Shown: positions 1-64,000 of the stretch, piece after piece | Position numbering within the stretch: the stretch's first letter is position 1 | Layout of the letters: every line of letters begins with the position of its first letter | Assembly (NCBI RefSeq): GCF_026651855.1 | Contig: NZ_CP093280.1 | Span: 4,256,001 to 4,320,000 of the forward strand | Origin: Pseudomonas silvicola | GTDB taxonomy: Bacteria > Pseudomonadota > Gammaproteobacteria > Pseudomonadales > Pseudomonadaceae | Reading direction: 5' to 3' | DNA: 64,000 nucleotides | The notes under the pieces: generated by a model | What the model saw: only the letters and a program-made list of their open reading frames with translations | The model's database searches: none | Told to the model about the DNA's origin: nothing | Position numbers and translations under genes: made by a program

Positions 1-1527
1 GCCATTGTCCGGCACCTGTGCCTGGCCGACGACTGGGAGCGCGCGGTGCAGGTAGCGCGCCGGGATAGCGCGTTCGCCGAGGCAGTGCTGGCGTTGCAAG
101 GTAAATGGCCGGGGCCTGCGGCGCGCCTGCGCCTGGAGTGGGCGAACTGGCTGGCCGATCAGGGCCGCTGGCTGCCGGCCGTGGACGCGGTCTGGCCGTT
201 GGCCGATGAGCGCCCTCGGGCAGTGGCCTGGCTACTGAGCGCCGAGGCCGGGGGCGAGGCGCTCGCGGCAGAGGCACTGGTCAAGCGTGCCGTGCTGCTG
301 CCCGATACGCTGGCGCGGTACGAGGAGTACGTGCTGGCGGTACGCGATGACCCTGCGCGTGGCAGCGAACGCTCGGCCATCGCCTTGGCCCTCCTGCACC
401 ATGAATGCCGCGCCTCGGCAGCCTGCGCGCAGTTGGCCATAGCATTGCTGGGGGCCGTGGTGGAGGACCGCGCCGTGCGTGCCGACGTGATCAAGACGCT
501 CGTGACGCTGGCGAACGACCCTTGGCTACGCGCGGACATGCCGGCGCTGGACTACCGCCCCGAGAAGCCGACGCGCTGGTGGCAGCTGGCATCGCCACCC
601 CAGTGGCAAGCGCCGGCCGCCGGGGTTCGGGCCGTGCTCGATGCGCGGGTGCTGGACGCTGACCGAAGCCTGGTGGCGTTGGGGGAGTCAGGGGTTGCGG
701 TGGTCAACGCCCAAGGCCGTGCGCTCACGTATTTCGCCGTGCCTGCCAGCCACCTGGTCATGGGCGATAGCCGCCAGGTGGCACTGGCGTTGATTCGTCG
801 CGAGTCGGTGTGGCGCGTCAGCAAGCTTGACCTGGCCAACCGAGGGTTTCAGGACCTGGGCGTGCTGGCTCTGGACAGCTTCGCCCGCCACTTCAATGGC
901 TCGGCCTGGTCCGTGGCCAAGGGCAACCACCTGCGCGTGCTGGATGTGGACCGCGGGTTGGCGACCCTGTGGCAAGTGCCTGACCTGCCCGGTCCGGTGT
1001 GGGTCATCGGTACCCGGTCCCATGAGGAAAATATTTTGCTCAACGGGCCGGATGGCAGCCTGGAGCGCTGGTGCTATCGCCTGCCAGAGCGCAGGTTGCA
1101 GGCGCGCGACCCGGTGGCTCGGCGCCCCGGCCCCCCTGGGGCGCTGGCCTTTGGCGGCGATGGCAGCGTGCTGGAGTTCGACCTGGCCAGCGACGGCAGC
1201 GGCGAGTGGGCCGTGCAGGCGGGCAAGGATCGCTACCCCTTGCCGGCCCTGGACGAACGCTACCTGGACAGCTTCAGCCTGACGTGGAACGGCCAGCACC
1301 TGGTGGTGGTCTACCCGGTTCTCGAGGGGCAGCAGCAGGTCCGCTTCTTCGATGCGCAACGGTGCAGGCTGCTGGCCAAAGTCAGTTGGCCCGACAGGGT
1401 GTTCGTGCATGTGCAGGACGACCATGGCCACTGGTTGCTGTTTGATGCCCAAGGCCGCCTGCTGTGCCTGGACCACGGCGCCGCGGCGCCCCGTACGGTT
1501 CAGGTGCAGGCGCTGCGGGTCACATGA
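1..1527 (+). CDS. C-terminal part of a beta-propeller-like protein (partial)
   Basis: The frame is open from the first base, so the gene begins before the window; an internal GTG at 46 is unlikely to be the true start. The visible 508 residues have an alpha-helical first third rich in Ala, Leu and Trp. After that come repeated beta-strand stretches typical of a propeller, for example segments around residues 215-300 and 400-500 that alternate short hydrophobic strands with Asp/Gly turns. No catalytic motif is visible. The style is like the bpX proteins of MoxR-vWA-beta-propeller ternary systems, but this is family-level resemblance only. The stop overlaps the start codon of the next reading frame (ATGA at 1524-1527), as in a translationally coupled operon. 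Confidence 0.6.
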   Translation, partial: AIVRHLCLADDWERAVQVARRDSAFAEAVLALQGKWPGPAARLRLEWANWLADQGRWLPAVDAVWPLADERPRAVAWLLSAEAGGEALAAEALVKRAVLLPDTLARYEEYVLAVRDDPARGSERSAIALALLHHECRASAACAQLAIALLGAVVEDRAVRADVIKTLVTLANDPWLRADMPALDYRPEKPTRWWQLASPPQWQAPAAGVRAVLDARVLDADRSLVALGESGVAVVNAQGRALTYFAVPASHLVMGDSRQVALALIRRESVWRVSKLDLANRGFQDLGVLALDSFARHFNGSAWSVAKGNHLRVLDVDRGLATLWQVPDLPGPVWVIGTRSHEENILLNGPDGSLERWCYRLPERRLQARDPVARRPGPPGALAFGGDGSVLEFDLASDGSGEWAVQAGKDRYPLPALDERYLDSFSLTWNGQHLVVVYPVLEGQQQVRFFDAQRCRLLAKVSWPDRVFVHVQDDHGHWLLFDAQGRLLCLDHGAAAPRTVQVQALRVT

Positions 1528-1599
1528 GCGTTCACGAGGTTTTTCAGTGGCAACGGTTCTGCACCCAGGGTGTGCGTTACCTGCCACGGCGCACGTCGC
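1524..1599 (+). pseudogene. stub of a coupled downstream gene
   Basis: An ATG at 1524 overlaps the preceding stop as ATGA. It opens a frame beginning MSVHEVFQWQRFCTQG that reads like a natural N-terminus. After about 25 residues the frame runs into the 3' end of the opposite-strand sfnR gene, where codon use becomes that of a shadow frame. I infer that an operon partner of the propeller gene was cut off by the rearrangement that brought in the msu locus. The short length makes this tentative; it could simply be a chance ATG. Confidence 0.3.
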
Positions 1600-2700
1600 T
1601 CAGATCGACAACTGCAGCACCCGGTCCTGCTGGATGGTTTCCCCGGGCCGGCGCTTGTTCACCGCCAGTTCGCCGATCTTGATCAGCCGCGTGCGGGTGA
1701 CGTTGCGCGTCAGCCCCAGCAGGTTGGCGGTGTGCACCTGGTTGTAGTGGCTGAACTTGTAGGCGGCGCGCAGCAGTGCGTCCTCGACCTTTTCATGCAG
1801 GGCGCCAGCCTGTTCGCCAAACAGTTTCTGGAAGGCGCGCTCCAGCAGTGCTTCGGCCGAATCATCGGTGGCCTGGCTATCGTCGGCCCGTTCGATGCGC
1901 ATGTGCGACAGGCGCAGGTCTTCGGGTTCGATCACGCCGTTGCGGCAGATCAGCAAGGTGTGATGGATGACGTTTTCCAGTTCGCGGATGTTGCCCGGCC
2001 ATTGGTAGCTGCGCAATTTGTGTTCCGCCGCCGCGCTCAGGGTCACGGCGCCGTAGCCCAGGCGCTGACTGTAGGCGTCGATGAAGTGCCGGGTCAGCGG
2101 CAGGATATCGCCGGGCCGGTCGCGCAGCGGGCTCAGGTCGAGGCTGACCACGTCCAGCCGGTAGTACAGGTCCTCGCGAAAGTGCCCGGCGTTGATGGCC
2201 CGCTCCAGTTGCACGTTGGTGGCGGCCAGCACCCGCACATCGATGGGGATGGACTTGCGTGACCCCAGGCGTACCACCTCTCGTTCCTGCAACACCCGCA
2301 GCAGCTTGACCTGAATGGCCATGGGCAGGTCGCCGATCTCGTCCAGGAACAACGTGCCGCCGTTGGCTTCCTCGAACCAGCCGGCCTTGGCGCTGAGGGC
2401 ACCGGTGAAGGCGCCCTTTTCATGGCCGAACAGTTCGGCTTCTACCAGCGACTCGGAAAACGCCCCGCAGTTGACCGCCACGAACGGGCGGTTGCGGCGC
2501 CCGCTGAGGTTGTGGATGTGGCGGGCGACCAGCTCTTTGCCCGTGCCGGTTTCACCGATGATCAACACGCTGGCTTCGCTGGGGGCTATCTGTTCCAGGT
2601 GGGCCAGCAGCGCCTTGGACTTGGGGTCTTCGAACACCTGGGCGGTGGCGCGGATCGAGGTGGCGAGGGCAGGCGAGGGCGGCAAGGTCAATAACTGCAT
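1600..2700 (-). CDS. sfnR: sigma-54-dependent activator SfnR
   Basis: This is a 366-residue enhancer-binding protein that lacks a receiver domain. It has Walker A GETGTGKE (residues 49-56), the sigma-54-contacting GAFTGA loop (96-101), Walker [11 protein letters not shown] (about 114-123) and a C-terminal Fis-type helix-turn-helix ([15 protein letters not shown]). Length, the N-terminal [12 protein letters not shown] stretch and position after msuC match SfnR, which in Pseudomonas activates genes for dimethyl sulfone and methanesulfonate use with RpoN. It is the last gene of the leftward operon, 9 bp after msuC, so it is probably co-transcribed and autoregulated through the sigma-54 promoter upstream of msuE. 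No sensory domain is present, so its level, likely set by sulfate limitation, rather than a ligand should control activity. Confidence 0.9.
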
Positions 2701-2709
2701 GGGCGGTCT

Positions 2710-3882
2710 CTAGGAATAGAAAGTGGGAATCGGCAGCGTCTGGTTCAATGCCCAGTCGCCGAGTTCATGAAGCTTGTAGTCGATGGGGTCGTGCAGGCTC
2801 TGGGTGCGCAGGTTGCGCCAGTAGCGGTCCAGGCGCAGCGAGGCGTGGGTGGCGCGTGCGCCCGTGGCCTCGAACAGTCGGCTGCATATCTCCAGGCCAT
2901 GGCGGCTGGCAGCGACCTTGGCGGTGGCGATGGCCACGGCCACATGCCCGCGCTCCTCGGCAGTCAGCGCCGGGCCCCGGGCCCAGGCTTCGTCGAGCAG
3001 GCGGGTGGCACGCTCCACCAGCAGGCGCACCGACTCCAGGGCGACCCAGAATTCGCCATAGTGGGCCAGCACGTAAGGGTCCAGGCGGGCCTCCTGGCTG
3101 CCGGACTTGAACCAGGGCCGGGTCTCGTGAAGGGTGTAGTGGCGCGCTTCTTCCAGCGCGCCCTCGGTCAGGCCCAGGAACATGTGGGTGAACGTCAGTT
3201 GGGCAATCAGCGGCCGCAGGCAGGCAAAGGGCGTGCTCAAGGGGCCGGGGTCAAGCAGCAGTTCCGATTGCTCGACACGCACCCGCTCGAAACTGGCGCT
3301 GCCGCTGTCGGTCTGGCGCTGGCCGAAGTTGTCCCAGTCATCGTGCAGGGTGATGCCGCTGCGGTTACTGGGAATGGCGGCGATCAGCAGTTTGCCGCCC
3401 GCGTTTTCGTCCACCGCCGAGGCGATGAGCATCTGCGAATCGGCGGCGCCGGAGCAAAAGCTTTTCTTGCCGGAAAATTCGCACCAGCCGTTGAAGCGGC
3501 GGATCACGGTGCGAGTGTCCAGGGGGTTGAGGGCATTGCCCCAGAACCATTGCTGGCGTGCGGTCTGTTCGAACCACGGCTGCCATTGTTCGGGCTTGGC
3601 GAACAGGCGCACGGTGGCCAGCATCAGGTGGTGAAAGCCGAACACATGGGCGATTGAACTGTCGACCCGCGCCAGTTCGCGTACCACCCCGAGGGTGTCC
3701 TGCCAGGTACCCCCCTGGCCGCCGAATGCCTTCGGAATACTCAGGGCCAGCAGGCCGCTGCGGCGCAGGGCGTCGCGCTCGGCCTTTGGCGTGCCGCCGC
3801 GCTGGTCGCGTTCCACCGCGGTTTCGGCGAAGTCGGCGGCCAGGGCGCGGGCGATGTCCAGCGCTGAAGACGATGGGCTCAT
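2710..3882 (-). CDS. msuC: FMNH2-dependent methanesulfinate monooxygenase MsuC
   Basis: The 390-residue protein has the acyl-CoA dehydrogenase fold: an N-terminal helical domain (residues 1-110), a middle beta domain (about 120-210, with the [11 protein letters not shown] stretch) and a C-terminal four-helix bundle. Members of this subgroup (MsuC, SfnC, DszC relatives) use reduced flavin and oxygen; MsuC oxidises methanesulfinate to methanesulfonate. The start ATG overlaps the msuD stop as ATGA, so translation is coupled. Placement between msuD and sfnR supports MsuC over a true acyl-CoA dehydrogenase. Reduced flavin would come from MsuE. Confidence 0.88.
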
Positions 3883-5027
3883 GAGGCCGCCTTGCTGCTG
3901 GGCAGCACGTCATTGGCGATCATCTCGCCGAACGGCCCGGTCAGGTTGGTGATGCCGCGCCCCGCGAGGCTGGCGTAGGGTTCAGGCAGCAGCGGAAACA
4001 CCAGCTCGGCGAAGCGGTAGGCTTCTTCCAGGTGGGGGTAGCCGGAGAATATGAAGCTTTCGATGCCCAGGTCGGCGTACTCCCTGATGCGTTCCGCCAC
4101 CTCGGTGGGGTTGCCCACCAGCGCAGTGCCGGCGCCGCCGCGCACCAGGCCAACGCCGGCCCACAGGTTGGGGGCTATTTCCAGCTGGTCGCGGCGCCCA
4201 CCGTGCAGGGCGGCCATGCGCCGTTGCCCTTCGGAATCGAAGCGGGCGAACGACTGCTGGGCTGCGGCAATGGTGTCGTCGCTGATGTGTTCGATCAAGC
4301 GGTTCGCGGCCTCCCAGGCTTCTTCGCTGGTAGGGCGCACGATCACGTGCAGGCGGATACCGAAGCGCACCTGGCGGCCATGGCGCGCCGCGCGTTCGCG
4401 AATGTCGGCCAGCTTGGCGGCGACGGCGGCGGGCGGTTCGCCCCAGGTCAGGTACACGTCCACCTGCTCGGCGGCCAGCGCGTGCGCGGCCTCTGAGGAA
4501 CCGCCGAAATACAGCGGCGGGTAGGGTTTCTGCACCGGTGGGTAGAGGGCCTTGGCATTCTCTACGTGCAGGTGCTTGCCTGCGAAGTCCACGGCTTCCC
4601 CTTGCAGCACGCGGCGCCAGACCTGCAGGAATTCGTCGGTCACCTCGTAGCGTTCGGCGTGGCTGAGGAAGCTGCCGTCGCCGCGGTTTTCATCGGGGTC
4701 GCCGCCGGTGACCACGTTGATCAGCAGGCGGCCATTGGACAACCGGTCGAGGGTAGCGGCCATGCGCGCCGACACCGTGGGCGAGATGATGCCTGGGCGA
4801 ATCGCGACCAGGTAGCGCAGGCGCTCGGTCAATGGCACCAGCGCCGAGGCGATCACCCAGGAGTCTTCGCACGAGCGCCCGGTGGGGATCAGCACGCCGT
4901 GGTAGCCCAGGTCGTCGGCGGCCTGGGCCACCTGCTTGAGGTAGTTGAGGGTGACCGGGCGGGCGCCTTGGGTGGTGCCCAGGAAATGCCCGTCGCCGTG
5001 GGTGGGCAGAAACCAGAAAACGTCCAT
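3879..5027 (-). CDS. msuD: FMNH2-dependent methanesulfonate monooxygenase MsuD
   Basis: A 382-residue bacterial-luciferase-like TIM barrel of the SsuD/MsuD family. It opens [18 protein letters not shown] and carries the family stretches [15 protein letters not shown] (flavin/phosphate region) and [11 protein letters not shown]. These enzymes split the C-S bond of alkanesulfonates to an aldehyde plus sulfite with reduced FMN and oxygen; MsuD prefers methanesulfonate. Length equals the family norm. It starts 9 bp after msuE and overlaps msuC by 4 bp, which gives the known msuEDC order. SsuD for longer sulfonates is the alternative, but that gene normally sits in an ssu cluster with an ABC transporter, absent here. 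Confidence 0.9.
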
Positions 5028-5036
5028 GTGAACTCC

Positions 5037-5600
5037 TCAGGCGATCTTGCGCAGGTGGGTGGCCAGTGCGCCGAACAACGGCGCGGCGCGCTCGGCTGCC
5101 AGGCGAATACGCGCTTGCAGCAGCTCGCTGGTGATCTGGTAGTTGGCGAAATCCGCCTCGGTGGCGTACACGCCGATGGGCAGGGTCAAGGCCTGGAAGA
5201 AGCTGAACAGCGGGCGAAGCTGATGGTCCAGGACCAGGGCGTGGCGTTCGCTACCACCGGTGGCGGCCAGCAACACTGGGGTGTCGATCAGGGCATTGAG
5301 GTCCACCAGGTCGAACAGATGCTTGAGCAACCCCGGGTAGGAGCCTCGATAGACCGGTGCTGCGACGATCAGCAGGTCGGCGCCCTCGATGGCCTTGAGG
5401 CTCGCCTCCACCTCGTGGCTGGCTTCCTGGCGCGACAGTGATGCGCCCAAGGGGCGAGCGATATCGGTCAGTTCGATGACCTGGGGGGTGATGGGCAGTA
5501 ACGCGCCCAGCTCGGCCAGGATGGCCTGGGTCAGCACCAGGGTGCGGGAAGGGCGGTAAGTGCCCCCGGAGACAGCGACAACATTCAGCGGGCGAGACAT
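5037..5600 (-). CDS. msuE: NAD(P)H:FMN reductase MsuE
   Basis: A 187-residue flavodoxin-fold reductase. The N-terminal beta-strand and phosphate loop (VVAVSGGTYRPSRT, residues 7-20) and the APVYRGSYPGLLKHLFDL segment (about 80-97) are typical of the SsuE/MsuE family. It supplies reduced FMN in the cytoplasm to the two monooxygenases MsuD and MsuC encoded directly downstream. It is the first gene of the operon. A -24/-12 promoter lies about 45 bp upstream of the start and a palindromic activator site lies about 145 bp upstream, so expression should need RpoN and an enhancer-binding protein, most simply SfnR. Confidence 0.9.
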   Translation of the reverse strand: MSRPLNVVAVSGGTYRPSRTLVLTQAILAELGALLPITPQVIELTDIARPLGASLSRQEASHEVEASLKAIEGADLLIVAAPVYRGSYPGLLKHLFDLVDLNALIDTPVLLAATGGSERHALVLDHQLRPLFSFFQALTLPIGVYATEADFANYQITSELLQARIRLAAERAAPLFGALATHLRKIA

Positions 5601-5644
5601 GGCAAATCCTCAACAGTGGCTCGATGGACAGTGGAGGGTCCTGA

Positions 5645-5659
5645 GCAAGCACCGTACCA
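5645..5659 (-). promoter_or_regulatory. sigma-54 (-24/-12) promoter of msuE
   Basis: Read on the minus strand the bases are TGGTACGGTGCTTGC. This gives the invariant GG and GC separated by exactly 10 bases and matches the TGGCACG-N4-TTGC consensus at all but one position. It lies about 45 bp before the msuE start, leaving a leader of about 33 bases. The operon encodes its own sigma-54 activator, which supports the call. Confidence 0.8.
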
Positions 5660-5713
5660 ATCCCTGGAAACCCCGCCGTGCCTGCCTTTCGGCCTGGCGA
5701 GTGGGGGCGGCGG

Positions 5714-5776
5714 CTGTCGCTGTGGCCAGGGTCTGTGGAATGGCTGTTGCTGTGGCAACAGTGTCCTGGGCAACAG
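5714..5776. promoter_or_regulatory. candidate SfnR upstream activator sites
   Basis: An 18-bp perfect inverted repeat, CTGTTGC-TGTG-GCAACAG, lies at 5744-5761, about 85-100 bp upstream of the -24 element, a usual distance for an enhancer. A degenerate copy (CTGTCGCTGTGGCCAG) starts exactly 30 bp away at 5714, and another half site GGCAACAG ends at 5776. Spacing by three helical turns is expected for cooperative binding of a hexameric activator. Assignment to SfnR is inferred from location. Confidence 0.65.
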
Positions 5777-5909
5777 TGGGCGGCGCGGTAGGGTCTGTTA
5801 TAGAGAATTGGGCTTATGTCGTAAAAGAACAAAAATATATGCCATTAGATCTTTTATTTAATGACCCCCGGAATGTGGCGTTTAGTCCACAAGGCCGGCC
5901 AGGCGATGG
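5777..5909. other. AT-rich upstream spacer
   Basis: This stretch, notably AT-rich for the window around 5800-5870, separates the msu control region from the repeat array. It could hold a site for a sulfur-starvation regulator such as CysB, but I cannot point to a convincing motif. No gene is seen. Confidence 0.4.
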
Positions 5910-6550
5910 CACAGACATCACTGGCCCGAAACAGATGTTGGAGCAGAGCTTGCTCGCGAAGCGCCGCGCGGGCGGCGCGCGGTCTCGAGGGCGCCGAAAA
6001 AAACAAGCCATGCACCTAGAGGCCCTGATGCGGTCTCAAGCCGGAAAAGCAAGGCGGTCAAGGTAATCTCACAGACATAACTGGCCCGAAACAGATGTAG
6101 GAGCAGAGCTTGCTCGCGAAGCGCCGCGCGGGCGGCGCACGGTCTCAAGGGCGCCGGAAAAACCAAACCATGCACATGGAGGCCCTGATACGGTCTCAAG
6201 CCGGAAAAACAAAGCGGTCCAGGCAATCCCACAGACATAACTGGCCCGAAACAGATGTAGGAGCAGAGCTTGCTCGCGAAGCGCCGCGCGGGCGGCGCGC
6301 GGTCTCAAGGGCGCCGGAAAAACCAATCCATGCACATGGAGGCCCTGATACGGTCTCAAGCCGGAAAAACAAAGCGGTCCAGGCAATCCCACAGACATAA
6401 CTGGCCCGAAACAGATGTAGGAGCAGAGCTTGCTCGCGAAGCGCCGCGCGGGCGGCGCGCGGTCTCAAGGGCGCCGGAAAAACCAATCCATGCACCTAGA
6501 GGCCCTGACGCGGTCTCAAGCCTGGACCGCCTTGTTTTTCCGGCTTGAGG
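5910..6550. repeat. four tandem 160-bp repeats with REP-like cores
   Basis: The phrase CACAGACATNACTGGCCCGA begins at 5910, 6070, 6230 and 6390, exactly 160 bp apart. Each unit then carries a REP-like palindrome (GAGCAGAGCTTGCTCGCGAA), a GC-rich palindrome (GCGCCGCGCGGGCGGCGC), the segment CGGTCTCAAGGGCGCCGG, and a spacer ending in GCCGGAAAAACAAAGCGGTC. Units differ by only a few bases. Several overlapping open frames exist but are repeats of each other, start anywhere and lack ribosome sites, so no protein is called. Confidence 0.85.
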
Positions 6551-7950
6551 CCGTATCAAGGCCGCCAGGTGCCTGCCTTGATGCTTCTGGCGTTCTTGAG
6601 ATCGAGCGCCGCGCGGGCGGCGCGCGGTCTCAAGGGCGCCGGAAAAACCAAGCCATGCACCTAGAGGCCCTGATGCGATTTCATGACAGGCTTTTGGGGG
6701 CCCCGCTGGAGATCTCATCATGGCCACCAAGCGCTAGTCGATGGTGTTGTAGCGCCCTTGAGATCGTGCGCCGCCCGCGCGGCGCTTCGCGAGCAAGCTC
6801 TGCTCCCACGTTTGTTTCGGGCCAGTTATGTCTGTGCCATTGCCTGGTCCGCCTTGATTGTCCGGCTGGAGATTGGGTCAGGGCCGCGCCGCGCGGGCGG
6901 CGCACGGTCGTAAGGGCGCCAGAAGCATCAAGCCATGCGCCTGGCGGCCCTGACCCAATCCCCAGCCAAACCAACAAGGCGGTCCAGGCAATCCCACAGA
7001 CATAATTGGCCCGAAACAGATGTAGGAGCAGAGCTTGCTCGCGAAGCGCCGCGCGGGCGGCGCACGGTCTCAAGGGCGCTGAAGAATCCCAAGCCATGCA
7101 CCTGGTGGCCATGATGCGGTTTCCTGACTGGCTTTTCGGGCCCCGCTGGAGATCTCATCATGGCCACCAAGCGCTAGTCGATGGTGTTGTAGCGCCCTTG
7201 AGACCGAGCGCCGCCCGCGCGGCGCGTCGCGAGCAAGCTCTGCTCCTACGTTTGTTTCGGGCCAGTTATGTCTGTGCCATTGTCTTGTCCGCCTTGATTG
7301 TCCGGCTGGAGATTGGGTCAGGGCCGCGCCGCGCGGGCGGCGCACGGTCGCAAGGGCGCCAGAAGCATCAAGCCATGCGCCTGGCGGCCCTGACCCAATC
7401 TCAAGCCGGATTACCTGGACCGCCTTGTTTTTCCGGCTTGAGGCCGTATCAAGGCCGCCAGGTGCCTGCCTTGATGCTTCTGGCGTTCTTGAGATCGAGC
7501 GCCGCGCGGGCGGCGCGCGGTCTCAAGGGCGCTGGAGAAACCCAAGCCATGCACCTAGAGGCCCTGATGCGATTTCATGACAGGCTTTTGGGGGCCCCGC
7601 TGGAGATCTCATCATGGCCACCAAGCGCTAGTCGATGGTGTTGTAGCGCCCTTGAGACCGTGCGCCGCCCGCGCGGCGCTTCCCGGGCAAGCCCGGTCCC
7701 ACATCTGTTTCGGGCCAGTTATGTCTGTGCCATTGTCTTGTCCGCCTTGTTTTTCCGGCTTGAGACCGTATCAGGGCCTCCATGTGCATGGTTTGGTTTT
7801 TCCGGCGCCCTTGAGACCGTGCGCCGCCCGCGCGGCGCTTCGCGAGCAAGCTCTGCTCCAACGTTTGTTTCGGTCCAGTTATGTCTATGCCATTGCCTGG
7901 ACCGCCTTGTTTGTTTGGCGTGGGATTGGGTCAGGGCTGCCAGGTGCATG
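6521..7950. repeat. complex direct and inverted repeat block
   Basis: This continues the 160-bp array but mixes orientations. A segment of about 267 bp at 6521-6787 recurs at 7414-7682 (offset 893-895). Another of about 270 bp at 6690-6960 recurs at about 7129-7400 (offset 440). The REP-like core appears inverted (GCGAGCAAGCTCTGCTCC) near 6790, 7229 and 7841, with a variant at about 7680-7700, and forward again near 7027. Forward and inverted copies can pair into very long hairpins. No gene is supported. It is a BIME-like mosaic rather than an insertion sequence: no transposase or terminal repeats with target duplication are visible. Confidence 0.8.
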
Positions 7951-8095
7951 ATCGGTCATGCCTGGCACACCCTTGTGTGATCCTTCACACCAATACCCAC
8001 TATCACGAGGGATGATTTATTACTCCACCCCCCAAACCCTTAACCTTTGTTCATCGAATCACTCCCCAGAGCACCCACGGTGCAGGAGGCCCCTG

Positions 8096-8344
8096 ATGAA
8101 CAAAGCAATCGCCCTGGCGCTGTTGATCGCCACCGCTACACTGGCCGGCTGCGCCACCAGCCACCCCGAAGACCGTCCCTACAGCGCCGAGGAACAGCAT
8201 GAGCTGGCCCTGGAGGCCCTGAGCCGCCGCGGTCTGCCGTTTGACGAATACCAGCGTGAACATGCCCGGATCGAGCGCGCCCAGGTTCACGAAGTCATCG
8301 GCCAGCAGGCCAGCGGCATCAAGGCATCGGGCGAGGGCGCCTGA
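8096..8344 (+). CDS. small lipoprotein
   Basis: The 82-residue product has a classical lipoprotein signal: MNK, a hydrophobic stretch (residues 4-15) and the lipobox LAGC with the lipidated Cys at residue 19. The mature part is a polar helical domain of about 64 residues rich in Glu, Arg and Gln. The start is fixed by AGGAGG at 8084-8089, 6 bases before the ATG; the upstream in-frame extension has no signal sequence and no ribosome site. It should be anchored in the outer membrane or the periplasmic face of the inner membrane. Function is unknown. It stands alone, tail to tail with the following hydrolase. Confidence 0.85.
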   Translation: MNKAIALALLIATATLAGCATSHPEDRPYSAEEQHELALEALSRRGLPFDEYQREHARIERAQVHEVIGQQASGIKASGEGA

Positions 8345-8347
8345 AGG

Positions 8348-9118
8348 TCAGGAATAGCGTGGTGAATGATGCGGGTAGTTGTCCAGCCGTTCGCGAATCA
8401 CCATCTCGCTGACCCACTGGGTCAATATCGCGCTGTAGGCTTTCTGATTGGCATCGGTGGACAAGGCATGGTCGGCACCGTCGACGATGCGATGGGTCAT
8501 CGAATGGGCGTTGATGAACGCCGAGCGGTAACTCATCAGGGTGGTATGGGGCACGTAGTCGTCCTGCTCCGATTCCACCAGCAGCACATCCCCTTCAAAT
8601 TCCGCACACGCCGCCAAGGCGCGGTTGTCCGCGGGCCCCAGGTGTTCGCGGCGGTACTGTTGCAAACCGGCCCGGTCCAGGGCGAACTTCGGTACGTTCC
8701 ACTCGTTGTCCCAGTACAGCGCCGGCACCCGCAAGGCCAACCAGCGCACCGGGCGCAGGCGGGTCAGGATGGCCGCCAGATAACCCCCGTAGCTACTGCC
8801 GATCACCGTGATGGCGCCGTTGTCCACCGCGGGCTGGCTGGCCAGCAGGTCGTAGGCGGCCAGCAGGTCGTCCAGGTTCTGTTCGCGCGTCACGCTCTGG
8901 CGCTGGCTTTCGGTTTTCTCGTGGCCGCGCAGGTCGAAGGTCATGCACACGCAGCCCAGGCCGGTGATGTTCTTCGCCCGGGCCAGGTCGCGCTGTTGGC
9001 TGCCGCCCCAACCGTGGACGAACAATATGCCGGGCACCTTGCTGCCTGGCGTCAGTAGCGTACCGGCGATGGTTTCGCCGTCTACCTGAATGTCGAGGGC
9101 TTCGCTACGGATACTCAT
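8348..9118 (-). CDS. alpha/beta hydrolase (dienelactone/peptidase-like)
   Basis: A 256-residue cytoplasmic alpha/beta hydrolase. The oxyanion-hole region is VHGWGG (about residues 34-39), the nucleophile elbow is GSSYGG with Ser109, and a DGADHALS stretch near residue 215 supplies the catalytic His. An Asp in EQDDYVPH completes the triad. I chose the start at 9118 because AAGGAT precedes it; a longer frame begins at 9136. It overlaps the end of the DUF3182 gene by 14 bp, so the two are probably translated together. Substrate cannot be told; serine ester or peptide hydrolysis is likely. Confidence 0.8.
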   Translation of the reverse strand: MSIRSEALDIQVDGETIAGTLLTPGSKVPGILFVHGWGGSQQRDLARAKNITGLGCVCMTFDLRGHEKTESQRQSVTREQNLDDLLAAYDLLASQPAVDNGAITVIGSSYGGYLAAILTRLRPVRWLALRVPALYWDNEWNVPKFALDRAGLQQYRREHLGPADNRALAACAEFEGDVLLVESEQDDYVPHTTLMSYRSAFINAHSMTHRIVDGADHALSTDANQKAYSAILTQWVSEMVIRERLDNYPHHSPRYS

Positions 9119-10217
9119 GGTCGCGGATCCTTGCATATTTGCTCAGGCGCCCCAGCTCACTGTCATCGCCTTGATAGAACAGGGTGGCGTCAGCGGGTAT
9201 GGGGCTGTTATCGAAGACTTCGTGGGTAGATGCCTGCACGCAGTCCAGCGTCGGGTCGGCGGCAAAGGCCTGCAGGGCAAGCACCTCGGCGCTGCTGGCG
9301 CCGCCCACCCGCCAGGACTGCTCCAGCACGCCGCTGCGCACCTGGCCTTGGTGATCCAGGCCGCGTGCCACATCGTAGTTGCGCCGAGAGGCGATGAAAC
9401 CGGGCAGGGCGTTCAAGGCCGCCTGCTCATAACGACGCGCCTGGGTCACGGCATGGCGCGTGTCATCATCCAGCTCCAGGGCCAGCAGCCGGTCATAGCC
9501 GCCGCGTACCACCACCAGGTGCGAACCGCCGTACACCAGTTCGCCTCGGTGGTCTTCGGTCAATTGCTGGGTGCCGTGGTAGGAGGCCATCAGGCCGGCG
9601 ACCTGTACCTGGCCGACGCTGTACGTACGCACTTCGGTAAGATTCTGTTCCAGCACCAGCCCCCATACCTTGATCTCGTCCTCGTCCAGATGGGGGAGCA
9701 CCAGGTCCAGCTCCTGAATGTCGCGAATAATGGTCTGGCCGCGCCCGGCGGTGGCGCGCACGGGCTTGAGCCGCAAGGGTGCGTCCTTGAGCAGCAGCCC
9801 TGCGGCTTTACGCGCATCGGCCAGGCTGAACACGGTGTAGCCATCGAGCAAGGCATCGCCAGCCTCTTCGGCGAAGGCGTCGGCCCAGCCTGCGGGGCAA
9901 CGTCCGCCCGGTACTCGGGGATGGGAAATGGCCTTGGTGGCCATGAAGGGTTGGCTGACCAGCCCACCGAAAAAGTCGTCGATGCACTGGATGCCGTGGC
10001 GTTGGCTGCAGTCGGCCGGGTCGATCAGGGTGGTTGCGGGCAGGTAGTACAGCGGCTGGCCCGCCATGGCCTGACGTTCATCGTCCTGTACGAAACGCGT
10101 GCCCAGCAAGGCGGCAATGCGCACCGCCAAGGCTTGCTGAACCACGCGTTCGTGCTCGGGGGTCGGTGTGGCGCCGGGCAACAGGACAACACCGGATTTG
10201 CTGGGCGAGTGTGGCAT
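9105..10217 (-). CDS. DUF3182 family protein
   Basis: A 370-residue soluble protein that resembles the DUF3182 family of proteobacteria. A central part (about residues 130-260) with KDAPLRLKPVRATAGRGQT and the strand pattern EIKVWGLVLEQNL suggests a fold like ATP-grasp enzymes, but I cannot assign catalytic residues with certainty. It overlaps the downstream hydrolase gene, a pairing that suggests a shared pathway. No substrate is known. The region upstream (10218-10428) holds no gene. Confidence 0.65.
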   Translation of the reverse strand: MPHSPSKSGVVLLPGATPTPEHERVVQQALAVRIAALLGTRFVQDDERQAMAGQPLYYLPATTLIDPADCSQRHGIQCIDDFFGGLVSQPFMATKAISHPRVPGGRCPAGWADAFAEEAGDALLDGYTVFSLADARKAAGLLLKDAPLRLKPVRATAGRGQTIIRDIQELDLVLPHLDEDEIKVWGLVLEQNLTEVRTYSVGQVQVAGLMASYHGTQQLTEDHRGELVYGGSHLVVVRGGYDRLLALELDDDTRHAVTQARRYEQAALNALPGFIASRRNYDVARGLDHQGQVRSGVLEQSWRVGGASSAEVLALQAFAADPTLDCVQASTHEVFDNSPIPADATLFYQGDDSELGRLSKYARIRDHEYP

Positions 10218-10428
10218 GGGCGCCTCCCGTGGCGCGGGGGTTGAACAACCTTATGAAGGTCGACCCCTTTTCACGCAGAAGATTCGGGATTTTTATGGCG
10301 TCTGCCGATAGGGTGCCGCCCCCTCTGCAGGACCGGGCGCAAGCTCGGAAGCAGGCACCGCCGATATCCTTGACATTGCGCAGTGCCCATTCCACAAGGC
10401 AGGAAGCAAGCGGTCGCGCCACAGCCAC

Positions 10429-11319
10429 CTAACTGGCGCGCAGGGCAGCGATGACCAAGCGTACCGCCAATGACGACTGGCGACGGGTCGCATAATAAGC
10501 ATGGTGCCCGGTAAAGGTCGGAAACCAGTCCTCGAGTACCCAGCAGAGCCGTCCTGCCTGCACGTGTGCTTCCACCAGCGCCTTGGGCAGGTACGCCAGG
10601 CCAAAGCCTTTCAGGGCGGCATCCAGCATCTGGTACGAGTTGTTGAACACCAGTTGGCCGTTCACCTTCACGTCCATGCGCTCGTTACCCTTGCTCAGTT
10701 CCCAGGTCATGAGCGAATCCCTGGTGGGTAACCTCAGATTGATGCAATTGTGAGCGGTCAGGTCCTGAGGCTGGACGGGCGCCGGCCTGTTCTGCAGGTA
10801 GGACGGCGAGCCAACGACCGCCAGGGTTTCATCCGGTGCTATGCGCACCGCAATCATGTCTTTCTGTACCTGGTCCCCCAACCGCACGCCAATATCGAAA
10901 CGCTGCGCCACGATGTCCAACAGGCCGTAGTCGTTGATCAGCTCGATATGCAGCTCGGGGTGTTCGACCAGCAACCCTTGCAGCTTTGGCCAGACGTACT
11001 GGTTCGCGACGTAGTCGGTGGCCGATATCCGCACGGTGCCCACCGGTTTTTCGCGGAGCTCGGCCATGGCGAGCAGCTGCGCGTCGATTTCCTCCAACTT
11101 GGGCGCCACCTGGTCCAGCAGGCGCTGGCCGGCTTCGGTGGGTGACACGCTCCTTGTGGTACGCGCAAGCAGCAGCGTTCCCAGCCTGGATTCCAGCGCG
11201 GTCACGGTTCTGCTCAGGCTCGACTGGGAAACACCCAACTGGATGGCTGCCCTGGTGAAGCTTCGCTCCCGTGCCACGGTCAGCAGGGCAACAAGACTGT
11301 TCAGATCGGTACCGGGCAT
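10429..11319 (-). CDS. LysR-family regulator
   Basis: A 296-residue LTTR. The N-terminal winged helix-turn-helix covers residues 1-60 (LLTVARERSFTRAAIQLGVSQ then SSLSRTVTALESRLG) and the effector domain covers about 90-296. The start at 11319 follows AGGTGA with normal spacing; the longer frame upstream has no helix-turn-helix extension. It is divergent from the cupin gene at 11452 with 132 bp between, the usual layout for a LysR regulator and its target. Sequence class is that of DsdC/GcvA-like acid-sensing members; the inducer is unknown. Confidence 0.88.
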   Translation of the reverse strand: MPGTDLNSLVALLTVARERSFTRAAIQLGVSQSSLSRTVTALESRLGTLLLARTTRSVSPTEAGQRLLDQVAPKLEEIDAQLLAMAELREKPVGTVRISATDYVANQYVWPKLQGLLVEHPELHIELINDYGLLDIVAQRFDIGVRLGDQVQKDMIAVRIAPDETLAVVGSPSYLQNRPAPVQPQDLTAHNCINLRLPTRDSLMTWELSKGNERMDVKVNGQLVFNNSYQMLDAALKGFGLAYLPKALVEAHVQAGRLCWVLEDWFPTFTGHHAYYATRRQSSLAVRLVIAALRAS

Positions 11320-11451
11320 TAATTCACCTGTGCATAAGTTTATCCCTATTTTGCCACCTAGTCGGTCTATGCCGGAAGCTCTACAGTGCTTCGCACGGCA
11401 GCCAATTGGCCCTCTCCACGGCCAAGCCTCCACGAATCAGAGTGAGTGTTC

Positions 11452-11880
11452 ATGAGCAGTTCCAACCAGACCATCATCCGTAGCGGCAGCAAACCCTCGA
11501 TCAAAGGCCCTGATACCTGGTTTACCGGTGCCGTGCGTATCGACCATATGTTCCAGGCAACGGCGCCTGGCCGGGCAACGGGTGCAATCGTGACGTTCGA
11601 GCCATCGGCGCGTACCTTTTGGCACGCACACCCGATGGGTCAGACACTGGTCGTGCTCACCGGGGTGGGCTGGACCCAGTGTGAAGGCGGCCCGCGCACC
11701 GAAATTCGCGCAGGTGACGTGGTTTCGTGCGCCTGTGGCAAGCGCCATTGGCATGGCGCCGCCGCGACCACGGCAATGTCGCACTTCGCCGTCACCGAAA
11801 CGGTCGACGGCAAGAACACCGATTGGATGGAGCCTGTGACGGACGAGCAATACCTCGGCGGGGAGTTGGTGACCGAGTAA
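11452..11880 (+). CDS. metal cupin, (R)-mandelonitrile-lyase-like family
   Basis: A 142-residue single-domain cupin. The metal motif WHAHPMGQ (about residues 47-54) and the second motif KRHWHG (about 97-102) match the manganese cupins related to carboxymuconolactone decarboxylase partners and the cupin hydroxynitrile lyase family; the N-terminal GPDTWFTGAVRID and C-terminal DWMEPVTDEQY are also family hallmarks. In most bacteria the natural reaction is unknown, so only the fold and metal site are firm. It is probably controlled by the divergent LysR protein. GTG at 11446 is an alternative start. Confidence 0.8.
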   Translation: MSSSNQTIIRSGSKPSIKGPDTWFTGAVRIDHMFQATAPGRATGAIVTFEPSARTFWHAHPMGQTLVVLTGVGWTQCEGGPRTEIRAGDVVSCACGKRHWHGAAATTAMSHFAVTETVDGKNTDWMEPVTDEQYLGGELVTE

Positions 11881-11906
11881 AACCGGCCGTGCCCACCTGG
11901 CCGAAA

Positions 11907-11928
11907 CCCGGCCGCCTCAGCGGCCGGG
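11907..11928. terminator. hairpin between convergent genes
   Basis: A perfect 9-bp stem CCCGGCCGC / GCGGCCGGG with the loop CTCA sits between the rightward cupin gene and the leftward GH3 gene. Read leftward it is followed by TTTCGG, read rightward by no T-run, so it fits best as the terminator of the long leftward operon. Confidence 0.55.
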
Positions 11929-11994
11929 GAAGCCATTGCGTCTTCCACCGGCAAGCACCCTGATCGACGTCCTGTGAGGGCGCCTGACGGGTAC

Positions 11995-14250
11995 TCACCC
12001 CCCGGCGGTCAACAGGCGCTTGCGCATCGTGAACGAGACGCTCAACCCATGGGCGTCCCGTGAAGATCCACCGACCTTCAACGTCGCCAGCCCCTGGGGT
12101 ACATACCAGCCATCACGCCACACGCTGAACCGGGTCGATGGCAGGGCAAGGCTCAGCGTGCGCGATTCGCCCGGCTTCAGATGCACTTTCTGCCACCCCA
12201 CCAACCGCTGGGGTGGCTCGCCGCTGTCGATTGGCAGCCCGGCGTAGAGCTGGGCCACTTCGGCACCCTCGCGGGGGCCGTCGTTGGTGAGGGTGAAGCT
12301 GACGCGGACATCGCCTTCGGCGGTTGGAACCACCTTCAGGCCGGTGTAAGTGAAGTGGGTATAGGACAACCCATGGCCGAACGCGAAGAGCGGCGAGCGG
12401 TGTTCTGCGTCGTAGCGTCGATAGCCCATCAGCAGCCCTTCGTCATAGTGGACATCAGGGGTGCGGGTGCTGATCTGCCGTTGCGGCAGGTCCTGTTCGG
12501 AGGCCGGGAAGGTGATCGGCAGTTTCCCGGAGGGGTTGACCTCGCCAAACAGGACACGGGCAATGGCAGGCCCACCCTGTGCACCTGGGAACCACGCCGC
12601 CAGGACCGATTGAACCTTGTCGACCCAGGGCATGGTCACCGCCGTGCCGTTTTCCAGTACCACGATGGTGTTGTGGGCTCGGCTGGCAATGGCGTCGATC
12701 AGGGCGTTCTGGTCGTAGCCCTGATTGGCCGGGTCACGCTTGGCGTCGGGGAGTGACAGGTCCGGCAGGTCCACTTGCTCCATGGTGTACTGCGTGGCGA
12801 ACACGATGGTCGCGTCCGCTTTCGCGGCGGCTGCCGACGCGGCCGCGGCATCGCTGCCGTCGAAGTAGGTGACGGTGGCGTCGGGCAGTCGTGCACGGAT
12901 GGCTTGCAGGGGAGAAGACGTGTGCCATATGGCGCACAGATCGAAGATATGGATGACCGAATCCTTCGCCCCAGGTGTCCTGCACGGCACGGCGTTGCCG
13001 TCGCGGGCCGGAACCGAAGCGGAACCACCGCCGCCCATGACGCCAGCGTCGGCGTGGCCACCCACCACGACCACGTTGTGCAGTTGCCTGGCGTCCAGCG
13101 GCAGCGGCGCGCGAGCACCGGCACCGGCCTGGGGCGAGTTTTTCAGCAGCACCATCGACGATTCGGCGGCATGCAACGCCAGCGCGTCGCCCGCGGCCCG
13201 GTCGACCTGGCCGCCCGGCACCGGCGGTGCATCCATGATGCCGTGGCGATAAAGCATGGTCAGTTTGCGGCGTACCATGTCATCGAGACGCTCGGGTGCG
13301 ACCTGGCCATTGTGCAGGGCGGCCTTGAGTTTCTGGTTGAACCAGGTGCCGCGGCCCATCAGGCCAGGTTCATCGTCATTCGCCGAGCCAGGTTCTTCTT
13401 CATCGGTGCCGCTGTTGGCGGCGCGTGCGGTGTCGGTCACCGCCATCACCCAGTCGGACTGCACATACCCGTCGAAGCCCCATTCACCCTTGAGGATGTC
13501 GCTGAGAAGATGCTTGTTCTCACAGGCTTTCTCGCCGTTGACCTTGTTGTAGGCGCACATGACGATGGCCGGTTGGCCGTCCTTGACGGCGATTTCGAAC
13601 GGGCGCAGGTACAGCTCGCGGAGCACCCGCTCACTGACCACCGAGTTGGAATTGAAACGGTCGGTTTCCTGGCCATTGACCGCGAAGTGCTTGGCCATGC
13701 CCAGCACGTGCTGGGATTGGGTGCCCTTGGTGCGTTCAGCTAACAGGGTACCGGCCAGCAGGGGGTCTTCGCCCAGGTACTCGAAGGTACGACCGTTACG
13801 CGGCTCGCGGGCCAGGTTGGTGCCGCCGCCCAGGCCGCCGGCGAAACCCAGTGTGCGCAACTCGCTGCCGATCAGCGTGCCGTAGCGGTGGGCCAGGGCA
13901 GGATCCCAGCTGGCGGCCAGCGCCAGTGTGGCGGGTAATGGCGTGGTGTTCTTGCCCGACAGGTTGATGCCGGAACTGGAGTCGGCATAGTTGACGGGTG
14001 GGATACCCAGGCGTTCGATGCCCGGTACATACCCCCCGCCACCGATGGGTGAGGTGAAGAAGCCGGCGCCGTGGACCAGGCTGACTTTTTCATCCTGGGT
14101 CATTTTGGCCAGCAGCTCGTTTGCCCTGGCGGTAGCGTCCGTGTCGAGCTCGCTGGCATGGCCGGTGGCACAAAGCGTGGCACCGATGGCCAGCGCCAGC
14201 AATGGGCGGGCAATGAGCCCGTGACGTGCGGTAGGTGTGCTTCCTGGCAT
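11995..14250 (-). CDS. GH3 beta-glucosidase, exported
   Basis: A 751-residue family 3 glycoside hydrolase. It has a Sec signal peptide (residues 1-32, cleavage after TGHA), the (beta/alpha)8 domain with the nucleophile Asp in GYVQSDWVM, the alpha/beta sandwich domain, and a C-terminal fibronectin-III-like domain (FAFGHGLSYTHF onward). It should remove beta-linked glucose or xylose from glycosides in the periplasm. The start at 14250 follows AGGAG; a longer frame at 14295 has no role. It is the last gene of the operon, 71 bp after the GH106 gene, which suggests successive removal of rhamnose and glucose from one substrate. Confidence 0.88.
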   Translation of the reverse strand: MPGSTPTARHGLIARPLLALAIGATLCATGHASELDTDATARANELLAKMTQDEKVSLVHGAGFFTSPIGGGGYVPGIERLGIPPVNYADSSSGINLSGKNTTPLPATLALAASWDPALAHRYGTLIGSELRTLGFAGGLGGGTNLAREPRNGRTFEYLGEDPLLAGTLLAERTKGTQSQHVLGMAKHFAVNGQETDRFNSNSVVSERVLRELYLRPFEIAVKDGQPAIVMCAYNKVNGEKACENKHLLSDILKGEWGFDGYVQSDWVMAVTDTARAANSGTDEEEPGSANDDEPGLMGRGTWFNQKLKAALHNGQVAPERLDDMVRRKLTMLYRHGIMDAPPVPGGQVDRAAGDALALHAAESSMVLLKNSPQAGAGARAPLPLDARQLHNVVVVGGHADAGVMGGGGSASVPARDGNAVPCRTPGAKDSVIHIFDLCAIWHTSSPLQAIRARLPDATVTYFDGSDAAAASAAAAKADATIVFATQYTMEQVDLPDLSLPDAKRDPANQGYDQNALIDAIASRAHNTIVVLENGTAVTMPWVDKVQSVLAAWFPGAQGGPAIARVLFGEVNPSGKLPITFPASEQDLPQRQISTRTPDVHYDEGLLMGYRRYDAEHRSPLFAFGHGLSYTHFTYTGLKVVPTAEGDVRVSFTLTNDGPREGAEVAQLYAGLPIDSGEPPQRLVGWQKVHLKPGESRTLSLALPSTRFSVWRDGWYVPQGLATLKVGGSSRDAHGLSVSFTMRKRLLTAGG

Positions 14251-14321
14251 GTGGTTCTCCTGTAAATGATGGAATGGCAGAGGCCGTGTCTTCACACGAA
14301 GGCACGGCCAGGCGACCGGTA

Positions 14322-17042
14322 TCAGTGCCCCGTTTGGACCATCAGCGGTCCTTGCAAGCCGTATGGCTGGAAGGGCAGCGCGCCGTAGATAGCGGTTTCC
14401 TGCTGCTTCATGCGGTTGTTCAATGTGGAGGCAACACTCAGCTCAACGGTGTTGCGCCCGGGGTGCGCATACTGGCTGACCACGACTTCACGCAGGTGTG
14501 GGTCCACGGCCACGGCGTGGCCGTTGACCTTCAACTGCCACAGGCCGTCGGCAGCCGGTACCAGCAAGCGCACGGCCGTGTCGCCAGGCGCGAGCTGGAA
14601 GGTGCCCTGGTAATTGGCCCGGCCCGAGAGGTTGCGCAGGGCTTCCACGTCTGACCACGGGCCGTCAGGGGCTGTGCCCAGGTACCTGGGCTGGATGCGC
14701 GTGGTATAGCCATCCGCCGCCGGGCCCCAGTCTTCCAGTCGCAGGCTCCAGTGGGTCAAGGCCACGGGCGCCTGCCATTGCCGGGCGGGGGTGGCAGGGG
14801 CGAGGGCGAATTGTTCGCCCAGGGCAAAGGCTATCGACTGGCCAGGTTGCAGCTCCACGGCGGTAGTCAGCATGCCCTGTGCCTGGGGCGAGAATGCCAC
14901 CGGCACGACCTTGCCGCTCCAGGCATCCAGTTGCACCAGCTTGCCTTGGCCACGCAGTGCGACCTGTGCCTTGTAGACCTGCTTGCCCGTGTTGACCAGC
15001 CAGTAATAATCGCTGCCAGCGTCGCGGCGATGCACGCTGTACACGTCGGCCACACCTGGGACGAAACCGGGCAGTACCCGCAGCGTTTGCAGGGCGGCCA
15101 GGGCATGGGGGTAATCGGCAACAGGGGTTGCCCCGTCCATTGCCAAGGTGCCGCCCACCACGATCACCGGCGCGCCCTCGGCGATCAGTGCTTGCAGCTT
15201 CTGCCGGACATCGGCAGCCAGCGGCCGGCGGCCGTCCAGCAACAGTGCACGCCACGATGCATGGCCCATCACCAGATGCGTGCCGTGCCAGGCCAGGCCG
15301 TGGCTGAGCAACTGCTGGCTGCTGATAAACCCATAGTGGTAGCCCGCCTGCGCCAGTGCCGGTTCAGGCAGCAGCGGCCCTTCGTGATCCAGTTCGTCGT
15401 TGAGCACCACCAGTTCGGTCTGCGCGATACCGTGGCGCAACAGCGCCTGGGTACGCGCCAGGTAGCGGGTGATCACCGGCATGTCTGGCCAGGAGGGTTG
15501 GCGTGGCCCCCAGGCTTCGGAGAAACCGTTGTCGATGGTGGGCGAAAACAGGCTCGGCCCGAAGGGCTCGAACGGTGACCAGCCCGGCCAGCGCGCCGTT
15601 GGTACCTTGCCTGAATAGGGATAGCCGTGCACGGTGATCTGGTTGACGCCACCGGCGTAGTGCAGTTGCAGCAGGTTGAGCATGTCCGGCCAGCTTTGCC
15701 GGTAGCTGCCACCGATTATCGAGCAGCATTCGGTGGAGAATTGCCCGCGCCCCTGGATCTGGCCAGCGGTGCCCAGCACGCGGAACAGGTCCAGTTGATT
15801 GTCGAGGGTCAGGTTTTCGCCTTCCGGGGTATCGGCCTGTTCGGCAGCGGCGCCCATGTCCATGGGTTGGCCGTAGGTTTGCACGCGGTAGCCCAGGCCC
15901 AGGCCATGGGCCCACTTGGCCAGTGGCCGCAGGTGGTGCTCGCGGTACAGGTCACTGAGGGTGCGCTCGTAGTCGTTGTACACCTCGGTGGAATGGGGCG
16001 TTGCGGTGGCCAGCGCGAAGGTCGGGACGCGGGTGCGCGGAGCGCCGAAATGGCGCTGGTTGTCGACGATGATCAGCGGCAACAGCGGTTCCAGGGCGTA
16101 GCCGCGGTGCTGGGCGAAAGCGGTGGGCAGGCCAGGGGTCCAATTGAGGTGGGAATCCAGTTCCAGGGAGTCCTCCAACAGGTCGCGGCCGTGCTGGCGG
16201 ATCAGCCTTTTGAGCCTCGGGGTGAGAATGTTGGCTGCCCAGTAGCCGGTCACGGCCTGGGTACCGGCCTCGGCAAAGTGGTCTGGCACATAGGCCTGGG
16301 GCGCACTGGCGGCGGGGTTCTGCGGCATGATGGCCAAGGCGGCGGTCTGGCCGGTACCGCGCTGCCAATAGGCGATGACGATCCAGTGGCCGCCCTGGGG
16401 CGCTTGCCAGTGAAGGGTGTCGCCAGCCTTGAGGTCGATGAGCGAGCCGGTCTTCAGGCGGATCGGTGTTTCAGCGCATTGCTCGGCGCATTGCCAGGCT
16501 TGCGCCGCTACCGGATGTTGCTGGGTGACGGCCGCCACGCGGCTTCTGGCGGGGGCTGGCAAGGGCGCATCGTAGGTGTCGTTGCCGGCCAGTACTTTCC
16601 AGCCGACCACCAGCTCCTTGGCGGCTTGCGGGCCGTTGGGGTCCAACCCCGGCACGACCACGGGCCACGCCGGGCCGATGGTCAGCGAGACGCGCAGGTC
16701 ATTTTTCCCGGCGGCGCGCAAGGTGGTTTCCAGGGTGTCGCGCCACGCCGGCGTGCCCCAGCCGTAGCGCGTCGGGTCCACGGGGCCGGCGTTTTGCGGC
16801 AGGTCGGCAACTTCCACGCTACCGAAGCCGGCCTGGGCAATGCTGTGCAGGTCCTGAGCGATCACGGCGTGGTCCGTCTGGGCGCCGGGCAGCCAGTAGC
16901 GGATGCTGGGTTTGAAGGCTTGGGTGGGCGCTTCGAACAGTGCGCGCAGTTGATTGAAGTCGTCGGCGGCGTGGGCCACCGTCGGCAGGCCGGTGACCAG
17001 GCAGGTGCAGGCCAGAGCCCGGGTGAAGGGGGAAATAGGCAC
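14322..17042 (-). CDS. GH106-like alpha-L-rhamnosidase, exported
   Basis: A 906-residue protein with a signal peptide (residues 1-25, cleavage after AHA). After it comes FKPSIRYWLPG, the variant here of the RYWWPGG signature of family 106 rhamnosidases. The catalytic barrel spans about residues 30-600, with GQFSTECCSI and VHGYPYSGK stretches, and C-terminal beta-sandwich domains follow. GTG is the likely start. Family members release alpha-L-rhamnose from plant or pectic glycosides. The neighbourhood of GH3, esterase and aromatic-ring genes points to rhamnosylated aromatic glycosides rather than pectin. Its first 92 codons are duplicated in the chimeric gene at 17712-18461. Confidence 0.75.
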   Translation of the reverse strand: MPISPFTRALACTCLVTGLPTVAHAADDFNQLRALFEAPTQAFKPSIRYWLPGAQTDHAVIAQDLHSIAQAGFGSVEVADLPQNAGPVDPTRYGWGTPAWRDTLETTLRAAGKNDLRVSLTIGPAWPVVVPGLDPNGPQAAKELVVGWKVLAGNDTYDAPLPAPARSRVAAVTQQHPVAAQAWQCAEQCAETPIRLKTGSLIDLKAGDTLHWQAPQGGHWIVIAYWQRGTGQTAALAIMPQNPAASAPQAYVPDHFAEAGTQAVTGYWAANILTPRLKRLIRQHGRDLLEDSLELDSHLNWTPGLPTAFAQHRGYALEPLLPLIIVDNQRHFGAPRTRVPTFALATATPHSTEVYNDYERTLSDLYREHHLRPLAKWAHGLGLGYRVQTYGQPMDMGAAAEQADTPEGENLTLDNQLDLFRVLGTAGQIQGRGQFSTECCSIIGGSYRQSWPDMLNLLQLHYAGGVNQITVHGYPYSGKVPTARWPGWSPFEPFGPSLFSPTIDNGFSEAWGPRQPSWPDMPVITRYLARTQALLRHGIAQTELVVLNDELDHEGPLLPEPALAQAGYHYGFISSQQLLSHGLAWHGTHLVMGHASWRALLLDGRRPLAADVRQKLQALIAEGAPVIVVGGTLAMDGATPVADYPHALAALQTLRVLPGFVPGVADVYSVHRRDAGSDYYWLVNTGKQVYKAQVALRGQGKLVQLDAWSGKVVPVAFSPQAQGMLTTAVELQPGQSIAFALGEQFALAPATPARQWQAPVALTHWSLRLEDWGPAADGYTTRIQPRYLGTAPDGPWSDVEALRNLSGRANYQGTFQLAPGDTAVRLLVPAADGLWQLKVNGHAVAVDPHLREVVVSQYAHPGRNTVELSVASTLNNRMKQQETAIYGALPFQPYGLQGPLMVQTGH

Positions 17043-18189
17043 GGGAGGCAGTTCCTTTGTCCAAATAAGCGTTCAAGCAGGCGCGCGGTCGCTCACGGCC
17101 AGCGCGGCTTTCAGTATCCAGGGCGCGGACAGCGCGCCGACGATGGCGGCATAGCCCATCTTGAACGCGACGAAGGGCCAGAACGCCAGGGCATCAACGG
17201 CCAGGGTCATCAGCGCCAGGCAGGTCAGCGGCACCAGGGCAACGGTCATCAGCAGCGCCACGATCACGGTGCGCACCGGCAGCGGCAGTGATGCCAACGC
17301 CGCAATCCACGACGAAGGGTGGTTGTGCGGCGGAGCGATGCGACCCTGGCGCAGGCGCTGGCGGGTCAGCAGCGAAATGGCCAGGCTGCCGAACAGGGTC
17401 AGCATGAACACCGTGGGTACCAGGTCAATGGCGATACCCTTGCTGCCCCATAACGGGATGACGGGGGCGTTGTGAAACAGCAGGGCGGCGAAAAACAGGG
17501 CGATGGCGGCGTTTATCGCGCAGCCCAGCAGGGTTTCACGCTGGATGTAGCGATGGGCCGGAACGGGGGAATGATTCATGCGGTTACACCTGATTTATTG
17601 TTAGTGTCCAGGGTGCGTACAGCGGTCATGGTTTGCCTGCGGGGGGGGGCCGGGGAAGCGTGGAAGGCGGACGACTCGCCAGGCCCGCGCTTCACCCCGG
17701 CCCCCGGGGAATCATGTCAGGGCGGTGGCGGCCTCCAGGAACGTGAGCAGTGGCGCGCTGAGCGAGGTGTCTGGCGTGCCGATGCTGAACCCCTGGGAGA
17801 AATGGTTATGGTCAGGCAGCACCAGCAACTGGGGGTTGAAGCCGTGCTGGCTGACCAGCCGGGCAAACAGCTCGCCGGCCTGCACCTGCATTTGCACCAG
17901 GTCCAGTTGGGTAAAGCCGATCAGCAGCGCGAAGGGCGCGCTGGACACATGGTCCACGGTACTGGCGCTGTCCCACTGGGCCGGGTCGCTGCCAAAATAG
18001 GCCTCGTTGCGCGGGTCGGGCGTGTCGATCCCGAATTGTGCCCGGGCCTTGCCTTCCAGCCGAGGGTTATAGGGGCCGGACAGCAGCACCGCGCCGCGGA
18101 TGTTCCAGCCGGGCGGGTGGAACGCTTCGCGCAATGCAGTGGCGCCGACATGGGCGGCGCCGGCCGACTCGCCCATCAGCACGATGCGC
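16771..18189. repeat. 1419-bp tandem duplication, copy A
   Basis: This segment and 18190-19608 are near identical, with about ten base differences (for example G/C near 18066 and T/C near 17327). Copy A holds the GH106 gene start, one complete 168-codon membrane gene and the 3' part of the esterase gene. The 13-bp sequence GTCGGGTCCACGG stands at both ends and at the joint (16771, 18190, 19609). Confidence 0.95.
17073..17579 (-). CDS. small polytopic membrane protein, copy A
   Basis: A 168-residue protein with about four predicted membrane segments (roughly residues 16-36, 50-70, 95-120 and 128-155) and a short polar loop around residues 73-88. I do not recognise the family. The start follows AGGTG at normal spacing, and an AACAATAAA stretch (17594-17602 on the other strand) precedes it. 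It lies 30 bp before the GH106 gene and so belongs to the operon; a role in uptake or envelope adaptation to the glycoside or its aglycone is only a guess. Copy B at 18492-18998 differs by one residue (Asn instead of Asp in the HxHP loop). Confidence 0.75.
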   Translation of the reverse strand: MNHSPVPAHRYIQRETLLGCAINAAIALFFAALLFHNAPVIPLWGSKGIAIDLVPTVFMLTLFGSLAISLLTRQRLRQGRIAPPHNHPSSWIAALASLPLPVRTVIVALLMTVALVPLTCLALMTLAVDALAFWPFVAFKMGYAAIVGALSAPWILKAALAVSDRAPA

Positions 18190-18461
18190 GTCGGGTCCAC
18201 GGGGCCGGCGTTTTGCGGCAGGTCGGCAACTTCCACGCTACCGAAGCCGGCCCGGGCAATGCTGTGCAGGTCCTGAGCGATCACGGCGTGGTCAGCCTGG
18301 GCGCCGGGCAGCCAGTAGCGGATGCTGGGTTTGAAGGCTTGGGTGGGCGCTTCGAACAGTGCGCGCAGTTGATTGAAGTCGTCGGCGGCATGGGCCACCG
18401 TCGGCAGGCCGGTGACCAGGCAGGCACAGGCCAGAGCCCGAGTGAAGGGGGAAATAGGCAC
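17712..18461 (-). CDS. chimeric GH106 N-terminus / esterase C-terminus
   Basis: A 249-codon frame made by tandem duplication. Residues 1-92 are the GH106 protein from its signal peptide through NAGPVDPTR. From residue 93 on it is the esterase from VDPTR-IVLMGESAG to its end. The fusion is in frame because both parents encode DPTR over the shared bases. It keeps the esterase nucleophile GESAG and C-terminal His but has lost the HGGG oxyanion loop (residues 75-78 of the parent) and half of the fold, so esterase activity is unlikely. The signal peptide would send the product to the periplasm. GTG start as in the GH106 gene. Probably a non-functional by-product, though it is undamaged. Confidence 0.85.
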   Translation of the reverse strand: MPISPFTRALACACLVTGLPTVAHAADDFNQLRALFEAPTQAFKPSIRYWLPGAQADHAVIAQDLHSIARAGFGSVEVADLPQNAGPVDPTRIVLMGESAGAAHVGATALREAFHPPGWNIRGAVLLSGPYNPRLEGKARAQFGIDTPDPRNEAYFGSDPAQWDSASTVDHVSSAPFALLIGFTQLDLVQMQVQAGELFARLVSQHGFNPQLLVLPDHNHFSQGFSIGTPDTSLSAPLLTFLEAATALT

Positions 18462-19608
18462 GGGAGGCAGTTCCTTTGTCCAAATAAGCGTTCAAGCAGG
18501 CGCGCGGTCGCTCACGGCCAGCGCGGCTTTCAGTATCCAGGGCGCGGACAGCGCGCCGACGATGGCGGCATAGCCCATCTTGAACGCGACGAAGGGCCAG
18601 AACGCCAGGGCATCAACGGCCAGGGTCATCAGCGCCAGGCAGGTCAGCGGCACCAGGGCAACGGTCATCAGCAGCGCCACGATCACGGTGCGCACCGGCA
18701 GCGGCAGTGATGCCAACGCCGCAATCCACGACGAAGGGTGGTCGTGCGGCGGAGCGATGCGACCCTGGCGCAGGCGCTGGCGGGTCAGCAGCGAAATGGC
18801 CAGGCTGCCGAACAGGGTCAGCATGAACACCGTGGGTACCAGGTCAATGGCGATACCCTTGCTGCCCCATAACGGGATGACGGGGGCGTTGTGAAACAGC
18901 AGGGCGGCGAAAAACAGGGCGATGGCGGCGTTTATCGCGCAGCCCAGCAGGGTTTCACGCTGGATGTAGCGATGGGCCGGAACGGGGGAATGATTCATGC
19001 GGTTACACCTGATTTATTGTTAGTGTCCAGGGTGCGTACAGCGGTCATGGTTTGCCTGCGGGGGGGGGCCGGGGAAGCGTGGAAGGCGGACGACTCGCCA
19101 GGCCCGCGCTTCACCCCGGCCCCCGGGGAATCATGTCAGGGCGGTGGCGGCCTCCAGGAACGTGAGCAGTGGCGCGCTGAGCGAGGTGTCTGGCGTGCCG
19201 ATGCTGAACCCCTGGGAGAAATGGTTATGGTCAGGCAGCACCAGCAACTGGGGGTTGAAGCCGTGCTGGCTGACCAGCCGGGCAAACAGCTCGCCGGCCT
19301 GCACCTGCATTTGCACCAGGTCCAGTTGGGTAAAGCCGATCAGCAGCGCGAAGGGCGCGCTGGACACATGGTCCACGGTACTGGCGCTGTCCCACTGGGC
19401 CGGGTCGCTGCCAAAATAGGCCTCGTTGCGCGGGTCGGGCGTGTCGATCCCGAATTGTGCCCGGGCCTTGCCTTCCAGCCGAGCGTTATAGGGGCCGGAC
19501 AGCAGCACCGCGCCGCGGATGTTCCAGCCGGGCGGGTGGAACGCTTCGCGCAATGCAGTGGCGGCGACATGGGCGGCGCCGGCCGACTCGCCCATCAGCA
19601 CGATGCGT
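18190..19608. repeat. 1419-bp tandem duplication, copy B
   Basis: Second copy of the unit described at 16771-18189. It contains the chimera's GH106-derived 5' part, the second membrane gene and the 3' part of the intact esterase. Differences from copy A cluster in the GH106-derived part (about seven of ten), including codon changes Thr to Ala and Gln to Arg. Confidence 0.95.
18492..18998 (-). CDS. small polytopic membrane protein, copy B
   Basis: Second copy of the 168-residue, four-segment membrane protein, identical to copy A except one residue in the central loop. In the ancestral order this gene stood directly between the esterase gene and the GH106 gene. Its upstream leader, including a run of nine G/C bases near 19061 and the AACAATAAA stretch, is duplicated too, so both copies should be equally translated. 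Confidence 0.75.
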   Translation of the reverse strand: MNHSPVPAHRYIQRETLLGCAINAAIALFFAALLFHNAPVIPLWGSKGIAIDLVPTVFMLTLFGSLAISLLTRQRLRQGRIAPPHDHPSSWIAALASLPLPVRTVIVALLMTVALVPLTCLALMTLAVDALAFWPFVAFKMGYAAIVGALSAPWILKAALAVSDRAPA

Positions 19609-20027
19609 GTCGGGTCCACGGAAAAGGCCTGGCCATTGTCCTGCAGCCATTGCCACACCCGGCCCACATCCTGGGGCCCGCACGGCCAACGGCTTTCGGG
19701 TGCCAGGCGGTAGTTGGCCAGCACCACGGCATAGCCGTGGCGGGCCAGGAAATGGCCAATGTTCTGCCGGTGCGCCTTGCTGCCGCGAATGAAACCGCCA
19801 CCGTGGAAGAATGCCAGTACCGGCCAGCCCCCTGCCGGTGCCGCGCTGGTGGGCGTGAACAGGTCCAGGCGGTGCCGCTCGTGGGGGCCGTAGCTCAGGT
19901 CCACGCGCAGGTTGACTGCGTCACCGTCAGGCGCCGGCTGGGCATCGGCGTACAGGGCAGCCACGGCGGGCAGGTCATTGCCCACCTCGCGAATGCGTGC
20001 GGCCAGTGCCGCGCTCATGCCGCTCAT
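19131..20027 (-). CDS. HSL-type alpha/beta hydrolase (carboxylesterase)
   Basis: A 298-residue esterase of the hormone-sensitive-lipase group. It has HGGG at residues 75-78 (oxyanion hole), the GESAG elbow with Ser148, and the catalytic His in PDHNHFS near the C-terminus. There is no signal peptide, so it is cytoplasmic. The start ATG overlaps the stop of the upstream amidohydrolase gene (ATGA), so the two are coupled. In this operon it may split acyl or lactone esters of the aromatic substrate or of a ring-opened intermediate. This is the intact parent of the chimera at 17712-18461. Confidence 0.85.
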   Translation of the reverse strand: MSGMSAALAARIREVGNDLPAVAALYADAQPAPDGDAVNLRVDLSYGPHERHRLDLFTPTSAAPAGGWPVLAFFHGGGFIRGSKAHRQNIGHFLARHGYAVVLANYRLAPESRWPCGPQDVGRVWQWLQDNGQAFSVDPTRIVLMGESAGAAHVAATALREAFHPPGWNIRGAVLLSGPYNARLEGKARAQFGIDTPDPRNEAYFGSDPAQWDSASTVDHVSSAPFALLIGFTQLDLVQMQVQAGELFARLVSQHGFNPQLLVLPDHNHFSQGFSIGTPDTSLSAPLLTFLEAATALT

Positions 20028-21256
20028 GGCCGCGACTCGGGCGTTTTGTACAACTGGCCGTCCTTCATGATCAGGGCAATGTTGTGTTTGTCCTGCAGCA
20101 CGGTGACGTCCTCGGTAGGGTCGCCCTTGATCATCAACAGGTCGGCCAGGTAGCCGGGCTTGATCAGCCCCAGTTCGTCACCCATGCCCATGATCTGCCC
20201 GCCCAGTTCGGTCGCCGCCTGCAGCACTTCCAGCGGGGTGTAGCCGAAATGGCGTACCCACAGCTCCAGGTCGCGGGCGTTGCGGCCGTTGGGGTTGAAC
20301 GGGAAGCCGTAGTCACCGCCAGGCAGCAGGCGAATGCCGCGTGCGCGCAGCTTGGGCACCAGGGCTTTCTGATGCTCCAGCACGATGGCGGCATCGGCCT
20401 TCATGTGGGCCATGTCAAAGTGCGGCGGCGGGTTGGCGTCCAAAGTGGCCTGGATGATACCGATGGTGGGCGCGACGAAGATCTCGTCCTTGCGCGATTC
20501 CAGCAGGTCCAGCCCTTCTTCGTCGGCGTAGGTGCAGTGGTACAGCACGCGGAAGCCGCTGCGTACGCCCACTTTCACGGCTTCGGCGCCGTGGGCGTGG
20601 CCGGTCAGCCAGACGTTGGACTCGCGGGCCTGTTCGCCGGCGGCGAGCAGTTCGGCTTCCTCGTACAGCAGTTCGTGGGAGGCGCCGGGCTTGAGGGCGC
20701 TTTCGCCGGAGATCAGGAACTTGACGGCCTTGGCGCCCAGTTCGGCGCATTCCTTGACGAAGCTGCGCATGCCGTCGGCACCGCGCTGGTTGCCCTCGAC
20801 CTTGCCGGGGTCCAGCTCGGTCTCGTTCGGCGGCTCGCGCTCCACCGACGAGGGGATCAGTCGCGGGCCGGGCATGCCACCGGAGACGATGTGGGCGTTG
20901 AGGCTGATCTCCAGGGACTTGCTCAAGGCGCCGGCGGAGTAGGCGCTGGTGAAGCCATGGTCCAGCAGAATGCGGGCGTTGCGAGCCGCGGTCAGGGCCA
21001 GTTCCTCGGGCGGCAGGTACATGCCCGGGACGAATTTTTCCACTGAGGTGGGCCAGGTGATATGGGCGTGGGGCTCTACCAGGCCGGGCATGACGACGTG
21101 GTGGGTACAGTCGACGATGCGGGCGTCATGGGCCGACACCGTCTGCGGTGCACGGGCCACTTCGGTGATGCGGTTGCCTTCGACGCGGATCTCGCCAGCG
21201 AAGGCGGCGGCACCGCTGCCGTCGAAGATGCGGGCATTGCGAAAGACGACGTTCAT
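20024..21256 (-). CDS. metal-dependent amidohydrolase (imidazolonepropionase-like)
   Basis: A 410-residue TIM-barrel hydrolase. The first metal motif HAH is at residues 63 and 65. A Lys in AVKFLISGE could be the carboxylated bridging residue, further ligands lie in TGHAHG and YHCTYADE, and the last Asp is in GGDYGF. Members split amide, lactam, lactone or C-C bonds in small molecules. Start 21256 follows AAGGA; a longer frame at 21286 is less likely. Its place between an aromatic hydroxylase and an esterase suggests hydrolysis of a ring-fission or side-chain intermediate, but the substrate cannot be read from sequence. Confidence 0.82.
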   Translation of the reverse strand: MNVVFRNARIFDGSGAAAFAGEIRVEGNRITEVARAPQTVSAHDARIVDCTHHVVMPGLVEPHAHITWPTSVEKFVPGMYLPPEELALTAARNARILLDHGFTSAYSAGALSKSLEISLNAHIVSGGMPGPRLIPSSVEREPPNETELDPGKVEGNQRGADGMRSFVKECAELGAKAVKFLISGESALKPGASHELLYEEAELLAAGEQARESNVWLTGHAHGAEAVKVGVRSGFRVLYHCTYADEEGLDLLESRKDEIFVAPTIGIIQATLDANPPPHFDMAHMKADAAIVLEHQKALVPKLRARGIRLLPGGDYGFPFNPNGRNARDLELWVRHFGYTPLEVLQAATELGGQIMGMGDELGLIKPGYLADLLMIKGDPTEDVTVLQDKHNIALIMKDGQLYKTPESRP

Positions 21257-21297
21257 GGACTTTTCCTTGTAATTGTAAGCAGTCACTGAGCACTGGG

Positions 21298-22836
21298 TCA
21301 GGCTGTCAGTCTCTGGAGCAGGCCGCGTTGCAGTTCGCCCAGGGGCTCGCTACCGGCGGCGGTGGCGTACACGTAATGGTCAGGGCGCACGATGGCGGCG
21401 CTCACGTCGTGGCGCGCGAACCAGGCGGCCAGCAAGCCGTCCGCTTCGGTCAGGGCCTGGCTGTTGAGCACGACGCGTCGCATGCCGGTGGCGGCCTGCA
21501 GCCGTGGGTCCAGGGCGTGGGCCGGGTCGGTGACCAACAGGCGCCAGCCACCGCCGAGCACATCGTCCATGCGCCGGCGAACGCCGTCGCGCAGCAGCCA
21601 GGGTTGCGGGAACAGGCTACCGGCGGCCGGGCTGTCGACCAGCAGGCCGGTGGTCAGGCGCGGCAGAATGTCCTGGCGCGGGGTAGGGCGCACGCTGCCA
21701 CCCTGTTCGGCCAGCAGGCGGGCGTCGCGTGCGCGGGCCTTGTCCTTGTCGCGTTCGCAGATCACCGCGCCCACCGACTTGATGGTGGTAGTCAACTGGC
21801 GCACGTGCTCCTTGCGCTCGGTGCTGTAGCTGTCGAGCAAGGCTTCGGCGGCGTTGCCCTGCACACGGCCGTCGAGCACCGCTTGCAGCTTCCAGATCAG
21901 GTTGCTGACATCGCGCACGCCCTGGCACATGCCCTGGCCCAGGAACGGCGGTTGCTGGTGCGCGGCATCGCCGGCGATGAACACACGCCCCACGCGCCAG
22001 TTCTCGGCCACCAGGGCGTGGAAGCGGTAGCTGGCCTGGCGCCACAGTTGCGCATCCGCGGGGCCGATCCAGCGCTCCAGCAAGCGCCAGGCGCCTTCCG
22101 GGGTGGCGGCCTGCACCGGGTCTTCCCCCGGCTTGAGGGAAATTTCCCAGCGGCGGTGGTTGCCCGGGCCCATCACGAACGAGCAGGGGCGCTCGGGTTC
22201 GCAGTACTGCACGCTGGTGGTGGGCAGTTTGGCCAGGCCCTGTTCGTTGGCCAGCACATCGACCACCAGCCAGGGCTCGTCGAAGTCCAGGTCCTGCAGG
22301 GTCAGGCCGACCTGTTCGCGCACGGTGCTGGACGCGCCGTCGCAGCCGATCAGGTAGCGGGCCGTGACAGTCTTGTGCTCGCCGTTTTCGGCCTTGAGGG
22401 CCAGGGTCACGTGGTCGGCACTTTGCTGCAGGGCCTCAAGCTTCATGCCGGTTTCAACGGTGACGCTGGCCAGCGTGGCGATCTTGCGGCGCAGCACGGC
22501 TTCCACCGGCGGCTGGGTGAACACCACCGAAGGCTGGTGGGCCTGCGGGTAGGGCTCGGGTACCACGGTCATGCGGCGGATCATCTGCCCGTCCAGGCCG
22601 TAGTAGCACGAGTCGGTGAACGGCTCGCAGTACTGCGCCACCTCGTCGGCGATGCCCAGGTGCTGGAATACCCGCAGGATCTCGTGGTCCAGCGCGATGG
22701 CGCGTGGTTTGTCGTAGACGTCATGGGCGCGGTCGCACACATGGACGTTGACGCCTGCCTGGCCCAGCAGCGCGGCGGCGATGGCCCCCGAGGGGCCGAA
22801 GCCGACGATGGCCACATCGTAGTAGTCGGCCGCCAT
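21298..22836 (-). CDS. FAD-dependent aromatic hydroxylase, MhpA-like
   Basis: A 512-residue class A flavoprotein monooxygenase. The dinucleotide motif is GFGPSG (residues 12-17), the DG motif lies in LIGCDGASSTVR, and the FAD ribityl motif GDAAHQQPPFLGQGM is near residue 290. A C-terminal thioredoxin-like domain follows, as in MhpA and related hydroxylases. It would hydroxylate a phenolic ring to prepare it for extradiol cleavage by the dioxygenase encoded upstream. FdeE, which hydroxylates the A ring of naringenin in Herbaspirillum, is from this broad family; the match in operon partners makes a flavonoid-like aglycone a good candidate. MhpA proper acts on 3-hydroxyphenylpropionate. Confidence 0.85.
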   Translation of the reverse strand: MAADYYDVAIVGFGPSGAIAAALLGQAGVNVHVCDRAHDVYDKPRAIALDHEILRVFQHLGIADEVAQYCEPFTDSCYYGLDGQMIRRMTVVPEPYPQAHQPSVVFTQPPVEAVLRRKIATLASVTVETGMKLEALQQSADHVTLALKAENGEHKTVTARYLIGCDGASSTVREQVGLTLQDLDFDEPWLVVDVLANEQGLAKLPTTSVQYCEPERPCSFVMGPGNHRRWEISLKPGEDPVQAATPEGAWRLLERWIGPADAQLWRQASYRFHALVAENWRVGRVFIAGDAAHQQPPFLGQGMCQGVRDVSNLIWKLQAVLDGRVQGNAAEALLDSYSTERKEHVRQLTTTIKSVGAVICERDKDKARARDARLLAEQGGSVRPTPRQDILPRLTTGLLVDSPAAGSLFPQPWLLRDGVRRRMDDVLGGGWRLLVTDPAHALDPRLQAATGMRRVVLNSQALTEADGLLAAWFARHDVSAAIVRPDHYVYATAAGSEPLGELQRGLLQRLTA

Positions 22837-22839
22837 GGC

Positions 22840-23706
22840 TCAGGCTCCTTCGGCCAGGATCGGGTTGCGCAGCAGGCCAACGTTTTCGATTTCCACTTCC
22901 ACCACGTCGCCGGCCTTCATCCACAGTTGCGGCGTGCGCGCCTGGCCGACGCCGGCCGGGGTGCCCATGGCGATGACGTCGCCCGGCTCCAGGGTCAGGC
23001 ATTCGGACAGCAGCGAGATGGTTTCAGCGACTGACCAGATCATGTCGCTGGTGGTGGCGTCCTGCATGATCTCGCCATTGAGACGGCACTGGATGCGCAG
23101 GCCGGTGGCGCCAGCAGGCAGCTCGTCGGCGGTGACCACGACCGGGCCCAGGGCGCCAGTGGCGTCGAAGTTCTTGCCGATGGTCCACTGGGGGGTGCGT
23201 TTCTGGTAGTCGCGCACCGACATGTCGTTGAAGCAGGTGTAGCCGAACACGTAGTCCAGGGCATCGGCCTGGGCCACGTGACGCGGCACTTTGGCGCCGA
23301 TGACCACGGCCAGTTCGGCCTCGAAGTCGAAGCGCTCGGACACCTTGGGCACGCGCCCGGCCACTTCGTGGGCCATCAGCGAGGTTTTGCCACGGTAGAA
23401 GAACCACGGGTATTCAGGCTTGCCGCGGCCGCTTTCATTGGCGTGGTCGAAGTAGTTCAGGCCCAGGCATACGGTCTTGCCGGGCTCCGGCACCAGCGGC
23501 GCCAGTCGCAGGTCCACCAGGGGCAGGCGCGGGGCCTGGCTGTCAGCGGCGGCCAGGGCGGCTTCGTTGAGGTCGATACCCTGTTCCAGGGCTTGGCGCA
23601 GGTCGGCCGGCACATGGGGCAGGGCGGCGTTGAGGTCGATGACCTGGTCGCCTTCGATCAGGCCCAGGCGTGGGGTCCCGTTGTGCAGGAAAGTGGTGAA
23701 TTTCAT
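22840..23706 (-). CDS. fumarylacetoacetate hydrolase-family protein
   Basis: A 288-residue FAH-fold hydrolase. The N-terminal cap domain spans residues 1-70. The metal site is built from Glu129, Glu131 (FDFEAELAVVIG) and Asp161 (GYTCFNDMS). The active-site GLNYFDHANE stretch and the C-terminal GDVIAMGTPAGVG are typical. Such enzymes hydrate, decarboxylate or hydrolyse ring-opened oxo-dienoates. The start follows AAGGACAATAAA; the preceding frame extension is not coding. It begins 1 base after the dioxygenase stop and ends 3 bases before the hydroxylase gene, so it acts in the same pathway, most likely on the meta-cleavage product. Confidence 0.88.
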   Translation of the reverse strand: MKFTTFLHNGTPRLGLIEGDQVIDLNAALPHVPADLRQALEQGIDLNEAALAAADSQAPRLPLVDLRLAPLVPEPGKTVCLGLNYFDHANESGRGKPEYPWFFYRGKTSLMAHEVAGRVPKVSERFDFEAELAVVIGAKVPRHVAQADALDYVFGYTCFNDMSVRDYQKRTPQWTIGKNFDATGALGPVVVTADELPAGATGLRIQCRLNGEIMQDATTSDMIWSVAETISLLSECLTLEPGDVIAMGTPAGVGQARTPQLWMKAGDVVEVEIENVGLLRNPILAEGA

Positions 23707-23707
23707 T

Positions 23708-24613
23708 TTATTGTCCTTGTTCCTGGGAGGTGAAGAAGACGTTGCGTTGTGCGGCCTTGAGTGCTGGCGACGGTGGCTGGGAGATGCCCCACTGGTCCAC
23801 CCGGCCCTCGGGCCAGGTCCAGTCGCCCGGCGCGCCGGCCTGGTAGCTGTCGTCGATCTGCTCGACGTCGGCGGTGTATTCGATGACTTCGCCGAACGGG
23901 CCGATGAAGTAGTTGAAGGCGTTATTGCCCGGGCCATGGCGGCCTGGGCCCCATTCGATGGGGTGTTGGGCGTCGCGCATGCGGCCACCGCCGCGCATCA
24001 CCGACTCCAGGTCCGGCATCAGGAAGGCGATATGGTTGAGCGCGTCGTTGTCGGTCACGCCCAGGGCAATGGAGTGGTGGTCGCGGTCGCAGTTGAGGAA
24101 GGCCATGATCTTGGTGCGGTCGGACAGGCGGAAGTCCAGCACGCGCTCGAAAAAGGCCTGGGACTGCGCTACGTCGTGGCTGTTGAGCACGGCATGGGCC
24201 AGGCGGATGGGGCGATCGGTGGCTTCGAAGGCCTGGGCGCGCTCGTCGCCATGCACCACGCGCAGGATGCGCCCGTGGGGGTCGCGCAGGGTCAGGGCGA
24301 TGCCGCCACCGGGCTCGGTCACGCTGACCTGGTCTTCGATAATCTGCCCGCCATTGGCCAGCGCGGCTTCGCGAATCTGCCCCAGGGCATCGGCATCGCG
24401 GGCGCGCAGGGTAACGTTGCGAATGGCCAGGTGGTCGGCCTGGTGCAGGGCGAGCAGGTGGTGATCAGCACCGGTACCCTTGAGGTAAATGGCCGTGTCG
24501 GTACGCGCGGCGATATCCAGGTGCCAGACGCGGGTGTAGAAGTCCTCTGCGCGCGCCAGGTCTGGTACGTCCAGCGCGACGCTGCGCAATGCCTGAATCC
24601 ATTTGGAAGCCAT
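23708..24613 (-). CDS. extradiol-type ring-cleavage dioxygenase (VOC)
   Basis: A 301-residue type I extradiol enzyme with two vicinal-oxygen-chelate domains (about residues 1-125 and 135-270). The iron triad is likely His140 (LAHAVLNSHD), His194 (LNHIAF) and Glu245 (GEVIEYTA), at the spacing seen in BphC-type enzymes; a histidine pair at residues 179-180 could serve as the acid-base. It should open a dihydroxylated aromatic ring with O2. The upstream gene encodes a decarboxylase-like amidohydrolase and the downstream genes an FAA hydrolase and a hydroxylase, a complete meta-cleavage set. Substrate unknown. Confidence 0.82.
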   Translation of the reverse strand: MASKWIQALRSVALDVPDLARAEDFYTRVWHLDIAARTDTAIYLKGTGADHHLLALHQADHLAIRNVTLRARDADALGQIREAALANGGQIIEDQVSVTEPGGGIALTLRDPHGRILRVVHGDERAQAFEATDRPIRLAHAVLNSHDVAQSQAFFERVLDFRLSDRTKIMAFLNCDRDHHSIALGVTDNDALNHIAFLMPDLESVMRGGGRMRDAQHPIEWGPGRHGPGNNAFNYFIGPFGEVIEYTADVEQIDDSYQAGAPGDWTWPEGRVDQWGISQPPSPALKAAQRNVFFTSQEQGQ

Positions 24614-24616
24614 AGA

Positions 24617-25663
24617 TCAACCCCTGCCTGTGTGAGTCGAGAGTGCGAAAAATCGTTCGGCGTTGCCGTGCATCAGGGCCTGGACCTGGGCGTCGGTCAG
24701 GCCGCACTCCGCCAGGCGTGCCACGGGTTTGCGCTCGTGGAAATTGAAGGGGTAGTCGCTGCCCAGCAGCAGTTGGCTGGCGCCGAACGTGGCCACCAGG
24801 TGGCGCAGGGTCGGGGCGTCGAACACCAGGGTGTCGAAGTACAGCTGGCGGGCCTGTTCGCCAGGGGAAACGGCGATGCTGTCGCGCAGCGCGGGAAAGG
24901 TTTTCCAGCCCTGTTCCAGGCGCGGCAGCAGTGAGGCGAAGGTACCGCCACCGTGGCTGAAGGCCAGGCGCAGGCCGGGGCAGTCGTGCAACAGGTTGCC
25001 GGTGATCACGGCGGCAGCCGCCAGGCCCACGTCGCTGGGGTAGGCCAACACCTGCTGCAACGGCGCGGGGCCACTGAGGCGGTCCATGCCGCACGGCTTG
25101 AGGGCGTGCACGAACACCGGCACGTCCAGCGCCACGCACGCCTGGAAGAAGGGGCGCAAAGCAGGATCGGCCAGGGTCAGGCCGTTGATGTTGCTGCCCA
25201 GTTCGACAGCCACCAGCCCCAGTGTCCGCACCGCGTATTCCAGTTCGGCGATCGCCACGTCCACGTCCTGCAGCGGCACGGCGGCCATGCCAAGCAGGGC
25301 ACCACCACTGTCGTCGCACAGCTGGGCGATGGATTCATTGATGTAGCGCAGCAGGGGCTGGGCATGGTGCACCGGCATCCAGTAGCTCAGCAATTCAGGC
25401 ATCGGCGAGATGACCTGGCGCCCCAGGCCCATGTCCGGCAGGTCGGCCAGGCGACGGGGCAGGCTCCAGCATTGGTCGGAGACGGTACGGTAGTGTTTTC
25501 CATCGATCATCACGTGGCAGTGGCAATGGCCATCGTGTGAGGGGGCTTGCAGCATGGACGGCCAACCGGCCGGTACATGCGGGTCAGCCCAGGCGGGGAA
25601 CTGGGCGGGGACAAAATGGGCGTGGATGTCGATGCCCAGGTCGGGAGCGAGGTGGAAGGTCAT
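24617..25663 (-). CDS. amidohydrolase-2 (ACMSD-like decarboxylase/hydrolase)
   Basis: A 348-residue TIM barrel of the ACMSD / gamma-resorcylate decarboxylase group. Metal ligands are His14 and His16 (DIHAHF), a His in PVFVHALKP (about residue 183), a His in SHGGG and the Asp in LLGSDYPF (about residue 303). Members decarboxylate aromatic or ring-opened acids, or hydrolyse C-C bonds, with Zn or Mn. It is the first gene behind the promoter at 25664-25760 and starts 3 bases upstream of the dioxygenase gene in transcription order, so it is an early part of the pathway. Decarboxylase versus hydrolase cannot be decided from sequence. Confidence 0.83.
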   Translation of the reverse strand: MTFHLAPDLGIDIHAHFVPAQFPAWADPHVPAGWPSMLQAPSHDGHCHCHVMIDGKHYRTVSDQCWSLPRRLADLPDMGLGRQVISPMPELLSYWMPVHHAQPLLRYINESIAQLCDDSGGALLGMAAVPLQDVDVAIAELEYAVRTLGLVAVELGSNINGLTLADPALRPFFQACVALDVPVFVHALKPCGMDRLSGPAPLQQVLAYPSDVGLAAAAVITGNLLHDCPGLRLAFSHGGGTFASLLPRLEQGWKTFPALRDSIAVSPGEQARQLYFDTLVFDAPTLRHLVATFGASQLLLGSDYPFNFHERKPVARLAECGLTDAQVQALMHGNAERFFALSTHTGRG

Positions 25664-25760
25664 GGCAGGGCATTTTTATGATTGTGTGGGCTGATCCTAT
25701 ATAAAATGAATTTTAGTGGCAATATAAAATATTAAAAATATCGTATCGTTTTTTCATACA
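25664..25760 (-). promoter_or_regulatory. promoter/operator of the aromatic-glycoside operon
   Basis: Read leftward, TTGCCA, a 17-base spacer and TAGGAT give a sigma-70 promoter about 30 bp before the first gene. This AT-rich block is homologous over about 80 bp to 30835-30925 in front of the porin gene; shared runs include AATATAAAATATTAAAAAT and TATGATTGT. The string TTCATTTTATATA, next to the -10 element, also occurs in similar form in front of the HbpS gene. It is probably an operator for the GntR protein encoded at 26355. Confidence 0.7.
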
Positions 25761-25818
25761 CTCCCGGGCCCGGTAGAGCGCCGATGGGCAAGGCCATCGG
25801 CGCGATTGCCTGGCCCAG

Positions 25819-26244
25819 TCAGCGGGCTGCAAGCCCCGCAGCGTCGATGCCAACCGTCACGATCAGCTCGTCTTCGTCACCGGTTCCGCCCGACGCGCCA
25901 ATCGCGCCTACCACGGCGCCGGAGGCGTCTAGCATCAGCATCGCGCCGGTTTGCGGGACGAACGGGTGCTGAGAACTCGTGGCGATCGAGCCGAAGAACG
26001 CTGGCATTTCACCGGCTTTCTTTGCTAATAATCGAGTATTGGCCCCCATGCCGATGGCGGCGCAGGCCTTGCCCGTGGCGATGGTCATGCGCAATGGCGT
26101 TGCGCCGTCTTCCCTGGCAGCGGCGACAACGGTGCCCGCGGTGTCTACCACCACGATGGCCATGGGCCGGAACTGGTGGCTGCGTGCGGCCTGCAAGGCG
26201 CCGTGCAGAGCGGTTTGAGCCTGGTCGAGGGTGAGGGTGGGCAT
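25819..26244 (-). CDS. HbpS/GlcG family protein
   Basis: A 141-residue GlcG/HbpS (DUF336) protein, about the usual length, with the family pattern MAIVVVDTAGTVVAAAREDGA (residues 28-48) and a glycine-rich GAIGASGGTGDEDE near the C-terminus. Members bind heme or corrin, or sit as small helper proteins in catabolic operons; no catalytic role is proven for most. AAGGA precedes the start. It is divergent from the GntR gene and is followed, after 155 bp with its own promoter, by the aromatic operon, so it is probably in the same regulon. Confidence 0.82.
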   Translation of the reverse strand: MPTLTLDQAQTALHGALQAARSHQFRPMAIVVVDTAGTVVAAAREDGATPLRMTIATGKACAAIGMGANTRLLAKKAGEMPAFFGSIATSSQHPFVPQTGAMLMLDASGAVVGAIGASGGTGDEDELIVTVGIDAAGLAAR

Positions 26245-26354
26245 GACGGTTCCTTTTTATATATTAAATGAACGGTGTGGCTGTATCTGATATGATTGGC
26301 CGCGCAATCGCAACCCCGACTGCTTGTTTTTCATATTTTCTGGTGTACCTACCC
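26245..26354. promoter_or_regulatory. divergent hbpS-like / gntR control region
   Basis: This 110-bp gap between two divergent genes holds TATATATTAAATGAA at 26257-26271, which on the minus strand reads TTCATTTAATATATA and resembles the box at the promoters of the aromatic operon and the porin. TGTATCTGATATG (about 26281-26293) is a second dyad-like element. It is a likely site of autoregulation by the GntR protein. Confidence 0.5.
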
Positions 26355-27062
26355 ATGGCTCGAACCCCCGCTGTCAGCATCGACAACCGCCCCTCTACCC
26401 GCGCGACCGACCTGTATGACCAGTTGCGCGCTGACCTGCTCAACGGTCAGCTGGAACCGGGCAGCAAGCTGGTGATCGATGCCTTGGCCGGGCGTTACGC
26501 CACCAGTGCCACGCCACTGCGCGAGGCGCTGAACCGGCTGATCTCCGACGGGCTGGTAGAGAAGCGCGAATTGCGCGGGTTCGTGGTGGCGGAGGTCAGC
26601 GAGCAAGACCTGCTGGAAATCACCAAGACCCGCTGCTGGCTGGAAGAGATTGCCTTGCGCGAATCCATTGCTCGCAGGGACAGGGTGTGGGAGGAAGAAG
26701 TGGTCATTGCCCACCATCGCCTGGCGCGCACGCCCCGCTCATTGTCCCAGGACCACTTCGAGGACAACCCGGATTGGGAGCCCGCTCACCGGGCGTTTCA
26801 CCGCGCGCTGATCGGCGGCTGTGGTTCGCGGTGGCTGCTGGCGTTCTGCGCGCAACTGGCCGACCAGCACCACCGTTACCGTACCCTTTCGGCGCCCCAG
26901 GCGTTTACGGCCAAGCGTGATGTGAAGTCTGAGCACCAGCAGATCATGGAAGCGGCGGTTGAAGGGCGGGCGGACGAGGCGGTGGGGTTGTTGCGCGGGC
27001 ATATCGAGCGCACGGCCAGCATCGTGCGCTCCGACTCGCCGATGTTCAACAAGGGCCGCTAG
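26355..27062 (+). CDS. GntR-family (FCD) regulator
   Basis: A 235-residue FadR-type GntR protein. The winged helix-turn-helix spans about residues 20-85 (LYDQLRADLLNGQLEPGSKL, then SATPLREALNRLISDGLV). The all-helical FCD ligand domain spans about 90-225, with metal/ligand residues in HRAFHRAL and an ERTASIV C-terminal helix. An upstream extension of the frame from 26268 lacks a ribosome site; MARTPAV at 26355 fits the family N-terminus. Such regulators usually repress and are released by an aromatic or organic acid. Position between the HbpS/aromatic operon and the porin/GH1 operon and shared operator-like DNA make it the prime regulator of both. Confidence 0.88.
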   Translation: MARTPAVSIDNRPSTRATDLYDQLRADLLNGQLEPGSKLVIDALAGRYATSATPLREALNRLISDGLVEKRELRGFVVAEVSEQDLLEITKTRCWLEEIALRESIARRDRVWEEEVVIAHHRLARTPRSLSQDHFEDNPDWEPAHRAFHRALIGGCGSRWLLAFCAQLADQHHRYRTLSAPQAFTAKRDVKSEHQQIMEAAVEGRADEAVGLLRGHIERTASIVRSDSPMFNKGR

Positions 27063-27074
27063 CGCTTCCTCCAC

Positions 27075-27725
27075 CCTGTAGGAGCACAGCTCGCTGGCGA
27101 AGGGTACGACGCGGTCCATCAGGTACACCGCGCTGCCATGTTCGCTAGCAAGCTATGCTCCCACCCACCCACCAGGCTGACGCAGCCTGTGGGAGCACAG
27201 CTTGCTGGCGAAGGGTACAACGCGGTCGGTCAGGCATACCGTGCTGCGTTTTTCGCTAGCAAGCTACGCTCCCACCCACCCACTCATCAGGCGGACGCAG
27301 CCTGTGGGAGCACAGCTTGCTGGCGAAGGGTACAACGCGGTCGGTCAGGCATACCGTGCTGCGTTTTTCGCTAGCAAGCTACGCTCCCACCCACCCACTC
27401 ATCAGGCGGACGCAGCCTGTGGGAGCACAGCTTGCTGGCGAAGGGTACGACGCGGTCGGTCAGGCATACCGTGCTGCGTTTTTCGCTAGCAAGCTACGCT
27501 CCCACCCACTCATCAGGCGGACGCAGCCTGTGGGAGCACAGCTTGCTGGCGAACAGTACGACGCGGTCTGTCAGGTACACCGCGCTGTCATGTTCGCAAG
27601 CAAGCTACGCTCCCACCCACTCATCAGGCGGACGCAGCCTGTGGGAGCACAGCTTGCTGGCGAACGGTACGACGCGGTCTGTCAGGTACACCGCGCTGCC
27701 ATGTTCGCTAGCAAGCTACGCCCAC
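27075..27725. repeat. tandem array of 111-115-bp hairpin units
   Basis: The phrase CCTGTRGGAGCACAGC starts at 27075, 27186, 27301, 27416, 27527 and 27638, a period of 111-115 bp. Each unit has a REP-like arm (GTGGGAGCACAGCTTGCTGG) and, about 60 bases later, its imperfect inverse (GCTAGCAAGCTACGCTCCCA), so each can form one long hairpin. Units are separated by CCACTCATCAGGCGGACGCA. The array fills the gap between the gntR stop and the GH1 stop, so it may also end transcription from both sides. Open frames within it are repeat artefacts. Confidence 0.85.
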
Positions 27726-27729
27726 CGTT

Positions 27730-29070
27730 TCAGCTCAGTGCGTTGCGCTGGGCAATGGCCCCCAACACCTGTGCGCTGCCTTTGACTTCGCGCTTGAATG
27801 TCGTGCGGTCCACCGCCACCAGCCCGAACCGGGGCTTGTAGCCGAACAGCCATTCGAAGTTGTCCAGCAGACTCCAGTGCACATAGCCCAGCACCGGCAC
27901 GCCATCCTGCATGGCCCGTTGCAGGCCGGCCAAGGCTTGCGGGATGTAGGCGGCGCGCCGTGCATCGTTGGAGGTGCTGATGCCATTCTCGGTGACGATG
28001 ACCGGCTTGCCAGTCGCCGCATGGGCATAGCGAACGGCGCCTTCGAGCGACGCCGGGTAGTATTCCTCGCCGCTTTCGGTCAGCTCCGCACCCTTGGGCG
28101 GCAGCATCGCGCCCTTGGCATCGAGCTGCTGGCGGCCGTAGTTCTGCACACCAATGAAATCACTGGTCTTGGCGGCTTCCATCCAGGGGCCGTACACGCT
28201 TTCGCGCTTGGCGTCGCGTTTGCTGTCCGGGCCCACGGCCTGGTCGTCGGTAATGGACAGGCTCACGCCCACCAGCGCATGGGGCGCCACCGATTTGATC
28301 GCCTGGTAGCCTTTGAGGTGGCCTTCCAGCATCAACTTGAGCTTGGGCTGGTATTGGCCAAAATTGGCCACTGAATAATTGGCGCTGCCCGTGGCCCTGG
28401 CCGCCGCCTGCAGCATCTGCGCCTCCACTGCCTTGAACGCAGGCGGGAAGGGCAGCGGCAGCCAGTCCAGAACCGCCAGAATGTTAGGCTCGTTGAGGGT
28501 GGTGGCATGGCTCAGGTGGGCGCCCAGGTGGGTGGCCGCGCGCTCGCAGAACCGTGCGAACAGGTCCGGCGCCCCGGCCGCCTCCCAGCCGCCGCGTGCC
28601 GCGAACCAGCGTGGGGTGGTGAAGTGGTTGAAGGTGACCATGGGGGTGATGCCGCGTTCCAGGCAACTGCCCATCATGCGTTTGTACAGGTCGAGCATGG
28701 CCACTGAAAACTGGCCTTCGGTGGGCTCGATGCGCGCCCACTCCAGGGAGAATCGGTAGGTGTTCAGGCCGATGCCCTTGACCAGGTCCACGTCTTCGTT
28801 CCAGCGGAACAGGCTGTCACAGGCGTCACCGGAGCGTTCGGCGAACACCGTGGGGGTCACTTGTTCCAGCAGCCAGATGTCGGAGTCGCTGTTGTTGCCT
28901 TCGATCTGGTGCCCGGCCGAGGCCGCGCCCCACAAAAAGCCTTTTGGAAACGCGGGGTTCTTGCTGGCGCCATAGCCCACGCCAGGCAGGCTCGCCGCAA
29001 GGGCCAGGGTCGCGCCGCTCAACAGCACATCACGCCGGGTCAGGGGGGCAGAGGAGATTTTCACGGTCAT
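27730..29070 (-). CDS. GH1 beta-glucosidase with Tat signal
   Basis: A 446-residue family 1 glycosidase. The acid/base Glu194 is in TLNEPN and the nucleophile Glu361 is in VIVTENG; HWSLLDNFEW near the end is the glucose-binding stretch. Unusually for GH1 it has an N-terminal export signal: SAPLTRRDVLLSG with the twin Arg at residues 12-13, then a hydrophobic run ending VGYGA near 35, so folded enzyme would go to the periplasm by the Tat route. AAGGA precedes ATG at 29070; GTG at 29073 is possible. It follows the porin gene by about 24 bp in one operon, so uptake and hydrolysis of beta-glucosides are linked. Confidence 0.88.
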   Translation of the reverse strand: MTVKISSAPLTRRDVLLSGATLALAASLPGVGYGASKNPAFPKGFLWGAASAGHQIEGNNSDSDIWLLEQVTPTVFAERSGDACDSLFRWNEDVDLVKGIGLNTYRFSLEWARIEPTEGQFSVAMLDLYKRMMGSCLERGITPMVTFNHFTTPRWFAARGGWEAAGAPDLFARFCERAATHLGAHLSHATTLNEPNILAVLDWLPLPFPPAFKAVEAQMLQAAARATGSANYSVANFGQYQPKLKLMLEGHLKGYQAIKSVAPHALVGVSLSITDDQAVGPDSKRDAKRESVYGPWMEAAKTSDFIGVQNYGRQQLDAKGAMLPPKGAELTESGEEYYPASLEGAVRYAHAATGKPVIVTENGISTSNDARRAAYIPQALAGLQRAMQDGVPVLGYVHWSLLDNFEWLFGYKPRFGLVAVDRTTFKREVKGSAQVLGAIAQRNALS

Positions 29071-29094
29071 CACTTCCTTTTTATTCGAAGGGGT

Positions 29095-30531
29095 TCAACG
29101 ATGCTGGCCCGAATCCAGTCCCAGGAAACTCTCCAGCTGGACATGGAACAGGAAACCGGCGGACATGCCGCTTTTCGGCGCGATACCATTGAAAGGGTTG
29201 ACCGTGTTGACCGGGTCCCAGGTGTACATCACGTAGGGGCTGACCACCACGCCGCGGGTCAGGATCAGGTTGGCGTCCAGTTCCACGGCGTACTCGCCGC
29301 CCGGGCTTGAATAGTCCTGGCCCGCGGTGCGGAACGCGGCGTTGATGTACTTCTGTTCGTGGTCACTGAGCTGCACCCAGTGGGCGCTCAGCGAGTAGGT
29401 GTCATAGGGTCGGGACTTGAACGGCGCGGACAGGATCAGGCCGGTGCTGACCTGGTTGGGAATGCCATTGGGCACGTCTTCTTCGAAGACGTGGCTGCCA
29501 GCGAAATAGGCGCTGAGCGCGGTGGGGCTCATGTCGTTGGACTGGCCGCCATCGGCGCGCCAGAAGGTCTTTTTCAAGCCCAGATAGAAGCCGTTGAGGC
29601 CGTTGGTGGTGGCGGCCGCGTGGGTGGAATCGGTGAGCTGCGGCGTACCGGCCACGGTGTAGTAAGGGTCACTGCCGTCGCGGGTGTTGTGAAAGCCCAC
29701 CAACTCATAGGACTCGGGATAGGCCGTGTTGGAAAAGTCCGTACGGTAGGCCACGTTGGCCAGGTAGGTGGTGGACATGTTGCCGCCTGAGCTGCCGGCT
29801 CCGCGCTCCCAGCCATTGGTAAACGGATAGGCGTCATTGACGCGCCACGTGCCGACCTGCGCGCTCAAGGCAGGGGTGAACTGGTAATTCATCCGTGCGC
29901 CCCAATTGGCATAGGGGGCAGGGTTCGCGCCGGCGGCGTCCGGTAGGGTGGTGCAGCCCAATCCCACGTTGCACAGGGGTAGGGCGAAGTAGTTGCCGGC
30001 ATTGCTGATGCCGCCTTCGACGGTCAGCTTGTCCTGCAGCAGCTTCTGCTCCAGCGTGAACAAGGTGAGGTGGCTGACCCGTGGAATGTACGGGCTGGAT
30101 TTGCTCGACAGCACGTCCCCGGCTTGTGCGCCGAAGTCCAGGTTATTGCGGTAAGGCACGTACAGCTCGTTGAAATGTACGCGGGTACCTTGCCAGCCAA
30201 TGATCTTCTCGAGATCGAAATCCACGCCCACATCGAACAGCGTCAGTGACTCGTGGTTGCCGGTGTCCGTGCCCACGTCCGGGTTGGCGAGGTAGAACTG
30301 GGTCAACCCCAGGTGCGGGCTGATGCCGTGGTCGTCCAGCCATTTACCTTGCTTTTCCAGTGGCGGCGGGGTCAGCACAGGAATGAAGGAGTCTGGAATG
30401 CCGACACTCGGGCCAATGGGTTCACCGGGGTATTCCAGGCTGGCGAGCTCAAGCTGTGCCAGTTCGGCGAAACTGGGGGAGGCACACAACAGCGAGACAG
30501 CGAACAGTGAATACGGGGCGTATTTGTTCAT
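29095..30531 (-). CDS. OprB-family carbohydrate porin
   Basis: A 478-residue outer-membrane beta-barrel protein with a Sec signal (residues 1-22, cleavage after SFA). It shows the OprB pattern: HLGLTQFYLANPDVGTDTG near residue 80, alternating amphipathic strands and a C-terminal strand region MSAGFLFHVQLESFLGL. It would admit sugars or glycosides. AGAAGG stands before the ATG, preceded by the A-rich AACAATAATAAAAG (30541-30554), a possible Hfq/Crc site. A promoter at 30835-30925, nearly the same as that of the aromatic operon, lies 300 bp upstream with a small frame between. Confidence 0.88.
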   Translation of the reverse strand: MNKYAPYSLFAVSLLCASPSFAELAQLELASLEYPGEPIGPSVGIPDSFIPVLTPPPLEKQGKWLDDHGISPHLGLTQFYLANPDVGTDTGNHESLTLFDVGVDFDLEKIIGWQGTRVHFNELYVPYRNNLDFGAQAGDVLSSKSSPYIPRVSHLTLFTLEQKLLQDKLTVEGGISNAGNYFALPLCNVGLGCTTLPDAAGANPAPYANWGARMNYQFTPALSAQVGTWRVNDAYPFTNGWERGAGSSGGNMSTTYLANVAYRTDFSNTAYPESYELVGFHNTRDGSDPYYTVAGTPQLTDSTHAAATTNGLNGFYLGLKKTFWRADGGQSNDMSPTALSAYFAGSHVFEEDVPNGIPNQVSTGLILSAPFKSRPYDTYSLSAHWVQLSDHEQKYINAAFRTAGQDYSSPGGEYAVELDANLILTRGVVVSPYVMYTWDPVNTVNPFNGIAPKSGMSAGFLFHVQLESFLGLDSGQHR

Positions 30532-30540
30532 GGATACCTT

Positions 30541-30554
30541 CTTTTATTATTGTT
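30541..30554 (-). promoter_or_regulatory. candidate Hfq/Crc (CA) motif in the porin leader
   Basis: The mRNA strand reads AACAATAATAAAAG directly before the AGAAGG ribosome site. It fits the AANAANAA pattern bound by Hfq-Crc in Pseudomonas to block translation when a preferred carbon source is present. A short match only. Confidence 0.4.
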
Positions 30555-30666
30555 GTGGCTCTGTTCACAAGGCGCACGAATCCCTGCCAGCGGAGGCGGC
30601 GCTTCCAGCATTGCTTGAGGTGACTCAGGTATCAGATCCGGGCGTATCCGGCCCGTGTGGCACGTA

Positions 30667-30834
30667 TCAACTTGAAGACGTACGTGGGCCGTTGAGGCAC
30701 TGCGGCGGTATCGCCTGCGTGTTGGGGTGGCCGGTGGCGCGCTCCAGGTCAGGGGCGCGCGCGAGCGATGTGAGCAGGCACGGCAAGCTGTGGGGGGCAG
30801 CGTCTACCGCTGCGGCAAGCTGGGTAGTGGTCAT
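30667..30834 (-). CDS. 55-codon leader frame or gene remnant
   Basis: ATG at 30834 opens a 55-codon frame with strongly G/C-ending codons (starts MTTTQLAAAVDAAPHSLPC). It stands directly behind the promoter, at the position that the first amidohydrolase gene holds in the sister operon. It has no recognisable domain and ends 136 bp before the porin start. It may be the N-terminal remnant of a deleted enzyme gene or a leader peptide; I cannot choose. The rest of the gap to the porin holds no other gene. Confidence 0.4.
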   Translation of the reverse strand: MTTTQLAAAVDAAPHSLPCLLTSLARAPDLERATGHPNTQAIPPQCLNGPRTSSS

Positions 30835-30925
30835 GGCATCTGTTTTTATGATTGTTGATGCCAAGGATCCTATACAGAATGAAAATTCGAAGCAATATAA
30901 AATATTAAAAATGATGTATCGATAA
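30835..30925 (-). promoter_or_regulatory. promoter/operator of the porin-GH1 operon
   Basis: Read leftward it gives TTGCTT, a 17-base spacer and TAGGAT. The block aligns over about 80 bp with 25664-25760: both have TATGATTGT, GATCCTATA, AATGAA and a 23-bp identical AT-rich run (about 30891-30913). Two duplicated promoters in one locus strongly suggest one regulator. Confidence 0.7.
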
Positions 30926-31020
30926 TTTGTACATGCTTTGGCGAGGTAAACGGGGGAATCTCCCGGTCAGGCGGTTGAGCGGGGAGCACGGGGGAAGGGG
31001 GCGTGATGCCCACCGCAGGG

Positions 31021-31443
31021 CTAAAGATGGGCCCGGTCGATGCCATTGCTGGCGCGCAGGATGTCGGCCATCACCGCCAGGGCAATTTGCGCCGGCGTCT
31101 TGCTGCCCAGGCTGAGGGCGAACTGGGCGCAGAATTCGGCCACGGGGGACAGCCCGGCGATCAACAGCTTTAGCGCCGGGCCTACGTGCAGTTGGACCTT
31201 TGATTGGGCGTCATCCAGGATAACCTTCGCGGCGGTCCCCGGGTGCTGCACGACCTCACAGGTCTGTGCTACCACGTCTACTCGCCGCACCACGGCCCCC
31301 TCACCTGACAGGGCGCCACGCATCAGGTGCAGGTCATGCAACGTACGGTCCGTTGGCACCAGGTGTTCGACCAGCACCAGCAGGCTACCGCCACAGGGCA
31401 ACGCCACGGGGGTGTCATGGCCGCCGGCCCCGTAGCGGATCAA
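31021..31443 (-). pseudogene. gutted xdhC-like maturation factor gene
   Basis: The reading frame shows recognisable XdhC pieces. The LPCGG motif with its flanks (HDTPVALPCGGSLLVLVEHL) is the end of the N-terminal CoxI-type domain. KLLIAGLSPVAEFCAQFALSLG is the start of the Rossmann domain. The C-terminal end is SKTPAQIALAVMADILRASNG. The first about 80 residues and almost the whole Rossmann domain are missing, and no start codon fits. XdhC proteins insert sulfurated molybdenum cofactor into xanthine-dehydrogenase-type enzymes, so this gene probably once served NicB. It lies 8 bp downstream of nicT in the nic operon. A cofactor chaperone for NicB must then come from elsewhere. Confidence 0.7.
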
Positions 31444-31451
31444 CTGTTGCC

Positions 31452-32759
31452 TCAGCGGTTCACGGTTCTGGCCGGCAGGGCCAGCACCAGCAGCGAGCTG
31501 AGCAACAGGCACCCGGCGAATATCCACAGGGCGATCTGAGGGCTGTGGAAATGGTCCATCACCGCGCCCATCAGCGAGTTGCTGACCAGGCCGGCGATGT
31601 TCGCCACCGAGCATGCCAGGGCGAAACCGGTCGCTGCCGCGGTACCCTTGAGGAAGGTGGCGGGCAGACTGAAGAACACCGGCACCGCGCCGATGATGGT
31701 CAGCGATGCCAGGGAGAACAGCAGCACCGTGATGGCGACGTCATGGGTGAAGAAGGTGCTGAGGAACATCGAGGCAGCGCCGATGATGAATGGCACCACG
31801 ATGTGCCAGCGGCGCTCGCGGCGGCGGTCGGAACTGGCACCGATGGCGAGCATGCCGATCAGCCCGGCCAGGCTGGGAATCGCGACCAGCAGGCCGATCT
31901 GGCTCGGGTCGGCCACGCCGGCGTTGCGGATGAAGGTGGGCAGCCAGAACCCCATCGCATAGGCGCTGAGCAGGATGGAGAAGTCGATGCCGCCAAGCAT
32001 CCACACCTTGATGTCGAAGAAGCCATCGCGGAAGGACTGGCCGCCCTTGTTTTCGCTGTCATCCTGGTCGAGCAGGCGCTTGAGTTCCAGCTTTTCAATA
32101 GCGCTCAGCCACGTTGCCTGGCTGATGCCGTTGGGCAGCACCACCACGCATAGAAAGCCCAGCAGCACCGTAGGGACGGCTTCGAGCAGGAACAGCCACT
32201 GCCAGCTGGCCAGGCCGCCGACCTTGTCGAAGTTGCCCATGATCCAACCGGAAATGGGGCTGCCCAGCAGGCTGGACAGCGGCAGGCCGATCATGAACAG
32301 GGCGATGATGCGGCTGCGGCGGTAGGACGGAAACCACTGGCTGAGGTAGTACAGCACCCCCGGCAGAAACCCCGCTTCGGCGGCGCCAAGCAGGAAGCGC
32401 AGGGTGTAGAACTGCCACTCGCTGGTGACGAACATGGTCAGCCCGGACAGCAGCCCCCAGCTGATCATGATGCGGGCGATCCATAGCCGCGCGCCGACTT
32501 TTTCCAGGGCCAGGTTGCTGGGCACTTCAAACAGGATATAGCCGACGAAGAACAGGCCGGCACCCAGGCCATAGGCGGTCTCGCTCATGTGCAGGGTGTC
32601 GAGCATCTGCAGTTTGGCGAAACCGACGTTGATGCGGTCCAGGTAGGAGGCCAGATAACAGAAACACAGGAACGGAATCAGGCGCCAGATGATCTTGCGG
32701 TAGAGCGTGGTGCTGCTGACCGGGGCTATCGGCATGGCGGAAGCTTGGCTCAGTGACAT
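31452..32759 (-). CDS. nicT: MFS transporter NicT
   Basis: A 435-residue, 12-segment major facilitator of the anion:cation symporter group, with LDRINVGFAKLQM in the first segment/loop and RFLLGAAEAGFLPGVLYYL in segments 4-5, as in nicotinate, phthalate and tartrate carriers. AGGAG lies before the ATG at 32759. In the P. putida nic cluster NicT stands at this place and is thought to move a pyridine or a maleamate-type intermediate. A 175-bp gap with a possible own operator (TGTACACATTATAA on the minus strand, near 32853-32866) separates it from nicF. No nicP porin follows; a decayed xdhC-like gene takes that place. Confidence 0.85.
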   Translation of the reverse strand: MSLSQASAMPIAPVSSTTLYRKIIWRLIPFLCFCYLASYLDRINVGFAKLQMLDTLHMSETAYGLGAGLFFVGYILFEVPSNLALEKVGARLWIARIMISWGLLSGLTMFVTSEWQFYTLRFLLGAAEAGFLPGVLYYLSQWFPSYRRSRIIALFMIGLPLSSLLGSPISGWIMGNFDKVGGLASWQWLFLLEAVPTVLLGFLCVVVLPNGISQATWLSAIEKLELKRLLDQDDSENKGGQSFRDGFFDIKVWMLGGIDFSILLSAYAMGFWLPTFIRNAGVADPSQIGLLVAIPSLAGLIGMLAIGASSDRRRERRWHIVVPFIIGAASMFLSTFFTHDVAITVLLFSLASLTIIGAVPVFFSLPATFLKGTAAATGFALACSVANIAGLVSNSLMGAVMDHFHSPQIALWIFAGCLLLSSLLVLALPARTVNR

Positions 32760-32934
32760 GGTGGAACTCCTGGATCTGCCGCGAAAGCACAGCGGCGCAA
32801 GTCGGTTCATGGGGGGGGCAGTCAGGAATGAGAGGCTTCAGGACGGCCTTTTTTTATAATGTGTACAGCCGCCTCTGTACCGGGGCGGTCTGTGTGTGCC
32901 AGCGATGAGCGTCCCTGCTCGGCCGTGGTGTTGC

Positions 32935-33561
32935 TCAGTGGGCACCGAGGTAAGCCAACGCCTCCTGCTTGTCCACCACGTCGCCGTACTTGCTGTCGAT
33001 GTCGAACAGGTTGGCGTCGTGGGGCGCCTGGTGACGGTCACCAACGCACTGGCGGACAACGATGGTGCGAAACCCATGCTGCACGCCATCGACTGCCGTG
33101 GCTCGAACGCAGCCGCTGGTGGAGCAGCCTGCGAGGATCAGGGTGTCGACGTTCAGGGCCTGCAGCATCGGTGCCAGCGCGGTGCCGAAGAAACTGCTGG
33201 CGTATTGCTTGGTCAACACCACTTCTTCAGGCAGGGGCAATACCTGGGGGCAAAACGCGGCCAGTGGGTTGCCTTCAACCATATCCTTCATGACCGGCGC
33301 TTTCTTGACCCACATGCCGCCGTCGGCGAAGTGGCCGGGGTGGTAGCGGATGTTGGTGTGGATCACCGGGATGCCCGCTTGCCTGGCCGCGGCGAGCAGC
33401 GCCACACTCTCTGCCACGGCACTGACCACCCCCGGTGCGAACAAGGGCGCGCCCTCTGTTGTGTAGCCTTGCATGAAGTCGATCATCAGCAGGGCGGGGC
33501 GCTGGCCGAAGCCGATGCGGTTGCCCCACACGCCCTGATAATTGTCCTGTGCACTGACCAT
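32935..33561 (-). CDS. nicF: maleamate amidohydrolase NicF
   Basis: A 208-residue isochorismatase-fold amidase. The catalytic triad is Asp28 (MIDFMQGY), Lys118 (VLTKQY) and Cys151 (GCSTSGCV). It converts maleamate to maleate and ammonia, the step before NicE. Start 33561 follows GAGGAACAGACC; a longer frame at 33603 overlaps nicE. This is the complete copy, and its first 104 codons are duplicated in the chimera at 34338-34967. Confidence 0.9.
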   Translation of the reverse strand: MVSAQDNYQGVWGNRIGFGQRPALLMIDFMQGYTTEGAPLFAPGVVSAVAESVALLAAARQAGIPVIHTNIRYHPGHFADGGMWVKKAPVMKDMVEGNPLAAFCPQVLPLPEEVVLTKQYASSFFGTALAPMLQALNVDTLILAGCSTSGCVRATAVDGVQHGFRTIVVRQCVGDRHQAPHDANLFDIDSKYGDVVDKQEALAYLGAH

Positions 33562-34652
33562 GGTCTGTTCCTCAGTAGGCGCCCGACAGCAAGGCACCGG
33601 CACCGGGCACTATCGGCTCCAGGTCCAGTGCCTTGAGCATGGCATAGGTGGTGGCGATGGCGGCGGTCAGCACCGGCTTTCCGGTCTGCGCCTCGACCTT
33701 GGCAACTGCGCCCAGCGACGGCATTTGTACGCAGGCCGAGAGCACGATCACGTCCACGCCTTCCAGGTCCAGGCCGGCGACGATGCCGGGCAGGCGTGCG
33801 GGGTCGTGTCGTGCCACGTCGAGGTTGTCCGGGATTTCCAGTGCATGCCAGACCTTGACCTCGATGCCTTCGTGCTGGATGTAGTCCACCACCAGCTCGG
33901 TCAGGGGCTTCATGTAGGGGGCGACCAGGGCGATGCGCCTGGCACCCAGCACGTTCAAGCCATCCACCAGGGCGCCGGCGCTGGTGATCACGTTGGCCTG
34001 GGAGTCGTTGTCGCGCACCACCTGGCCCAGGCGCTGCTGGGACTCGCGGTGGTAGCCGCGGCCCATGGACATGATCGCCACCAGGCAGGCGTAGCCCAGC
34101 ACGTCGACGCGGGCGTCGGACAGCTCCAGGGCGCAGCGGTCGGACTGGGCGTCCATGGCCGCCAGTTCTTCCTTCTTCACGTGCTTCATGCGCATGCGCG
34201 CCGAATGGAAGGTGAAGCGCTGCGGGCGGATCAACTGGCGTGCAGTGAGCATCGCCGGGATCTCGGTTTCCATGGTGGTGTTGGAACTCGGCACTATCTG
34301 GCCGATGCGGTACAGCTGGTTCATGAGAGTCTCCAGGTCAGCAGAAGGAGTGGCCGAGGAAGTTGCCCAGGGCGGCAAAAAAGCCGTCGAAGTCGTCCCA
34401 GGGGATCATGTGGCCGGCCTCGGGGGCATGGCTGATTTCGATGGCCGGGTGCAAGGCGTGGATCGCGGCTTCGTCCTCGGGCAGGATGACGCCGCCTCGC
34501 CCAGCCACCATGAGCAGGGCAGGCTGGCGCAGGGCAGGGAAGTCCTGGTGAATGTCCACGCTGTGGAATTCCTGGTACGCCTGCACGATGGCCGGCTCGA
34601 AGCAGGTGTGCAGCCATTCGGCACGCAGCGCGCGCTGCTCCAGCGTCCAGGA
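33247..34652. repeat. 1406-bp tandem duplication, copy A
   Basis: This segment and 34653-36058 agree except at about six bases. The 17-bp sequence GGGGCAAAACGCGGCCA stands at 33247, 34653 and 36059, marking both ends and the joint. Copy A has the nicF 5' part, a whole nicE and the nicD 3' part. Confidence 0.95.
33572..34324 (-). CDS. nicE: maleate isomerase NicE, copy A
   Basis: A 250-residue Asp/Glu-racemase-fold maleate cis-trans isomerase that makes fumarate. The two catalytic Cys are residues 80 (GYACLVAIM) and 198 (SACVQMP); the NTTMETE stretch near residue 15 binds carboxylate. It is identical to copy B at 34978-35730 except for a Lys instead of Met near residue 210. GGAG precedes the ATG. 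It is followed by intact nicF at normal spacing (10 bp). Confidence 0.9.
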   Translation of the reverse strand: MNQLYRIGQIVPSSNTTMETEIPAMLTARQLIRPQRFTFHSARMRMKHVKKEELAAMDAQSDRCALELSDARVDVLGYACLVAIMSMGRGYHRESQQRLGQVVRDNDSQANVITSAGALVDGLNVLGARRIALVAPYMKPLTELVVDYIQHEGIEVKVWHALEIPDNLDVARHDPARLPGIVAGLDLEGVDVIVLSACVQMPSLGAVAKVEAQTGKPVLTAAIATTYAMLKALDLEPIVPGAGALLSGAY

Positions 34653-34967
34653 GGGGCAAAACGCGGCCAGTGGGTTGCCTTCAACCATATCCTTCATGAC
34701 CGGCGCTTTCTTGACCCACATGCCGCCGTCGGCGAAGTGGCCGGGGTGGTAGCGGATGTTGGTGTGGATCACCGGGATGCCCGCTTGCCTGGCCGCGGCG
34801 AGCAGCGACACACTCTCTGCCACGGCACTGACCACCCCCGGTGCGAACAAGGGCGCGCCCTCTGTTGTGTAGCCTTGCATGAAGTCGATCATCAGCAGGG
34901 CGGGGCGCTGGCCGAAGCCGATGCGGTTGCCCCACACGCCCTGATAATTGTCCTGTGCACTGACCAT
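34338..34967 (-). CDS. chimeric NicF N-terminus / NicD C-terminus
   Basis: A 209-codon in-frame fusion. Residues 1-104 are NicF to AAFCP, then NicD from SWTLEQRAL to its end. It keeps Asp28 of NicF but lacks Lys118 and Cys151, and keeps the NicD His but lacks Ser101 and Asp126. Neither hydrolase can therefore be active. Both parents happen to encode AAFCP over the shared bases, which preserved the frame. The final residue changed from Gly to Cys. It has the nicF ribosome site and should be made, and its product is expected to be unstable. Confidence 0.88.
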   Translation of the reverse strand: MVSAQDNYQGVWGNRIGFGQRPALLMIDFMQGYTTEGAPLFAPGVVSAVAESVSLLAAARQAGIPVIHTNIRYHPGHFADGGMWVKKAPVMKDMVEGNPLAAFCPSWTLEQRALRAEWLHTCFEPAIVQAYQEFHSVDIHQDFPALRQPALLMVAGRGGVILPEDEAAIHALHPAIEISHAPEAGHMIPWDDFDGFFAALGNFLGHSFC

Positions 34968-34977
34968 GGTCTGTTCC

Positions 34978-35730
34978 TCAGTAGGCGCCCGACAGCAAGG
35001 CACCGGCACCGGGCACTATCGGCTCCAGGTCCAGTGCCTTGAGCATGGCATAGGTGGTGGCGATGGCGGCGGTCAGCACCGGCTTTCCGGTCTGCGCCTC
35101 GACCATGGCAACTGCGCCCAGCGACGGCATTTGTACGCAGGCAGAGAGCACGATCACGTCCACGCCTTCCAGGTCCAGGCCGGCGACGATGCCGGGCAGG
35201 CGTGCGGGGTCGTGTCGTGCCACGTCGAGGTTGTCCGGGATTTCCAGTGCATGCCAGACCTTGACCTCGATGCCTTCGTGCTGGATGTAGTCCACCACCA
35301 GCTCGGTCAGGGGCTTCATGTAGGGGGCGACCAGGGCGATGCGCCTGGCACCCAGCACGTTCAAGCCATCCACCAGGGCGCCGGCGCTGGTGATCACGTT
35401 GGCCTGGGAGTCGTTGTCGCGCACCACCTGGCCCAGGCGCTGCTGGGACTCGCGGTGGTAGCCGCGGCCCATGGACATGATCGCCACCAGGCAGGCGTAG
35501 CCCAGCACGTCGACGCGGGCGTCGGACAGCTCCAGGGCGCAGCGGTCGGACTGGGCGTCCATGGCCGCCAGTTCTTCCTTCTTCACGTGCTTCATGCGCA
35601 TGCGCGCCGAATGGAAGGTGAAGCGCTGCGGGCGGATCAACTGGCGTGCAGTGAGCATCGCCGGGATCTCGGTTTCCATGGTGGTGTTGGAACTCGGCAC
35701 AATCTGGCCGATGCGGTACAGCTGGTTCAT
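34978..35730 (-). CDS. nicE: maleate isomerase NicE, copy B
   Basis: Complete 250-residue maleate isomerase with Cys80 and Cys198, 13 bp after nicD in the ancestral nicC-D-E order. It turns maleate into fumarate for the TCA cycle. With copy A the cell has two functional doses of this last step, while the other nic genes stay single, so if the duplication was selected, nicE dosage is the obvious gain. Confidence 0.9.
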   Translation of the reverse strand: MNQLYRIGQIVPSSNTTMETEIPAMLTARQLIRPQRFTFHSARMRMKHVKKEELAAMDAQSDRCALELSDARVDVLGYACLVAIMSMGRGYHRESQQRLGQVVRDNDSQANVITSAGALVDGLNVLGARRIALVAPYMKPLTELVVDYIQHEGIEVKVWHALEIPDNLDVARHDPARLPGIVAGLDLEGVDVIVLSACVQMPSLGAVAMVEAQTGKPVLTAAIATTYAMLKALDLEPIVPGAGALLSGAY

Positions 35731-35743
35731 GAGAGTCTCCAGG

Positions 35744-38009
<2,266 letters not shown>

Positions 38010-39062
38010 ATGGCAGTCAGTGACGGTGAGTTGGTGCAGATGTTTGAACATGTGTTGAAGCTTTCGCGGGTGGACGCCAGTCAGAGCGTGGCGGTGCTCA
38101 AGAGTCATTACTCGAACCCCCGGACGGTCAGGGCCGCTACCGAAGCTGCGCAGCGGTTGGGGGCCAAGGTTTACGCGGTAGAGTTGCCGGCCTTCAATGC
38201 GCCGGTCGCGATGGGCAATGACATGACCGCCTACTGCGGCGATACCGCGTTGACCGGCAACCTGGCGGCCCAGCGGGCGCTGGAAGCGGCGGACCTGATC
38301 GTCGACACCATGATGCTGCTGCACTCCCCGGAACAGGAGCAGATCCTCAAGACCGGCACGCGCATCCTGCTGGCCGTGGAACCGCCGGAAGTACTGGCAC
38401 GCATGCTGCCCAGCGAAGCGGACAAGGCCCGGGTGCTGGCCGCGGAGCAACTGCTCAAGGCCGCCCGCTCGATGACCATGCGGTCGGCGGCAGGCAGTGA
38501 TTTTCGCGCGCCACTGGGGCAATACCCCGCGGTGACCGAGTATGGTTTCGCCGATGAGCCGGGGCGTTGGGATCACTGGCCCAGCGGTTTCCTCTTCACC
38601 TGGCCGGACGAGGACAGCGCCGAGGGCGTGCTGGTGCTGGATATCGGCGACATCGTGCTGCCGTTCAAGAACTACTGCCGCGAGCGCATCACGCTTGAGA
38701 TCGAAAAGGGCTTCATCACCGCCATCCACGGCGGTTTCGAAGCCCAGTACCTGCGCGAGTACATGGCCTATTTCAAAGACCCCGAGGTGTATGGCATTTC
38801 CCACATCGGCTGGGGCCTGCAACCGCGCGCCCAGTGGACGGCCATGGGCCTGCACGACAAGAACGACGGCATGTGCATGGACGCGCGGGCGTTCTACGGC
38901 AATTTCCTGTTCTCCACCGGGCCCAACACGGAGGTGGGAGGCAAGCGCAAGACGCCTTGCCACCTGGACATTGCGCTGCGCAATTGCGATGTCTATCTGG
39001 ATGACACGGCCGTGGTACTGGCCGGTGACGTGGTTGCCCCTGCCGCTTCCATCGCCCGCTGA
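38010..39062 (+). CDS. nicX: 2,5-dihydroxypyridine 5,6-dioxygenase NicX
   Basis: A 350-residue iron dioxygenase that opens 2,5-dihydroxypyridine to N-formylmaleamate. The metal ligands His265 (ISHIGWG), His318 and Asp320 (CHLD) stand at exactly the positions known for NicX. Length matches the family. It is the first gene of a rightward unit nicX-nicR and is divergent from nicC, the enzyme that makes its substrate. Confidence 0.92.
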   Translation: MAVSDGELVQMFEHVLKLSRVDASQSVAVLKSHYSNPRTVRAATEAAQRLGAKVYAVELPAFNAPVAMGNDMTAYCGDTALTGNLAAQRALEAADLIVDTMMLLHSPEQEQILKTGTRILLAVEPPEVLARMLPSEADKARVLAAEQLLKAARSMTMRSAAGSDFRAPLGQYPAVTEYGFADEPGRWDHWPSGFLFTWPDEDSAEGVLVLDIGDIVLPFKNYCRERITLEIEKGFITAIHGGFEAQYLREYMAYFKDPEVYGISHIGWGLQPRAQWTAMGLHDKNDGMCMDARAFYGNFLFSTGPNTEVGGKRKTPCHLDIALRNCDVYLDDTAVVLAGDVVAPAASIAR

Positions 39063-39149
39063 AGGCCCACTGCAAGCGGCTGCCGGTGCGCATCGGCGGC
39101 CGCTTGCGTTATCGTAGGCGCCTTTTCACCCATTGTCGGGCAGCACTGC

Positions 39150-39590
39150 ATGAACGCTTCAGACTACTCCTACACCGATCAGGTCGGCCATTTGCTGCGC
39201 AAGGCCTACCAGCGGCACATGGCGATCTTCCAGCAGAACGTCGGCGAGTCGCAATTGACGGCCGTGCAGTTCATCACACTCTGCGCGGTTCGTGACCACG
39301 GGCCGAGTTCGTTGAGTGAGTTGGTGAAAATGACCGCCGTGGACCAGGCTACCATTCGGGGCATCGTCGAGCGCCTCAAGGCGCGTGACCTGATCGTCCT
39401 GGGCCACGACGCCCAGGACAAGCGCAAGGTCATCGTCAGCCTGTCCGACGCCGGGCGCCACGCGGTGGAGCAGACCGTTCCCTGCGCCCAGGCCATCAGC
39501 GAGTTGACGCTCAGCAACCTCAATGCCGGTGAACGCGTGGCCATGATGTTCCTGCTGCGCAAGATGATGGACGACCCCGAGCAAGCCTAG
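39150..39590 (+). CDS. nicR: MarR-family repressor NicR
   Basis: A 146-residue MarR protein. The winged helix domain spans about residues 30-100 (SLSELVKMTAVDQATIRGIVE as recognition region, then the wing DAQDKRKVIVSLSD), with helical dimer ends. NicR represses the nicC and nicX operons of P. putida and is relieved by 6-hydroxynicotinate or 2,5-dihydroxypyridine. Placement 88 bp after nicX fits the known nicXR unit. Confidence 0.88.
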   Translation: MNASDYSYTDQVGHLLRKAYQRHMAIFQQNVGESQLTAVQFITLCAVRDHGPSSLSELVKMTAVDQATIRGIVERLKARDLIVLGHDAQDKRKVIVSLSDAGRHAVEQTVPCAQAISELTLSNLNAGERVAMMFLLRKMMDDPEQA

Positions 39591-39665
39591 TGTCCCGTCC
39601 GTAGCGGGGCTTGGCAGGAGTGGGAGTTGGCTTGTGGGGCACTCCCGCCTGTCGACGTTCGTCAG

Positions 39666-39681
39666 TTGGCACCGTTCTTGC
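39666..39681 (+). promoter_or_regulatory. -24/-12 type promoter of nicAB
   Basis: TTGGCACCGTTCTTGC has GG and GC 10 bases apart and fits the sigma-54 consensus (TTGGCACG-N4-TTGC) except one base. The start of transcription would be near 39693, inside the palindrome below. Dependence on RpoN is inferred from sequence only; nicotinate is a nitrogen source, which would make sense of it. No enhancer site was recognised. Confidence 0.5.
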
Positions 39682-39686
39682 CTTTT

Positions 39687-39706
39687 CATGTAGTAAGTAC
39701 TTCATG
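39687..39706. promoter_or_regulatory. operator palindrome at the nicAB promoter
   Basis: A 20-bp imperfect dyad CATGTAGTAAGTACTTCATG with arms CATGwAGTA / TACTwCATG lies 18 bp before the nicA start and overlaps the expected transcription start. Size and place fit a TetR-type repressor; NicS, encoded at the end of nicAB, is the candidate. Confidence 0.55.
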
Positions 39707-39723
39707 AGTGGGTGGGAAACACA

Positions 39724-40233
39724 ATGGACAAGGCCGCTCTACCGGACGCATTGGTCAACGTTTCGTGCACCGTCAACGGGCAGGCCATTCAACGTACCGC
39801 CATGGCTGATACCCCGCTGCTGCTGGTGCTGCGCAACGACCTCGCGTTGAACGGCCCCAAGTACGGCTGCGGCCTGGGCGAGTGCGGTGCCTGTACCGTC
39901 ATCGTCGATGGCAAGGCCGGGCGTTCCTGTGTACTGCCCTGGGCAGGCATGCAGGGGCGTACCATCACCACGCTGGAGGGCCTGGGTGCCCGTGGCAACC
40001 TGCACCCGGTGCAGCAGGCCTTTGTCGAGGAGCAGGCCGCGCAATGCGGTTACTGCCTCAACGGCATGATCATGACCACCAAGGCCCTGCTGGACCGCAA
40101 CCCCGAGCCCAGTGACGAACAGATTCGCCGCGCGCTGGCTGCCAACCTGTGCCGCTGTGGCACCCATCTCGAAATCCTCAAGGCGGCGCACCGCGCCGTG
40201 ACGCTATGCCGGGAGTGCCCACGCCGTGACTGA
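39724..40233 (+). CDS. nicA: nicotinate hydroxylase small subunit NicA
   Basis: A 169-residue protein with two [2Fe-2S] sites: a plant-ferredoxin-type motif with Cys49, Cys54 and Cys57 (KYGCGLGECGACTV) and the second domain with CGYC and CRCG. It passes electrons from the molybdenum site of NicB. ATG at 39724 is preferred; GTG at 39712 is also in frame. The gene overlaps nicB by 8 bp. A short C-terminal tail ending CRECPRRD is extra compared with typical members. Confidence 0.92.
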   Translation: MDKAALPDALVNVSCTVNGQAIQRTAMADTPLLLVLRNDLALNGPKYGCGLGECGACTVIVDGKAGRSCVLPWAGMQGRTITTLEGLGARGNLHPVQQAFVEEQAAQCGYCLNGMIMTTKALLDRNPEPSDEQIRRALAANLCRCGTHLEILKAAHRAVTLCRECPRRD

Positions 40234-43200
40234 CCTGACTTCCCCCATCCCCACCCAGGCGCAACTGCTGGCACGCGAGGGCGTGCTGCTGGTGGTCAAT
40301 GAAATCCAGCCCCCGTCCGGCCCGGTGCCCAAGGGGCAGCAACCGGTGCTCAAGCCCAAGGAGCTGGGGTTGTTCATCGCCCTGTGCGACACCGGCGAGT
40401 TCTATGCCTTCAACGGTCATGTGGACCTGGGCACCGGCATCCAGACCTCACTGGCACAGATCGTCGCCGAGGAACTGGACCTGCGCATGGACCAACTGCG
40501 CATGGTGCTGGGTGACACTGCGCGCGCCCCGAATCAGGGGGCGACCATCGCCAGCGCCACCCTGCAGATCTCCGCCGTGCCGCTGCGCAATGCCGCCGCC
40601 GAGGCGCGGCGCTGGCTGCTGGACGCGGCAGCCGCGCGCATGGGGGCGCCGAAGAGCGCGCTGCGTATCGAAGCCGGCTGCGTTTTTGGGCCCAACGACC
40701 AGGCGCTGACCTTCACGCAGTTGATCAGCGGGCAGCACGTCGAATTGATGATCTCCGGCGAGGCGCCGCTCAAAGCCATCGAAGACTACACGCTGGTGGG
40801 GCAGAGTTCGTCACGGGTGGATATTCCCGCCAAGGCTGCTGGCGAGCTGACGTTCGTGCATGACATGCGGGTGCCAGGCATGCTCCATGGCCGCATGGTA
40901 CGGCCGCCCTACGATGGTCACGACACCGGACCTTTCGTGGGTACTAGCCTGGTGCGCGTCGACGAGTCGTCAATCGCCCACCTGCCCGGCATCGTCAAAG
41001 TGGTGGTGATCGGTGATTTTGTCGGCGTGGTGGCCGAGCGTGAAGAGCAGGCGGTCAAGGCGGCCCGACAGCTGCGGGTAGAGTGGAAACCCTGGCAGCA
41101 CCACGTGCCCGACCTGGGTGATGTGGAGCAGGCCATCCGCGACAACCCTCACATCGAGCGTGTGGTGCATGACACCGGAGGGGTCGACGCGGCGCTGGCC
41201 AGCGTCGACCGGCGTTTCACCCGCCGTTACCTGTGGCCCTACCAGTTGCACGCTTCGATCGGGCCCTCATGCGCGGTGGCGGACTATCGGCCCGAGGGCA
41301 TTCGCCTGTGGTCCGGGACGCAGAACCCGCACCTGCTGCGCGCCGACCTGGCCTGGCTGCTGGCGTGCGACGAGGCGCTGATTGAAATCATCCGCATGGA
41401 GGCCGCGGGCTGCTACGGCCGCAATTGCGCCGATGATGTGTGCGCCGACGCCTTGCTGTTGTCCCGCGCCGTGGGCCAACCGGTGCGGGTGCAATTGACC
41501 CGTGAGCAGGAGCATGTGTGGGAACCCAAGGGCACCGCGCAACTGATGGAGGTGGACGGCGGTATCGACGCGGCGGGGGACCTGGCGGTCTACGATTTCC
41601 GCACCAGCTACCCATCCAACGGTGCGCCCAACCTCGCGCTGCTGCTGACTGGCCGGGTCGAACCGGTGCCAGTCACCTACGAAATGGGCGATCGCACTTC
41701 CATTCCCCACTATGAGTACCCCGAACTGCGTGTCAGCATCAACGACATGGCCCCCATCGTTCGGGCCTCGTGGCTGCGCGGTGTATCGGCATTGCCCAAC
41801 GTGCTCGCCCACGAGTCCTACATCGACGAACTGGCGTGCGCCGCTGGCGTCGACCCGGTGGAATATCGCCTGCGCTACCTGCCGGACGAACGCGCCGCCG
41901 AACTGGTGCGCTCCACCGCCCAGCGCGCGGCCTGGACCCCGCGCACCCAGCCAGGCACCACGCCTTCCGAGGACGGTGTGCTGCGCGGACGTGGTTTTGC
42001 CTATGCGCGCTACATCCACAGTAAATTCCCCGGCTTCGGCGCTGCGTGGGCGGCCTGGGTCGCTGATGTGGCCATCGACAAGGCCACCGGCGAAGTGGCC
42101 GTCACCCGTGTGGTAGTGGGCCACGATGCCGGAATGATGATCAACCCCGCAGGGGTTCAGCACCAGATCCACGGCAACGTCGTGCAGTCCACAAGCCGGG
42201 TGCTCAAGGAGCGGGTGACGTTCGAGGAGTCGCGGGTGTCGAGCAAGGAGTGGGGAGGGTACCCGATCCTGACCTTCCCCGAGGTGCCCAAGGTCGACGT
42301 GATGATGATGCCCCGCCAGAACGAGCCGCCCATGGGCGCGGGCGAGTCGGCGTCGGTGCCCAGCGCGGCAGCCATCGCCAATGCCGTCTACGACGCCACG
42401 GGCATTCGCTTTCGCGAGTTGCCGATCACCCCGGAGCGCATTCTGGCAGCACTCAAGGCCAAAGAGCCTGTGGATCCGGTCGGCTTGCCCTATGCGGCCC
42501 CGATAAAGCCCAAGCGCAGGAGATGGCTGTTCGGCGGCCTGACCGGGCTGCTGGGCGCGGCATTGGGGCTGGGCATCACCGCCATGCCCTGGCGCCAGGA
42601 AATTGCTCGGGTGGCGCCGCCGGGCGCCAACACCTGGAGCGCTGCCACCCTGGAGCATGGGCGGCTGCTGGCTGCGGCGGGCGACTGCGCCGTATGCCAC
42701 ACCGCGCCCGGCGGCAGCACCAACGCCGGCGGCTTGGCCATGGACACACCCTTTGGCCGCCTGTACAGCAGCAATATCACCCCCGACCCCGCTACCGGCA
42801 TCGGCAACTGGTCGTTCAGCGCCTTTGATCGGGCGATGCGCCAGGGCATCAGCCGCGATGGCAAGCATCTCTACCCGGCGTTTCCCTACACGGCGTTCCG
42901 CTCGACCACCGAGGCCGACATGCAGGCCCTTTACGCCTACTTGATGTCCCAGGCACCCGTGGCCAGCACCCCACCTGCCAACCGCATGAGTTTCCCGTTC
43001 AACGTCAGGCCGCTGATGGCCGGGTGGAACAGCCTGTTTCTCAAACAGGGCGAGTTTCAGCCCGTACCGGAGCGCAGCGCTCAGTGGAACCGCGGCAACT
43101 ACCTGGTCAACGGCCTGGGCCACTGCGCGGCCTGCCACTCCCCTCGCAACCTGATGGGGGCAGAGCAGGGGGGGCGGGCTTTTCTGGCCGGCGCCGTGGT

Positions 43201-43810
43201 GGATGGCTGGGAGGCTCCGCCCCTGGCCGGCATGGCCAGCGCCGCGGTGCCCTGGAGCGAGGAGCAATTGGTGGACTACCTGCGCAGCGGTTTTTCCAGC
43301 GGCCATGGCGTTGCCGCCGGGCCCATGGGGCCGGTGGTAGCGGGGCTGGCCACCTTGCCGCAGGCGGACCTGCAGGCCATTGCCCACTACCTGTTGTCAC
43401 TGCCAGGCGAGCCATCCGCCGCCAAAGCCAAGCCAACCCCGCAGGCCGCCCTGAGTGACCGTATGCCTGACAAGGTGGCGGGAAAGCGGATCTTCGAGGG
43501 GGCCTGCCAGGGTTGCCACACGGCGGCGAGCGGCGGCCCGGTGCTGTTTGGTGTCAGCCCCGACATGGCCGCCAACACCAGCGTGCACAGCGACCGGCCC
43601 AACAACCTGATTCAGGTGATCTTGCAGGGCATCGAGCGCCCGGCAACCAGCGACCTGGGGTACATGCCGGCCTTCAAGGGCAGTTTCAGCGATACCCAGG
43701 TCGCCGACCTGGCCGCGTATCTGCGCGCCGAGTTCGCGCCGCGCGAACCGGCGTGGCCCGAGCTGAGCAAACAGGTCGGCTGGCTGCGCGCCAACCCGGG
43801 TAGCCACTGA
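40226..43810 (+). CDS. nicB: nicotinate hydroxylase large subunit NicB (Mo + cytochrome c)
   Basis: A 1194-residue fusion. Residues 1 to about 745 are the aldehyde-oxidase/xanthine-dehydrogenase-type molybdopterin domain (motifs HVDLGTGIQTSLAQI and PPMGAGESASVPSAAAIANA). Residues about 765-790 are a hydrophobic anchor, and the C-terminal third is a triheme cytochrome c with CxxCH at Cys821 (CAVCH), Cys967 (CAACH) and Cys1094 (CQGCH). It hydroxylates nicotinate at C6 and sends electrons to the respiratory chain instead of NAD. GTG start. The nearby xdhC-like gene is decayed, so molybdenum-cofactor loading depends on another XdhC. Confidence 0.93.
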   Translation: MTDLTSPIPTQAQLLAREGVLLVVNEIQPPSGPVPKGQQPVLKPKELGLFIALCDTGEFYAFNGHVDLGTGIQTSLAQIVAEELDLRMDQLRMVLGDTARAPNQGATIASATLQISAVPLRNAAAEARRWLLDAAAARMGAPKSALRIEAGCVFGPNDQALTFTQLISGQHVELMISGEAPLKAIEDYTLVGQSSSRVDIPAKAAGELTFVHDMRVPGMLHGRMVRPPYDGHDTGPFVGTSLVRVDESSIAHLPGIVKVVVIGDFVGVVAEREEQAVKAARQLRVEWKPWQHHVPDLGDVEQAIRDNPHIERVVHDTGGVDAALASVDRRFTRRYLWPYQLHASIGPSCAVADYRPEGIRLWSGTQNPHLLRADLAWLLACDEALIEIIRMEAAGCYGRNCADDVCADALLLSRAVGQPVRVQLTREQEHVWEPKGTAQLMEVDGGIDAAGDLAVYDFRTSYPSNGAPNLALLLTGRVEPVPVTYEMGDRTSIPHYEYPELRVSINDMAPIVRASWLRGVSALPNVLAHESYIDELACAAGVDPVEYRLRYLPDERAAELVRSTAQRAAWTPRTQPGTTPSEDGVLRGRGFAYARYIHSKFPGFGAAWAAWVADVAIDKATGEVAVTRVVVGHDAGMMINPAGVQHQIHGNVVQSTSRVLKERVTFEESRVSSKEWGGYPILTFPEVPKVDVMMMPRQNEPPMGAGESASVPSAAAIANAVYDATGIRFRELPITPERILAALKAKEPVDPVGLPYAAPIKPKRRRWLFGGLTGLLGAALGLGITAMPWRQEIARVAPPGANTWSAATLEHGRLLAAAGDCAVCHTAPGGSTNAGGLAMDTPFGRLYSSNITPDPATGIGNWSFSAFDRAMRQGISRDGKHLYPAFPYTAFRSTTEADMQALYAYLMSQAPVASTPPANRMSFPFNVRPLMAGWNSLFLKQGEFQPVPERSAQWNRGNYLVNGLGHCAACHSPRNLMGAEQGGRAFLAGAVVDGWEAPPLAGMASAAVPWSEEQLVDYLRSGFSSGHGVAAGPMGPVVAGLATLPQADLQAIAHYLLSLPGEPSAAKAKPTPQAALSDRMPDKVAGKRIFEGACQGCHTAASGGPVLFGVSPDMAANTSVHSDRPNNLIQVILQGIERPATSDLGYMPAFKGSFSDTQVADLAAYLRAEFAPREPAWPELSKQVGWLRANPGSH

Positions 43811-43813
43811 CGC

Positions 43814-44470
43814 TCAACCCGGGCCATCAGGAAGGTTGCGCAGGCCGCGCAGCACCTGGTCGCAGGCATACGCGAGCCAGCTGTCGCGCGCGTGGGCGCT
43901 GGCCAGGTCGGTGCCAAGGAAGGCGCCCAGGGTGTGCTGGTTGGAATGGTAGAAGTAGCACAACGAAGAAATCAGCAAGTACAGGTGGTGGAGGTCGACA
44001 TCGGCGCGAAACACCCCCTGCGCCTGGCCGGCCTCGATGATCGGTGCCAGGTTGCCCAGAGCCTCCCCGGACAAGGCCCTGAGGGCGGGGGACTTGCGCG
44101 AATGAGCGGCCTTGTGCAGGTTTTCGGTATTGAGAATGCTGATGAACTCGGGGTGCTGGATGTAGTACTGCCACACGAACGCAATCAATTGCCGCAGCGC
44201 GGCTACCGGGTCATCCAGGTTGAAGCGCTGGCGGCTTTCAGCCTCATTGAAACCGGCGTAGATGCTCTCCAGTACACGGATGAACAGCTGCTCCTTGCTC
44301 TTGAAATAGTAATAGATCATCCGGTCGTTGGACTTGGCCAACCGTGAGATCTTCTCGATGCGCCCGCCGCTGTAGCCGTCCTGGCTGAAGACGCGGGTAG
44401 CCGCCTTGAGGATGCGGGCGCGGGTCAAATCCGCTTGCTGGGCGCGGACGCCGGAATTGGGCGTGGGCAT
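43814..44470 (-). CDS. nicS: TetR-family regulator NicS
   Basis: A 218-residue TetR protein. The helix-turn-helix spans about residues 17-62 (RILKAATRVFSQDGYSGGRI and MIYYYFKSKEQLF) and the helical ligand domain follows. It lies 3 bp from the end of nicB, tail to tail. NicS represses nicAB in P. putida and responds to nicotinate or 6-hydroxynicotinate. ATG at 44470 has GGAG upstream; the longer frame from 44509 is less likely. Confidence 0.88.
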   Translation of the reverse strand: MPTPNSGVRAQQADLTRARILKAATRVFSQDGYSGGRIEKISRLAKSNDRMIYYYFKSKEQLFIRVLESIYAGFNEAESRQRFNLDDPVAALRQLIAFVWQYYIQHPEFISILNTENLHKAAHSRKSPALRALSGEALGNLAPIIEAGQAQGVFRADVDLHHLYLLISSLCYFYHSNQHTLGAFLGTDLASAHARDSWLAYACDQVLRGLRNLPDGPG

Positions 44471-44580
44471 GTAGGCTCCGCTGACGGTGAAGCCCTGATC
44501 ATACGGCATGAAGCTTTTGCCGGTCTTGCCGCCTTCGAAATTATGTCCCAGGCCCCGCGTGAGCGCTACGAGACGTTGAG

Positions 44581-44745
44581 TTGTCCCCCTTCGTTAAAGC
44601 CGATCAGGGCGTGCTTCACACGCTGCCTAACACGCGGGACGTCTTCAGGGCGTTCGAGCGGGGGGGGCTTCGATTTCCCCCGAGAGGATTACGAGGTGAA
44701 CTGGAAGGACCGCTTCACCGCGCCGTCTGCTTTCCGAGCGTGCGC
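44581..44745 (+). pseudogene. frameshifted gene fragment
   Basis: One frame reads FVKADQGVLHTLPNTRDVFR and on to FERGG. After a run of eight G at about 44659-44666 a second frame continues FDFPREDYEVNWKDRF. Joined, they look like one natural peptide of about 50 residues, with no start or end. I do not recognise the family. The rest of the 44471-44905 gap holds nothing clear apart from leader DNA of the transporter gene. Confidence 0.35.
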
Positions 44746-44905
44746 CCGGTCCGAAAGCCAGATCAACAGGGTGCGGTCCCTATCAGCCATGCATCGCGGA
44801 GCACCTCATAAAAAGATCCACTCGCTCGATCACCAATAGGCACTTCTTCCAGCACAAGGATGCGTTGCACCCTGTGGGCAATGACAAAAACACAGGAAAC
44901 CGATC

Positions 44906-46186
44906 ATGCGCCTCGGCTGGTACTCCGCACTGACTCCCAAGGAAAAACGCACCTACTGGGCGTGTTTCGGTGGTTTTACGCTCGACTCCATGGATTCGAC
45001 CATCTACGCACTGATGATGCCCGTGCTGATGACCGTGCTGGCCCTGAGCAAGTCCGATGCCGGCATGCTGGGTTCGGTGTCGTTGATCGGCAGCGCCATC
45101 GGTGGCTGGGGCGCGGGCCTGCTGGCCGACCGTTATGGCCGGGTCCGGGTGATGCAGGGCACGGTCCTGTGGGTGGCGCTTTTCACCTGCCTGGCAGGGT
45201 TGTGCAGCAGCTTCTGGGCGTTTCTGCCGGTGCGGTTTCTGCAGGGTATCGGCTATGGCGGCGAGGCGGTGGTAGGCGCGGTGCTGATCAGCGAGGCCAT
45301 CGCGCCGGCCTTGCGGGGGCGGGTGGTAGCGTCGGTGCAAAGCGGCTACGCGGTGGGCTATGCCATCTCCCTGACCATGATGCCGGTGGTGTTCGCCTGG
45401 CTGCCCGAAGACATCGCCTGGCGTGCCTTCTTCGCCATCGGCCTGCTGCCCGCCGCGCTCATCTGGTTTATCCGCCGCCTGGTGCCGGAGTCCGAAGCGT
45501 TCACCCGTGCCAGCCAGAAGCGTCGGCGCATCGAGGTGCGCGACATATTCGGCGCAGAGCATCGTCGGGTCACGTTGATCAGTACCGTACTGGCCAGCGG
45601 GATTTTCGGCGGCGCCTACATCATGATCACGTGGCTGCCCACCTACATGCGCCTGGTGCTGAACCTGCCAGTGGCCTCGACCTCGGGCTACCTGGCGGTG
45701 AATATCATCGGTTCACTGCTGGGCCCGTTCATTTACGGGCGCATCAGCGATGGCATCAGCCGTGGCAAGGCGTTCATGCTGTTCCTGGTGTGCCAGGCCT
45801 GCGTAGTGGCGGTGTATACCTTCGCGCCCATCAACATGGCGGTCACCCTGGGCCTGGGCCTGCTGCTGGGCGCCTTCCAGGGCGGCCTCGCCTCAGGGCT
45901 GCCGGTGGCGTTCGCCGAGCTGTACCCCACGCGCATCCGCGCCAACGGCGCCGGTTTCTGCACCAGCTTTGGTCGCGGTTTCGGTTCGATCATGCCCGCG
46001 GCGGTGGGTTTCGCCGCCACCGGCATGGGGTTGCCGACCGCCATGGGGCTGTTCGCGATCACTTCTTACCTGATCGCCTTCATCGCGGCGCTCTGCCTGC
46101 CCAACGCCACCGGCGCGGACATGACCGATGAGCAGCCCGGCAGGGCGCAGGAAGACGACAGCTCGCCCGTTGTGCACCACCATTGA
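44906..46186 (+). CDS. MFS transporter, aromatic acid:H+ symporter type
   Basis: A 426-residue carrier with 12 membrane segments. GFTLDSMDSTIYALMMPVLM (segment 1) contains the Asp pair used for proton coupling in the AAHS group, LLADRYGRVRVM is the loop 2-3 signature, and ELYPTRIRANGAGF is the loop 10-11 stretch. It probably imports an aromatic or heterocyclic acid; nicotinate is possible from its place after nicS. The tail is hydrophilic and ends in three His. Confidence 0.82.
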   Translation: MRLGWYSALTPKEKRTYWACFGGFTLDSMDSTIYALMMPVLMTVLALSKSDAGMLGSVSLIGSAIGGWGAGLLADRYGRVRVMQGTVLWVALFTCLAGLCSSFWAFLPVRFLQGIGYGGEAVVGAVLISEAIAPALRGRVVASVQSGYAVGYAISLTMMPVVFAWLPEDIAWRAFFAIGLLPAALIWFIRRLVPESEAFTRASQKRRRIEVRDIFGAEHRRVTLISTVLASGIFGGAYIMITWLPTYMRLVLNLPVASTSGYLAVNIIGSLLGPFIYGRISDGISRGKAFMLFLVCQACVVAVYTFAPINMAVTLGLGLLLGAFQGGLASGLPVAFAELYPTRIRANGAGFCTSFGRGFGSIMPAAVGFAATGMGLPTAMGLFAITSYLIAFIAALCLPNATGADMTDEQPGRAQEDDSSPVVHHH

Positions 46187-46285
46187 GGGGCTGCGCTGCA
46201 GATGGCCTTAGCGCATTGCGCTTAGGTGGGTTGAACAATCCGGGTGGTCAACGGTTCGAATGTTCACCACTAGGGAGGATTGATC

Positions 46286-46432
46286 ATGCAGCCGAAAACC
46301 GAAGGGATGGAAGAGCAGGGGCCCGGGGGCGTACCGTTCATCAACGACCCTGAGAAACCCTCGTCGGACCATCGTCTTGTCGAAGAACCCGTCGAGAGTG
46401 ATGAAGACGACGAGGAGGAGGACGAGCCATAG
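46286..46432 (+). CDS. 48-residue acidic protein
   Basis: GGGAGG at 46272-46277 precedes ATG at 46286. The product starts MQPKTEGMEEQGPGGVPF and ends in a run of Asp and Glu (residues 36-47 nearly all acidic). No membrane segment or known domain is visible, and the family is unknown to me. The good ribosome site and amino-acid bias support a real gene. Confidence 0.65.
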   Translation: MQPKTEGMEEQGPGGVPFINDPEKPSSDHRLVEEPVESDEDDEEEDEP

Positions 46433-46540
46433 GGGCTCGATCCCGCCACTGATCCCGGTACAAGCTGCATGACATCGAAGCGACGTATGAGTTGTTCGCT
46501 CACCAGCGCGACGGGGTGATGAGGGGCGGGATTGGGGGCA

Positions 46541-46720
46541 TCAGGGCTTGCAAGGCTGAGCAGAGCGCCAGGCTGTCTGGGTCGCTGCAATGAGTGCATC
46601 CCAGTCATCTGGAGGGTTGCCCCGGCCCAGCATCTTCTCGAACACGGCGTAGGGGGCGGATTTGCTGCCTGCGGAGCGCAGAAACTCGATATTGCTGCCG
46701 CATGAGTTACACCGGGACAC
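46541..46720 (-). CDS. short hypothetical frame after the kinase gene
   Basis: A 59-codon frame from GTG at 46720 with CNSCG near the N-terminus and a Trp-rich C-terminal helix (DDWDALIAATQTAW). The codon pattern is acceptable, but I see no clear ribosome site. It is on the same strand as the PAS kinase gene and 28 bp downstream of its end. It may be a small zinc-binding protein or a chance frame. Confidence 0.35.
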   Translation of the reverse strand: MSRCNSCGSNIEFLRSAGSKSAPYAVFEKMLGRGNPPDDWDALIAATQTAWRSAQPCKP

Positions 46721-46748
46721 GATCAAAAAATTCGCAAACCTGGGGCCG

Positions 46749-47924
46749 TCACGAAGTCGAACAGGGCAAGGTAACAGTGAACGTCGTGCCACCGGTATCG
46801 GTGGAATTCACGGTCACATCACCGTCATGGGCAACGGCGATCTCGCGAACGATGAACAGGCCCAAACCGACGCTGCGCACATCGTCGTCCTTGTGACTGC
46901 CTCGGGTCATCGGCTCGAACAGCCTGCTGATCACCGGTTCCGGGATGCTCGGGCCGGCGTTGTGCACGGCAAGGGTGGCGGTTGTTTCGTCGATTGTCGA
47001 GAGCAGGCTAATGGGCTTCTGCAGGTCACCGTACGCCACGCTGTTGGCGACCAGATTGCCAATGACCTGCTGGATGCGGTCGGCGTCCACGTGCGCCGTG
47101 CCGGTGCCGTGAGTGTGGTGTATCAGTGTTGCCTGGGGGAAGGCAACGCGCAGTTCATCAAGGCTGCGGCTGACGATGTCGTGCAACCGCTGCGGCTGCT
47201 TGTGAATGGCGATACCGTGTCCAACCCTGGCCAAGGCCAAATCAAGCAGATCGGCGATGATCCGTTGAGCACGGTCTGATGACTGACTGATATGGGTGAG
47301 CAACTGGGCTTCCCGCGGGCTGCGCTCGGCGCGGGCCAGAAAGTCGGCCGCCATCTTGATGGCAGTGAGCGGGTTCTTCAGGTCATGGCTGGCGATGGCG
47401 ACCATCTGTTCGGCAAACAGGGCACGGCGTTGGGATTCTTCGTAGGCAATGCTGAGCTCGCCCTTGATCTGATGCAGGGCGGATTCAGCAACGGTCTTTT
47501 CCCACAGAAGTTCCTCGGCATGCTTGCGTGCACTGAGCAATTCGCGCTCATAACGGTCGCGATCAGTGGTGCCAAACAACGCCAATTCGTAGAACACGCC
47601 GTTGGCATGCTCGCGCCGAACGCCATTGAGCAGCATCGTCACCGTATGTCCGTCATGATGTATCAGGTCCAGCTTCACCTCGGCTACCGAGCCTTGCATC
47701 TGCATCAGCGGCGCCCAGTGGGTTTGGTGGAAGATGCGCCCGCCCATGGTCAACAAGGTCTGGAATCGCAGGCCGAGCAGCGCATGCTGACGGCGGCCGA
47801 TCCACGTGCAGAAGATCGGGTTGGCGCGCAGAATGGTGCCGTCCTCGGTGGTCACGATCAGCCCACAGGGAGCGCCTTCGAACAAGGCATCGCTGTCGGG
47901 GAGTGGCGGGTGTTCAGTCGACAT
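46749..47924 (-). CDS. PAS-domain sensor histidine kinase
   Basis: A 391-residue cytoplasmic kinase: PAS domain (residues about 10-125), a coiled-coil linker (125-170), the phosphoacceptor His180 in IASHDLKNPL, and an ATPase domain with the N box QVIGNLVANSVAYG and G box VGLGLFIVREI. No membrane segment, receiver domain or neighbouring response regulator is present. The start at 47924 lies inside the 3' end of the RsbQ-like hydrolase gene (11-bp overlap), so both proteins are made together. By analogy with RsbQ-RsbP the hydrolase may produce or remove a small hydrophobic ligand that the PAS domain reads. Confidence 0.85.
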   Translation of the reverse strand: MSTEHPPLPDSDALFEGAPCGLIVTTEDGTILRANPIFCTWIGRRQHALLGLRFQTLLTMGGRIFHQTHWAPLMQMQGSVAEVKLDLIHHDGHTVTMLLNGVRREHANGVFYELALFGTTDRDRYERELLSARKHAEELLWEKTVAESALHQIKGELSIAYEESQRRALFAEQMVAIASHDLKNPLTAIKMAADFLARAERSPREAQLLTHISQSSDRAQRIIADLLDLALARVGHGIAIHKQPQRLHDIVSRSLDELRVAFPQATLIHHTHGTGTAHVDADRIQQVIGNLVANSVAYGDLQKPISLLSTIDETTATLAVHNAGPSIPEPVISRLFEPMTRGSHKDDDVRSVGLGLFIVREIAVAHDGDVTVNSTDTGGTTFTVTLPCSTS

Positions 47925-48729
47925 GCTCACGCGCCCAGGGCTGCAGGAAACGGTCCATGGCCTCGGAGCAGGCGCTGGGTGCACTCATGTGCGGGCAGTG
48001 GCCGACGTTGGGCACGATGCACAGGGTGCTGCCGGGTAACAGCGTGTGTAAATAATGACCGACAGCGACAGGCGCGATCAGGTCGTCGGTCGACTGCAGG
48101 ATCAACGTCGGCGTGGTCAGGCCGGCGAGGTCCTGGCGGTTATCGGACAGGAAAGTCACCCGGGCGAACTGCTTTGCAATCTCCGGTTCGGTGCGGCAGA
48201 AGCTGTTGGTCAGTGCCTCTCCCAGGGCTGGCTGGCCTGGAGCGCCCATGATGACCGGGGCCATGGTGCTCGACCAGCCGAGGTAGTTGCTGTCGAGGGT
48301 ATCCAGCAGGGAATGAATATCCTCGAGCGTGAAGCCGCCCACGTAGTCGCCGGAATCGATATAGCAGGGCGACGGCCCGACCATGACGTGAGCTGCGATT
48401 TGCCCAGGTACCAGCCGATCGGCCAGCGCGCCGATCATGGCGCTCACAGAGTGACCGACCAGCACGATGGGGCCAACGCCGTAATGCTGGATGATCTCGA
48501 CCAGGTCCTGCGCATAGCCGCTCAGCGAGCTGTATTTTTCACGGCTGTAGGCGCCAAGGTGCGACTGGCCAGCCCCCACCAGGTCATATAGCACCACCCG
48601 GAAACGGCCGAGGAAGTGCGGGTACAGGTAGTGCCACATGGTCTGGTCGCATCCAAAGCCGTGGGAAAACACCAGCGTGGCGGGGCCGTCGCCCAGAACG
48701 GTAATGTTGTTGCGCTGCGCAAGATCCAC
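47914..48729 (-). CDS. RsbQ-like alpha/beta hydrolase
   Basis: A 271-residue hydrolase of the RsbQ/KAI2/D14 group. Ser94 lies in GHSVS, Asp216 in STDDLIAP and His244 in GHCPHM, with spacing as in RsbQ. Conserved surface stretches are SHGFGCDQTMW and VMVGPSPCYI. In Bacillus RsbQ works with the PAS phosphatase RsbP in energy-stress sensing; in plants the relatives perceive strigolactones and karrikins. Here the partner is a PAS histidine kinase coupled by overlap. Substrate unknown. Confidence 0.85.
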   Translation of the reverse strand: MDLAQRNNITVLGDGPATLVFSHGFGCDQTMWHYLYPHFLGRFRVVLYDLVGAGQSHLGAYSREKYSSLSGYAQDLVEIIQHYGVGPIVLVGHSVSAMIGALADRLVPGQIAAHVMVGPSPCYIDSGDYVGGFTLEDIHSLLDTLDSNYLGWSSTMAPVIMGAPGQPALGEALTNSFCRTEPEIAKQFARVTFLSDNRQDLAGLTTPTLILQSTDDLIAPVAVGHYLHTLLPGSTLCIVPNVGHCPHMSAPSACSEAMDRFLQPWAREHVD

Positions 48730-48975
48730 GTGATTGCTCCTTTGGGCCAGAGCCTACCGGGCTGTGGTGGAGGGATGATGCCTTTCAGGGCGTGCAAAAG
48801 GCAACCTGACGCTCACTGTGCCCCAACCGGGAAAGCAGAACCCATGCGGCGGCAAGGGCCCGTTGTTTATCGATGGGCATGATCGTACCTGCCGCTTGGA
48901 TACGAGGCTGACGCCAGCTCGGGCGCAAGCGTTTTGACGGTAGGCGCCCGATCAACACACATTGCTCGGAAAACC

Positions 48976-49482
48976 TTAATCAGGTGCAAACCAGGCCATT
49001 GTGATATCGGCAATGAATGTGCCGTCGGGTAGCAGAATTCGCTTTTCCAAGCGTCCTTCCTCAATAAAACCAAACTTTCCGTACAGGCGTCGGGCCCGCA
49101 CATTGGTTTCACGCACGCGTAGCTCGATCTTCAGCAGGCCGGGCCGGGCTTGGGCCCATTTCAGAAGTGCGGTCATCAGCGCTTCACCCACGCCTTGCCC
49201 GAGGTTGTCGGGATGCACAACGATAGTCAGACTATAGACGTGGGCGAGCGCCTTGAGGCTGTTAGGCTCCAGCAGAGCATGACCGACCACCAAGCCCCCT
49301 CGCTCGGCCACTGCGTAAAAACCCTCACGACCCAATACCTCGATTTTTTTCTCAAAGGATTCATAGCTGAGTTCACTCGGGCGGGATATCAGCAGCCCAG
49401 GTGTGCGAGCGGTTTCGCGCTCAGCGTCGCACAGCACAACTGCGTCAGCGATCAAGGCGTTTCGAATGGTCAGGTCGTTCAA
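48976..49482 (-). CDS. GNAT N-acetyltransferase
   Basis: A 168-residue acetyltransferase with the acetyl-CoA loop HPDNLGQGVGEALM (about residues 100-113) and the RRLYGKFGFIEEGRLEKR end typical of RimI-like enzymes. The start is taken as TTG at 49482 because GGAGG lies 7 bases upstream and the family N-terminus (LTIRNALIADA) begins there; a frame from ATG 49578 is longer. It acetylates an amine or N-terminus; the substrate is unknown. The 48730-48975 gap upstream of the hydrolase has no gene. Confidence 0.82.
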   Translation of the reverse strand: MNDLTIRNALIADAVVLCDAERETARTPGLLISRPSELSYESFEKKIEVLGREGFYAVAERGGLVVGHALLEPNSLKALAHVYSLTIVVHPDNLGQGVGEALMTALLKWAQARPGLLKIELRVRETNVRARRLYGKFGFIEEGRLEKRILLPDGTFIADITMAWFAPD

Positions 49483-49886
49483 GCAGCTGCCTCCTGATGG
49501 GTAAGTCAGGTCAATTTTGTAAGCGGTTGAATATGCCTGGTTTGCTGAGACCGATGCCGGGATAGCGGCCGACGGCAAACAGGAAGCTAATCATGGAAGT
49601 CAGTGGTATTTGCTCAGAGACTGTCCGGATCTCCGAAAAACATTTGGACAGAGCTCTAGCAAGCGGGTTTCCGCTGAAAAAATCGAAGTTATACCCCCAC
49701 TTGTACCCCCAGTCGCACTGCGTGGATCCGGGATCGAGAATCGGGATTTACGTCAGCGGCCCCGTCCACGAATGGCTGTTTGTCAGTGTAACGCAACGTC
49801 CTGACGGGGTTGGATGTGCACCAGCACTCTGATCATGACACCGGGTGGGGATGCTAGGGCAGGCTGTAATAACCTATCGCACCGTG

Positions 49887-49923
49887 GGGCCTCCCTCCGG
49901 CTTTGCGTGACGGAGTGAGGCCC
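49887..49923. terminator. 12-bp-stem hairpin
   Basis: GGGCCTC-C-CTCCG pairs with CGGAG-T-GAGGCCC around an 11-base loop. There is no T-run, so it may be a terminator-like or REP-like palindrome. Confidence 0.4.
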
Positions 49924-49942
49924 TGCTTGATCAATGCCTGGC

Positions 49943-49963
49943 AGCCGGGTTCACGACCCGGCT
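49943..49963. terminator. 8-bp-stem hairpin after adhP
   Basis: AGCCGGGT-TCACG-ACCCGGCT is a perfect stem-loop 70 bp beyond the adhP stop and may end its transcript. Confidence 0.45.
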
Positions 49964-50032
49964 CTCAGGGGGTTGCAACCGTTTCGCCGCCAGCGCAAAG
50001 GTAGCGCGGTCGGCCATCGCCAGCGCTCTTTT

Positions 50033-51067
50033 CTAGCCGATTGCCAGCACGGTACGCCCCACCAGTGCACCTTTACGCATGCGCTCGAAAATCTCGTTGA
50101 TATTGTCCAGGTTGTCCTTGACCACCTGCGCGCGTACCTTGCCCCTGGCAGCAAACGCAACCGCTTCGTTGAGGTCCTGGCGGGTGCCGATGTTGGAGCC
50201 GGTGATGCTCAGTTCCCAGCCGGATATGGCCGAGATCGAAGCGCGCACGGTGTCGGCCGAACCGCCTGGCAAGCCGATGAACACCGCCGTACCGCCTGGG
50301 CGCAACATGGCCACCGACTGTTCGAACGCCGCGTTGGCCACGGCAGTGACCACGGCGGCATGCACGCCACCGGGGATTTTTTCGCGCAGGGTTTCAACCG
50401 GATTATCCAGGGCGTTGATCAGGCACTCGGCACCGTAGCTGCGAGCCAGTTCCAGCTTGTCCTCAGACACATCAACCGCCACCACCCGCAACCCCATGGC
50501 GATGGCGTACTGCACGGCGACATGCCCCAGGCCGCCGATGCCTAGCACGGCCACCCATTGCCCCAGGGTTGCCCGCGAGCGTTTCAGGCCGCGGTACGTG
50601 GTTATCCCGGCGCACAGAATGGGCGCCAGTTCATACAGGTCGACATTGTCGGGGATGTTGGCGACGAACGCGGCGGGCGCCACCATGTATTCGGCGTAAC
50701 CGCCAGGCTTGGTGTAGCCGGTGGACTCGCTTTTCGGGCAAATGGTTTCCATCCCGCCCAGGCAGAACTCGCACGTACCGCAGGCACTGTACAGCCAAGG
50801 GACGCCGACGATGCTGCCGACGACGGGCTCCTGCACGCCGCTGCCCAGCGCCACCACTTGCCCGGTGATTTCATGGCCGGGGATCAGCGGCAGTACCGGT
50901 TGCGCCGCCCAGTCGCCGTCCATGGCGTGCAAGTCGCTGTGGCACACTCCGCAGGCGGTAATGCGGATCAGCACTTCGCCAGGGCCAGGTTGGGGTACCG
51001 GTACTTGCTGGATTTGCAAAGGGCCACCGATTTGATGCAATACAGCGGCTTTCATCATCGTTTGCAT
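50033..51067 (-). CDS. adhP: zinc alcohol dehydrogenase AdhP
   Basis: A 344-residue medium-chain dehydrogenase. The catalytic zinc site begins with the Cys in GVCHSDLH, structural zinc is held by CGTCEFCLGGMETIC, and the NAD loop is GIGGLGHVAVQYA (about residues 172-184). It oxidises ethanol and other primary alcohols. AGGAG precedes the ATG. It is a monocistronic gene as far as visible. Confidence 0.88.
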   Translation of the reverse strand: MQTMMKAAVLHQIGGPLQIQQVPVPQPGPGEVLIRITACGVCHSDLHAMDGDWAAQPVLPLIPGHEITGQVVALGSGVQEPVVGSIVGVPWLYSACGTCEFCLGGMETICPKSESTGYTKPGGYAEYMVAPAAFVANIPDNVDLYELAPILCAGITTYRGLKRSRATLGQWVAVLGIGGLGHVAVQYAIAMGLRVVAVDVSEDKLELARSYGAECLINALDNPVETLREKIPGGVHAAVVTAVANAAFEQSVAMLRPGGTAVFIGLPGGSADTVRASISAISGWELSITGSNIGTRQDLNEAVAFAARGKVRAQVVKDNLDNINEIFERMRKGALVGRTVLAIG

Positions 51068-51259
51068 GTTGCGCTCCTGAGGTCAGTATCAAGTTGAACG
51101 GGACAGTCAATGTCAAATGGCAGGCAATGGTTCACCCGGTCCCGATAACTAAGTTGTCGGGATGCAAGTAACAGTTCGTATTTATATGGTGTGAAGTATG
51201 GCTGTTTTAATTATTCTCAACCGGTATCGGGTGCTGCCGGAAACAGCACCCGTCATTGT

Positions 51260-51862
51260 TCAGTAGAGTGCAGGCGTGGCCGTCCAGATCAATTCACAGG
51301 GTTCATCGCCAATGCACCAGAAGCGCACTTGCCGCACCCCTTCGAAGGCAAAGGCGTCCTGGGGCTGGATGATGGTCTGCTGGCCATCCACTTCCAGGCC
51401 CATGCTACCGCTGAGCAACACGCCGGTCTCGGCCACGCCGCGGGCGGTATAGACACCGGAGTCGCCGCCAGGCTGCACCACGATGCGCATCATCTGCACG
51501 CTGGAGCAGGCGTCCGGGGTCAGCAGTTGTTTGATCATGCCCTTGGCGCCCAGGTCCAGGGTGCGCCGCTGGCTGGCTGGCAGCACGTAGCTGGCCGCGT
51601 CGCTGGACAGCGGTTCATGGCGCTCGAACAGCCAGCCCATGGGCATGCCCAGCACAGCGCAGATCTGGCGCAACGAACGCAGGGACGGGGAGGAAACCCC
51701 ACGCTCCACCTGGCTCAGCTGACCAACCGACAGGCCACTGCGCTCGGCGACGTCCTGCAGCGAGAGCCCTTTGATCTTGCGGCGCAGGCGCAGTTTGTTG
51801 CCAACATCCTGATGGGCTTCCTGATCGACATCGCCAGCGGAGTCGGTCGGTTGGTCATGCAT
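51260..51862 (-). CDS. XRE regulator with cupin domain
   Basis: A 200-residue two-domain regulator. The N-terminal Cro-type helix-turn-helix spans about residues 22-76 (LRLRRKIKGLSLQDVAERSG, then SVGQLSQVERG) and the C-terminal single cupin about 115-195 (GVAETGVLLSGSMGLEVDG). Proteins of this kind (PuuR group) control amine, polyamine or amino-acid catabolism and sense the substrate in the cupin. It stands after the FAD oxidase gene on the same strand. TTG at 51868 is an alternative start. The 24-bp palindrome at 53345 is a likely target. Confidence 0.85.
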   Translation of the reverse strand: MHDQPTDSAGDVDQEAHQDVGNKLRLRRKIKGLSLQDVAERSGLSVGQLSQVERGVSSPSLRSLRQICAVLGMPMGWLFERHEPLSSDAASYVLPASQRRTLDLGAKGMIKQLLTPDACSSVQMMRIVVQPGGDSGVYTARGVAETGVLLSGSMGLEVDGQQTIIQPQDAFAFEGVRQVRFWCIGDEPCELIWTATPALY

Positions 51863-51921
51863 GTCCAAAATCAGATTCCTCTCTCACGGTCTTGGCCGTG
51901 AGCATTAAAAAAGGGGGCGGC

Positions 51922-53217
51922 TTATACCTTGAGTCGATCCAGCAGATCGTACCAACGGGCATACAGTTGGGCTACTACGGGGGTCAAGCCATGCAGGGGG
52001 ATGGGCTGCAGTGGAAGGGTGGGGAAGTCGACCTGCTGGGCGCTGGCGCCGCCAGCGCGTTGCGCCAGCAATTTGCCCATCATGGTCGCCATTGCCACGC
52101 CGCGGCCATTATAACCAAGCCCGGCGAACATGTTCGGCGCCAGTTCGTGCAGATGCGGCAGGAAATCCCGCGTCATGGCCACGCAGCCGGTCCACACGTA
52201 CTCAAGCTCCATCCCGGCCAGTTGCGGGAACAGGATCAGCATGTCGCGGTGCAGGTCGCGGGCGTCGGTGAGGGTCACGTTGTCCTTGTGCGGTGCGCGG
52301 GCACCGATGATGAATCGCCCGGCGGCGTCCAGGCGACTGTAGCGCAACACGCGGCGGGTTTCCGAGACGCTCTGGCCGCCAGGCAGCAGGGTGTCGCGCA
52401 CGGACGCCGGCAGCGGTCGGGTAGCGATTTGCAGCGAATAGGCCGGCACCACGGTTTCACGCAGCCCGGGCCACAGGTTCTGCTGCTGGTGGGCGTTGTT
52501 GCCAATCACTACCTGCCGTGCATGCACCCGGCCGCCGGGGGTGTGCACCACCCAGCCGGCCGCGTCACGCTCAATGCGCGTGGCAGGGCTGTGGGTGAAC
52601 AGCCGGGCGCCCAGTTTGATCGCCGCCGCCGCCAGGCCCCGGGCATAGGACAGTGGCTGCACGGTGCCGCCGCGCGGGTCCAGCCAGGCCCCTTCGTACC
52701 ATTGGCTGCCGATGGCCTTGGCCGCTTCGCGCTTGTCCAACTGGAAGGTCTGCACGCCGCGCGCGCGCCATTGACGAGCCCGTTCGGCCTGCAGCTCAAG
52801 GCCACTTTGCGAGTGTGCGCCCTGCAGCCAGCCTTCGCGGCGGGCCTCGCAGTCGATGGCGTAGCGCTGGATCAATTCGAACACCAGGTCCGCCGTGCCG
52901 CCAGCGGTCTTGACCATGCGCGGGCCCATGTCCGGGCCAAACATCTGCTCCAGTTCGTCGGGGTTGTACTTGAGCCCGGCGATTACCTGGCCGCCATTGC
53001 GCCCCGAGGCGCCCCAACCGATCTCGTTGGCCTCCAGCAACACGCAGTCGGTGCCGGCCTCGGCCAGGTGCAGGGCACACGACAGCCCGGTGTAGCCGCC
53101 GCCGATGATGACCACCTGGGTGCGCTGCTCACCCAGCAGGCGCTCCAGGTGGGGGGCGGGGCTGGCGGTGGCTGACCACAGTGACGGGGGCAGTGCAGTT
53201 GAGGCTGGGCTGTTCAT
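51922..53217 (-). CDS. FAD-dependent amine oxidase (PuuB/OrdL-like)
   Basis: A 431-residue DAO-family flavoenzyme. The FAD motif is GGGYTGLSCALHLAEAG (about residues 39-55), followed by GWGASGRNGGQV, and the C-terminal GLGYNGRGVAMATMMGK closes the flavin site. The order and length match gamma-glutamylputrescine oxidase type proteins, which release an aldehyde, ammonia and H2O2 from an amine. It is divergent from the cupin/transport operon and next to the XRE-cupin regulator. Confidence 0.85.
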   Translation of the reverse strand: MNSPASTALPPSLWSATASPAPHLERLLGEQRTQVVIIGGGYTGLSCALHLAEAGTDCVLLEANEIGWGASGRNGGQVIAGLKYNPDELEQMFGPDMGPRMVKTAGGTADLVFELIQRYAIDCEARREGWLQGAHSQSGLELQAERARQWRARGVQTFQLDKREAAKAIGSQWYEGAWLDPRGGTVQPLSYARGLAAAAIKLGARLFTHSPATRIERDAAGWVVHTPGGRVHARQVVIGNNAHQQQNLWPGLRETVVPAYSLQIATRPLPASVRDTLLPGGQSVSETRRVLRYSRLDAAGRFIIGARAPHKDNVTLTDARDLHRDMLILFPQLAGMELEYVWTGCVAMTRDFLPHLHELAPNMFAGLGYNGRGVAMATMMGKLLAQRAGGASAQQVDFPTLPLQPIPLHGLTPVVAQLYARWYDLLDRLKV

Positions 53218-53344
53218 GAAATCTCCGGAGAAGCGCTGGCCTGTTGTTCGCCATGGTCTGTCGGCGAAGGACGGTCAGCAAAGGTCTGTCAGCGAAAATC
53301 CTAGGAGCAAAAATGATGAAAGTCAAAATAGTTTCACGCAAAAC

Positions 53345-53368
53345 TGAAAATATCGTTAATTATTTTCA
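53345..53368. promoter_or_regulatory. 24-bp operator-like palindrome
   Basis: Perfect 8-bp arms TGAAAATA / TATTTTCA are separated by 8 bases, midway in the 212-bp divergent gap between the FAD oxidase and the cupin gene. A related half, AAAATAGTTTCA, is 30 bp away. It is a candidate site for the XRE-cupin regulator. Confidence 0.6.
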
Positions 53369-53429
53369 TTTTCGTGTTCAGTCTAGATTTGCACCATCAT
53401 TTCGACGTTAACGTTTGTGAGGAGATTTC

Positions 53430-53756
53430 ATGTCAGCCGCGTCCATCCGTTTTGACCAGCACCGCCAGGCAGACGCCAAGCCGGTCTTCAGCGAATGCCT
53501 GTTTGGCGAGTCCGGCGGGCCCGCCAACAGTGGCTTCTGGGCTTCGGAGCCGGGGTGTATCGAGGTGGCGTTCAACCAGGATCAGTTCGAGTTCTGCTCC
53601 ATTCTGGAGGGCCAGGTGCGCCTGACCGACAGCCAGGGGCGGGTCGAGCTCTACAACGCCGGCGACGCATTCATCATGCCGGGTGGCTTCAAGGGCACCT
53701 GGGAAACCGTGCAACCGGTGCGCAAGTTCTATGTGATCTGTGACCTGCAGGGCTGA
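53430..53756 (+). CDS. small cupin protein (DUF861 type)
   Basis: A 108-residue single cupin with GFWASEPGCIEVAF, FCSILEGQVRLTD and DAFIMPGGFKGTWE, the pattern of the cupin_3/DUF861 group related to ureidoglycine aminohydrolase. The usual metal His are replaced, so binding without catalysis is possible. GAGGAG precedes the ATG. It is the first gene of the rightward amine operon. Confidence 0.8.
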   Translation: MSAASIRFDQHRQADAKPVFSECLFGESGGPANSGFWASEPGCIEVAFNQDQFEFCSILEGQVRLTDSQGRVELYNAGDAFIMPGGFKGTWETVQPVRKFYVICDLQG

Positions 53757-53788
53757 TGACCCTCGGGTCCGGTCAAGGAGAAATGTCG

Positions 53789-54283
53789 ATGAAACATACC
53801 CTCAGAAGTGTTGGCCTTGCCGCGCTGATGATCGCCGCCGGCCAGGCCAATGCCGCCAATGACACCGTTGCCCCGGCCAACGCCGGGGTCATCAGCCGCT
53901 ACATGGCGGCCTGGAACGCCCACGACCCGGAAAACGCCGCCAGCTACCTGGCGGCCAATGTCGAATGCATCGACGCCTCGGTCGGTGAGGCACAGAAGGG
54001 CCGCGAGGCTGCCCGCGACAACGTGATCAAGGTGTTCATGGCCGCCGTGCCGGACCTGACCTGGACGATGCGCGGCACGCCGATTGTCAGCAAGGACGGC
54101 ATCGCCTTCGAATGGACCTTCAGCGGTACCAACACCGGGGCGTGGGACGCCAGCACCCCGGCCACCGGCAAGAAGATCTCGTTTGACGGGGTCAGCTATA
54201 TCCGCATCAAGGACAAGCAGATTGCCTATGAAGGGGATTATTACGACGCCCTGGGCCTGCACAAGCAATTGGGCTGGCAATAA
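53789..54283 (+). CDS. exported SnoaL-like (NTF2-fold) protein
   Basis: A 164-residue protein with a signal peptide (residues 1-22, ending QANA) and a mature NTF2-like domain: YMAAWNAHDPENAASYLAAN and the FDGVSYIRIKDKQI strand pair are typical of SnoaL polyketide-cyclase-like proteins. The start is set by AAGGAG 8 bases upstream. Periplasmic location suggests substrate binding or isomerisation before uptake; the function is unknown. Confidence 0.8.
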   Translation: MKHTLRSVGLAALMIAAGQANAANDTVAPANAGVISRYMAAWNAHDPENAASYLAANVECIDASVGEAQKGREAARDNVIKVFMAAVPDLTWTMRGTPIVSKDGIAFEWTFSGTNTGAWDASTPATGKKISFDGVSYIRIKDKQIAYEGDYYDALGLHKQLGWQ

Positions 54284-54424
54284 CGCGAACTGGACGTAAT
54301 CGATGTGTCACCTGGGAAGGCATCCATTGTGCTGTAAATAATAAAAAGCAAGTTGCTCGAACTTTAAACACTGCCTCTAAATTTAATAATCGGACCGAGC
54401 CCCCACGAGGCCGGAGAGGATAAA

Positions 54425-54637
54425 ATGAGCGATATAAAAATTGGCACGGATGCCCATATCGTCAATGACGATCGGAGCCTGGATCAGGACCTGGTGCGTC
54501 AGTTGAATGCCATTCTGGGCGATCAGCACACCGCGTCGGACTGTTGGCAATCGGCCAATGGCATGTTAGTCGAATCGTGTGTGTGGTTACTTATCGCGGC
54601 CGCTATCTGGGTCGTTACTTTAGTCTTTCTGGGGTAA
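54425..54637 (+). CDS. small single-span membrane protein
   Basis: A 70-residue protein with a polar N-terminal half and one membrane segment at the C-terminus (about residues 48-69, VESCVWLLIAAAIWVVTLVF). GGAGAGG precedes the ATG. It ends 11 bp before the NCS1 permease gene, so it is probably its small partner, as small membrane proteins accompany several sodium symporters. No family recognised. Confidence 0.7.
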   Translation: MSDIKIGTDAHIVNDDRSLDQDLVRQLNAILGDQHTASDCWQSANGMLVESCVWLLIAAAIWVVTLVFLG

Positions 54638-54648
54638 CGGGAGCCGCC

Positions 54649-56289
54649 ATGAAAACTGAATCTTCCAACGCTCATATTGGTCAGGAAGCGCTTGCGGGTC
54701 GGCTGCCGGTGGTGGCGGGCGAGCGCCTGTACAAAAGCTACGCCTCGTTCATGTGGACCTGCTGCGCCTTCAGCGCCGCCACCTGGGCATTCCTGATCGG
54801 CGGTTACCTGCCTTTTGTCGGTGATTGGCGCCTGGGCATCGTTGGTTACCTGATTGGCTCGATCATCGGCATGGTGGTGGTCACCCTGGCCTCGGGCGCC
54901 GCGGCGCACAAATACGGTACCGACGTGATCGACACCGCCAAATCCTCGTTCGGCTACCGCGGCATTGTGTTGCCCCTGCTGGCGTTGCTGGCCACCGAGG
55001 TGGGCTGGACTTTCGTGGTCGAGGCGCTGACCTCGCGCGGTGCTGCCAACGTTGCCGCCACCATCGCTGGCACCGACGTGACGGGCACCTCCCACGAACA
55101 CCTGGTAGTGATGGTGGCGTTCGGCGCGCTGTTCCTGGTGTGGTTGATCGCCAGCAAGGGGCCGATGCTGTTCGAGCGCCTCAACGGTTACATCGGCCCC
55201 ATGCACATGGTGATCACGGTGATCATGATGGGTATCCTGATCCATAAATTCGGCCTGGCGCACCTGTGGAACACCCAAGTGCCGGTTGAGCAAATGCTCA
55301 CCCGTGATCCGGTGGAGGGGCTGGCCCTGGCGGTTGAGTTCGGCATGTCCAGCTCCATGACCTGGTGGCCGGTGATGGGTGGGCTGACACGCCTGGTGGG
55401 CAAGCGCAAGCATATCGTCGGCCCGTCGGTGATCGGTGTGGGCGTGTTGGGCGCCGCCGTGGTGTCCACGGTCGCTGCGCTGGCTTCCATCAGTGCCGGT
55501 ACCTACGACCCCACCGTGTGGATGATCGCCATTGCCGGGCCGGTGTTCGGCACCTTCGTGATGTCGGTTGTGCTGGCGGCCAACATCGCCACCATGGTGG
55601 TGATGATCTATATCGCCGGCGTGGCCATTCAACAGATCAAGTGCCTGGCCCGGGTGAAATGGGAGCTGCTGCTGGCGGTGTTGCTGGCCCCAGGCTTGTA
55701 CTTCGCCTTCAAGACCGAATGGCTGCTGTCGGTGGTGATGAGTTGGCTGTCCTATAACGGCGTGATGTTCGTCGGCATATCGGGCATTACCCTGGTCGAC
55801 TACTTCTTCCTGCGCCGCCAGCGCCTGGACCCCGCCAGCCTGTTTGCCAAACAGGGCGGCCACTATGCCTTTTGGGGGGGCGTGAACTGGCTGGCGATAC
55901 TGGTCAGTATCGCGGCCACGGCGCTGTACCTGTGGCTGTACAACCCGGTGACGTCAGCCATGGCCGCGCCGTTCCGCTACCTGGGGGCGTCCATCCCCAC
56001 CATCATCCTGGCGGGCGCGGTGTACTACCTGGCCATGCGCCTGTTGGCCATGCCGTTGCGCAAAGGTGGCTACGAGCACTTGGCCGCGCGTGCCAGCCGT
56101 CCCACCCTGAGCGACCAACCTGGCTGCGGACCTTGTCCAGCTGCTTGCTGGGGGTTGTGCTGGCCTGCTCGGCGGGCCAGTCGACGGCCATGGCCGACAC
56201 CTTCAAGGTGGGGTACAACAATTCGGGCATGCCGTTCTCGGCGGTCGACATGGGCACGCAGAAAATGCAGGGCTTCATGGTCGACCTGA
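54649..56289 (+). CDS. NCS1-family permease with missing natural stop
   Basis: The first about 487 codons encode a 12-segment purine-cytosine-permease-type symporter (RLYKSYASFMWTCCAFSAATW at the start, EFGMSSSMTWWPVMGGLTRL in segment 6-7). Real sequence ends near KGGYEHLAARASRPTLSDQ at about 56116. The frame then runs on, as Arg/Trp/Cys-rich shadow, through the substrate-binding-protein gene to 56289. I infer that the stop and spacer were lost by a small deletion or frameshift. GGGAG precedes ATG 54649. Likely substrates are nitrogen heterocycles or hydantoins. Confidence 0.8.
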   Translation: MKTESSNAHIGQEALAGRLPVVAGERLYKSYASFMWTCCAFSAATWAFLIGGYLPFVGDWRLGIVGYLIGSIIGMVVVTLASGAAAHKYGTDVIDTAKSSFGYRGIVLPLLALLATEVGWTFVVEALTSRGAANVAATIAGTDVTGTSHEHLVVMVAFGALFLVWLIASKGPMLFERLNGYIGPMHMVITVIMMGILIHKFGLAHLWNTQVPVEQMLTRDPVEGLALAVEFGMSSSMTWWPVMGGLTRLVGKRKHIVGPSVIGVGVLGAAVVSTVAALASISAGTYDPTVWMIAIAGPVFGTFVMSVVLAANIATMVVMIYIAGVAIQQIKCLARVKWELLLAVLLAPGLYFAFKTEWLLSVVMSWLSYNGVMFVGISGITLVDYFFLRRQRLDPASLFAKQGGHYAFWGGVNWLAILVSIAATALYLWLYNPVTSAMAAPFRYLGASIPTIILAGAVYYLAMRLLAMPLRKGGYEHLAARASRPTLSDQPGCGPCPAACWGLCWPARRASRRPWPTPSRWGTTIRACRSRRSTWARRKCRASWST

Positions 56290-56879
56290 TGGAGCAGGTA
56301 GCCAGCGTGCAAGGCTTTGACCTGCTGCCGTCAACCATCGAGTTCGGCGCGCTGATCCCCTCGCTGACCAGCGGCAAGATCGACATCAGTGCCGCGCCGA
56401 TGTACAGCACCGAGGCCCGCCAGAAAGTGGTGTCGTTCAGCACGCCGCTGTACACCTATGGTGAGGGGCTGTTGGTGAAGAGCACAGACGATCACCCTTA
56501 CACCTCACTGCAAAGCCTGGCCGGCGAGAAGGTGGGCGCGGTGGCCGGCACGATCTTCATCGACCACATGAACCAGATGGGCATCTTCCAGCAGGTGCAA
56601 GCCTACGCCAATGAAAGCGACATGATGCGTGACATCGCCAACGGGCGTATTACCGCCGGTATCGTCGATCAGCCGCTGATTGCCTACCAATTGAAAAAAG
56701 ACCCCAGTGCCAAGGTCAAGCTGGTGGCCGGGTACCAGCCGCAGATGGCCGGCTCCATCGCCATTGCGGTGGCCAAGACAAACCCTGAGTTGCTGACGCG
56801 CATCAACGACGGAATCGCCCGGCTCAAGGCCGACGGGCAATACGAGGCGCTGATGAAGAAGTGGGCGCTGGTCAATTGA
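56133..56879 (+). CDS. ABC amino-acid/amine substrate-binding protein
   Basis: A family 3 solute-binding protein. The signal-like segment SSCLLGVVLACSAGQSTAMA is followed by the mature domain (DTFKVGYNNSGMPFSAVDMG through MKKWALVN) with the expected GKIDISAAPMYSTEARQK loop. No ATG gives a signal peptide; the best start is TTG at 56133 without a good ribosome site, so the 5' end seems to have been lost together with the NCS1 stop. Partner of the permease and ATPase genes downstream. Confidence 0.8.
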   Translation: MSSCLLGVVLACSAGQSTAMADTFKVGYNNSGMPFSAVDMGTQKMQGFMVDLMEQVASVQGFDLLPSTIEFGALIPSLTSGKIDISAAPMYSTEARQKVVSFSTPLYTYGEGLLVKSTDDHPYTSLQSLAGEKVGAVAGTIFIDHMNQMGIFQQVQAYANESDMMRDIANGRITAGIVDQPLIAYQLKKDPSAKVKLVAGYQPQMAGSIAIAVAKTNPELLTRINDGIARLKADGQYEALMKKWALVN

Positions 56880-56927
56880 ACCCCTTGCGGGCCCTTGCGG
56901 GCCCGCATTGCGTTGGAGGGTACTGTG

Positions 56928-57572
56928 ATGTGGGACAACATAATGGTTTTCCTGCCCTTGCTGCTCAAGGGCGCGGTGGTAACGCTGCAGGTGACGGCGC
57001 TGGCGGTGCTGTTGAGCACGCTGCTGGGTTTGCTGTGGGCATTGTTGCAACTGTCCAGGTGGCCCGCCGTGCGCAGCGCCACTCGCTGGGCGGTGAACGT
57101 GCTGCGCTCGTTGCCCATAGTGATTCTGCTGTTCTACTTTTATTTCGTGATGCCGGACCTGGGCATCAACCTGAGTGCCTTCACCGCCGGCGTAATCGGC
57201 CTTGGGCTGGCCTATTCGGCTTATCAGGCGGAGAACTTCCGTTCGGGCATCGAGGCGGTGGACCGCGGCCAGCGCGAAGCGGCGCAAAGCATCGGCATGA
57301 AGGAAGGGTTGATTCTGCGCCGTGTCGTGTTACCCCAAGCCTTCAAAATCGCCCTGCCGCCGTATGGCAACACCTTCACCATGATTCTCAAGGACTCCTC
57401 CCTGGTGTCCACCATCACCGTGGCGGAAATGACCCACGCCGGCCAACTGATTGCCTCCTCGACCTACCAGAACATGACGGTCTACACCCTGGTGGCGCTG
57501 CTCTATGTGGCAATGGGCCTGCCCTTGCTGTACGGCGTCGGCCGCCTGGAAAAGCGCTTCGCGCACCGTTGA
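56928..57572 (+). CDS. ABC transporter permease, polar amino-acid type
   Basis: A 214-residue inner-membrane permease with five or so segments and the EAA loop ENFRSGIEAVDRGQREAAQSIGM (about residues 100-122). GGAGG precedes the ATG. It may work as a homodimer with the ATPase encoded 9 bp downstream. Confidence 0.88.
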   Translation: MWDNIMVFLPLLLKGAVVTLQVTALAVLLSTLLGLLWALLQLSRWPAVRSATRWAVNVLRSLPIVILLFYFYFVMPDLGINLSAFTAGVIGLGLAYSAYQAENFRSGIEAVDRGQREAAQSIGMKEGLILRRVVLPQAFKIALPPYGNTFTMILKDSSLVSTITVAEMTHAGQLIASSTYQNMTVYTLVALLYVAMGLPLLYGVGRLEKRFAHR

Positions 57573-57581
57573 GGACTCGCT

Positions 57582-58310
57582 GTGATTTCATTGATCGATG
57601 TACACAAAAGCTATGGCAACGTACAGGTATTGAAAGGCGTGAGCCTTGATGTGGCACAAGGGCAGGTGGTGTGCCTGATCGGGCCTTCGGGCTCGGGCAA
57701 GTCCACCTTGCTGCGCTGCATCAACGCCCTTGAACACCACGACAGCGGCGACATTCTGATCGAAGGGGCGCAGGTGGACTTCCGCAGCCCGGACATTTGC
57801 GCCGTGCGCTCCAAGGTGGGCATGGTCTTTCAACGCTTCAATCTGTTCCCGCACCGCACAGTGCTGGAGAACGTGATCGAAGGCCCGCTGTACGTCAAAG
57901 GCATCGCGCGGGCGCAGGCCATCGACGAAGCCATGGTACTGCTGGACAAGGTGGGCATGGCGCACAAGCGCGATGCCTACGCGCCGCAGTTGTCCGGGGG
58001 GCAGCAACAGCGGGTGGCCATCGCCCGCGCCCTGGCCATGAACCCCAAGGCCATTCTGTTCGACGAGCCGACCTCGGCGCTTGACCCCGAGCTGGTTGGC
58101 GATGTGCTGGCGGTGATGCGCCAATTGGCGGACGAGGGCATGACCATGATCGTGGTGACCCACGAGATGGGCTTTGCCCGCGAGGTGGCCGACCAGGTGT
58201 GCTTCCTGCAGGACGGCAGGATAGTCGAGACGGGCAGCCCACAGACGGTGCTGGTCAACCCGCAGCACCCACGTACCCGGGATTTCCTCAGCCGGGTGCT
58301 CAAGCACTGA
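57582..58310 (+). CDS. ABC transporter ATP-binding protein, GlnQ type
   Basis: A 242-residue ATPase: Walker [10 protein letters not shown] (about residues 34-42), Q loop [10 protein letters not shown], signature LSGGQQQR, Walker [15 protein letters not shown] loop [12 protein letters not shown] start. It energises uptake by the preceding permease and binding protein. Confidence 0.92.
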
Positions 58311-58338
58311 GGGCGTCAGAACGAAAAGGAAGTGCACG

Positions 58339-59682
58339 ATGAGTGGTGTGAGTGTGCGCCTGGCCCATGGCTCGGCGCAGCAACTGAGTTTTTTCTGGAA
58401 TGGCCAGCCACTGATGGGGCGCGCCGGTGACCACGTGGCGGCGGCCTTGTTGGCCAACGGTGTCCGCACCCTGGCGTGGAGCCGCAAGTTGCACCGGCCA
58501 TTGGGCCTGTCGGGTAGCTACGTAAGTGGGGTATTGGCGCGTGTGGACGGTGTGCCGAACGTGCGCCTGGATCAGGTTCAACTGCGCGAGGGCATGCGGG
58601 TCGACATGCAGAACTGCTGGCCCCACCCACGCCTGGACCTGCTGCGCCTGGCACGGTGTATACCGGCGCGCTGGGTTCAGGGAGGTTTTGAGCACAGCCG
58701 GTTGATACCCAGCGGGACTTGGCTGTTTCAGGCGTGGGAGCGCTTGCTGGCGTTTCTGGCCGGGGTGGCTCGGCCAGCAGACCGGTTGCGCGCCGAAGCG
58801 TGGTCGATACCCGACGGCAAGGCTATGACCTGTCAGGTCCTGGTCATCGGCGCAGGGCCGGCCGGATGTGCGGCCGCTAACGCCGCGGCCCGACAGGGCC
58901 AGGATGTGCTGCTGGTGACGCGCGGTGCGCGGCCCGGCAGCCTGGCCACCGCAGCCGGGCTGACGCTGCCGCCACTCTCGCCGCGGGTGCGCAGGCTGTC
59001 CGGGGTAGAGGTGGCGGGTGCCTACCGGGATGGCGGGCTGTTATTGGGGGTACCCATTGACCCTGCGCAAGGCGCGCTGGCCTTGAGCGCCGAGCACGTG
59101 GTGTTGGCCACCGGCGCCCGCAGTTGCGCGCCATTGGTGCCCGGTGGTTGGCTGCCCGGGGTGATGGATGCGCGCTGCGCCCTGACCCTCGCCCATGAGT
59201 GCGCGGTGGCGCCGGGCAGGGCGGTGGTGGTGGTCGGTAGCGGCGATGAGCTTGCCGTGGCCCAGCGTCTGCGCGAGTTGGGTGTCACGGTGGTGGCGGT
59301 CAGAAGCCTGTCCCGTTTGCGCCGCGTGATAGGCCGCCAGCGGGTGCGGCAGGTGCAGTTCGAGGATACGCTGAAGTGCGACGCACTGGTGCACGCAGGG
59401 CCCTGGCTGAGCGAAGCCAGCCTGCAGTTCCAGAGTGCTGCCGCAGGCCTTGATCAGTTGCGTGGTGGCTGGAGCCGTTTTGGCCGGGTAGGGCGCGCGG
59501 CCCAGGCAGATCAGTCGTTGCTGGTCAGCCCCCTGGAGCCACTGTTGCTGTGCCCTTGCATGGACGTCTCGGGTCAGGAAGTGGCCGGGCTGTTGCCGCG
59601 CCCCACCTTGCGTCCCCCTCGCCGACACCTGACGGTAGCCCAGGCCGCAGGGCTGGTCGACACCGTGGAGCCTTTGCAATGA
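58339..59682 (+). CDS. FAD/NAD oxidoreductase, sarcosine-oxidase-alpha/HcnB-like
   Basis: A 447-residue protein. An N-terminal ferredoxin-like fold without iron-sulfur Cys (FFWNGQPLMGRAGDHVAAALL, residues 19-39) is followed by a nucleotide-binding domain with GAGPAGCAAANAAARQG (about residues 171-187) and a CPCMD stretch near the end. The domain order is that of sarcosine oxidase alpha, opine oxidase A and cyanide synthase subunits. It overlaps the next gene by 4 bp (ATGA), and together they should form an amine dehydrogenase/oxidase. Confidence 0.8.
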   Translation: MSGVSVRLAHGSAQQLSFFWNGQPLMGRAGDHVAAALLANGVRTLAWSRKLHRPLGLSGSYVSGVLARVDGVPNVRLDQVQLREGMRVDMQNCWPHPRLDLLRLARCIPARWVQGGFEHSRLIPSGTWLFQAWERLLAFLAGVARPADRLRAEAWSIPDGKAMTCQVLVIGAGPAGCAAANAAARQGQDVLLVTRGARPGSLATAAGLTLPPLSPRVRRLSGVEVAGAYRDGGLLLGVPIDPAQGALALSAEHVVLATGARSCAPLVPGGWLPGVMDARCALTLAHECAVAPGRAVVVVGSGDELAVAQRLRELGVTVVAVRSLSRLRRVIGRQRVRQVQFEDTLKCDALVHAGPWLSEASLQFQSAAAGLDQLRGGWSRFGRVGRAAQADQSLLVSPLEPLLLCPCMDVSGQEVAGLLPRPTLRPPRRHLTVAQAAGLVDTVEPLQ

Positions 59683-60848
59683 ACGACTCAGATACTTTGC
59701 CGCGCCAGGCCGACGTGGTGATTGTCGGTGCCGGTATCCAGGGCCTGTCGCTGGCCTTCAACCTGGCGCTGCGCCAGGTGCGCGACATTGTGGTGCTGGA
59801 CGCAGGCTATTGGCAGGGCGGCGCGTCGGGCCGCAACGGCACGCTGATCCGCGGCGCCTTCAGCTCGCCGGAGTGGACTCGATTTTTCGCCCACTCCAAC
59901 CGCCTATGGTGGGGCCTGTCCCGGCAACTGGGGGGAAACGTGATGTATTCGCGGCGCGGCTACACCATGGTTGCCGAGCGCGATACCACCGCGCATTTGC
60001 TGCAGCGCACGCTGGCGGTACACCAGGACTGTAGCATCGATTCGCAGCTATTGAGCCCGACCCGCCTGCGCAAGGTTTTGCCGGCGCTGGCCCATGAACG
60101 GGTCAGCGCCGCGCTGCACTTGCCAGACAGCGGCGTGGCCCCCCACCACGCGGCCATGCACGCTTACCTCAAGGCCTGCCGGGCGCGCGGCGTGGACGTG
60201 CGGTATCGCAGTCAGGTGACGGCCATCGACCAGCGCAACGGCGCGGTGGATGGGGTATGGCTGGCAGATCAGCGTATTGCCTGCGACTGCCTGGTGCTGG
60301 CCGGTGGTGCCCAGAGCACAGCGTTGGCCGGCATGCTCGGGGTGGCGCTGGACGGTTACCCCATGCGCCTGGAAGCCATGGCGCTGGAGCCCACACGCCA
60401 GTTGATCGGCCCGGCCGTGGCCTTGCTCGACCGCCAGTGTTACATGCATCAGACCGCGCGCGGCGAGGTGGTGGGCGGTGCCGAAGTGGCGGAGCGGCCG
60501 CAGCATAGCCTGGCGGCCGACGTGCCGGTGATGGCGGCCACCGCCAAGGCCTACGCCGAGTTGTTCCCACAGCTCAAGGCGGCGCGAATACTGCGGCAAT
60601 GGGCGGGGTTGGTGCATATCTCCAGGGACTTCGGGCCGTTGTTGGGTGCGCACCCCGGGCTCAAGGGCCTGCACGTGAGTGCGGGGTGGTGCTACGGCCA
60701 TGCCGGGGCGCCGGCGGCGGGGGAGTTGCTGGCCAAGGCCATTGTCACCGGGGCGGTGGATGAGCGCATGCGCGCCTTTGCCGTCGACCGTTTCGAGCGC
60801 GGGTGCCCGGTGATCGAGCCAGGTATCGTGCTCAGTCATTTTGAATGA
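59679..60848 (+). CDS. FAD-dependent oxidase, sarcosine-oxidase-beta-like
   Basis: A 389-residue DAO-family subunit with VVIVGAGIQGLSLAFNLA (about residues 14-31), ASGRNGTLIRG and C-terminal GWCYGHAGAPAAGELLAK. It oxidises the C-N bond of a secondary amine or amino acid while the alpha-like partner handles electrons. The coupled start at 59679 fixes the N-terminus. It is the last gene of the rightward operon and is followed by a strong hairpin. Confidence 0.83.
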   Translation: MNDSDTLPRQADVVIVGAGIQGLSLAFNLALRQVRDIVVLDAGYWQGGASGRNGTLIRGAFSSPEWTRFFAHSNRLWWGLSRQLGGNVMYSRRGYTMVAERDTTAHLLQRTLAVHQDCSIDSQLLSPTRLRKVLPALAHERVSAALHLPDSGVAPHHAAMHAYLKACRARGVDVRYRSQVTAIDQRNGAVDGVWLADQRIACDCLVLAGGAQSTALAGMLGVALDGYPMRLEAMALEPTRQLIGPAVALLDRQCYMHQTARGEVVGGAEVAERPQHSLAADVPVMAATAKAYAELFPQLKAARILRQWAGLVHISRDFGPLLGAHPGLKGLHVSAGWCYGHAGAPAAGELLAKAIVTGAVDERMRAFAVDRFERGCPVIEPGIVLSHFE

Positions 60849-60876
60849 GCCCACTGTTCACTCGATCAGAAACGAC

Positions 60877-60916
60877 AAGGCCCCGCTACCGACCAACCGG
60901 TCGATAGGGGGGCCTT
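60877..60916. terminator. bidirectional terminator
   Basis: AAGGCCCC and GGGGCCTT frame a second inner stem (ACCG/CGGT), with A-rich DNA to the left and TTT to the right. It lies between the convergent oxidase and aldehyde dehydrogenase genes. Confidence 0.7.
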
Positions 60917-60923
60917 TGGTCAT

Positions 60924-62360
60924 TTACCCGAGGGTGGCGCCCCAGCCCACCACGCCCTTGATTTCCAGGAAGTCGCTGATGCCCCAGCCAGCGTACTCGC
61001 GACCGTTACCCGACTGCTTGTAGCCACCGAACGGGGCGAAGGTGTCCCAGTCGGGGTAGTTGAGGTACACCGAGCCTGCGCGCATGCGCAGGGCCACGCG
61101 GCGGGCATGGGCCAGGTCGCTGGATTGCACGTAGGCGGCCAGGCCGTAGACGGTGTCGTTGGCGATCTGGATGGCCTGTTCTTCGTTGTCGTAAGGGATG
61201 ATCACCAGCACCGGGCCGAAAATTTCCTCGCGGGCCACGGTCATCTGCGGGGTAACGCCGGCGAATACCGTAGGGCGTACGTAGTAGCCGCGGGTCAAGC
61301 CGTCCGGGCGGTCCAGGCCACCGGTGACCAGCTGGGCACCTTCCTCGATGCCGGTGGCGATCAGGCCCTGGATTTTTTCGTACTGTGCCTGGCTGATCAC
61401 CGGGCCCAGGTCAGTGGTGTCGTTGCGTGGGTCACCGGTCACCAGCGCCTCGGCGGCGGCCCGGGCGATTGCCACGGCGCGGGCGTGTTGCGCGGCCGGC
61501 ACCAGCATGCGCGTCGGCGCGTCGCAGGATTGACCGGTGTTGGAGAAGCAGCCCTGGACGCCCTTGGCCACGGCGGTATCGAAGTCGGCGTCTTCCAGCA
61601 GGATGTTGGCCGACTTGCCGCCCAGTTCCTGAGCCACGCGCTTGACCGTATCGGCGGCGGCCTTGGCGACGATGATGCCGGCGCGGGTGGAGCCGGTGAA
61701 CGACACCATGTCCACCTGTGGGTGGCTGGCCATGTGTTGACCCACGTCGGGGCCGGTGCCGTGCACCAGGTTGAACACGCCTGCGGGCACGCCGGCGGCG
61801 TGCAGGATTTCGGCGAACACGGTGGCGCTCAGCGGGGCGATTTCGCTGGGCTTGAGCACGACAGTACAACCGGCGGCCAAGGCCGGGGCGACCTTGCAGA
61901 CGATCTGGTTGAGCGGCCAGTTCCATGGGGTGATCAGTGCACACACACCGATGGCTTCATGGGTGATCAGGGTGGTGCCGCGCACCTCGTTGACCGCAAG
62001 GTTTTCCAGCGCGGTGATGGTCGATTCCAGGTGGGCACGGCCGGCCCATACCTGGGCGTCGCGGGCGAAGTGCAATGGCGCGCCCATTTCCTGGCTGATC
62101 ACGCTGACCAGGTCTTCGTAGCGCTCGTTGTACACCTCCAGGATCTTTCGCAGCAGCGTCAGGCGCTCGTCCACCGAGGTCACGGCGAACGCGGGGAAGG
62201 CCTTGGCGGCGGCCTCCACGGCCTTGTCGACGTCACGCACGTCGCCTGCGGGGATCTGTGCAAAGGCCTGTTCGGTAGAGGGGTCGATCACGTCCAGGGT
62301 CTGTGCCGATTCGGCATTGATCCATTGGCCATCGATGTAGAATTTGAGTGCGTTTTGCAT
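60924..62360 (-). CDS. aldehyde dehydrogenase
   Basis: A 478-residue NAD(P)-dependent enzyme with the glutamate motif ELGGKSANI, the catalytic Cys in NTGQSCDAPTRM and the NPWN-like ITPWNWPLNQI stretch (about residues 143-153). It would oxidise the aldehyde produced by the alcohol dehydrogenase encoded upstream or by the amine oxidases. It starts 52 bp after the GMC gene. The frame from 62453 is too long; MQNALKFYIDGQWI at 62360 fits the family start. Confidence 0.9.
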   Translation of the reverse strand: MQNALKFYIDGQWINAESAQTLDVIDPSTEQAFAQIPAGDVRDVDKAVEAAAKAFPAFAVTSVDERLTLLRKILEVYNERYEDLVSVISQEMGAPLHFARDAQVWAGRAHLESTITALENLAVNEVRGTTLITHEAIGVCALITPWNWPLNQIVCKVAPALAAGCTVVLKPSEIAPLSATVFAEILHAAGVPAGVFNLVHGTGPDVGQHMASHPQVDMVSFTGSTRAGIIVAKAAADTVKRVAQELGGKSANILLEDADFDTAVAKGVQGCFSNTGQSCDAPTRMLVPAAQHARAVAIARAAAEALVTGDPRNDTTDLGPVISQAQYEKIQGLIATGIEEGAQLVTGGLDRPDGLTRGYYVRPTVFAGVTPQMTVAREEIFGPVLVIIPYDNEEQAIQIANDTVYGLAAYVQSSDLAHARRVALRMRAGSVYLNYPDWDTFAPFGGYKQSGNGREYAGWGISDFLEIKGVVGWGATLG

Positions 62361-62412
62361 GGGTGCTTTCCAGTGAGATGAACGGATTGAGGGGTACCGC
62401 TGAATCCTGTGT

Positions 62413-64000
62413 TCACGCCGTTGCCGTGGAGGTCGTGGTGAGCTGCGGGTCAAACGAAAAACTCGGCCGGGAAGGCGGCAGGGGTGTGCGGCCCTTGATC
62501 AGGTCCGCGGCCTTTTCGGCAATCATGATCACCGTGGCATTGAGGTTGGCGCTGATGATGTCGGGCATCACCGAGGCGTCCACCACACGCAATGCCTGGA
62601 TGCCGTGCACCTTTAATTCAGGGTTTACCACGGCCAGTGCATCGTTGCCCATGCGGCAGGTGCAGGAGGGGTGGAATTCGGTTTCGGCGATGCCCTGGAT
62701 GAACTGCAGCAGTTGTGCGTCGGTGGCCACCGCGGTGCCGGGGTACACTTCCTTGCCACGGAACGGGGCGAAGGCGGGCTGGTCGACGATGTGTCGGGTC
62801 AGCTTGATGGCTTCCACCAGCTCTTTGCGATCATTTTCTGTCTGCAGGAAATTGAAGATGATGTGCGGCGGCGTCTGCGGGTCGGTGCTGACCAGCGCAA
62901 GGCGCCCGCGTGACTCCTGGCGCAGTTGGCTGATGTGAATTTGAAAGCCTTGCTTGAGCTTGATCCGGTCGCCGACGTAGTCGATGCCCACCGGGCCGAA
63001 ATGGAACTGGATATTGGGCGACGCCAGCGCGTTGTCGGTGCGTACCAGGCCGCCGGCCTTCCAGATATTGGAGGCCACCGGGCCTTGGCGGGTGAGCAGC
63101 CACTGGGCACCTACCGCTGCCTTTACCAGCGGATTCTGCAGGTGCTGCAAGGTGACCGGCTGGGTGCAGCTCCACTGCATCATGAAGTCGACGTGGTCCT
63201 GCAGGTTGGCCCCCACGCCCGGCAGGTCGGCGAGGGCAGTGATGCCCAGTTTCGCCAGCTCCTGCGCAGGGCCGATGCCTGAGAGCATCAGCAGTTGCGG
63301 GGAATTGATGGCGCCGCCGCACAGCAGCACCTCTTTGCTGGCCAGGGCGGTGACGCGCTGCCCCCGATGAACGAACTCGATACCCTTGGCACGCTGGTTC
63401 TCGATGATCACCTTGTGGGCCAGGGCGCCGGTCAGCACGGTCAGGTTGGGCCGGCTCATGGCCGGGTGCAGGTAGGCTACTGCCGTTGAGCAGCGCTTGC
63501 CGTTCCATTTGGTGCTGTCGTAGCGCGCCAGCCCTTCGGGACGGTAGCCGTTGAGGTCTTCCGAGGCGCCTACGCCAGCCTGGTCCCCGGCCTGCACGAA
63601 GGCGTCGTACAGCACGTTGGCGGTACTGCCCCTGCTGACCCCCAGCGGGCCGGTGCCGCCGTGCCATTCGTTTTCGCCACGTTCATTGCGCTCGGCTTTC
63701 TTGAAGTAGGGCAGGCAGTGGGCGTAGTCCCACTGCGGCAAGGTGTAGCGCTGCGCCCAGTTGTCGTAGTCCAGCGGATGCCCGCGCAGGTACACCATCG
63801 AATTGATCGAGGAGCTGCCGCCCAGCACCTTGCCCCGTGGCACGGGAATGGAACGGCCGGCCATGTGCGTTTCGGTCTGGCTTTGGTAGTTCCAGTTGAA
63901 GCGACTGTCTTTCCAGATCTTGTACACGCCGGCCGGCATATGGATGAACAGGTTGTTGTCGGCGCCCCCGGCCTCCAGCACCAGCACCCGCACACTCGGG
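62413..64000 (-). CDS. GMC-family alcohol dehydrogenase (partial)
   Basis: At least 528 residues of a choline-dehydrogenase/BetA-like GMC flavoenzyme; the N-terminal FAD GxGxxG motif lies outside the window. Visible are RVLVLEAGG, PRGKVLGGSSSINSM (FAD-binding signature 1), LLCGGAINSPQLLMLSGIGP (signature 2) and the active-site HPSCTCRMG with SVMPDIISANLNATVIMIAEKAADLI. It oxidises an alcohol to the aldehyde used by the next gene. The tail after residue about 505 is Pro/Ser-rich. Confidence 0.9.
   Translation of the reverse strand, partial: PSVRVLVLEAGGADNNLFIHMPAGVYKIWKDSRFNWNYQSQTETHMAGRSIPVPRGKVLGGSSSINSMVYLRGHPLDYDNWAQRYTLPQWDYAHCLPYFKKAERNERGENEWHGGTGPLGVSRGSTANVLYDAFVQAGDQAGVGASEDLNGYRPEGLARYDSTKWNGKRCSTAVAYLHPAMSRPNLTVLTGALAHKVIIENQRAKGIEFVHRGQRVTALASKEVLLCGGAINSPQLLMLSGIGPAQELAKLGITALADLPGVGANLQDHVDFMMQWSCTQPVTLQHLQNPLVKAAVGAQWLLTRQGPVASNIWKAGGLVRTDNALASPNIQFHFGPVGIDYVGDRIKLKQGFQIHISQLRQESRGRLALVSTDPQTPPHIIFNFLQTENDRKELVEAIKLTRHIVDQPAFAPFRGKEVYPGTAVATDAQLLQFIQGIAETEFHPSCTCRMGNDALAVVNPELKVHGIQALRVVDASVMPDIISANLNATVIMIAEKAADLIKGRTPLPPSRPSFSFDPQLTTTSTATA

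Follow-up and report, generated by a model that had tools for sequence, protein, structure and literature searches.

Two neighbouring leftward operons of Pseudomonas silvicola probably encode, judging from their sequence, enzymes that remove rhamnose and glucose from a phenolic of plant origin and subsequently cleave its aromatic ring. We consider it likely that they constitute a single, horizontally mobile unit for the catabolism of a rhamnosyl-glucosyl phenolic, the best candidate being a flavonoid glycoside. The window, i.e. the whole 64,000-nucleotide stretch of DNA that was analysed, includes a tight operon encoding AmdH2, a VOC dioxygenase, an FAA hydrolase, an MhpA-like hydroxylase, AmdH1, an esterase, a GH106 and a GH3 protein (Pfam assignments). 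Upstream of it lie HbpS and a GntR regulator, and an OprB porin and a Tat-type GH1 form a second leftward pair. The features are as follows.

11995..14295, minus strand: GH3 glycosidase, Fn3-like domain, signal-peptide-like N-terminus (PF00933/PF01915/PF14310)
14322..17042, minus strand: divergent GH106 (alpha-L-rhamnosidase family), signal-peptide-like N-terminus (PF17132)
16767..19621, no strand: 1,419-bp tandem duplication (11 substitutions, 17-bp shared end)
17073..17579, minus strand: 168-aa membrane-type protein, copy a (no Pfam or NCBIfam hit)
17712..18461, minus strand: in-frame GH106::esterase chimera, product of the tandem duplication
18492..18998, minus strand: 168-aa membrane-type protein, copy b (no NCBIfam hit; repeat comparison)
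19131..20027, minus strand: esterase, Abhydrolase_3, HSL-type (Pfam and NCBIfam)
20024..21286, minus strand: AmdH1, Amidohydro_1 family (Pfam and NCBIfam)
21298..22836, minus strand: MhpA-like FAD aromatic hydroxylase (PF01494; NCBIfam NF004829)
22840..23706, minus strand: FAA-family hydrolase, 288 aa (PF01557)
23708..24613, minus strand: VOC-type extradiol dioxygenase (PF00903)
24617..25663, minus strand: AmdH2, ACMSD-like Amidohydro_2 (Pfam)
25693..25775, minus strand: shared element 1, between HbpS and AmdH2 (21-mer at 25719-25739)
25819..26244, minus strand: HbpS-like protein (PF03928)
26268..27062, plus strand: GntR/FCD regulator (PF00392/PF07729)
27730..29073, minus strand: GH1 glycosidase, twin-arginine-type N-terminus (PF00232)
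29095..30531, minus strand: OprB-family porin (PF04966)
30866..30948, minus strand: shared element 2, upstream of OprB (21-mer at 30892-30912)

Pfam families bear out the gene content of the original prediction; the end that it gave to the locus, 30925, belongs to an antisense ORF that has no Pfam match. From AmdH2 to GH3 the intergenic gaps are -4 to 30 nt, except for two of 132 nt, and 155 nt separate HbpS from AmdH2. The ordered gene set is not attributable to chance; 57 of 80 related loci have AmdH2, VOC, FAA and MhpA genes on one strand and in this order. The hydroxylase exceeds the threshold of the MhpA-like subfamily model NF004829 (506.5 bits, cut-off 390) and falls under the cut-off of all MhpA equivalog models among the NCBIfam matches listed. 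The start of the FAA hydrolase was set at 23706 and not at the longest-ORF start, 23988. The VOC dioxygenase aligns with solved extradiol enzymes, namely 3b59 and homoprotocatechuate 2,3-dioxygenases. AmdH2 is a putative decarboxylase whose alignment with human ACMSD retains the metal ligands, the catalytic His and the substrate Arg; H14, H16, R59, H186, H237 and D303 are unchanged across 10 sequences, the window's own counted. The relatives of AmdH1 are Xaa-Pro dipeptidase- or ochratoxinase-like. The closest solved structures to GH3 carry the name beta-glucosidase, and the putative signal peptides of GH3 and GH106 were judged by eye and not by a predictor. GH1, in which NEP and TENG motifs were likewise read by eye, has a relative in strain L18 (94%), and the porin is 55% identical to another OprB of the same genome (locus L107).

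Family match (105 bits to PF17132, cut-off 29) together with catalytic and metal residues assigns the window protein to GH106. D291, E294 and E438 are invariant in seven aligned sequences and correspond in the alignment to D503, E506 and E644 of 6q2f, which we take to be the structure of RHA-P. The protein is only 24-27% identical to the GH106s of five other clusters, and the genome holds no second GH106 at E<=1e-10. The acid E461 and base E593 of BT_0986, likewise a GH106 member, are conserved in RHA-P (PMC6828813, excerpt).

The two operons share an upstream element. Its 21-bp form, ATTTTTAATATTTTATATTGC, has exactly two sites in the 8.65 Mb genome with up to three mismatches allowed, and its reversed control has none. 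The two sites lie upstream of the AmdH2-GH3 and OprB-GH1 operons and nowhere else. Strain L18, the closest relative found, has a 20-bp form, again with exactly two sites (control 0), one between HbpS and AmdH2 and the other just upstream of OprB-GH1. A consensus scan found a promoter-like sequence, TTGCCA-17-TAGGAT, at 25722-25694 in element 1, and paired other hexamers (30922-30894) at element 2. The latter lies some 330 bp ahead of OprB with a short ORF intervening; this distance and the differing hexamers count against the single-unit reading. The two neighbouring operons are apparently co-regulated, and the shared elements are perhaps contacted by the GntR protein, relatives of which (54-92%) were found in 9 of the 80 core loci.

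In the proposed pathway, GH106, GH1 and GH3 would take off rhamnose and glucose outside the cytoplasm, and OprB would let in the sugars or the glycoside. The MhpA-like enzyme would hydroxylate the aglycone or one of its fragments, after which the VOC enzyme would meta-cleave the ring. The FAA hydrolase, the ACMSD-like AmdH2, AmdH1 and the esterase may then degrade ring-opened and ester- or lactone-type intermediates. The shared element would switch both operons, perhaps read by the adjacent GntR protein.

Related clusters were found in other bacteria. The VOC, FAA and MhpA core is present in 70 of 80 related loci, and these mostly show no glycosidase in the DNA retrieved around them; the substrate range of the core itself is therefore wider than glycosides. 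GH106 occurs in five of the 80 core loci by profile (four by tblastn), and all five are among the 10 loci with a strong AmdH1, whereas the remaining 70 have none (Fisher p = 1e-5, with related rows retained). Among 40 core-bearing genomes, a hand-picked set that takes in the window and each of the five GH106 loci, seven have GH106, and six of the seven have one copy within the core locus. The same GH1 subfamily was found in all six GH106-bearing genomes or records tested, and in 6 of 9 plasmid records with AmdH1 of at least 60% GH106 lies within about 10 kb. GH3 is an inconstant partner of the core loci, and AmdH2 is absent from the sphingomonad clusters read; these two points, the scarcity of glycosidases around the core and the divergence of the window GH106 count against a single unit. 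GH106 and this GH1 subfamily accompany MhpA, VOC, FAA and AmdH1 in gamma-, beta- and alphaproteobacteria in varying gene orders, and the co-localisation recurs in six host groups (window/L18, Pelomonas, Duganella, Pseudoduganella, Sphingobium and Novosphingobium). The unit probably spreads horizontally. At E<=1e-110, a search of 369 genomes from the window's class found no AmdH1 match other than the window's own. Within its family, MhpA (E<=1e-90) is present in 10 of 248 genomes, its own included; the best other copy is 61% identical, with VOC, FAA and HbpS alongside.

The cluster of Novosphingobium sp. PP1Y (NC_015583.1) resembles the window in encoding GH106, GH1, esterase, AmdH1, MhpA-like, HbpS, VOC and FAA proteins. 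It differs in its canonical GH106, in having a LysR regulator and a TonB receptor in place of GntR and OprB, and in that AmdH2 and GH3, both present in the window, gave no hit in the 36 kb read. All of the PP1Y-type set (GH106, GH1, esterase, AmdH1, MhpA-like, VOC and FAA) is found together in the window, GH1 being located in the second operon and joined to the rest via the shared element. The PP1Y GH106 matches 6q2f along 1,100 residues, the displayed portion of the alignment being free of differences. The riskiest element of the original prediction was that one substrate passes from deglycosylation to ring cleavage. The link between these two halves is supported by the element unique to both operons, by the recurrent co-localisation and by this PP1Y match; the aglycone, and cleavage of the ring of that same compound, are what we infer.

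MhpA-type 3-hydroxyphenylpropionate degradation also employs an MhpA-family hydroxylase, whereas the window would open the ring by a VOC enzyme and an FAA hydrolase. For aerobic flavonoid breakdown, the literature surveyed describes two loci, fde and ifc; one naringenin RNA-seq paper does not contain the term fde, and a literature search on phloroglucinol-type chemistry gave no useful result. The fde locus of Herbaspirillum seropedicae (naringenin) resembles the window in its FAD monooxygenase followed by VOC-type ring opening. FdeE operates together with the Rieske protein FdeD (PMC8552027, excerpt), whereas the hydroxylase of the window belongs to the MhpA-like type, lacks an adjacent Rieske gene and is accompanied by glycosidases. 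The ifc cluster of Variovorax sp. V35 (isoflavones) also combines an FAD monooxygenase with glyoxalase-type ring opening; it has the cupins IfcD1/D2, and IfcA is inactive on glycosides (PMC11069340, excerpt), whereas the window operon proteins include no cupin. A Pfam scan of the operon proteins found neither a Rieske carrier (FdeD) nor a cupin (IfcD), and a Rieske gene is located in L106, not beside the window oxygenases. FdeE and FdeC had been named as the closest described counterparts. Against L093 and L094, stand-ins from Massilia putida and N. aromaticivorans that are fde-like by gene content, the two enzymes proved distant: the hydroxylase reaches no more than 25% identity and the dioxygenase 33% across 217 aa, and on these stand-ins orthology with FdeE/FdeC is rejected. 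With the MhpA-like enzyme of M. putida the hydroxylase shares 62% identity.

A phenolic rhamnoglucoside other than that of a flavonoid seems to us unlikely as the substrate. Examples are acylated phenylethanoid glycosides (e.g. acteoside) and the glycosides of lignans or coumarins; the esterase would then cut an acyl ester and the core would open a simple phenol ring. A rhamnosidase, a beta-glucosidase and an esterase in combination would suit acylated phenolic glycosides, the core is common without nearby glycosidases, and in L18 genes for a CoA ligase, two enoyl-CoA hydratases, an SDR and a thiolase lie between the two operons. Against such a substrate stand two fde-like loci elsewhere in this genome and the PP1Y GH106, taken as RHA-P, for which activity on flavonoid glycosides is reported (PMC10653915, excerpt).

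That the glycosidases target a saponin or a polysaccharide of plants, and have no more than an operon in common with the breakdown of an unrelated aromatic acid, appears quite improbable. The family does include SpGH106-1, which acts on steroidal saponins, and BT_0986 (PMC10653915 and PMC6828813, excerpts), and alpha-tomatine-treated soil was the source of the tomato Sphingobium isolates (PMC10653915, excerpt). A gene annotated as 3-oxosteroid 1-dehydrogenase adjoins the TomTYG64 cluster, and GH43 and arabinofuranosidase genes are near that of RAC03. This is countered by co-localisation repeated across host groups despite shifting gene order, by an element confined to the two operons, and by the absence of polysaccharide lyase and pectin-type families from the 40 window proteins scanned, a subset of the ORFs.

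The main operon also carries a 1,419-bp tandem duplication, which gave rise to both 168-aa ORFs and to ORF 17712-18461, whose GH106 N-terminus is fused at VDPTR to the esterase's C-terminal part. Neither the duplication nor the chimera figured in the original prediction. The two copies are 99.2% identical; the duplicated genes are single copies in L18, and among the loci searched outside the window the sole relative of the 168-aa protein is in L013. Head-to-tail pairs with a period of 300-6,000 bp and at least 97% identity, multiples of a 106-bp unit (C1:4119425) and a 117-bp unit (L107) omitted, number 13 in 1.58 Mb sampled of this genome. The sample comprises seven blocks; the one around the window, picked for it, has five of the 13, and three have none (C1 2.0-2.2 Mb, C1 3.0-3.2 Mb and C2 0-0.2 Mb). 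No such duplication was found in 2.47 Mb of comparison DNA, which counts L013 twice (among 85 loci and inside the L18 contig) and consists mostly of pieces of about 21 kb, so that a duplicated pair had a lower chance of being caught. Loss of RecA is ruled out as the cause, as the genome encodes an intact RecA (478 bits). Assembly or sequencing error may lie behind the duplications: the 942-, 2,443-, 910- and 564-bp pairs each have a one-base indel, by coordinates, and the 967-bp pair is identical, whereas substitutions without indels, numbering 11, 6 and 3, separate the copies of the 1,419-, 1,406- and 1,127-bp pairs. Many near-identical tandem duplications, one of them creating a fused gene within an operon, are a separate oddity of this genome.

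Returning to a flavonoid glycoside as substrate, we tentatively propose, as a possibility somewhat short of an even chance, a mobile pathway distinct from fde and ifc, in which an MhpA-type hydroxylase, its own VOC enzyme and the ochratoxinase-like AmdH1 would open the aglycone after GH106 and GH1 have acted, RHA-P being its sphingomonad front end. This would be a non-orthologous ring-opening module tied to rhamnose and glucose removal, spread over three proteobacterial classes and often carried on large plasmids. Such a module, if true, would explain bacterial use of plant-released glycosides.

The leftward operon encodes, in order, an ACMSD-like Amidohydro_2 protein (AmdH2), a VOC-type extradiol dioxygenase (VOC), an FAA-family hydrolase (FAA), an FAD aromatic hydroxylase (MhpA-like), an Amidohydro_1 protein (AmdH1), an esterase, a membrane protein, a chimeric protein, another membrane protein, GH106 and GH3. 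HbpS lies upstream of AmdH2 across a 155-nt gap that contains an element also found upstream of a second leftward operon, OprB and GH1; a GntR/FCD gene is divergent from HbpS. Signal-peptide and twin-arginine N-termini were judged by eye from the sequence. Alignments indicate that GH106 retains D291, E294 and E438, corresponding to D503, E506 and E644 of 6q2f, and that AmdH2 retains the ACMSD metal ligands, His and Arg. The gene content originally described for both operons is real.

A repeat search found that the regions upstream of AmdH2 and of OprB have in common an 83-bp stretch of 73% similarity, the 21-bp centre of which is identical at both sites (25719–25739 and 30892–30912). No third 21-bp site was found in the whole genome with up to three mismatches allowed, and the reversed control gave zero. 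In the closest relative found, strain L18 (taxid 1229486, class Gammaproteobacteria), whose hydroxylase and GH1 are 93% and 94% identical to those of the window, a 20-bp form occurs at exactly two sites, the HbpS–AmdH2 gap and upstream of OprB–GH1. There, about 10 kb separates the two operons, holding genes for two enoyl-CoA hydratases, an MFS transporter, TetR, an SDR, a CoA ligase, a thiolase and a Phenol_MetA_deg protein. Two observations count against a simple reading: element 2, the copy upstream of OprB, is separated from the OprB start by about 330 bp (30532–30866), with a short ORF directly after the element, and the promoter consensus at element 1 differs from the one reported at element 2. 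This stretch may be what is left of a first gene that was lost. The riskiest step of the original prediction, that one glycosylated aromatic passes from deglycosylation by GH106, GH3 and GH1 to ring cleavage, is strengthened.

Of the best 80 of 256 loci confirmed by protein search, 70 combine VOC, FAA and MhpA and 58 have AmdH2 as well; 57 of the 58 keep one order on one strand. Profile searches of these 80 loci found GH106 in five (L013, L023, L049, L080 and L089), all with AmdH1 and the esterase, as well as GH1 in two, GH3 in three and a strong AmdH1 in ten. Whole-genome searches placed GH1 about 1 kb or less from GH106 in both Duganella genomes, just beyond the fetched stretch. In 40 genomes picked by choice from these loci, and thus not a random sample, seven encode any GH106 (E ≤ 1e-10); in six, one copy is in the core locus, and the genome of L055 has one elsewhere. 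An AmdH1 match of at least 60% was obtained in nine plasmid records. GH106 lies within about 10 kb in six of them (Sphingobium TomTYG64, TomTYG65, V4 and RAC03; Novosphingobium PP1Y and N. resinovorum), and the other three (N. aromaticivorans, THN1 and ES2-1) gave no GH106 match at E ≤ 1e-60; taking all AmdH1 plasmid-search records, GH106 is nearby in 6 of 28. The order of the genes was read for L095, L203–L206 and L207/L208. In TomTYG64 (L205), a gene annotated as 3-oxosteroid 1-dehydrogenase (24428–26008) adjoins the GH106 cluster. AmdH1 best marks the glycoside-linked form of the cluster; by sequence comparison its relatives are amide hydrolases, ochratoxinase among them. A literature search, with most subscription papers outside its coverage, found no report linking GH106/GH1 with the MhpA/VOC/FAA cluster.

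The PP1Y GH106 matches 6q2f over 1,100 residues (2,521 bits), with zero differences in the displayed part of the alignment. According to two sources, RHA-P of Novosphingobium sp. PP1Y is CCA90848.1, whose catalytic residues are discussed (PMC6828813), and GH106 of PP1Y is reportedly active on flavonoid glycosides (PMC10653915). We infer that 6q2f is RHA-P. In the PP1Y genome paper (PMC4059872), the terms flavonoid, glycosid and naringin are absent and rhamnos appears once.

The window genome (8.65 Mb) consists of three contigs, including C1 (7.61 Mb) and C2 (0.95 Mb); the window spans C1:4256001–4320000. The left flank of the window loci encodes a sigma-54 activator, an acyl-CoA dehydrogenase, a luciferase-type monooxygenase and an FMN reductase. 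The right flank (31452–43810), with MFS, isochorismatase, Amdase, hydrolase, FAD oxygenase, MarR, and 2Fe-2S and molybdopterin/cytochrome c proteins, reads like nicotinate (nic) degradation; its isochorismatase/Amdase pair is present in duplicate. Imperfect repeats form arrays at 5889–8020 (160 bp, some copies inverted) and 27072–27734 (111–115 bp); sequences resembling the former are found about 41 and 97 kb to the left of the window and also in the L18 contig. In locus L107 of the window genome, near-perfect 117-bp tandem repeats (5329–7398) lie within a long ORF that also matches the POP-type hydrolase of M. putida.

The chimera belongs to a tandem duplication in which 16767–18202 is repeated at 18186–19621; the copies differ by 11 substitutions and share an end of 17 bp. 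At the junction, GH106 codons for VDPTR meet the same esterase codons in frame, giving a 249-aa ORF that joins the GH106 start to the GESAG part of the esterase and lacks the esterase's HGGG region. The corresponding sequences are single-copy in L18, and compared with that strain both window copies bear changes. Thirteen kilobase-scale tandem duplications, 99.2–100% identical, were found in 1.584 Mb of the window genome; the twofold ones share ends of 6–23 bp, and one is threefold.

Tandem duplications in the window genome
Window 16767–19621, GH106/esterase
Window 33247–36075, 1,406 bp with a 17-bp end, within the nic-like genes
C1:4116343
C1:4225005
C1:4457252
C1:1074187
C1:6041899
C1:6054046
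C1:6111371
C1:7028323
C1:7127537
C1:7150894
C1:7157350

Assembly error may be their source. None was found in 2.47 Mb of comparison DNA, made up of 1.67 Mb from 85 other loci, 0.4 Mb from four genus-mates and 0.4 Mb of L18 that includes 10,957 N bases. The window genome encodes an intact RecA.

FdeE/FdeC had been named as the analogue of the ring-cleavage genes, and this part is corrected. The M. putida plasmid and pNL2 each carry a second gene set close to the MhpA/VOC/FAA core: a shorter FAD oxygenase, an additional VOC, a HisD-like dehydrogenase and FAA2, plus a Rieske protein in M. putida. It is this second set that agrees with FdeE, described together with the Rieske protein FdeD in PMC8552027. 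Sets of this fde-like kind are found at two loci of the window genome.

C1 4.894 Mb: fde-like locus 1, with VOC (59%), Rieske protein (51%) and FAD oxygenase (44%)
C1 5.33 Mb: fde-like locus 2, with HisD (90%), FAD oxygenase (43–53%) and OprB, 55% identical to that of the window

The locus at 4.894 Mb also contains DUF1302, DUF1329 and MMPL genes, and a different hydrophobic substrate is therefore possible for it. Because the core stands beside separate fde-like sets in M. putida and on pNL2, and two such loci exist in the window genome, the window core looks from gene content like a companion of these sets rather than a copy. Cleavage of a polyphenol ring to an acylpyruvate would suit the hydroxylase, extradiol enzyme, FAA hydrolase and ACMSD-like decarboxylase; the ring may be a flavonoid A-ring, a phenylpropanoid remnant or a trihydroxybenzoate that the esterase has released.
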